A stretch of 33,923 nt of DNA, from assembly GCA_031288735.1 (NCBI GenBank), contig JAITQU010000118.1, forward strand, positions 1 through 33,923, given 5' to 3'. Shown in pieces: positions 1-33,923 of this stretch (its first letter is position 1; every line of letters starts with the position of its first letter). Source of the stretch: Christensenellaceae bacterium. GTDB lineage: Bacteria > Bacillota > Clostridia > Christensenellales > DTU072. Position numbers and translations under genes: made by a program. The notes under the pieces are model-generated. The model did no database searches and had not been told where the DNA came from. It saw only the letters and a list, made by a program, of their open reading frames with translations.

Positions 1-28
1 GTTGTTGTTTTCATATAGGGTGTGAACA

Positions 29-64
29 GTGACTTTTAAAAACATATTATGTTAAAAGTTACAC
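29..64. promoter_or_regulatory. Dyad-symmetric element upstream of the first promoter
   Basis: A perfect core palindrome AACATA-T-TATGTT at 41-53 is flanked by further, imperfectly paired arms (GTGACTTTT on the left, AAAAGTTACAC on the right). It ends just before the -35 box at 72. It could be an operator for the downstream gene or the end of a transcript from the left. There is no T-run, so a canonical terminator is unlikely. Confidence 0.3.
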
Positions 65-71
65 ACAAATA

Positions 72-100
72 TTGACAAAAACTCTCATAAGGTATATCAT
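72..100 (+). promoter_or_regulatory. Sigma-A-type promoter for the transglutaminase lipoprotein
   Basis: A perfect -35 box TTGACA (72-77) and a -10 box TATCAT (95-100) are separated by exactly 17 bases. Transcription would start near 107, giving a leader of about 140-175 bases before the lipoprotein gene. No other coding region competes for this promoter. Confidence 0.65.
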
Positions 101-281
101 TAGAACATAAAGCTTTGAAAAAATCAGAGCTCCTTATTAAAATCAGAAGAAAAATTAATTGGCACAAATTTTGTTTTTAGTGCGAAACTAATTTTTAATT
201 GTTAACCACTTAAAGAGGCTATAATTTTGTGAAAGGTGCTCCGATATGCACATTTACAAGGATAAATCTAGGAGAGCGGTA

Positions 282-3200
282 ATGAGAAAAAGCAAATTAC
301 TGATATTTGTTAGTTTTTTGGCGTTAATTTTAGCGTTTTCTTTCTTTGCGTGCGCAGAAGCGATACAAGTTGACCAGATTATCGTCAATACAAGCAGTAT
401 TGAGCTTGCTATTTCGGGGCAATACAGCGAGTTTCAAATCGTTGCTAGCGTTTTACCCGAAAATGCATCTAACCGAAACGTCATTTTTTTTCTTGCAGAT
501 ACCGATTCCCAGAAATTCATTTCCATTTCATCTACTGGTTTAGTTAGAGCTATAGCTGGCGTAACACCCGAGGACAAAAACTGCACTGTTAGGGTTGCAA
601 GCGTTTCTAATCCAAAAAAATATGTTGATATTAGTGTTGCAGTGAAAACTGGCGAAATAGAGCGAATTTCCTTCGAATCGTCATCGATTAAAATAACGCT
701 TGACCAAGACCCATATCAGCTTGTACCAAAAATTCAACCTATTTATGCTTCACTAGATGTTTCGCTTAGATATATCAGCACAAATCCCGAAATTGCATCA
801 GTTAATGAATTCGGTGTTGTTACACCTATTATGCCTGGAGAGACTAACATTGAGGTACTAACTGGAATGAGTGAATCAACAGGTGCTAGTGCTACGATTA
901 GGGTAATCGTAGGATATGCGCCACTTGATTACAACCTTCACGTAAGAGACAATGTCCAATCTATCTACAAACAAATTGTAGGCGAACCTGAGCCTTTTTG
1001 GCTAGATCTATATAAACTAAATTCATCTAAATGCGATCCAAATCCAGAAATTATTTGGCAACGCAATGGTTCAGAAATTCCTGGTGGCAATATTCGCGAT
1101 GAAAAAAGCGTTTTCATAAATCCATCTAGTATTGGGATGACTACTGCTGGTGTACATAAGATCAGTGCCAAACTAAAAAGTGTTGACAACGAACAGACTA
1201 TTAATCTTTCCGACATAAACATTTACATGCCACTCAGGACATTTAATGTTATCAAGCAAGATTCTCGCACCTCATTTGCAGTTGAGGAACCTATATTATT
1301 TACCATCACACATGGTGCCAATCAATATCCTCCAGACAATTATGTATGGCATGTAATTCATTTAACCGAAGATGATTACATTGATATAAACGATCCAAGT
1401 AACCAAGCTGAAATCATTGCTAGAGAACAATATTTAACAACGACAATGCCTCAAACTAGTGACGGCAGAATTATAGGCATGCTAAATTTTACGGCAACGG
1501 ATAACGGAGAGTACTACATTATTGCATATCCTACAGTAAATGGCGTAAGAGACACCTCGCTTAGAAGAATGGTTTATGTGGGTATTGTAGGTAATATTAA
1601 ATCTGGTAGCGACATAAGCGGTGTCTATTTTGATGGCTATTTCAACGGACAAGAATATTTACCACACGTAAAATGGAATCCGCTACCATATGATGCTACA
1701 TATACCGTGGTTGTGCAAAACGAAGATGATTTAAGTAAGCAGCTAGTATTTTCAACTACAAGCCATCCTGAATATTTCCCAACACCAAACAGTGTTATTG
1801 TTCCTAGTAGCATTGCAACACTAAGTGAGACCTTTACAATTAGGATTAAGAGCTCAAAATATGGATATACTAAAAAATTCACATATGAAGGAAATACAAT
1901 AGCCAGCTCACAATACGAAATGTTAAATAATGAGCATGCTGGGTATAACCGATATATTAGTAGCTTAGAGGAATTGGGCGAATTAATAAGTTATGTCGAT
2001 GCTTTCCGTCCAGCTCACTATAAGATTTCGACATACAAAGGACAACAACATCCAGAAGCTTATGCATTAACAATCTATTTACCCTTCACATATGACGAAA
2101 TTAAGGACTTGTACGATCCTAAGGGCGATGCGGCCAATTTGTCACCTGGAAGCGGGACATATTCGGTAGCTCAAATAAACGCATTCAAAATTGTTGCTGT
2201 AGTAGGTGATTGTTATATGACCTCGGGGTCTTTTAATTACACTATACTTGTAGATGGCAATTCAAACATAGTTTTACAGGTGGCCTTTAGCACGCCAGCT
2301 GAAAGAGACTTAGAATCAACTACAGGCTTAGGAATTGAAAAACGCCCAATTGCTGGACACTACACAGATTCACCAGGACAAAGAGCTCTATCAATAGATG
2401 CGTTGCCACAAGAAAGAACAATAAGCGTTACTACTAGCGAGCAATTATATTTTGCAGTAAGTCATGGATTTAGACCATTGCCAGTTGAAAATTCAGCGGC
2501 TGCACTTGTGTATTCACTCGCACGTGAGGTTTTATATCGAATATCCGATGCAAGCATGAGCGATGCTGAGAAGATCCACGCAATTTATGACTACTTGACA
2601 TTAAATGTTGTATATGATCATCAATTAGCTGCACTGAGCTCTGTTGAAAGTGTCTTTAACTTTGATGGTTTCTATTTAGAAGGAGTATTTATTTCTCATA
2701 AGGCAGTCTGTGATGGGACAGCAAAGGCGTTTAGTCTACTGTCTTGGATGGATGGGGTACAATCCGTATGGGTAGGTGGCGATGCCATAATGGCCAATGG
2801 TCGTATTGTAGGCCACGCGTGGAACAATACGTTTATTGATGGTAAATGGTACGCAAGCGATGCAACGTGGGGGACTGTTAGAGAGGGTGTAGATATGAAT
2901 TATGAATATCAAACACATGCATACCTACTTGTAACCGATGCAATGATGCTAAATAGTGGCCACATTGTTGAAGGTGTTTATCCTTCGAGTGCAATTGAGC
3001 AAAACGGAGCATTTGTTAATTTAGAATACGCTGATGGAATTGATGCAACGATATCGAGTATAGAAGAAATAGAAACGTTAGCAGAATATATAAATAACGA
3101 TAGGTGGAATTCAATTGACTGGGAGGCTACTAGTGGTATTTTATGGCTTGAGATTTATCTCGACCCTGTATTTATTGAAGAATCCTATGATGGTGATTCA

Positions 3201-3326
3201 TCTAGTGCAATACAAGAATTTGGAAACGAAATGCTTGATCTAGTTCGCGCAATACATGGTGTTGGCGTTAGTATCAATATCTACTCCTCAGCAGAAAACT
3301 ATTTGACAATAGCTGTTATTACTTAG
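282..3326 (+). CDS. Lipoprotein with Big_2-like domains and a transglutaminase-like domain
   Basis: This is a probable extracellular lipoprotein of about 1,014 residues. The first 24 residues form a lipoprotein signal peptide (MRKSK, a hydrophobic core, then FFA-Cys24). Two Big_2-like Ig domains follow at about 30-122 and 126-212. Residues ~213-690 are beta-rich and unassigned. A transglutaminase-like domain carries Cys810 (AVCDGT), His845 (GHAWN) and Asp860 (SDATWG), the family's catalytic triad, so activity is likely. The family includes crosslinking enzymes and peptidases, and the sequence does not say which this is. A module beginning ISSLEEL (~559) recurs as ISSIEEI (~924), so similar domains flank the catalytic one. 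The start at 282 is preferred for AGGAG at 270-274 and its short basic n-region. An ATG at 246 with AAAGGTG at 232-238 would add 12 residues and is a real alternative. Confidence 0.85.
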   Translation: MRKSKLLIFVSFLALILAFSFFACAEAIQVDQIIVNTSSIELAISGQYSEFQIVASVLPENASNRNVIFFLADTDSQKFISISSTGLVRAIAGVTPEDKNCTVRVASVSNPKKYVDISVAVKTGEIERISFESSSIKITLDQDPYQLVPKIQPIYASLDVSLRYISTNPEIASVNEFGVVTPIMPGETNIEVLTGMSESTGASATIRVIVGYAPLDYNLHVRDNVQSIYKQIVGEPEPFWLDLYKLNSSKCDPNPEIIWQRNGSEIPGGNIRDEKSVFINPSSIGMTTAGVHKISAKLKSVDNEQTINLSDINIYMPLRTFNVIKQDSRTSFAVEEPILFTITHGANQYPPDNYVWHVIHLTEDDYIDINDPSNQAEIIAREQYLTTTMPQTSDGRIIGMLNFTATDNGEYYIIAYPTVNGVRDTSLRRMVYVGIVGNIKSGSDISGVYFDGYFNGQEYLPHVKWNPLPYDATYTVVVQNEDDLSKQLVFSTTSHPEYFPTPNSVIVPSSIATLSETFTIRIKSSKYGYTKKFTYEGNTIASSQYEMLNNEHAGYNRYISSLEELGELISYVDAFRPAHYKISTYKGQQHPEAYALTIYLPFTYDEIKDLYDPKGDAANLSPGSGTYSVAQINAFKIVAVVGDCYMTSGSFNYTILVDGNSNIVLQVAFSTPAERDLESTTGLGIEKRPIAGHYTDSPGQRALSIDALPQERTISVTTSEQLYFAVSHGFRPLPVENSAAALVYSLAREVLYRISDASMSDAEKIHAIYDYLTLNVVYDHQLAALSSVESVFNFDGFYLEGVFISHKAVCDGTAKAFSLLSWMDGVQSVWVGGDAIMANGRIVGHAWNNTFIDGKWYASDATWGTVREGVDMNYEYQTHAYLLVTDAMMLNSGHIVEGVYPSSAIEQNGAFVNLEYADGIDATISSIEEIETLAEYINNDRWNSIDWEATSGILWLEIYLDPVFIEESYDGDSSSAIQEFGNEMLDLVRAIHGVGVSINIYSSAENYLTIAVIT

Positions 3327-3333
3327 GTAAAAT
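3303..3333 (+). promoter_or_regulatory. Possible promoter for the DUF4380-ROK-PIG-L operon
   Basis: A perfect TTGACA (3303-3308) lies inside the last codons of the lipoprotein gene and TAAAAT (3328-3333) just after its stop. The 19-base spacer is longer than ideal, so this may be a weak promoter or chance. I see no terminator between the two genes, so read-through from the promoter at 72 is also possible. Confidence 0.4.
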
Positions 3334-3447
3334 GCTAAAAAACACGCCTATACCTAAAATTAAATTTTGTAAAAAAACACAAGTAAAAAACAAGTAGACA
3401 CAAGAGGTTTTTAAGAGACAATTTAAATATATTAAAGGAGATAATAA

Positions 3448-4314
3448 TTGACAAAAGTGTCACAAAGCGCAAGCGATATAACGATTAAAGAAACAACCTG
3501 TTTTCTAGGCAGAGCTTTAAGTTTAAAAAGCAAGGCTATAGAACTTTTAGTAACTCTTGATGTCGGTCCCAGGATTATATCATTATCAAAAGTTAACGGA
3601 GAAAACATTTTTTTTAATGACGTTAATCAGTTAATAACAAAGGACGTTCAAGATTACTATGGTAAGGGTAAACAGTGGCAAATTTATGGTGGGCACAGAA
3701 TTTGGCTAGCTCCAGAAAATGAGTTAACTTATTATCCCGATAATGGGGTGGTAAATTATGAGATAGTAAATTACAGTGTAGTTTTTTCACCACCAAAAAG
3801 GCTAGATTCCTTTGAAATAAAATTAAGCGTGTGTTTTTTAGAAGATAACAAGGTCGAGATAATAAGTAGAGCTAGAAATTTAGCTTCTAGTACTAGAAAG
3901 ATAGCACTATGGAATCTTACTGTTCTCAAGCCTGGTGGCGTCGAAACGCTCGATTTAGACACAGAAGATAATGGGTATTTACCAAACCGCAATTTGGTTT
4001 TTTGGTCATACTCAGATATTAAGGATCCGCGTATTGATATTGAAAACAATAAAATAACACTAAAAAGCTCTAAGGATATTTCAGCACCCTTTAAAATTGG
4101 TCTTTTTAAAAAGGATATTAGTGTTACCTACGAGTTAGGTAATACGAAATTTTCAAAATATGTCAAATCTGAAATCGATGATTATCCAGATTTTGGTTGC
4201 AATTTTGAATCGTATATAAGTGATAATATTCATGAAATTGAAAGTTTATCCCCGCTTAGGAATTTAAAAAAAGGCGAGCACTTAGTTCACAAAGAGATTT
4301 GGGAAATTCTATAA
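3448..4314 (+). CDS. DUF4380 / galactose-mutarotase-like protein
   Basis: This 288-residue cytoplasmic protein has no signal peptide. It resembles the DUF4380 group in the galactose-mutarotase-like (beta-sandwich) superfamily. The clearest mark is GGHRIWLAPE at residues 81-90, preceded by the GPRIISL segment in the N-terminal third. Related proteins bind or epimerise sugars; the substrate here is unknown. The start is TTG, chosen because AAAGGAG (3434-3440) sits 7 bases upstream and no ATG offers a comparable site. The next gene begins 12 bases after the stop, so it is very probably cotranscribed with the ROK kinase and the PIG-L deacetylase. A mutarotase-like protein beside a sugar kinase and a deacetylase fits a carbohydrate pathway (inference). 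The family call rests on motif recognition only. Confidence 0.75.
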   Translation: MTKVSQSASDITIKETTCFLGRALSLKSKAIELLVTLDVGPRIISLSKVNGENIFFNDVNQLITKDVQDYYGKGKQWQIYGGHRIWLAPENELTYYPDNGVVNYEIVNYSVVFSPPKRLDSFEIKLSVCFLEDNKVEIISRARNLASSTRKIALWNLTVLKPGGVETLDLDTEDNGYLPNRNLVFWSYSDIKDPRIDIENNKITLKSSKDISAPFKIGLFKKDISVTYELGNTKFSKYVKSEIDDYPDFGCNFESYISDNIHEIESLSPLRNLKKGEHLVHKEIWEIL

Positions 4315-4326
4315 TTTAAGGTAATA

Positions 4327-5655
4327 ATGAAAATGCACGAGCAATATATTCCAATGTATTTATATCATAAAGAATTTAAGGATGGTATTTCTAGTAGTGA
4401 GGGAAAACCATTTTTTATTGCGTTAGAGCGTGGTGAAGGGGAAATCAAAACAAAAAAAATAACTATTTACAAAAACGATTTCAATAATTTAAATCTGCGT
4501 TACGTTGAAAGATATATAAAGACGATGCTTTGGTGTTATGGCGGATACAAATTTTACCTATGTGGCGATGATTTACTAGGAGAAAAAATTGCAAAAGTAT
4601 ACTCACCGACTGGAGAAAGAGCGTTTGATTATGAGTTTATGACAAAGGTATATCAGCATCCACTAACTTTCAAAACACTTAGCATTAAAGAGATGCCAAA
4701 AGACTGTGAAAATACGCTAAAGCCAAAGCTTGATAAAACAGGGCGGAGAATAGGCTTCGATGCTGGTGGATCGGACCGCAAGGTGAGCGCATGTGTAAAC
4801 GGCGAAGTTGTTTTTGAAAAGGAAACTGTTTGGAATCCAAAATTGCAATCTAATATTGAATATCATATTTCAGGGGTGTTAGATAGCTTAGATACAGCAA
4901 TTAGTTATCTTAATGGGAGTGTTGATTGCATAGGAGTATCTACCGCAGGGATAATAGTAGATGGTGAAATTAGAGTGTCATCGCTATTTCGCCAAGTTAG
5001 CGAGACAGATGTCAAAGAAAAGGGCTTTAGATTATATAAAAATCTAGCTAAAAGATACGGTTGTAATGTGAATGTTGCAAATGATGGGGATGTAACTGCT
5101 CTTGCTGGAGGACTGCAGACGGGAAAGGGTCGCGTTTTAGGCACTGCGATGGGTACTAGTCTTGCTGGCGGGTATATAGGTGAGCATTTTGATATTAAAG
5201 GATATTTGAATGAGTTTGCATTTGTTCCAGTTGATGCTAGTCTAGATGCACCCAAGGATGAGTGGAGTGGAGATTTAGGGGTTGGCACGTCTTATCATTC
5301 TCAGGATGCTGTAATTAGACTTGCAATCGAGGGTGGCTTGGATATGGAAAGAGGGAACACACCTGCTGAAAAACTCAAAATAATACAAAAATTAGCAAAT
5401 GATAGCGATACAAGAGCACTCAAAATATTCGAAAAATTAGGGCAATACTTTGGCTACACAATACTATGGTTTAATGAATTTTACGACATAGATACAGTAA
5501 TGCTTTTAGGTCGTGTCCTAAGTGGTGTTGGCGGTGACATTATTTTAGCGCAGGCCAAAAGTATATTAGAAAATTGCGCTAGCAAAATACAAATACTACT
5601 CCCTGACGAAATGTCTAGACGGTTAGGGCAATCATATGCGGCAACACTTTTGTAG
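4327..5655 (+). CDS. Atypical ROK-family sugar kinase-like protein
   Basis: This 442-residue protein has an extra N-terminal domain of about 135 residues followed by an ROK (ASKHA-fold) kinase domain. Visible motifs are the phosphate-binding DAGGSDRK (145-152), STAGIIVDGE, ND at 252-253, where Asp253 matches the catalytic base of ROK kinases, and GTAMGTSLAGG (272-282). Two features are unusual. The ROK zinc site CxCGxxGCxE is absent, and the usual GE-x-GH sequence reads N-E-F-A-F (295-299), so the zinc-ligand His is replaced by Phe299. The protein is therefore either a zinc-independent kinase or a sugar-binding relative. The substrate cannot be read from sequence. AAGG (4318-4321) precedes the ATG by 5 bases; a second ATG two codons later is possible. 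It sits between the mutarotase-like and deacetylase genes. Confidence 0.8.
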   Translation: MKMHEQYIPMYLYHKEFKDGISSSEGKPFFIALERGEGEIKTKKITIYKNDFNNLNLRYVERYIKTMLWCYGGYKFYLCGDDLLGEKIAKVYSPTGERAFDYEFMTKVYQHPLTFKTLSIKEMPKDCENTLKPKLDKTGRRIGFDAGGSDRKVSACVNGEVVFEKETVWNPKLQSNIEYHISGVLDSLDTAISYLNGSVDCIGVSTAGIIVDGEIRVSSLFRQVSETDVKEKGFRLYKNLAKRYGCNVNVANDGDVTALAGGLQTGKGRVLGTAMGTSLAGGYIGEHFDIKGYLNEFAFVPVDASLDAPKDEWSGDLGVGTSYHSQDAVIRLAIEGGLDMERGNTPAEKLKIIQKLANDSDTRALKIFEKLGQYFGYTILWFNEFYDIDTVMLLGRVLSGVGGDIILAQAKSILENCASKIQILLPDEMSRRLGQSYAATLL

Positions 5656-5683
5656 AAAATATTACTAAATAAGGAAAAGCAGT

Positions 5684-6505
5684 ATGTCAAAAAAGATATT
5701 AGAGTTAAATAATAAAGCAGAAGTATATCATGGTGAGAAGAGTGTGTGTAGTGATTTGGTAATTTCTGCCCATCAGGATGATATAGAAATAATGTGTCCT
5801 CAGGGTATAATAAAATGCATTAACCGCTTAGATTTAGGTCTAGTTTCAGTTGTTGTCACAGACGGTGCGGGAAGTCCTAGAAGCGGAGAGTTTGAGAACT
5901 GCACAGACTCTGAGATGATGGAAATTCGCTGGGAGGAGCAACGAGAGGCTTCAAGAATTGGTGATTATACCGATCTCATTATGTTAAAACACACAAGTGC
6001 TACGCTAAAAGACAGGGATGATTTAGTAGTTACAAATGATCTCGAGTCAATAGTTAGATTTTATTCTCCACAAACTATTTATATTCATAATCTTGCAGAT
6101 AAACACCCAACTCACGTAAATGTTGCACTAAGATCAATAGATGCAATTAGACGATTAGATAAGGACATAAGGCCAAAAAAGCTTTATGGATGTGAGGTCT
6201 GGCGGAGTTTAGATTGGCTGTCTGATAATGATAAAGTGGTTTTTGATCTTAGCGGTCACGATGCATTACTCAATAGGATGCTCAGTGTTTTTAAATCACA
6301 AATAGCTGGTGGAAAGAGATACGATCTTGCAACTGAAGGCCGACGCAGAGCAAATGCAACATATGCAAACTCACATGGTGTTGATAATTTTAGCATGGCC
6401 GCTTATGCTATGGATTTAACAATCCTTATTGAGGATGACACACAAAACGTTAGAGAATTCATTTTAAGACAAATTGATAAGTTTAAGTCTGAAATTCACG
6501 TTTAA
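5684..6505 (+). CDS. PIG-L / LmbE-family deacetylase
   Basis: This 273-residue cytoplasmic protein belongs to the PIG-L (LmbE-like) family, zinc-dependent enzymes that mostly remove acetyl groups from N-acetylglucosamine-containing compounds. Motif one is AHQDD at 29-33, with Gln in place of the usual Pro. His30 and Asp33 would bind zinc, and Asp32 would be the general base. The second site is DKHPTH (139-144), where His144 would be the third ligand. All key positions are intact, so activity is likely. AAGGA (5671-5675) lies 8 bases before the ATG. The gene starts 28 bases after the ROK gene, so one operon is probable. A deacetylase with a kinase and a mutarotase-like protein suggests handling of an N-acetylated sugar (inference); thiol-biosynthesis or glycan deacetylases are alternatives. 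Confidence 0.87.
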   Translation: MSKKILELNNKAEVYHGEKSVCSDLVISAHQDDIEIMCPQGIIKCINRLDLGLVSVVVTDGAGSPRSGEFENCTDSEMMEIRWEEQREASRIGDYTDLIMLKHTSATLKDRDDLVVTNDLESIVRFYSPQTIYIHNLADKHPTHVNVALRSIDAIRRLDKDIRPKKLYGCEVWRSLDWLSDNDKVVFDLSGHDALLNRMLSVFKSQIAGGKRYDLATEGRRRANATYANSHGVDNFSMAAYAMDLTILIEDDTQNVREFILRQIDKFKSEIHV

Positions 6506-6516
6506 CAGCCTCAAGT

Positions 6517-6538
6517 ATTATTAAAGTAAATAATTTTT
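6517..6538 (+). terminator. Weak candidate terminator after the PIG-L gene
   Basis: ATTATT (6517-6522) and AATAAT (6529-6534) can pair around a 6-base loop and are followed by TTTT, 12 bases past the stop codon. The stem is entirely A-T, so it would be weak. It is listed because nothing better marks the end of the operon. Confidence 0.25.
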
Positions 6539-6765
6539 AAGAATGAAAGGTAGAAATACTACATTTAAGCTATGTGAAATTTTTGTGAATACATACTGAA
6601 CTAATCTTAACAGTTTAGTTTACAAATCACTTACAATTCAAGAAGAAAGAAAACAACGCATAGTTAAGCGGTTTTTAACTTAAGAAATCGACATTTTAAC
6701 TAGATTTCATGGTTCACCTTACTATTATATATATATATACACGTGCGAGCCTGGTGCTACAGAGC

Positions 6766-6794
6766 TTGACAAATTCTACCATAAATAGTAAAAT
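6766..6794 (+). promoter_or_regulatory. Strong promoter for the giant lipoprotein gene
   Basis: TTGACA (6766-6771) and TAAAAT (6789-6794) are separated by exactly 17 bases, one base from a perfect sigma-A consensus pair. The start of transcription would be near 6801. The giant gene therefore probably has its own promoter and is not simply part of the upstream operon. Confidence 0.7.
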
Positions 6795-7043
6795 TATTTT
6801 GACGTATACTAAGTCGCATGTTTTCAAATGGAAAAAATATTTAGTTGCTTAAAGTTTAATGAATTTTGTTGGGCTAGTTATTTCTAAGCATTTGAAATAT
6901 TCATTTAGAAATTATAACATTTTTGAGATTAAGAATTTGGATCGTATTGAGAAAACTCAAACATGTCAAAAAAGATATTAACAGCCATAATATAAATTAT
7001 ACAAACGGCATCTGTATTGTATATTTTAAGGAGTACGAAATAT

Positions 7044-10000
7044 ATGAAAACTCCCAACGTTAAAAAAGTTTTCTTGTTCGTTTTTGCGGCATTATTGTTA
7101 TTGACGCTAATTGCTTGTTCATATCGAGATGAACCAATTTACGATCCTAGTGATGATCTTGTAGAAAACAGCAATTTGGCTGGCAATGGTACGGTTGTTG
7201 AGGAAAAAAGAATTTCCAACGACGTCTACAAGAGTGCCATGGCGCAAGTTTCAGCTAATACCTCTAATATATTTATCGCACCTAGAGATCCTGACTGGTA
7301 TATTATTGATTTAGAAATAGATTACAAATTTACCGATCACATAACAAAGCTTGAACTAGATTATGTGCTGATAATTAAAGCAAATATACATTTAACTGAC
7401 AATACACAGAGTGAACTATTTTTTGTACTCATGGACAGGACCGCATCTAGCAGAGGCGAGTCCGATTTAATTATAGGTGTTTATTATTTTGGTAAAACCT
7501 TATATGTCAACGTTGGTGGGCAAAGATATTATACTGAAGCAATTAACGTAACAGAAGTAGGCAGTCTTTTAGCTGGAACACTGATGTCCGCTGGACTAGA
7601 TATACCAGCACTTTTGATAGCATTATTTAGTGGAGCACCTCTCAATATACCAGGCATAGAGAAATTTGCAACGATTATTACATTAGTTACACAGAACCTT
7701 TATCGATCTACGGGAATAAGAGAGACACACACTACAGGGAGCGGCTTAGATAATATTGATTACACAATAATATTAGAGATTGATAAACTAATAGATTTAG
7801 TACAGCTCGATATGATTTCAAATCTACTTAAATGGGAAACCTTTGGCCTCCCAGATTTGGATCCATTATTGCAATCACTTTTAGGTTTTTCCCTAAATTC
7901 TCTTAAAACACGTGCTTGGCCTAAAATGAGTGGGAGCACTCTGCGGTTCATAACGTCTAAATCTGACAAAATTCCAGCAACAGATGATGCTGGAAATATT
8001 GTATACACGGCATCTGGAGAGGCAGCCTACGTTGAGGGATATTACCTAACTGGTCTTGAACTTGATCTTACAACTATGGCTGAAACCAAATGGCCAGATG
8101 GGCAATATCATCTTAACTTGTTGGTAGCACCATTTTCAATGGGCCCGTCAGATTCAAAATTAGTAATACGTTTTGAAAACACTGGTTTTGGCGCATCAAG
8201 TAAGGACACAGTTCCTGAGGCTGGACTTTTGAATTTGCAAACAGACATAGTCATAGGAATTGACAGTGCACCTAACGGGCAGTTTAAGGTAAAAGATGTA
8301 CTAGGAACTATGCTAGATCTTGATTCTCTAGGAATAGCTGGACTAGGTGAAGTACCGTTAGTTTTCCCAAATACAGGTATCAAATATGATTTCATCATAA
8401 ATTTAAAAATACATATCGATCCGTTTGATTATCGCAACACTCGAATACAAGCAACGATTTATTTTGAGGACGGGTCATCCCCACGGCGAACTTTAGTAAA
8501 AGCATATCTTGAGGCTGATGTGCTGTACCTAGATCTATCTCAAATTGTAACTGCTGATGGTCAGATAATACCCAATATTAAGATTACTGGCTTGAATATA
8601 AATGAGCTTTTATCTAGTATACTAGCATCGATAGACCAATATATAAATCCTAACTATATTCGACCTGATAATGCTCCTAGTAATGCAAGCACTCCTAGAA
8701 ACGCTGAGGCAACGGGTCTCGATATCAATACCATTCTTAATTTAATTTCTTCTAATATTTCCAAGGAAAATAGTTTAATTGCCATTAATTTTGATAATGC
8801 GGCAATTAACACAATATTACATATGTTCCTTTCTGGTGGTGATATTGGCTTACAAGGCTTGAGACTTTCAGTGGACACTTCTGATATTTTAAACTCAATT
8901 AAAATATTAGCTATTGTAAACGATGATGTCAGCGCACGAATTGAGATAAAAGGAATCGAATATTTCAAAATGCCTGATTTTAATAACGTTGAAATAATAA
9001 ATACAGAGGCTAAGCGCAATTCGTTTGTAGATGTCAACAATGTTATTGAAAACCACATCTACGCCGCACAGATAGATGGTCACGCAAGGCTAGGTATTGC
9101 CAAGTCTAATGTTGGGATTGGCCTTGATGGTTTAATGGAATCATTACTAGGGTCAGCCTTTTCTAACATGGGGATAAACATTGATGTTAGTGGGAATGCT
9201 GAGTTTATAGCAAACTATAAGATCACAGCTTCAGTTGATATCTTTAATATGAGTAACACAGGGCTTAGTATCAATTTCTATTTTGATGATGATATAACAA
9301 AGGTGTTCTTATTACTCTATTACGATGCTGGGTCAGATACTATATATGTCGACCTATCGCGTATTGATAGGCTTAAAGAAAAGATGCCAGCTCTAAGCTT
9401 TTTAGGACGATTACCGAGACTGAAAATAGAAAAAGTCGGTATTAGAGCAATCTTAGATGGCATATCATTATTAAATCCATCAAATGCTGAAGGGATTGGA
9501 CAGAATCCATACCTACAAGGGTTACTTATTACCTCCCCAGATATATTCATTACAAACATTGCAAACTCCTTACTACTAGGAAATACTGCAAATGTTCTTT
9601 ACCAGTTAGCTCAAGAGGAGGGCATTTCGGAGGAGCCAACTGAAGGTGGCGGTTTTGATATTGGAAAGCTTCTAGCACTACTTTCACTAAATGTTGATGA
9701 TGCATCTAAAGCACTCATTGTACTTGCTGATAAGCAAATACTCACAGTTCTCCTTGGTATGTTGAATCTAGGTGTAAGTGCACCAGATGTAAAACTTGCA
9801 ATCAAATTACAGCTACTAGATGTCGGAATAGTTGGAGCCGATGATGGAATTGTTAACCTGTATTTTTCAATTTATGATTCAGAAGGTGTAGATATAATCT
9901 ATGCTGATATCGCCTTGATTCACCGCGCTAAAATTATTATAGCTGACCGTTCTCCTCCATTCTTCCTTGATGGAACGGGATTCAACGCAAGTGACTTTGC

Positions 10001-13000
10001 AGAAATAAACAAGTTTTTAGAAACCATGACGATCGGACTGTCCTTGAATGGAAATTTCCGTATGGTGAAACAAGAGGATAAATTCACCGTAGGGTGGATT
10101 AATGACCTTATAGCTGGTATTCTAAACGGGATAGCAATCGAATTTGACCTATCAAGCTTCGATGTCAACGTTTCCTATTCGCTTTCTATAAATCTAGCAC
10201 TTTCGGATATTTTATCGATAGTAAATGGTAATATTCCGACTAAACTACTAACTGAACTATCGTTAGTCGTTGTAGATAACACGATAAACAGAACAATGAT
10301 AGGTATTTATCTTATAGATAATGTAATATATCTTGAGCTTGATTATTTTGGTGTCAATAATATTGCAATAAAGGATGTATCGTTACTTATAAACCAGATT
10401 GCAAATCTCATTAACGGTTTATCCATAAATGGCAACCGTGAGCTACCACTACCCATCCCAGCCAATGACGAGGAGGAATCTGGACAAGGTGCTAACGGGA
10501 TACGTGCTATAAACATAATTTTAGCTCCAGAAAGAGTATCAATTCTCATATCCGAAATTTTTGTCGGTGCTTTGATACAGATGCTTCTAGGTACTGAGTT
10601 ACCAATGGCATTAAGAGACCTTTCCTTAATTATTTATTTTGAAGAGAACCTAGCAGTTGACCTAAATGTCACTATAGAGGTATTAGAAATCACCTTTGCG
10701 GTGTATGATGTAGTCCTTATCATTAAGTATGATGCCAATGGTGATGGCAAAATTGACCAAGAGGACAATAAAGGTTCTGACGGTAAAATTGATGAAACTG
10801 CAGGTTTACTACCAGTTATATCATTACCAGATAAAGCATTTCATACTACTGACACTGGTGGTATGCCATCCACAATTAAAATATCTCTTCAGGCTAGTAT
10901 TTTCCTAACCGCAAACCCTGATTATGGCCCGTCTGGAGAGACTTTAAATAAAATACTTGATCTAACACCTGCACTTTCCGCACTCTTAAATAGTACAGGC
11001 ATTGATCTCAATACATATATTCAATTCCTAGGAATAAATGAAGGTCGCATAAATATCTATCTCGAGGCAAGTATTGATATCAACAAGCTTGTATCGGGGG
11101 ATATACTTACAGGTATTTCTGCATGGCTTAGAATTACAACTGGTGAAAATGCAGACGAAAAACAGATACTGAATGCTATTTACGCAAGAGGGGATCTTTT
11201 CTTAGAGACTGATGTTTTTGGGATTGGAAAATTACACATAAAAAACGTTAGTGAGTTTTTTGGATCACTATTAGGTGGGGCTAGTAATTCTGAAGGGGCA
11301 CTAAGAAATCTTTCTAGTGAAGAATCAATACAAAACCAGCTAATGCTTTCTCAGTATGTATCCATAATGCTTATACCAGGCGGTCTAACAATGGATCTAA
11401 CAAGGGGCATGCTTCTTGCTGTGTTTAATGCACTAGGCTTAGATCTAACACAGATGCTAGACGGAATTTTAGAGCTTAATTTACATCTTGATTTAAGCGC
11501 AGTTCCATTAGATCTAAATCTTGGGATTAATGCTGATGGAGTTATAGCAGGAATAAGATTATTTGGACTAAATATTCGCTTAGATGAGACTTTCCATATT
11601 CCTGACGTAAATGATGCCGATTATGACTATGTAGCGCTAGAAAATCTTGAGTATTTAGACCTAACCATTGAAGGACAGCTAGATTTTGGCATATATGGCT
11701 CTGAGAGTGGTACGGACTTTGATTTTGTAGTTCAAGAAATATACGATGCTTTAATGGAAGCGGGGATTTCTGGTGGTGATACCTTTGATCTTGATGTCCT
11801 TCTCAATATTGGCATATTACTTAAAATAGTTTCTGAAAAATTCGGTGGCACCATACACTATTCAATAAACGTAATACTAAATCCATTAAATATAAGTGAT
11901 TTGTACCTAGCCATTAGGTTGACATCAGAGGATGTCTATAACGCTTCAGACTCGAGTGCGTATGGCAATATTTTGAGCATGTTTTTAATTGCTAATGGTA
12001 ATGGTGGTCTTGATCTATATCTTGACGGCGAAGGTCTATTTGGCGGCACTGGATTAAAAATTGAAAAAATACGCATAACCGATCTTGTAGGGTTCATCGG
12101 CGGTTTTTCTGGTGCGACAACTCTAGGCACCTCAGGACTTCCATCCAATGCCGTAGGCGATGTGCTTTTGTATAATGCAATCGATATAGCAAATGCGCAT
12201 ATTCTTGTATCGATAGCACTTAATTCTCCAACTGCCGCTGCCCCAATTGTTATAGCAGTGACAAAGGGTGCCTTCGAGGCTTTATTTGGTCTGTTAGGTA
12301 TTCCGCTAACTGATTTCTTAGGCGAATATGCTCCAAATGCTAAACTAGAGATTGGCGGCGAAGTTAACTTTTTAGATCTCTCTTTTGATATTAGTAGTCC
12401 TACTGAAAAGTTCATTAAGCTTGGCTTGACAATGAAGTCACCAAAAATAGGAATTTATGACAAAAACGGTAGTGCACTAGGTATGTACAATGCTGTCATT
12501 GCTGATCAGGCTAGCTATTATTTGATAAACAGTACTGATAAATTAAATTTGAAACTTACAATCGGTGGCGAGTTTGTGTTTGACAGTAAAGACAACGTTA
12601 CTACACCTGACAACCAGATTGATCTAACGAAAATCTTACAGCAATTCTTGAAGGAAACCGATCTAGGCGCAATTTTAGCAAACGCTGGATACGTTAACAA
12701 GAGAATTACATATGATATTCAGATAAGTGTTGACGCGATGAGTGCGATCAGTGGCGGCCTTGATGGTTTAATCTCTGGCATGAGTGCACTTATTATTCTT
12801 ACCTTGCATCATTCTTCAATTGATCAAGCAGACGATCCTACAATCAGCCTTTACCTTAACGGTGGGAATCTGTATGCGGATTTGTCTAAGATAAATATAG
12901 GTAAAATAAGAATAGACAACGTGTTCACTGTTTTGGGGCTTAGTGGCAATGAATCCCAAACGGTTTCAGCACTCAGAGGCTCGTTAGGGAATGCTGGTAT

Positions 13001-16000
13001 CTATAGTGCTCCAGAGATTTTAGCACATCTCATCCTAACACTTGGTAACGACAGAGGCATAGCCTTAGGACTAGGCTCTGACTTGTTTCAGGTAGTCTTA
13101 AACGCACTAGCAATTCCTGGCATAGATGTAGGTCTGCTTGGTGATTTCGTAGTAGATGAGCTCTTGAATGGTGATCTCAATGTTGATTTCGAAATTGATC
13201 TAGCAAATGCTGCTTCCATCTCAATTTCTGCAAGTAACAGTTATGAATTAGCACTAAAAATCAACAAGTTACTCCTTGATTTTAGAGCATATGCACCATC
13301 TGGTGAAATGACTGCCAATTTTAACCCCATGGATTACTACCCATTAGCGTTTGACTCGCTACTTATTCATGCTGAGATAAATTTAGATTTTGGCTGGACA
13401 CTAGAGGATGGCACAACCTTTGTCTTAGATGACCTATTATCTACAATACTCCCTAATGGGATTGATATTGGTGGGAAAAAACTAGGAATAAGTGCGGCAT
13501 TAGCAATTTTAGGAACGCTTGGCAGTGATTTTCGCGCAAAAATTTCTGCAAATATTAATTTGGCTCGCATACTTGATGCGAGTTTACCCGTTGAACAAAA
13601 ATTTATCGGAACGGATATTATAATCGAGCTCTTTTGCCTGTCATCTGATACACCAAATGACATTTTACTAGGTGTCTACTATATTTACAACACTGAGACT
13701 GGCGGGAATGATTTGTATCTTGATGCAGAGTGTTTCAATATTCAACGAGTCAAAATATCTAATGTTATTGACTTCGGTGTCAATTTTGTAAATACTCTCT
13801 TAGGATTGTTTTCTAGTCCAAGCGATGATGAAACTCCTCTAGATCCAGCTTCCAATGCATATGATCCCAATATAGCAGCCGCTTGGATAAATATGCAACT
13901 TAGTCAACAAGGATTTCTCATACATATAGGTTCAGCTGCATTATTTACTGCACTATCAACAATTCTTACTACATTTGATGTTGGTAGCTATATTAATCCC
14001 CTAGGTGATGTGCAGATAGATCTTGCAATGCTTTCACCAGAGGATGTTTTGAGATTAGATCTAAGATTGCATGCCTACAAGGAAGATCGAATTGGTGATC
14101 CGGTTAAATATGTTGGTGTTAACCTTGCCCTTAGTAATTCCTACTTAGTTGATTTTAATGCACAAAACCATAAGCCTATAGTGCCTGGTATAGAGAGATA
14201 TTATTCTCTCAATGAAAAGTTACCTACGTTGTCATTTGAGACAAAAGTAGTCTTTGAAGCAAAAGCCACAGATCATACATTTGATAATCTTAATAAAGAG
14301 CCCCTAAGTAGTCTTATTTCTAATTTGCTACAAGGACTGGCGGGAACTACAGATCCAGTTATTCTTGATTACATGACAAGACTTATCATCGAGCTGTATT
14401 TTGACATTTCAGATGATGTGGAAGGAAAATTTGAGGCTGAAATACGCGTCAATATTGAGTTAACTAACATTAGAGCAATGCAAATGCAGTTAATTCTTAG
14501 ACGAATTAGCGGCGACAGTGCTGATAGAGTACTACAATTAAATCTATTTCAAGGTGACATTTATGTTGACTTAACGCCTCTTGGCGGTCCGATGTTTATC
14601 ATTATTGATGTTATGGCCGTTCTTTTAGGCGAAAAAGAATGGGATATGGGAGATATCACGCCTGCGTCTAATCTTGAAATGCCAAAAAACGCAGAGGATG
14701 ATGGTATTACTTATCTTGATCTTAAAGCAGAAATTACAACTGATGGTTTGTTTATTGCTGCCTATAAAGCAACCTTCGACACGTTAGTTACGCTGCTTGG
14801 AATGTCAGGGATCGAAATATTCGACCAAATGAAATTAAGTATCTATGCAAAAGGCTATGGTGATAATTCATTTAGTCTAGGATTAGGCGTTGAGGTTGGT
14901 ACTAATGAGGAAAGCAATCTTATTAGTGCAGGAGTGCACATTGACGGTTTAAGAATTAACTTTGAACCATTTAATGAGCAGGAACTTATTACTCCACTTA
15001 ATACTAAATATATTGAGGCATATAAGGTAAATACTATATCTGCAAGTGCTACCTTTGAAATAGGCTTTGCAGGATATGATGGCGATATTGAGCTTTCGAA
15101 CGTATACAGAGCAATAACCGCAATTGAACCTGGTCTTGCTATGGTTCTTCCGAAGGTTTTAGATATTGACAGCTTTGGAGATTCGCTAATATTTGAGATT
15201 TCTGCAATTTTAAATATAGCAGATCTTTCAGAAATCCAAAACGGACTCCAGGTAAGAGGCAAGATATACCTTAAAAACGATTATGAGAGTGGCAAGCAGC
15301 CCCTTATTGATATAACATATTATGGAAATCCATACTGGTCCTTTGGAAACACACTCTACATTGATGCTACTAATGTGGGTTTAGGAAAAATTAAGATAGA
15401 TGATTTCTCGGGGGTTATTGGATTCTTTACTAGTGGTGCATCTGAGCTCTCGCCTCCTACAGATAATGACGGTTTCCAATTAGGTGATGAATTAAACAAT
15501 CTTAGTGCTAGAATAGACGAAATAGAAGAAATGATTGAGGAAGCGGGAGTTGCCACTGCTGAGCAGCTAAACACCCTTGCACTTTGTCGCATTATGGTTT
15601 CACTAAGTCTTGAAAACGGGTTACTGCTAAGCATTGGCAAAGATATGCTCTTTATGCTACTTACTGTGCTTGGCATGGACATAATGAAATACATCGATGG
15701 TGTTGTTTATCCTGCTATTGATATAGGTATTACACCAGAGTTAGATCTAGGTCTGAGAATTGCAATTAACGGATTGTTAAAAGATGAATTGACAAATAAG
15801 AGTGGCGGAGTTGAACTATACCTCAACTTGTTTACAAGTAAAACTAGAGCGGACATAAAAAATGAAATATTCTTTGCAACACCAGTGGGTGTTTATAGTA
15901 ACATTGAGCCACTCATTTCTGAAGCTGAGAGAAGAGAATATGTTAACTATAATAAACTACCATTATTTACAGAATTAAACATTTCCTTATCAGTTGATCT

Positions 16001-19000
16001 TGACGATGGGCGCGTTGCCGCAGGCAATTCAATTTCTGCTATATTTGCATTGCTAGGGCTAGATGCCGAGCTACAAACGGATATTTCATTTAGTGGATCA
16101 GAACGACTACAAATTGATATATCGGCTGAGCTTGGTATAAACATGAGTCAATTAATGTCACTTAATAGGGAAAGTGCAAGCAAAGCTATTACTGGGCGAA
16201 TTATCCTAAGCTACGGTATCTATGACAGAGCAAACCCAAATTGGGCGAGCGAGCATTCCATGTTTTCCCAAAACGTAATAGAGATATATTTCCTAAACGA
16301 TGTTGTATATGTTAAAGCACTCATCATGGATAGTGAAATTAAAGTAAAGCTATCAGATTTAGAAATATCTAAATTATTAACTGATCTTCTAAACGCAACA
16401 GGACCCGCTGATGATGGACCACAAAACGCCGTGTCAGAAGTTTCCAAAAACATGGGATATCTATTAAATTTAGATGGAAACCAAACTGGATTTGAAACCT
16501 TTGAGGCTGTTATTCGTTTAAATTCACAGGCGTTTTCACTGATAATTACTAGTGAATTGCTGAGCGCAGTTTTATCAGCTTTAGGTGGCGTATTAGGATC
16601 ACCAGTAAGCGAAATACCTTTTGATACAATTTTTGACGAAATTGTAGATGGTGCTAGCTTAGGCGTGTACTATGGTGAGGAAGACGAAGAAGGACGTCTA
16701 AAGACATTTAGTATTAGATTTAATATATTTAAGGAACAAAATCACTATCATGAAGTTGGTGGCATAAATCTGCCAGCTGCTGGTTATGATATTACACTAT
16801 CTCTACTACATGATTCATTAATATCTGTTAGGCAAAGTAGATATGATGATTTTTACTCTGAAATTTATGAGCTAAGTAATGATGAAGATGATGCATTTAT
16901 TGATTATTACAACCTATCGATAAGTAATTTCAATATTCTAGATTTCACACTATCTGTCAGCGTAGATATTGTTTTAGGCTGGGAGTTCAAGCAATTAATA
17001 CTTGACTGGAGTGAGTTGTTTGCTCTTGAATTAGATGAGACAACAGCATTTTTCATTCAGATTCTAGATGATATGAAAGGCGATATTACATTGAGACTCG
17101 CAACCGTTGTCAGTCTTGGGAGTATAGCTGAGCTAAAGCTTGATGTTAGTGCCGAGCTCATTGATTCTGAAGGTAATATTGGACTACAATTATTCTTTCT
17201 AAATTTCACCGACACAAGTGGTTCTGATATTGAAGGTATCAACCCTAGTATATATGTTAGAATTCCGTCAATGGATACTGGCTTTGTTTTAACCTCTGAT
17301 ACACTTGTAGAGTTCTTAGGTATTAATATTCTTGCCTTGTTTGATACTACACCTAGTAACGATGACCCCAATGCGGGCGAAGTTGTCGATGACGAAGATG
17401 ACGAGACTAATCCTGAGGGACCAGAGGTTATTGGCGGTGGCTCAACTGATGAAGCTTGGTGGGCCACGCTATTAGAGAGTATTGTTATAGTAAAGGGACA
17501 AATCGTAGTAGTTGTATCAAACGCTATTATTCAAACATTGCTAAATCAATTATTTGGTTTTCCTTTCGATGAAATCGGACGCGTGGCTTTATCGATTGAC
17601 TTTATCGGAAATACCTTGCGCTTAGATCTTTCACTAGATAACCAATTAAACATGGACGAAACACAGTATTCGTTTGGTGTAATAGCAAAAGATATGACTT
17701 ATGAAGGAACTACTCTCATAGAACGTATTGATGGTAAAGCGATACCAGTGGAAGTTCTAAATGCAGCTAGAAGAGGTATTGTAGCATCCTACAGTTTGAA
17801 TTATGCTCAGACAAACGGTGTTATGGTTATTTCTCAGTCTGACTTAATTTCATTTTATGGTATACTGTCTACGCTAAGAGAAGATAACAGATATGTCTTA
17901 TCAACAGAGCAGGTTGAGATTCGCAGTAAAGATAAAAATCGTTCATTAATTGATTCATATACTATCAATTATTTTAAGTTTACTGGTCTTGATGCGTCTT
18001 TTATGGGAGCTATAACGTATTTCCCTAATAGTAATTATGTACAGCTAGTAGTATTGAATATAAGTGAAATTGATCCAGCAAGTCTACCAGTTCTTTCAGC
18101 TAACGTCTTATCCATTGGCATTCTTTCGCGCGCTGAAAAAATCTCAGAAGATTGGATAACAGGTAGCGGGGCTTTTAATGAGTATATAGCTGAAATTGAT
18201 GATGTTATTACACCCCCGCAAGGTGATGGCTTAACACAAATCGATGCATACAAATATTTTGATACAGTGCTAAATCAACAAGTAGCGTATATCATATATA
18301 AGGTAGCCGATGAGAGCACACGTGATGATGATATTTTTAGTTATGCAACACGAATTCAAGCGTATGAATATGATTTGATAGGTGAGGGTGGTATATATAC
18401 ACTAACCAAGCATGTAACAACAAATATTAGAGAAAACGGAAAGCTCTATGCTACTAAACACGATGTAATGGTGAAACTAATCCCCATAGGGAAAGATATG
18501 TTTGCTGTAGCTATAATTAACATAAGTAATATGTTCAATGTCTATTTAGCAATAACTAATCTTAACCTGTCTATTGCAAGAGAGGATATAATTCTCAACA
18601 AATTTAAAGACAGAGCAATAGCTGATGATTATTTCCGTAAATTTAGTCCATTACAGGAATTCAAGTGGGATTTCGAGGTCTACTTTGAATTGACTATAGA
18701 TGACAGCTTAGGAGGTTTATTCGACCTTTCGCCTCTCACCTCTTCTATATTTAATATGCTGAACACATCTGAAAATTCACTGCTTCAAGCACTGTCAGCT
18801 ATAAATATAGCATTACAGCCTAGTGAAGAAATCAATATTGTTATTGGTATTCGACTAGCGATGTTTATAGATTTTAGTAAACTTGAAAACATTAGACTCC
18901 AAATTGAACTAACATATAATGGAAGATCACTTGCACTTATTACATTTGTAGGTGGACTTACATCTGATAGAGTGACAAGTAATGTAGTCTATCTTGATTT

Positions 19001-22000
19001 ATCTGGACTTTTAAATGGGGTTTCTGTCAAACTCACAGATATTGACCTAGGTGGTATACTAAAGGGCCTTTTAGGTGGACTTTTAGATGGATTAGTGCCT
19101 GGAATACGTGTCGATGAAAATTCCCCAAGCAATGCTGAAAGCACACTAGCAAACAGTATTGATTTAAGAGATTATCCTATTGGCATACCGTTACTACTTT
19201 TAACAGCATCGCGAAAAGAAATGACGCTTGCAATTACAGGTGCATTAGCGTATTCGTTAATTGCTGGAATTGCGGGAATGGAAAATTTCTATCTGCCTGA
19301 TTTTAACAACCTACAAGTAGGCTATGCTGAAAAAGAACTTGACAAAACTGAATATATACAATTTGACTCTAAGCAATTAACGACATGGGATAGTTTAACA
19401 GGACTATTTGTAATGTATTCAAACAATAATGCTGCGCTTGTCATATCTGAGGTAAGTTCTAGCAGTAGTAAAGAGCATTTAACTGTTGAAGGAATTGACC
19501 TTAATGGTAAAGAGCGTACGGTTGAGACGGTAGGATTGCCAGCACTTTGGCCTGCTGAGCTAGATAGATATGGAAGTAGTTTACCTACTCAATACAAAAA
19601 CATGTTCATTTCAGCAGTTTATAGAGTTTTAGACGATGGTTTTGGGCGTAGTGGATACTATGTTATGTATAGAAGAGTGTATGTAGAGGATTATGAAACA
19701 CTCAAAGCTTCACTTGAAAGCACATACCTAACACAAAGTGATGTTATAGCAAAAGACTTAGCTGGCTTAATTTTCAGATTGACAGATGATACACCATATG
19801 AACAAGCTTTCCGTATTGGATTTAACTATCGGGATGGATATTCACATTTTGGTGTTGAGATAAACTCAAAGATTGATATCGGCGCAGATGCCTTATCAAA
19901 ATATGAGGATATTTCAATCCTAGCTAGGATTGGAATATCACTTGATCTTGAAATGCGGCTTAGAACAAAGCGCGCTGATGGTGATAAAACTCCAGAGGTG
20001 GAGGCACTTGAGGCAATACTAGAAACAATGATTGGAATACCAGAGGGCGGAATGAATTTAGATTTCCAAGACTCTACAATGGTATTTGCACTCTCGTTTA
20101 AATTATATCTAAATCTTTCAGACCTTTCTGAAAGTACAATGAAAATTGCAATGTCGTTTAACGATGAACCGTTTATATCCATATATTATCTGGCAGCTGA
20201 TAACACAGTATATCTGGATGCCGAAAAGTTAGGTTTGTTTCGTGCTGCAATAAACGGCATAGATCTTATGAGTATTATAAACGCATTCACGTCAGGGATG
20301 TTTGATAATGGTGGACTAGACATTGGTAGCATTATTGAGGACCTAATACCTTCAAACGCTGAAGGCTATGTTGAGCCTGAGCGCGCAAAAAATGCTTCTG
20401 AGTTATTAGCACCTACAGATGCGCCTCTTGTTAGGATACTTTTAGGCAATGATGAAATCATAATAAATCCAAACATTGGTGTATTTGAAAGTTTAATAAC
20501 AGGTGTAGCACTACCAAATATTAATGATATAAGACTAAGTACAAATATTTCTTATGGATTAAACAACCTAGCTTTGAGAGTAAAACTAGACGGGTTGGGA
20601 AATAATATTTCAATAACAGTACCTCAAGACATGTTCCGTTTAGGAATTGGTATTAGAGATGAAGACCTTGCAGTCTTTAGAACATCAGCTAATGAGGTTC
20701 CAGCATCACAATACGGCGCACTTACTGGTATAAACTTAAACGGGACAACATTCAATGAACTATTGAATGGGGGTGCGCTACCAATCGATATTGGCACACT
20801 AATGAATACTTTGATTGACACCTTAAAGATCAAAGACCTATACATTTATCTTGACAAACGTAGTGATTACTGGTACATGCGTGATCTTAGATATATAATT
20901 AACAGTGGCGGGACGGGCCCAGTTTATCCTGGCTATGCTTATGCTGAAAATGATGTGCGAGCGTATTTAGATCCTGTATATTCATATAGAAAAGGAAATA
21001 CTGGCTTTGAGGTTTCCGATAGTAGAGGAATTTCTCCTGCGGATGTGCTTAACGAGTTAGTTACAGGTCTCCTTGGTACTAATTTGTCAATCGCCTTTGA
21101 TATTGCCGTTGGATTGGGATTTATCAGTGGTGCTGAAATGCCCAAGTTTGTACCATATTTCTTTAATAACCAATACAAGCGCGTGAGAATCAATCTTGGA
21201 AAGACATTACAAAACAGATTAAATATAAAAATAGAGCAACTTACTCAAATTACTACTAGCAGAGAGGAAGGCTTATTTGATGGTTCTAGTAGTGCAGATT
21301 GGTCAACTATGGCAGCAACTGCGTTCATGGGTAGTCATGTTATAAAACTCCTTTTAGGATCAGCATTAAATATTAAACTTGTCAAACTTTTAGAAAAGCT
21401 ATTAGGCGGTACCTTGTCTGGATTATCTGATGAATTAGCTAATTTAGTTAATGCGCTACTTCCAGCTCTATTGGGAATGGGCGGTGACCCACTACCACTA
21501 GGTGGAATAATTGATGGTTTGACTAACGGCATTAAACTAGCGGGGTTATGGAATACACTGCAAGGCTTAATCCCTTCAAGAAACACTGATTTAAATTCTG
21601 AAGAACTTTATGGCTACAATAGTCTTTTTGGAAAAATTACTGATAATAGTGGAAATGGAATTAGTGGGGCAAATGTAACCATAAGCGTTAATGGATCAGA
21701 CACTACTACTTATACAACGTCAACAGATGAATATGGGCGTTATGTTTTAGTTAATATTCCTGTAGGGACACATTTAATTGATGTTACAAAGGATGGCTAT
21801 CATCCACTAAATCTTCCAGGCTTACCTGAAACGAAAAAGCTAGTAACAATAGTTATGTTTATAAAACAGCCAGCAGTGGAGGCAAACTATTCACTTGATG
21901 AAATAAGTCCACTTGTGTTTACGAATGTCACAATTACTGGATCTGTCTTTGTTCCAAATGCTGCAAACACTGACCTTACGGCTGCTAAAGGGAGTGTATC

Positions 22001-25000
22001 GATCGATGCGATAAATAATGCTGGAACTAAAGTTAAAATCACAGCAGACATGTCCGATGGTTTATTTACATTAATAATAAAAGATGGAAACTATTTAGAC
22101 GGCGTAGAGCACACGGTGGATGTTACTGCTTCAAATGGTTCAAATTCATTTACATTAACTCCAGCAACAATTTATGTCTATGAAAGCAATACTACCATTT
22201 CGCCAAACGATTTTCCTGAGCTTAACTTCGTTAGGGATACGACTTCTACTGGGTCCATTTCTGGTAATATAAAAACATATGAGGATGTTGGCTTGATACC
22301 TGATGCAAGTTACTTAGCATTTATGTCTGGGCTTAGCGAAGATAATAGTAAGGAAACTTGGTCACAATTTAATACTGGACTTTCCACACCTTATGACATA
22401 AACTCGTTGCTACCAGGAGTGCTAACGAGTGCACAGCATTATAAAAATACAAAGGGTGTAACATATTTAGAGTTTAGTGACAGTGGTTTGAGTGCATATA
22501 AAACATTCTTAAAGAGTTTAGAGACTAAGTTTAATACTATTAGTCCCATGAACAGCTCGGCAAAATACGATTTTAATCTCTATAAAATAACAACTGTTGT
22601 TAATGGTACCACCCACTACCTTGAATACAATGAATATAATAGCGTATCGAGACAACCATTCATCTATGAGATTCGTAGATATCCAGGAAGTGGCAAAATA
22701 ATAGTTGCATTCAAAAAATCGGAACTTGTACCTGTGACAAGTGACGTTGAACTTTGGCTTATGAGAGATGGGCATACTATTATGACAGCAGATGCTCATA
22801 GTGGCAAGAACTGGAACTTGGATCCAATTACCAATAAAAATCCATATGATCCACAAAATTTCCCTGTATATGCATATAAACTTGAAGAGAATTCGGAAGA
22901 TCTTTTTTACGATGAAAATGGAAACCCTGTTATAGATACAAATTATGATGGATCTCTCAAAGAGGATAATGACAGAATAATTAAAATGTATACTCCAAGA
23001 GATTATATTTCAAACAGTGATGGGGAAGGCAATAGTGCATTTAGCGATGGCAAGTTCACTATATCGAACCTAGAATTAGGTGTTAATTATTCAATAAGAA
23101 TTCGATCTAAGGTTTATGTTAACTATGACTACGCTGAAACAGCAAGTATGTCTAGTCAGCTCATAGATACTTTTATAAATTCTGATATTGTGTTAAAAAA
23201 GAGACCCTCACATTGGACAGAATTAAAAGAAGAGTCATCATCTGGGATGCTACAAGCAGTAAGGATTCGATTAGGAGCTGACAATTTAGATGAAGGAATA
23301 AATGAACCTAGTTCAACCGATCCTGGGTATGCAGATCCTGATTTGATCAATGGCTATCCTTTCCCCTACAGTAACTATCAATGGCTTAGTGCATTAATTA
23401 ATGAGATTGAGGCGGGTTCCACATCCCTTGGAAATTTGTTTGCAAACGGGACGCTTGCAAGAACACTACTCCAAAAAATAATGCCACAGCTCGATATTGA
23501 TGATCCAAATTTTGATTTTTCATCCACTAGTTGGTATGACTTTAAAAACAAGGCAACATATTCACCATTTACAAATTATATTGAAGGATATGCCCAAGGT
23601 GCTTATGATAAGAGCAACAACGTTTCTTATGTTGAGATTTGGCTTGACTCGGAATTTATGGCTTCAATTGTCAATATGATTAGTAACATTGTATTACCAA
23701 TGATAGGGGGCATGGAGACTGTATCTGATTATAGAGTACAACCTATTCATATCATAAAACCACAAGACTCTTTTTCTAATGAAGTGTTACAAGCTAAGGG
23801 TCTAGGTTATAGTGAAATAATCGAGACCATGTTTTACAAAGGTATATTTGACGAATCAAAGAGTGCTCTTATATACAACTATATGTATGAAACGGAGGAT
23901 GATTATAAATTAAACGCTATATCTGCTGGTAACAAAATGCCAGGTGGATTTATTAACTATGTTATTAATATGCTAAAAGACGGTATTCGTGATGGGTCAC
24001 TAGGTGCGATTCCTGTACCCATTATAGATCTTCTTGTTATTGCTGGAACCAACTGGATAGATACACAAATTGACCAATTCTCACGTATGTTCTCGCATGT
24101 TTTACCCCTCGTTAATGGTTATTCCTGGTATGGAGAGCGTAATCTTGATGGAAACATATTGCATGAGACCGCACCTACCACTGAAGGTGGAGAAAATATT
24201 GTTCTTCCTGATGCACTTACAGGGCAGACACTAACAACAAATGTAATAGGATATATCAATGACAAAGGCATATTGCCAGGGGGCGCACGACTCTTAAATG
24301 GATCCACTGTAGCAACTGATCCACAAATGCAAGATGATTATTCATTAGATAACGGTTATATGCGTGAAGTAGAATACCATGACATGTCGGTTTATGCAAA
24401 GGTAACAGTTAACGCAAATGTTAATACTATGTTTGACAGAATTGTGCTATTTGTTAACGGTGCATCCTACGACACAACAAGCTCTGGTAAGCCTGAAAAT
24501 GTCTACGATATTAATACTGGTTGGCGTGCAAATTCTGTTGAGCTTAGAGCTGATCTTGTAAAATTCAACCTTGATGGCTCGCCTGTGCCAGAGGATAAGG
24601 CTAAATATGATATGATTTTGCGTTGGTTAAAATACGATGCGACAAATTCTTATTTAGTCCTAAAAGATTATCAATATGAGACAAGTAGTGATGAGTACGA
24701 AATTCTTACTAAAACCTTAAAATCAATACTCTATGTGCGTGATGTTTATGGATATTATGATGCTAAATATGATGCCAACGGAAATCCAGAATACATTGAC
24801 ACACTAGGTCGAACTCTTTCATATAATAGAGTTGAAAGAAAATTCTATTTTGCTGGTAATTCTGTTTTAAATCCAGGTCCTGTTCAGCCTATATCAGTTG
24901 ATTTTGCAAACAAGACCCTCTCAGAAAATCCACAAAGGCGCATTCTAGAGCAAACGCTTATTAACAATTTATCAGCTAAAGATGACCATTTCATGGAGTT

Positions 25001-28000
25001 AGATATTAACAATTCTGGAATCAAACTTAAACGAGTACAACCCTTAAATCAAAACTCATTCTTTACTGGTGAACAAGCTTGGTGGGATGGTGACAAAGTT
25101 ATTACTACAGTTTTGACTCCACCAGATGAAGTAATATTCCATGATCCATATAATCCTGCGGATTTTACTGCTATCAGAGGCACTTGGGCTGACGGCGGTG
25201 TAAGACATAACCTAGGTAGCAATGGGGAATATAGCGTTTCATCCGTGCTTGACATCTTGCCAACAAGAAATGGTGCAAACTTCTACGATGGGGATTCATC
25301 TGACTCTAATGGTGTTCAGGTTAGCTGGGATATGAGTGAGGTGAAATTCGTATTCTCTGACCATGATGTTGTCTCTTATATAAAAGGTTATTGCGCAAAC
25401 GAGACTTATGGCATGCTAAATGATGGCACTGTTACTAAGATTAAGGCAACCGTGGAGAGCAGTAGACGGACAATAGATCCCGAAAAGCCTATGATAACTC
25501 TAGATGAGACGGGACTAAATCCTGTAGTCTCAAATCAAAATATAACACTTACACAAAAACTATTAACTTTCGATAATTACATTGTAACCGAAAGTAAACT
25601 CCCTCATCTTATAGCACTAGGCTATGTTGATGTAAATGCACAAGCAGGTGATGTTATAAAACTTGATCTGAGAACGATTGATCCTACAAGGTTTGATATG
25701 GGGGATTATTTAGCGCTCCTACCTCAAGAATTTAGCTACGTGTTCTCTGATTCATTTATCAATCCTTGGACAGGCGTATATCAAGCATTTGAAGCTCAAG
25801 TAGGTAACAGTGGTGAAAGTGTCGAAGTAGATAGTAGGACAACTACCTATAACCGACTTATATTTAATAAGCTAAGCTGGAGCTTTGATGGTAGTGACTT
25901 AAACTATAGTGGTGGCACTACATCGCTTAGACTTGACTATACTATTAAAGGTTTCGTTGGAGGGGATAAACTTACAAACACGATCCGTATACCTATAAAT
26001 GTTTTAGACAGAAGGATCGTATCAGAAAATGTTTCTTCTACCGTTAGTTACCAAGGTGCGGAGCTTAAAATCGAAGGCGGCGAACTTGTATTTGATTCGA
26101 CAAGATTTTCAAATCCACTTGATGGGGCAAAAGCGTTTAGAAAGTTAAATGTAAGCTATCCTAATTTAGATCAAGACCTATCTAGTTTTGAATGGACTAT
26201 TAAGTTTGTCAACGCAAGCGAACTTCTAGAATTTGATCCTCAGTCGGTGTATGATCCACTTAAGGCTGATCAAAGTTATAATGTATATTATACAGTAGAG
26301 GATGATTTTGGTGGGTTGCAACAGATCAAGATAGTGTTTAGAGTAATGTCAAGACTCTTCTCTGAAACAACAGTTCAGCTTGAGCAAGTTGCAAATGGTG
26401 GTTACTATGATGAGTACATCCCATTTACAAACGATACATTTGCAATGCCATCACAGGTGACAGCATATTATCTTAATACTGAGCTTGGCAATACCTCATT
26501 GACTTCTTCAAATTATGAAATCAATCTTAGTGAGCTTGATATTGCCTATGATATTACCTATGATGCAAACGACCCGTCAATTGGCATAAACGAAAAAGGT
26601 GTTTATAAGGATTATGTAGCACCTATGAATATTTTAGAAGCTGATTTAGAGTCTTCTTCTGGCTACAAGATAATACAAACACTAGACGTGGTTTATAGAG
26701 TATATAGACGAGTCCCGGTCGATGCTAAATATGTTATTTTGCATCCATATTCAAACAATGCCTTATATGCAGAGCAGACTATTATGTTTGATAATGGTGT
26801 GGGAATCACTGAGATTTCATACTATTTAAGCGATGGTAGAACCCCAATCAGAAACCAGGTTGAACTTACAGAAAGCATATTTTCCTATAAATTAAATACA
26901 GGAAGCTACATCGATAATCCATTCATAGCAACTAACAATCCTAATCCTTCTGATGATGAAACTGAAGTTTCTGACTTAGTTGGATATATAGGGATGAATG
27001 AGATAGATAGTAATAGTTATTATAAGAGGGTTGTCTTTATTGATCCTTCATTTAACGATAGATCCATGTATTTCTTCAGTGTAATGCTAAGCGATGAAAA
27101 TGCAAAAAGTGCTATAATTGAAAATGTAATGCTAGAAATTGTTGTTACAGAGGTAGCTAATATAGTACTACCTGCCGATATCAAAGTTAATCAGTATTTA
27201 GCTGATGGAGATAGCACACAAAATGGTAGTATTTGGGCGTTACTAGAAGATCCTAGAGTTGGTGTAAGTGTTTATAAACAAAATATTGGCACTATAAATG
27301 CAAAATATTATAAAATTGAAGAGTGGTACTATGGCGATGTTGATGTTAATCAACCAAAGGATGTCTGTGATGCTAGGCAAAAATTATCTAATGGACTAAG
27401 CATTAACGGAGAAGGACTCGATTACATATTTGTTAAAATCACAGGAGCAAATGAAAAGTGGTATAACTGGATTCGAGTTGATTTAGATGCTCATCTAGAA
27501 GATTTGACAATCTTAGGCTTTGAAGAAGCACCTAATTTTGAGTATCAATTAGATCCATTAAACGGACAACTACCATCAAGTTTAACTGCGATTTATCGAA
27601 GTAATTCGACACAGTCAATAAAATTAATACCAGTTAAGTTCATCTTTGACGAGGAAGAATTATTTGCTCACGACCGCGTTAGCGGACAAATTATACCGAT
27701 CAGTCGCAATGTATTAGCAAGCGGAATTAATGTTACCTTTGTTAATTCTTCAAGTGTAGGTGTTGCCAAAATTGATTACTATATCGATCATGATGGAAAT
27801 TCATCTACTTCGCTTACGACGATTGATATTGATGGGTATCAGATTAAGTCATTTGACAAGTTTAGTGAAGTTTTACCAATAGTGGCTGACGTTACATTCA
27901 CAACACCTATCAGCTATGCTGGGGGTAGTGTAACTAGTAAAAAGTTTAATATTTACTATTCTAGTGTTGAATTTTATGACTTAGAAAATGAAATAGTAGC

Positions 28001-31000
28001 AGATATAAACGCTTTCTACACTTCAATTAGTAAAATTTCAATAGTCGCAAAGATAGGAGATCCAACGTTTGGCTATATTACAAAGACACTTAATATAAAA
28101 GTAGTAAATGAATACATTGAATATCTAAACTATGAAAACGATGATGGGACTAAGGTAAAGGATTTAAGAGATGGCGTTATTGCTACTAATGATTTCATAG
28201 ATGCCATTAATCCATATGCGTCTATAGATAATCAGCTAATGGAGGCGATATTTGGAATAGGGTATCGCAATATAACTATCAAGACTAACCTTAGAACAAT
28301 AACCTATGGAGATATACTATTACCAGATTTATTAGTTAACAAAACGTTTGCTGATGTTATTCAAGGAATCGTCTACGAGTCTGGAGAAAAACGGTTTGGG
28401 ATTGGTATTACACAGCACCTTAATATATTAAATCCAATAACTGGTGTAGGTAAAGGGCTCAAAATAGAGGCACGTCAAAATTTCGACTCTAAGATTTCAC
28501 TTGATCCTAGTCTTGCTGTTAGCATTAACAACAAGCCCATAGGCAATGTGTATGAAAGAATTAATTTTTCAAACATTAACACTGTATCGGTACTATTTAG
28601 AAATGGACGAGTTTTGGAGAATGCTAATGTAATTAGATGGGAAAATTTAGATAACATTCGCTATAACTATTCAGGCGGTATCTTTACTGTAAATGCTATA
28701 ATCGGTAACGATGTCTATGAGGAATTTGAGCAAACTGTGCCTGTAAGCATCTGGATCAAGCCTGCTGTACTAGACTACTTAGAGGTGCCAGGAGGTGCCG
28801 TATCTACACTTCTTGTAAAAGATAGTATTACTAATAAGTTAACAGGACTTCATATTGATCCATTAGAAGGATTCCCAATGGAAATCTACGATGAGGCTAA
28901 CGGACTACCTAGTCAGCTGATTGCGCATTTCAAGGGTACCGAGACTAACCCTATATTAGTCAAAGTAAGCTGGAATCCTTCTAGAACATGGAATGTACTT
29001 AGTCTAACAGACCCCATATTTAGTTTTAATGCTAATGATAATTCTGCTACTGTAGTTACCATCTATGATGAATATGAGGACGAAAATGGTGTTATTTACA
29101 GAACCGCTGAGCAATCTATTGAACTCTCAGTAACTGCTGATAACAGAACAATACAAGCTTTCCAGGGCATTTATAAAATAGATGGAAAAGCAAACACTCA
29201 AAATATTTCATTTGAAAAAGGCATTGATGACAGCATTAGAGGGGAACTTGTTTTGCCAGCATTCAATCCTTACTTGGCATCGTATAGTGAAGATTTCACA
29301 AGTGAGAGTTTCCATTACTTCAAGCAAATCCTAATATCTACCGCATCGGGGAGCGAGATTGTTGATTTAGATGAAACTAACTATAAAATATACGACGCTA
29401 GAACAGGATATCCTACAAATCTAACGGATCTATATACAGGGAGAACAGTAACTATCGAGGTTTCCTTCCTAATGGGAAGCGGAAATAGATATGTTCCTAA
29501 GGATGCAAGGGTTGTCTTAGTTTTCACCTTAGAAATACTCAACATGACCTATCTTGCAGGATTTGATTTGCAGGTAATTGATCCATACGGAATTGATCCA
29601 AGTTACTATACAACAGCTCAAGGCAGTGGTGAAACAACCTCCAATAGCATTTCAACAGTATCATTAGACGCTGGTGTTTATACCTTTGATGTGTCATATG
29701 ATCGTAGTGATATTGGTAATAAGTTTGTAGGTGATAACAAATCAGGTGCTATTGATTACACTGGTGGTATGTCGAGACTTTATGCTATTATAGGCAATAC
29801 GCTCGGTGGTAAGCAACGCATTATAATTCCACTTCGTTATATTGATAGAACTATTTCATCACTTTTTGATTTTGATCCGCAAACTGGATCGGATGAATCG
29901 AATGGTTACTATACAATAGACGAAAATGGCAATGAAACATTTATCTTTGATCCATTCAAACCCTACGATGTTAGTTTATACCCTAGCAATGCGACCGCAA
30001 GATTTACACAACCGCTTAATATTGACACTCCAGTTATTCTATCATATCAATACGGAGGCACAGTGTCACCAATTAAGGTTTCTTGGGATGATGGAAAAAC
30101 AAGAATGACCTATAGGGGCGGGGCTGGCTATGAGGTAGTTGCCACTGTCACCTCTTCAAATGGAAGCTTTACTCAAGAAGTTGTATATAATGTTAAGGTT
30201 TTAAACAGGACAATCACCTCTGATTTCAAGGAAATTTTTATTGACGCTGGATATGCATCTGGTGCAAAGAAGATATCTCCCTATGATTTTATAAACGATG
30301 GTGACTTGACTAGTGCAGTAGTTGCTAGGATAATAAAAAATGATAATCCAGATGTGCGTCTAGAATTTGTTGAAGGCGAGCCATTATTGTTTAAGCTCGG
30401 GTTAACTGCAGACTATATATCAGCAATAGAGAGTGGTTATGCTTACAAAGACCATTTATCAAATCTTGACAAGGAACTTGCAATGGTCTTCAAACTAGAC
30501 ATTTCGCGTTCTCTAACATACAAAGGTGCCGATGTGAGATTTGTTATGACGGTTCCTGGATTTGCTATGGGCACGGGCGGTAGACAAATAGCAACGACCG
30601 TGGTGTTTTCCGAGGAGCAGTACATTAAAGGTATATATGCCTATGTAACAAATGAGACTTCCTCCCAATATGGAAATTATCTAAGTTATCTTGACTGGCT
30701 CAGTGAAGAATATGGTATAGACGAAAACAATATTACCCCTGATGATACAGTAGATAATTTGTTCGCATTTAGAATACAAAATCCATATTTCTTTATCAAG
30801 AGAAAGGGAATTCCATTACCTGATAAGGTAAAATTATTTGTAGGTGGAATGTATAACGAATTTAGCACAAGTCTTAAGACGTATGAAGGTGTTGACTTGT
30901 TCTGGTCGTCGGCTGTTAACAACATTGGAAATATCTATTACAATAGAGAGAAGTTAATTACAAGCTTCCAAATCGATATGGATTACCAGAGTTTCTCCTT

Positions 31001-32462
31001 TGAATTTAGAGTAACACCGTGGTTTATTGAAGATGATGGGATATTCAAAGAGGAAGGCAACTATTATTCAGAAGAACAAATCATACTCCTTCCATATCAA
31101 AGAAGCGGAATGACAATATCACCAATTATCCAATTAGCCGCTGGTAGTAACGGCATTGCAAATGCTAAGTACACAATTCAATTTAAAAAGGGTGATGGTT
31201 CAATTGGAATCGAAATCTTTGATAACATAACTGGTGGCGGTAGTTACTATAACAGCTACAACAAGTGGAGTTTCGATGAGGTAGTATTCTCCTCTACTGA
31301 GCTTCAATATGCGGTACTGACACTAGGAGGTAAGGGTGGACAACAGGTAAAATGGTGGTTTGCCACAGACACTAATCCTTGGATAAACCAAAATATTCCA
31401 AAGTTTATAGCACAGACGGCAGGGAGTTCATATAGTTTACCAACCTATGTTGAGCAGATGTTTGCTAATGGTAAAAAAAGTGATCGTATTCCTATAACGT
31501 ATAAGAGCATAACAAACAGCGCATCAAGTGATGGTGATTTAATTGGTAATTCCAACGAAGCGGCGGATATGGGAACTCTTACTAATATTTACCAGTCTGG
31601 ACAAACAACAATAAATTTCAGAAATTATATAACTCCAGCTTCACGTGTAACTAAGCTTGGGTCTTATAGCTATAGTCAATCTGATATGGGGTATGTTGAA
31701 TGGGAGTCTAGCGCATCCCGTGCGTATCCTAGCACCTATGGTAATGCTGGTGATAGAATTTACTTTGTATCCTATGCATCGACTAACGTCACTTATAGTG
31801 CAGCAAGCGGGAATCAAAATCAGAATGTTACAGAAATTAACGATACGAAAAAGAGCGTAATCCATAATCCCGATAGTGCATTTGGATATATTCTATTTAG
31901 GCCGAATGCGTCAGAATCTGTACTGAACTATACAAACTTACCAAAAACAGGAGAGCCTCTTGATAGCACCACCCAAATGCTCCCAGCAAATGCTTCTAAG
32001 ATCAATCTTGAATCAAAAATGACATACACTGGAAATGTGGTGAAAACCCAAAACTCTGCAGTTATTATAGAACTAGCAAAAAACACAAAATTCAGTGTTG
32101 CCTTACTACCATTGATATCAGTTACATTCCTCATACCGCAGCACGGATATAACGAAGCTGGTATGTTGGGTGGTATAGTAGGAAATGTAGTAAGCATCGA
32201 AAGGGTCCAAGCTGATTTAATTTATGCTATACCGTGGCAGAATGCTAATGTTTACATGACATCAATTAGAGGTGGTGGATGGTCGTTTAATCCTAGGATA
32301 GGACCTTCTAACTTCGGAGCATTGCAAAATGGTGGTGTTTCAGCTATTGACACCTCAAAGGTAGGGACGAGATACACATTAGTTTGCCAAATGCCACCCT
32401 TCACGGCAAACAATGAACTGTCTACTATTGTTGTTGTGATTGATATTGTCAATCCTAAATAA
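7044..32462 (+). CDS. Giant (8,472-residue) repeat-rich surface lipoprotein
   Basis: This single open frame encodes a protein of roughly 0.9 MDa. I chose ATG 7044 because AAGGAG (7028-7033) precedes it; an in-frame TTG at 7017 lacks support. Residues 1-25 are a textbook lipoprotein signal peptide (TLIA-Cys25), so the N-terminus is membrane-anchored. Order of regions: ~26-4860, a tandem array of hydrophobic beta/alpha units with a ~280-residue period; 1230-1241, an EF-hand-like loop; ~3435-3471, an acidic linker; 4861-4942, a carboxypeptidase-regulatory-like domain; ~4943-6170, mixed modules; ~6170-8472, Ig-like repeats with a [DN]R[TR]I signature. The C-terminus ends VDIVNPK, with no LPXTG, no membrane segment and no recognisable wall-binding domain. 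Only about six cysteines occur beyond the lipobox, as expected for an exported Gram-positive protein. The whole is not a family I recognise. Adhesin, scaffold or lipid-handling roles are all open. Confidence 0.9.
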   Translation: MKTPNVKKVFLFVFAALLLLTLIACSYRDEPIYDPSDDLVENSNLAGNGTVVEEKRISNDVYKSAMAQVSANTSNIFIAPRDPDWYIIDLEIDYKFTDHITKLELDYVLIIKANIHLTDNTQSELFFVLMDRTASSRGESDLIIGVYYFGKTLYVNVGGQRYYTEAINVTEVGSLLAGTLMSAGLDIPALLIALFSGAPLNIPGIEKFATIITLVTQNLYRSTGIRETHTTGSGLDNIDYTIILEIDKLIDLVQLDMISNLLKWETFGLPDLDPLLQSLLGFSLNSLKTRAWPKMSGSTLRFITSKSDKIPATDDAGNIVYTASGEAAYVEGYYLTGLELDLTTMAETKWPDGQYHLNLLVAPFSMGPSDSKLVIRFENTGFGASSKDTVPEAGLLNLQTDIVIGIDSAPNGQFKVKDVLGTMLDLDSLGIAGLGEVPLVFPNTGIKYDFIINLKIHIDPFDYRNTRIQATIYFEDGSSPRRTLVKAYLEADVLYLDLSQIVTADGQIIPNIKITGLNINELLSSILASIDQYINPNYIRPDNAPSNASTPRNAEATGLDINTILNLISSNISKENSLIAINFDNAAINTILHMFLSGGDIGLQGLRLSVDTSDILNSIKILAIVNDDVSARIEIKGIEYFKMPDFNNVEIINTEAKRNSFVDVNNVIENHIYAAQIDGHARLGIAKSNVGIGLDGLMESLLGSAFSNMGINIDVSGNAEFIANYKITASVDIFNMSNTGLSINFYFDDDITKVFLLLYYDAGSDTIYVDLSRIDRLKEKMPALSFLGRLPRLKIEKVGIRAILDGISLLNPSNAEGIGQNPYLQGLLITSPDIFITNIANSLLLGNTANVLYQLAQEEGISEEPTEGGGFDIGKLLALLSLNVDDASKALIVLADKQILTVLLGMLNLGVSAPDVKLAIKLQLLDVGIVGADDGIVNLYFSIYDSEGVDIIYADIALIHRAKIIIADRSPPFFLDGTGFNASDFAEINKFLETMTIGLSLNGNFRMVKQEDKFTVGWINDLIAGILNGIAIEFDLSSFDVNVSYSLSINLALSDILSIVNGNIPTKLLTELSLVVVDNTINRTMIGIYLIDNVIYLELDYFGVNNIAIKDVSLLINQIANLINGLSINGNRELPLPIPANDEEESGQGANGIRAINIILAPERVSILISEIFVGALIQMLLGTELPMALRDLSLIIYFEENLAVDLNVTIEVLEITFAVYDVVLIIKYDANGDGKIDQEDNKGSDGKIDETAGLLPVISLPDKAFHTTDTGGMPSTIKISLQASIFLTANPDYGPSGETLNKILDLTPALSALLNSTGIDLNTYIQFLGINEGRINIYLEASIDINKLVSGDILTGISAWLRITTGENADEKQILNAIYARGDLFLETDVFGIGKLHIKNVSEFFGSLLGGASNSEGALRNLSSEESIQNQLMLSQYVSIMLIPGGLTMDLTRGMLLAVFNALGLDLTQMLDGILELNLHLDLSAVPLDLNLGINADGVIAGIRLFGLNIRLDETFHIPDVNDADYDYVALENLEYLDLTIEGQLDFGIYGSESGTDFDFVVQEIYDALMEAGISGGDTFDLDVLLNIGILLKIVSEKFGGTIHYSINVILNPLNISDLYLAIRLTSEDVYNASDSSAYGNILSMFLIANGNGGLDLYLDGEGLFGGTGLKIEKIRITDLVGFIGGFSGATTLGTSGLPSNAVGDVLLYNAIDIANAHILVSIALNSPTAAAPIVIAVTKGAFEALFGLLGIPLTDFLGEYAPNAKLEIGGEVNFLDLSFDISSPTEKFIKLGLTMKSPKIGIYDKNGSALGMYNAVIADQASYYLINSTDKLNLKLTIGGEFVFDSKDNVTTPDNQIDLTKILQQFLKETDLGAILANAGYVNKRITYDIQISVDAMSAISGGLDGLISGMSALIILTLHHSSIDQADDPTISLYLNGGNLYADLSKINIGKIRIDNVFTVLGLSGNESQTVSALRGSLGNAGIYSAPEILAHLILTLGNDRGIALGLGSDLFQVVLNALAIPGIDVGLLGDFVVDELLNGDLNVDFEIDLANAASISISASNSYELALKINKLLLDFRAYAPSGEMTANFNPMDYYPLAFDSLLIHAEINLDFGWTLEDGTTFVLDDLLSTILPNGIDIGGKKLGISAALAILGTLGSDFRAKISANINLARILDASLPVEQKFIGTDIIIELFCLSSDTPNDILLGVYYIYNTETGGNDLYLDAECFNIQRVKISNVIDFGVNFVNTLLGLFSSPSDDETPLDPASNAYDPNIAAAWINMQLSQQGFLIHIGSAALFTALSTILTTFDVGSYINPLGDVQIDLAMLSPEDVLRLDLRLHAYKEDRIGDPVKYVGVNLALSNSYLVDFNAQNHKPIVPGIERYYSLNEKLPTLSFETKVVFEAKATDHTFDNLNKEPLSSLISNLLQGLAGTTDPVILDYMTRLIIELYFDISDDVEGKFEAEIRVNIELTNIRAMQMQLILRRISGDSADRVLQLNLFQGDIYVDLTPLGGPMFIIIDVMAVLLGEKEWDMGDITPASNLEMPKNAEDDGITYLDLKAEITTDGLFIAAYKATFDTLVTLLGMSGIEIFDQMKLSIYAKGYGDNSFSLGLGVEVGTNEESNLISAGVHIDGLRINFEPFNEQELITPLNTKYIEAYKVNTISASATFEIGFAGYDGDIELSNVYRAITAIEPGLAMVLPKVLDIDSFGDSLIFEISAILNIADLSEIQNGLQVRGKIYLKNDYESGKQPLIDITYYGNPYWSFGNTLYIDATNVGLGKIKIDDFSGVIGFFTSGASELSPPTDNDGFQLGDELNNLSARIDEIEEMIEEAGVATAEQLNTLALCRIMVSLSLENGLLLSIGKDMLFMLLTVLGMDIMKYIDGVVYPAIDIGITPELDLGLRIAINGLLKDELTNKSGGVELYLNLFTSKTRADIKNEIFFATPVGVYSNIEPLISEAERREYVNYNKLPLFTELNISLSVDLDDGRVAAGNSISAIFALLGLDAELQTDISFSGSERLQIDISAELGINMSQLMSLNRESASKAITGRIILSYGIYDRANPNWASEHSMFSQNVIEIYFLNDVVYVKALIMDSEIKVKLSDLEISKLLTDLLNATGPADDGPQNAVSEVSKNMGYLLNLDGNQTGFETFEAVIRLNSQAFSLIITSELLSAVLSALGGVLGSPVSEIPFDTIFDEIVDGASLGVYYGEEDEEGRLKTFSIRFNIFKEQNHYHEVGGINLPAAGYDITLSLLHDSLISVRQSRYDDFYSEIYELSNDEDDAFIDYYNLSISNFNILDFTLSVSVDIVLGWEFKQLILDWSELFALELDETTAFFIQILDDMKGDITLRLATVVSLGSIAELKLDVSAELIDSEGNIGLQLFFLNFTDTSGSDIEGINPSIYVRIPSMDTGFVLTSDTLVEFLGINILALFDTTPSNDDPNAGEVVDDEDDETNPEGPEVIGGGSTDEAWWATLLESIVIVKGQIVVVVSNAIIQTLLNQLFGFPFDEIGRVALSIDFIGNTLRLDLSLDNQLNMDETQYSFGVIAKDMTYEGTTLIERIDGKAIPVEVLNAARRGIVASYSLNYAQTNGVMVISQSDLISFYGILSTLREDNRYVLSTEQVEIRSKDKNRSLIDSYTINYFKFTGLDASFMGAITYFPNSNYVQLVVLNISEIDPASLPVLSANVLSIGILSRAEKISEDWITGSGAFNEYIAEIDDVITPPQGDGLTQIDAYKYFDTVLNQQVAYIIYKVADESTRDDDIFSYATRIQAYEYDLIGEGGIYTLTKHVTTNIRENGKLYATKHDVMVKLIPIGKDMFAVAIINISNMFNVYLAITNLNLSIAREDIILNKFKDRAIADDYFRKFSPLQEFKWDFEVYFELTIDDSLGGLFDLSPLTSSIFNMLNTSENSLLQALSAINIALQPSEEINIVIGIRLAMFIDFSKLENIRLQIELTYNGRSLALITFVGGLTSDRVTSNVVYLDLSGLLNGVSVKLTDIDLGGILKGLLGGLLDGLVPGIRVDENSPSNAESTLANSIDLRDYPIGIPLLLLTASRKEMTLAITGALAYSLIAGIAGMENFYLPDFNNLQVGYAEKELDKTEYIQFDSKQLTTWDSLTGLFVMYSNNNAALVISEVSSSSSKEHLTVEGIDLNGKERTVETVGLPALWPAELDRYGSSLPTQYKNMFISAVYRVLDDGFGRSGYYVMYRRVYVEDYETLKASLESTYLTQSDVIAKDLAGLIFRLTDDTPYEQAFRIGFNYRDGYSHFGVEINSKIDIGADALSKYEDISILARIGISLDLEMRLRTKRADGDKTPEVEALEAILETMIGIPEGGMNLDFQDSTMVFALSFKLYLNLSDLSESTMKIAMSFNDEPFISIYYLAADNTVYLDAEKLGLFRAAINGIDLMSIINAFTSGMFDNGGLDIGSIIEDLIPSNAEGYVEPERAKNASELLAPTDAPLVRILLGNDEIIINPNIGVFESLITGVALPNINDIRLSTNISYGLNNLALRVKLDGLGNNISITVPQDMFRLGIGIRDEDLAVFRTSANEVPASQYGALTGINLNGTTFNELLNGGALPIDIGTLMNTLIDTLKIKDLYIYLDKRSDYWYMRDLRYIINSGGTGPVYPGYAYAENDVRAYLDPVYSYRKGNTGFEVSDSRGISPADVLNELVTGLLGTNLSIAFDIAVGLGFISGAEMPKFVPYFFNNQYKRVRINLGKTLQNRLNIKIEQLTQITTSREEGLFDGSSSADWSTMAATAFMGSHVIKLLLGSALNIKLVKLLEKLLGGTLSGLSDELANLVNALLPALLGMGGDPLPLGGIIDGLTNGIKLAGLWNTLQGLIPSRNTDLNSEELYGYNSLFGKITDNSGNGISGANVTISVNGSDTTTYTTSTDEYGRYVLVNIPVGTHLIDVTKDGYHPLNLPGLPETKKLVTIVMFIKQPAVEANYSLDEISPLVFTNVTITGSVFVPNAANTDLTAAKGSVSIDAINNAGTKVKITADMSDGLFTLIIKDGNYLDGVEHTVDVTASNGSNSFTLTPATIYVYESNTTISPNDFPELNFVRDTTSTGSISGNIKTYEDVGLIPDASYLAFMSGLSEDNSKETWSQFNTGLSTPYDINSLLPGVLTSAQHYKNTKGVTYLEFSDSGLSAYKTFLKSLETKFNTISPMNSSAKYDFNLYKITTVVNGTTHYLEYNEYNSVSRQPFIYEIRRYPGSGKIIVAFKKSELVPVTSDVELWLMRDGHTIMTADAHSGKNWNLDPITNKNPYDPQNFPVYAYKLEENSEDLFYDENGNPVIDTNYDGSLKEDNDRIIKMYTPRDYISNSDGEGNSAFSDGKFTISNLELGVNYSIRIRSKVYVNYDYAETASMSSQLIDTFINSDIVLKKRPSHWTELKEESSSGMLQAVRIRLGADNLDEGINEPSSTDPGYADPDLINGYPFPYSNYQWLSALINEIEAGSTSLGNLFANGTLARTLLQKIMPQLDIDDPNFDFSSTSWYDFKNKATYSPFTNYIEGYAQGAYDKSNNVSYVEIWLDSEFMASIVNMISNIVLPMIGGMETVSDYRVQPIHIIKPQDSFSNEVLQAKGLGYSEIIETMFYKGIFDESKSALIYNYMYETEDDYKLNAISAGNKMPGGFINYVINMLKDGIRDGSLGAIPVPIIDLLVIAGTNWIDTQIDQFSRMFSHVLPLVNGYSWYGERNLDGNILHETAPTTEGGENIVLPDALTGQTLTTNVIGYINDKGILPGGARLLNGSTVATDPQMQDDYSLDNGYMREVEYHDMSVYAKVTVNANVNTMFDRIVLFVNGASYDTTSSGKPENVYDINTGWRANSVELRADLVKFNLDGSPVPEDKAKYDMILRWLKYDATNSYLVLKDYQYETSSDEYEILTKTLKSILYVRDVYGYYDAKYDANGNPEYIDTLGRTLSYNRVERKFYFAGNSVLNPGPVQPISVDFANKTLSENPQRRILEQTLINNLSAKDDHFMELDINNSGIKLKRVQPLNQNSFFTGEQAWWDGDKVITTVLTPPDEVIFHDPYNPADFTAIRGTWADGGVRHNLGSNGEYSVSSVLDILPTRNGANFYDGDSSDSNGVQVSWDMSEVKFVFSDHDVVSYIKGYCANETYGMLNDGTVTKIKATVESSRRTIDPEKPMITLDETGLNPVVSNQNITLTQKLLTFDNYIVTESKLPHLIALGYVDVNAQAGDVIKLDLRTIDPTRFDMGDYLALLPQEFSYVFSDSFINPWTGVYQAFEAQVGNSGESVEVDSRTTTYNRLIFNKLSWSFDGSDLNYSGGTTSLRLDYTIKGFVGGDKLTNTIRIPINVLDRRIVSENVSSTVSYQGAELKIEGGELVFDSTRFSNPLDGAKAFRKLNVSYPNLDQDLSSFEWTIKFVNASELLEFDPQSVYDPLKADQSYNVYYTVEDDFGGLQQIKIVFRVMSRLFSETTVQLEQVANGGYYDEYIPFTNDTFAMPSQVTAYYLNTELGNTSLTSSNYEINLSELDIAYDITYDANDPSIGINEKGVYKDYVAPMNILEADLESSSGYKIIQTLDVVYRVYRRVPVDAKYVILHPYSNNALYAEQTIMFDNGVGITEISYYLSDGRTPIRNQVELTESIFSYKLNTGSYIDNPFIATNNPNPSDDETEVSDLVGYIGMNEIDSNSYYKRVVFIDPSFNDRSMYFFSVMLSDENAKSAIIENVMLEIVVTEVANIVLPADIKVNQYLADGDSTQNGSIWALLEDPRVGVSVYKQNIGTINAKYYKIEEWYYGDVDVNQPKDVCDARQKLSNGLSINGEGLDYIFVKITGANEKWYNWIRVDLDAHLEDLTILGFEEAPNFEYQLDPLNGQLPSSLTAIYRSNSTQSIKLIPVKFIFDEEELFAHDRVSGQIIPISRNVLASGINVTFVNSSSVGVAKIDYYIDHDGNSSTSLTTIDIDGYQIKSFDKFSEVLPIVADVTFTTPISYAGGSVTSKKFNIYYSSVEFYDLENEIVADINAFYTSISKISIVAKIGDPTFGYITKTLNIKVVNEYIEYLNYENDDGTKVKDLRDGVIATNDFIDAINPYASIDNQLMEAIFGIGYRNITIKTNLRTITYGDILLPDLLVNKTFADVIQGIVYESGEKRFGIGITQHLNILNPITGVGKGLKIEARQNFDSKISLDPSLAVSINNKPIGNVYERINFSNINTVSVLFRNGRVLENANVIRWENLDNIRYNYSGGIFTVNAIIGNDVYEEFEQTVPVSIWIKPAVLDYLEVPGGAVSTLLVKDSITNKLTGLHIDPLEGFPMEIYDEANGLPSQLIAHFKGTETNPILVKVSWNPSRTWNVLSLTDPIFSFNANDNSATVVTIYDEYEDENGVIYRTAEQSIELSVTADNRTIQAFQGIYKIDGKANTQNISFEKGIDDSIRGELVLPAFNPYLASYSEDFTSESFHYFKQILISTASGSEIVDLDETNYKIYDARTGYPTNLTDLYTGRTVTIEVSFLMGSGNRYVPKDARVVLVFTLEILNMTYLAGFDLQVIDPYGIDPSYYTTAQGSGETTSNSISTVSLDAGVYTFDVSYDRSDIGNKFVGDNKSGAIDYTGGMSRLYAIIGNTLGGKQRIIIPLRYIDRTISSLFDFDPQTGSDESNGYYTIDENGNETFIFDPFKPYDVSLYPSNATARFTQPLNIDTPVILSYQYGGTVSPIKVSWDDGKTRMTYRGGAGYEVVATVTSSNGSFTQEVVYNVKVLNRTITSDFKEIFIDAGYASGAKKISPYDFINDGDLTSAVVARIIKNDNPDVRLEFVEGEPLLFKLGLTADYISAIESGYAYKDHLSNLDKELAMVFKLDISRSLTYKGADVRFVMTVPGFAMGTGGRQIATTVVFSEEQYIKGIYAYVTNETSSQYGNYLSYLDWLSEEYGIDENNITPDDTVDNLFAFRIQNPYFFIKRKGIPLPDKVKLFVGGMYNEFSTSLKTYEGVDLFWSSAVNNIGNIYYNREKLITSFQIDMDYQSFSFEFRVTPWFIEDDGIFKEEGNYYSEEQIILLPYQRSGMTISPIIQLAAGSNGIANAKYTIQFKKGDGSIGIEIFDNITGGGSYYNSYNKWSFDEVVFSSTELQYAVLTLGGKGGQQVKWWFATDTNPWINQNIPKFIAQTAGSSYSLPTYVEQMFANGKKSDRIPITYKSITNSASSDGDLIGNSNEAADMGTLTNIYQSGQTTINFRNYITPASRVTKLGSYSYSQSDMGYVEWESSASRAYPSTYGNAGDRIYFVSYASTNVTYSAASGNQNQNVTEINDTKKSVIHNPDSAFGYILFRPNASESVLNYTNLPKTGEPLDSTTQMLPANASKINLESKMTYTGNVVKTQNSAVIIELAKNTKFSVALLPLISVTFLIPQHGYNEAGMLGGIVGNVVSIERVQADLIYAIPWQNANVYMTSIRGGGWSFNPRIGPSNFGALQNGGVSAIDTSKVGTRYTLVCQMPPFTANNELSTIVVVIDIVNPK
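7119..21600 (+). repeat. Coded tandem array of ~280-residue beta/alpha units with PSNAE linkers
   Basis: Residues ~26-4853 of the giant lipoprotein are about 14-15 diverged copies of one unit. A unit ends with a '[LIV]Y-x-D-[LA]' strand, a '(K/R)-I-x-[DN]-[IV]' strand and a hydrophobic helix rich in Leu, Gly and Ile. The motif aromatic falls at 154, 495, 768, 953, 1096, 1386 (Phe), 1659, 1944, 2225, 2507, 2772, 3089, 3404, 3983 and 4390. A linker of type PSNAE follows 33-50 residues later at 545, 812, 1700, 2268, 2540, 3126, 4028 and 4436, with ASNSE at 1413. The copies differ strongly in sequence, so the array is old and maintained. The strand-rich, hydrophobic pattern faintly recalls LolA/LppX-type lipid carriers, but I cannot assign a family. 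Confidence 0.8.
10731..10766 (+). other. EF-hand-like calcium loop within the giant lipoprotein
   Basis: Residues 1230-1241 read DANGDGKIDQED, matching the 12-residue EF-hand/dockerin loop, with Asp, Asn, Asp, Gly, Ile and Asp at positions 1, 3, 5, 6, 8 and 9. A shorter partial copy (SDGKIDE) follows within ten residues. It lies between two strands of one array unit, so it looks inserted. Calcium binding is predicted from family knowledge and not shown. Confidence 0.6.
21624..21869 (+). other. Carboxypeptidase-regulatory-like domain in the giant lipoprotein
   Basis: Residues 4861-4942 have the typical pattern of this beta-sandwich: FGKITDNSGNGISGANVTI, then TTSTDEYGRYVLVNIPVGTH and a final TKDGY segment. 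It sits where the hydrophobic array ends and the Ig-rich half begins, so it may act as a rigid spacer. A second, interrupted copy seems to start at GSISGNI (5070) and end at DGKFTISNLELG (5335). Confidence 0.7.
25560..32459 (+). repeat. Coded Ig-like repeats with [DN]R[TR]I signature in the C-terminal half
   Basis: Residues ~6170-8472 of the giant lipoprotein hold diverged Ig-like repeats. A unit typically has a Trp/Tyr-Ser-Gly-Gly strand, an 'IG' strand, then 'V-x-[DN]-R-[TR]-I'. Clear signatures are at 6322 (DRRI), 7366 (DNRTI), 7601 (DRTI) and 7721 (NRTI). The last two are 120 residues apart, and 7366 to 7601 is 235, about twice that. Surface proteins often use such arrays as stalks or binding modules. 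Unit borders are only approximate. Confidence 0.55.
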
Positions 32463-32493
32463 AAAAAGATTGCTTAAACTTTTAAATTGTCAC

Positions 32494-32524
32494 TTTACGG
32501 GAGGACATCTGATCCTCCCGTAAA
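32494..32524. terminator. Perfect 12-bp hairpin after the giant gene
   Basis: TTTACGGGAGGA (32494-32505) and its exact complement TCCTCCCGTAAA (32513-32524) enclose a 7-base loop, 31 bases after the stop codon. The GC-rich stem is the strongest hairpin in the window. There is no T-run after it on either strand, so it is an atypical terminator or a transcript-end stabiliser. Confidence 0.5.
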
Positions 32525-32627
32525 TGCATAAACAATGTGATAAATTTAATAATGAAATTAAATAGCGACATTATACTATTCCTCTTTTAGTAAGACACTA
32601 AAAATAGCAAATTAAAGCATTGAGCAA

Positions 32628-32656
32628 TTGTTGTTTACTTATAAATATGATATAAT
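32628..32656 (+). promoter_or_regulatory. Extended -10 promoter ahead of the transposase remnant
   Basis: TTGTTG (32628-32633) and TATAAT (32651-32656) are 17 bases apart, and the -10 box carries the TGn extension (TGATATAAT). It points into the transposase remnant that begins about 60 bases downstream and may be that element's own promoter. Confidence 0.45.
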
Positions 32657-32715
32657 TATTATATTAATTTAGTAGTTAATTGATAAAAATGATCGTTTTT
32701 AATGAGAACCAAATA

Positions 32716-33923
32716 ATGGAATTAGACAGTGAATATCACAATATAAAAAAAGTTGATTCTTCTATAAGAGAGTGCAAGCTCTCTATTATCGATCCAAATG
32801 GCTGTTACTCGATAATGTCATCGAAGTAACGGGATTTGCGAAAGCAAGCATTGCGCATTGGACTACTGTTACAGACAAGGTGGGTTAGACAATACGGTCT
32901 CATTATGCTACTAATCACCGACACTTATTGAGAAGAAGAGACCTGTTTGAACGAACTAATGAGAGATGCTACAGAATGATAATTCGTAAGAATAGCAGAA
33001 ATACAGCAAGCATTCGAGGAAATGTCTGGAGTCAAATACAAATCATCAAGCTTCTATAAGTTGCTAAAACGTCATGATTGGCTAAAGTGATGCCTATAGG
33101 AAAACATCCTAAAAAGGCAAGCGAGGAGGCCTCAAAAAAATTAAAACAAAAAAAAGAAGAAAAAAAGCAGGTACGCCTCTTTTTTGGAAGCTGAAAAAAA
33201 AGAAGCCCTTATATCTTGTAAAAAGCGAATTTTGACAAATTTTATATTGCGTTGACGAATATGAAAAAAAAGAAAAAAGTTATCCACATTCCAGAAGCGG
33301 TTGACAAAAAAATAACAGAAAATATCGCACCAGTAGAGACCTTCAAGCCAAAAAAGATAGTGCTTTAGCAAAGAAAAAACCGAAAGAAAGGAAAGCACAC
33401 GGGCGAAAAGTTCGACTTTTTTTCAAGATGAGGCTAGTTTTGGTCGTATATCTGTGTTAAGTAGTTGGTGTAAAAAGGGACATAGACCCGCCGTTTGCAA
33501 GAGCGAATACAAAATTCTGAGATGTTTTTGCCGCTATAGAAGCTTGCGAGAGCTTTTATCTAGAGCATAATGGACAAAAGCAGTCAGCGAAAAAACAAGA
33601 ACGGGAAGTTTGGAATAATCGAAAGGCGCAAAATGCCAAGATGAATGAATTTAAAAAAACTCAGTGAACGATACAAAAACGATCATATTGTATTAGTTTG
33701 TGATAATGCATGGTGGCACAAAGAAAATATACTAAAATTTCTAGATGTGTAGTAGTATATATTCGCTACAACGACAGAAATGAACCCAATAGAACAGTAT
33801 GGATAGAAATTCGAAAAGATTAGCTAACCGTTCCATCCTGGCATCGAAACGTTGCTAGCAGAATTACGCAAAGTAATTGATGGCATTCCAGAGATGTATT
33901 TGCATCCATTACTCAACGCAATT
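32716..33923 (+). pseudogene. Decayed IS630-like transposase, cut by the window edge
   Basis: Pieces of one transposase are readable on the + strand in shifting frames. The helix-turn-helix part appears at 32790-32912 (LLLDNVIEVTGFAKASIAHW, then a shift into YRQGGLDNTV). A lysine-rich linker follows. The catalytic part begins FQDEASFGRISVLSSWCKKG at 33421, continues after a shift as DVFAAIEACESFYLEH, then HIVLVCDNAWWHK and finally MNPIEQ near 33780. The presumed DDE residues are still encoded at 33427, 33702 and 33792. At least five frameshifts or stops break the frame, so no active enzyme can be made. The motif order matches IS630-type transposases (Tc1/mariner-like). I cannot place the inverted repeats, and the right end lies outside the window. 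Confidence 0.8.

Follow-up and report, generated by a model that had tools for sequence, protein, structure and literature searches.

Known proteins of the LolA, LolB, RseB and LppX type have one domain and are found in diderms or mycobacteria. Bridge-like lipid transfer proteins (AsmA/TamB, VPS13) are long chains of amphipathic beta repeats. Most of the huge proteins of bacteria are NRPS/PKS or serve in surface attachment (PMC11573180). In the host-associated Bacillota Apilactobacillus kunkeei, Giant1-5 are secreted surface proteins of 3,000-8,000 aa with an N-terminal beta-solenoid, kept in a gene cluster (PMC12863079). Giant ORFs were also reported in Omnitrophota, including one of 39,678 aa in Velamenicoccus; they have few annotated domains and a proposed cell-surface role, are mostly poorly conserved, and the one in Velamenicoccus has 42 transmembrane helices (PMC10066038).

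Giant surface proteins as a kind are thus already known. The giant lipoprotein reported here shares with the Omnitrophota giants a very long frame and few domains, but it is colinear across genera and has one lipid anchor; compared with the Apilactobacillus giants, it presents a lipid anchor and repeats of ~285 aa in place of the N-terminal beta-solenoid. It appears to form a new family of giant surface proteins, new in its architecture and in its conservation across an order, and searches of a set of published papers without preprints returned no description of it.

The giant gene and its neighbours

The window, i.e., the whole stretch of 33,923 nucleotides that was analysed, corresponds to the entire contig JAITQU010000118.1 of a 2.57-Mb, 264-contig, 85% complete MAG. 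Its features are as follows.

246..3326, + strand: secreted protein, transglutaminase-like, that includes a Big_2-like stretch and carries a lipobox-like signal of its own
3448..6505, + strand: DUF4380-like (below cut-off), ROK-family and PIG-L (deacetylase) genes
6766..6794, + strand: promoter-like site TTGACA-17-TAAAAT, 11/12 consensus positions (consensus match only)
7028..7033, + strand: Shine-Dalgarno AAGGAG, ten bases 5' of the ATG
7044..32462, + strand: giant lipoprotein gene, ATG at 7044, stop at 32462, 8,472 aa, no internal stop
7044..7118, + strand: predicted signal peptide (aa 1-24), ending LIA-C25, and lipobox Cys25
7248..20501, + strand: array of 14-15 divergent ~285-aa repeats, tentatively LolA-like (aa 69-4486)
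21624..21815, + strand: CarboxypepD_reg domain (aa 4861-4924, PF13620, E 2.5e-12)
22521..25268, + strand: conserved block, fold without assignment (aa 5160-6075, 38 invariant columns in 23 homologues)
25872..30590, + strand: weak repeats of a second family (HHalign probability up to 88%), aa ~6277-7849
30591..32459, + strand: C-terminal region with a conserved TLGGKGGQ motif
32680..33923, + strand: decayed IS630-like transposase (HTH_33 E 2e-6, DDE_3 weak), in pieces to the contig end

The original prediction described an intact 25-kb frame with a promoter, a ribosome binding site and a lipobox, and all of these were seen again. The 8,472 codons bear one codon signature throughout: GC at the three codon positions stays at 0.43-0.52, 0.32-0.43 and 0.26-0.32 along the whole frame, a pattern identical end to end to that of the neighbouring genes, and the five alternative readings of this DNA contain 315-1,085 stops each. 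Since stops fill the other readings and the GC pattern is uniform, the frame is coding throughout.

From its lipobox signal peptide, the product is predicted to be a lipoprotein acylated on Cys25, one of only 7 cysteines among 8,472 residues. A lipobox was present in every complete N-terminus read among the survey loci, across families. Anchoring by sortase was rejected: the sole LPKTG lies at aa 8299 and is followed by no membrane span, there is no C-terminal sortase signal, and the C-terminus is neither hydrophobic nor provided with a membrane span.

The genes upstream of the giant gene are recognisable by eye beside it in several other genera of the family, and in the family denoted f3 it is adjoined by GH20, PIG-L and HGSNAT genes (L116 and L126 being among the loci with amino-sugar genes). 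In sister genera, a gene for a ~2,000-aa Peptidase_M6/RCC1/Big protein directly follows the giant gene (83 bp away in G001). The giant protein could accordingly be an accessory of envelope stress or amino-sugar metabolism, a scaffold gathering secreted enzymes (the M6-like peptidase, the transglutaminase-like protein) or glycans at the cell surface, as the recurrence of PIG-L, ROK, GH20, HGSNAT and M6-peptidase genes beside it in several genera and in f3 would suggest. We consider this improbable: the link to amino-sugar enzymes is loose because genus g8 of the same family lacks those neighbours, and a domain search of the giant protein found no dockerin, cohesin or carbohydrate-binding domain.

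In the window itself, the place of the M6-peptidase/RCC1 gene is occupied by the IS630-like element, whose pieces are spread over several frames, in agreement with the decay first ascribed to the neighbouring transposase. The homologue of the M6/RCC1 gene in the window's genome is located on another contig (G000:C21:3380-9457, 45% identity). In G001 (L022:6108-12275), the gene product is secreted, measures ~2,056 aa and combines Peptidase_M6-like, RCC1 and Big_2/Big_3 parts. The giant gene of families f17 and f8 is followed within ~110-140 bp by another gene for a giant secreted protein, of 6,373, 6,394 or at least 5,401 aa (L120, L121 and L144 in G049; L145-L147 in G103; L118, L119 and L143 in G040); the only Pfam match among these proteins was a weak MBG_2, in one of them. 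Two adjacent lipoproteins of ~345 aa, which look alike at their N-terminus, lie two genes behind the shortest homologue, in f6 (G240 L141:1276-3474); they were discarded as relatives of the repeats, having no significant HMM or HMM-HMM match to them.

Conservation of the giant gene within one order

The N-terminal 1,000 aa have homologues in 29 of 33 relatives of the same GTDB family, and a central block has them in 32 of 40 family genomes, covering all 11 sampled genera. Queries of genome contigs with the plain protein gave no match and those with an alignment gave 27 loci. Full-length alignment showed homology that is colinear from the first to the last residue, with identities mostly of 20-60%. 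Frames of the family, complete or cut by contig ends, measure 6.4-13.6 kaa, several of them within contigs of 262-313 kb. The relatives that bear names are uncultured Clostridia MAGs filed as Christensenellaceae, Christensenella sp., Clostridia or Eubacteriales bacteria, among them Ca. Stercoripulliclostridium merdipullorum, and the record titles of several mention goat, sheep or roe deer gut.

Selection on the frame, initially proposed from the contrast with the broken transposase, is borne out by these colinear frames and by a dN/dS of 0.11 between G020 and G007, the one close pair for which it was computed (0.04-0.18 in each block of ~1,000 aa). An artefact, whether a misassembly that joined several genes or a frame in decay, is very improbable and was rejected for the family. 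The MAG is indeed made of 264 contigs and 85% complete, and 2 of 18 same-family loci read hold a broken giant gene: a frameshift splits that of G005 into 1,846 and 6,732 aa (L055-L056), and that of G033 is interrupted after ~8,093 codons in a fetched region holding 90 N (L051-L052), which may represent sequencing errors or real decay. Against this stand the uniform codon signature, the purifying selection and the colinear frames of 8-13.6 kaa that MAGs of independent assembly carry, some of them inside the 262-313 kb contigs. The giant gene is thus no chimera of the assembly and is not peculiar to one strain; it occurs in several families of the order.

The wider distribution was surveyed with a three-repeat profile, then with profile A4, built from single repeats of several families. 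Of the 337 genomes sampled from the order, A4 matched 93 (E <= 1e-5), and these fall in six families: the window's family (22), f3 (21), f6 (23), f17 (19), f14 (6, where matches are weak) and f8 (2). When 391 genomes sampled from the class and 299 from the phylum were scanned, every match to the repeat profile came from this order. In f3, f8 and f17, the frames read are 7.3-10.5 kaa long; they have a lipobox and as many as 23 repeat matches, of which some are very weak. One genome placed in f17 (G300) resembles the window's family and is possibly misplaced, given this resemblance and its fragmented MAG (650 contigs, 5% contaminated). In f6, the two frames read encode 3,156 aa with 6 repeats and 2,405 aa with 3 repeats.

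Two expectations of the original prediction thus need amendment. Lipid-anchored giants of this size were called rare, but within the protein's own clade they are not rare. The findings that were to refute the prediction were for the most part not obtained; homologues occurring as separate shorter genes, which would have spoken against a single giant gene, were encountered in one other family, f6, where a frame of 2.4-3.2 kaa has a separate second gene behind it.

Anatomy of the protein and candidate fold of its repeats

The ~285-aa repeats were found by HMM-HMM self-comparison and an iterated repeat HMM. Aligned across families, the units share only ~14% mean column identity and are separated by low-complexity PSNAEG-like linkers. 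Leucine and isoleucine make up 24% of the repeats, compared with 16% of the C-terminal part; the majority of the strands predicted in the repeats are amphipathic. Copy number is near-constant, with 13-17 matches in complete members of the family, and the additional size of the longest members comes from insertions between repeats of up to ~2,400 aa. Genus g8 reaches 11.3-13.6 kaa through such large insertions (G027 L032-L034, G014 L037-L039, G024 L041-L043), e.g., at aa ~4270-6670 of G027; the insert scanned had no Pfam match.

Searches by segment against profile and structure databases, as had been advised, left the repeats without a sequence match in Pfam, NCBIfam or the PDB; for Pfam and the PDB this also applied to homologues and to the repeat consensus, and no LolA-type entry was matched. 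The view that no named family fits the full protein was upheld, CarboxypepD_reg being the sole confident domain (47.4 bits vs. a curated cut-off of 32.3, only at aa 4861-4924). The conserved block at aa 5160-6075 had no consistent Pfam match and no PDB sequence match, and its model (pLDDT 62) gave no convincing fold match. The repeats at aa ~6277-7849 look weakly Ig-like, as judged by eye only.

This anatomy could be that of a giant adhesin or surface fibre. The ~285-aa modules would then be a structural stalk only, and the block, the Ig-like part and the C-terminal part would bind, as other giant surface proteins of bacteria do. In adhesins, the units of a stalk are usually of Ig type and near-identical; those of the present protein have diverged strongly, are rich in Leu and Ile, and resemble LolA-type folds most. 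Moreover, their number hardly varies within the family. The stalk is nonetheless a serious candidate, held somewhat short of an even chance, as Ig-like and CarboxypepD_reg parts are present, the longest members differ through insertions, and giant proteins known from bacteria often serve to attach the cell surface (PMC11573180, PMC12863079).

Three repeats (aa 2002-2834) were modelled with AlphaFold from 20 alignment rows, with a mean pLDDT of 56 and a pTM of 0.43. Foldseek gave no reliable match for this model, and no viral structure matched it at E <= 0.001, so a viral origin was set aside. With VIA-align, LolA, LolB, RseB/MucB, DUF1329 and EPDR1 lead almost without exception, at Z 6-8.3 and rmsd 6-8 A for a model of pLDDT 56. 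Any single Z (near 8, rmsd 6-8 A) is within the range of common or chance arrangements, and the LolA-like reading is therefore based on the uniformity of the structural list. We regard a LolA-like fold as likely but unproven. LppX_LprAFG (PF07161) was rejected as a relative by sequence, with one marginal genome among 291 in the class and none at the giant locus.

The likeness to LolA, LolB, RseB and LppX thus consists of the best structural matches of a low-confidence model, of Leu/Ile-rich amphipathic strands with helices, and of predicted secretion; the giant protein differs in having 14-15 modules per chain, a host without detectable Omp85, and no sequence similarity found. From such a fold, the binding of hydrophobic ligands would follow, and the repeats may handle lipids.

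The array, more than 4,000 aa of amphipathic beta repeats in tandem and rich in Leu and Ile, also recalls AsmA and VPS13, and the repeats might form one continuous hydrophobic groove through which lipids flow outward from the membrane. We think this improbable, because the structural matches are LolA-type single domains (albeit for a low-confidence model), the linkers separate the units, and a second membrane is not evident. AsmA-type entries are absent among the VIA-align matches listed, although with so poor a model this absence is not informative.

Place in the envelope and possible role

Omp85 was found in none of 8 genomes, while the same search gave a match in 7 of 14 control genomes. 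LspA was detected in 7 of the 8, the exception being the window's own 85% complete MAG. The host thus seems, from its gene content, to have a single membrane. With Omp85 undetected and LspA common, the anchor is most likely in a single cytoplasmic membrane, with thousands of residues outside.

The reading that we prefer, tentatively and at somewhat less than even confidence, is a lipid-anchored surface fibre whose proximal half consists of hydrophobic-groove modules and whose distal half contacts a target. One secreted protein would be lipidated on Cys25 and its N-terminus held in the membrane. The 14-15 tandem LolA-like beta/alpha modules would form a long chain into and through the cell wall, each offering a groove lined by Leu and Ile for a hydrophobic ligand (a lipid, an acyl chain or another greasy molecule), so that the proximal half would carry or buffer such ligands. 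The chain would continue with CarboxypepD_reg, the conserved block, the Ig-like repeats and the C-terminal domain, the outermost part touching a substrate or a cell. Export, wall crossing, hydrophobic-ligand binding and outward orientation are what we infer for this giant protein. By our estimate, ~14 modules of 4-5 nm and the Ig-like part would extend over more than 100 nm, which exceeds a Gram-positive wall.

Two further points count against the preferred fibre with ligand-binding modules: it would be unusual to find LolA modules arranged in tandem, and a stalk role requires no ligand. The simple stalk of an adhesin comes close to this reading in likelihood, and a continuous lipid bridge is less likely. 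A more specific version would be a novel type of envelope machine, in which a membrane-tethered chain of 14 or more LolA-like modules, peculiar to the order, passes lipids or other hydrophobic cargo from one module to the next across the monoderm wall to serve the distal domains at the cell surface; it is unlikely, though less so than the bridge.

The giant lipoprotein is a trait that several families in one order of uncultured gut Clostridia have in common, and it provides a testable case of lipid-binding-type modules arranged in tandem in a bacterium without detectable outer membrane. It indicates that giant genes can be stable, selected and colinear across a whole family, rather than strain-specific oddities. 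One conserved giant protein, of which a single small domain belongs to a named family, takes ~1% of the 2.57-Mb genome of the window, and in the largest relative 40.8 kb of a 2.4-Mb genome are devoted to this single gene.
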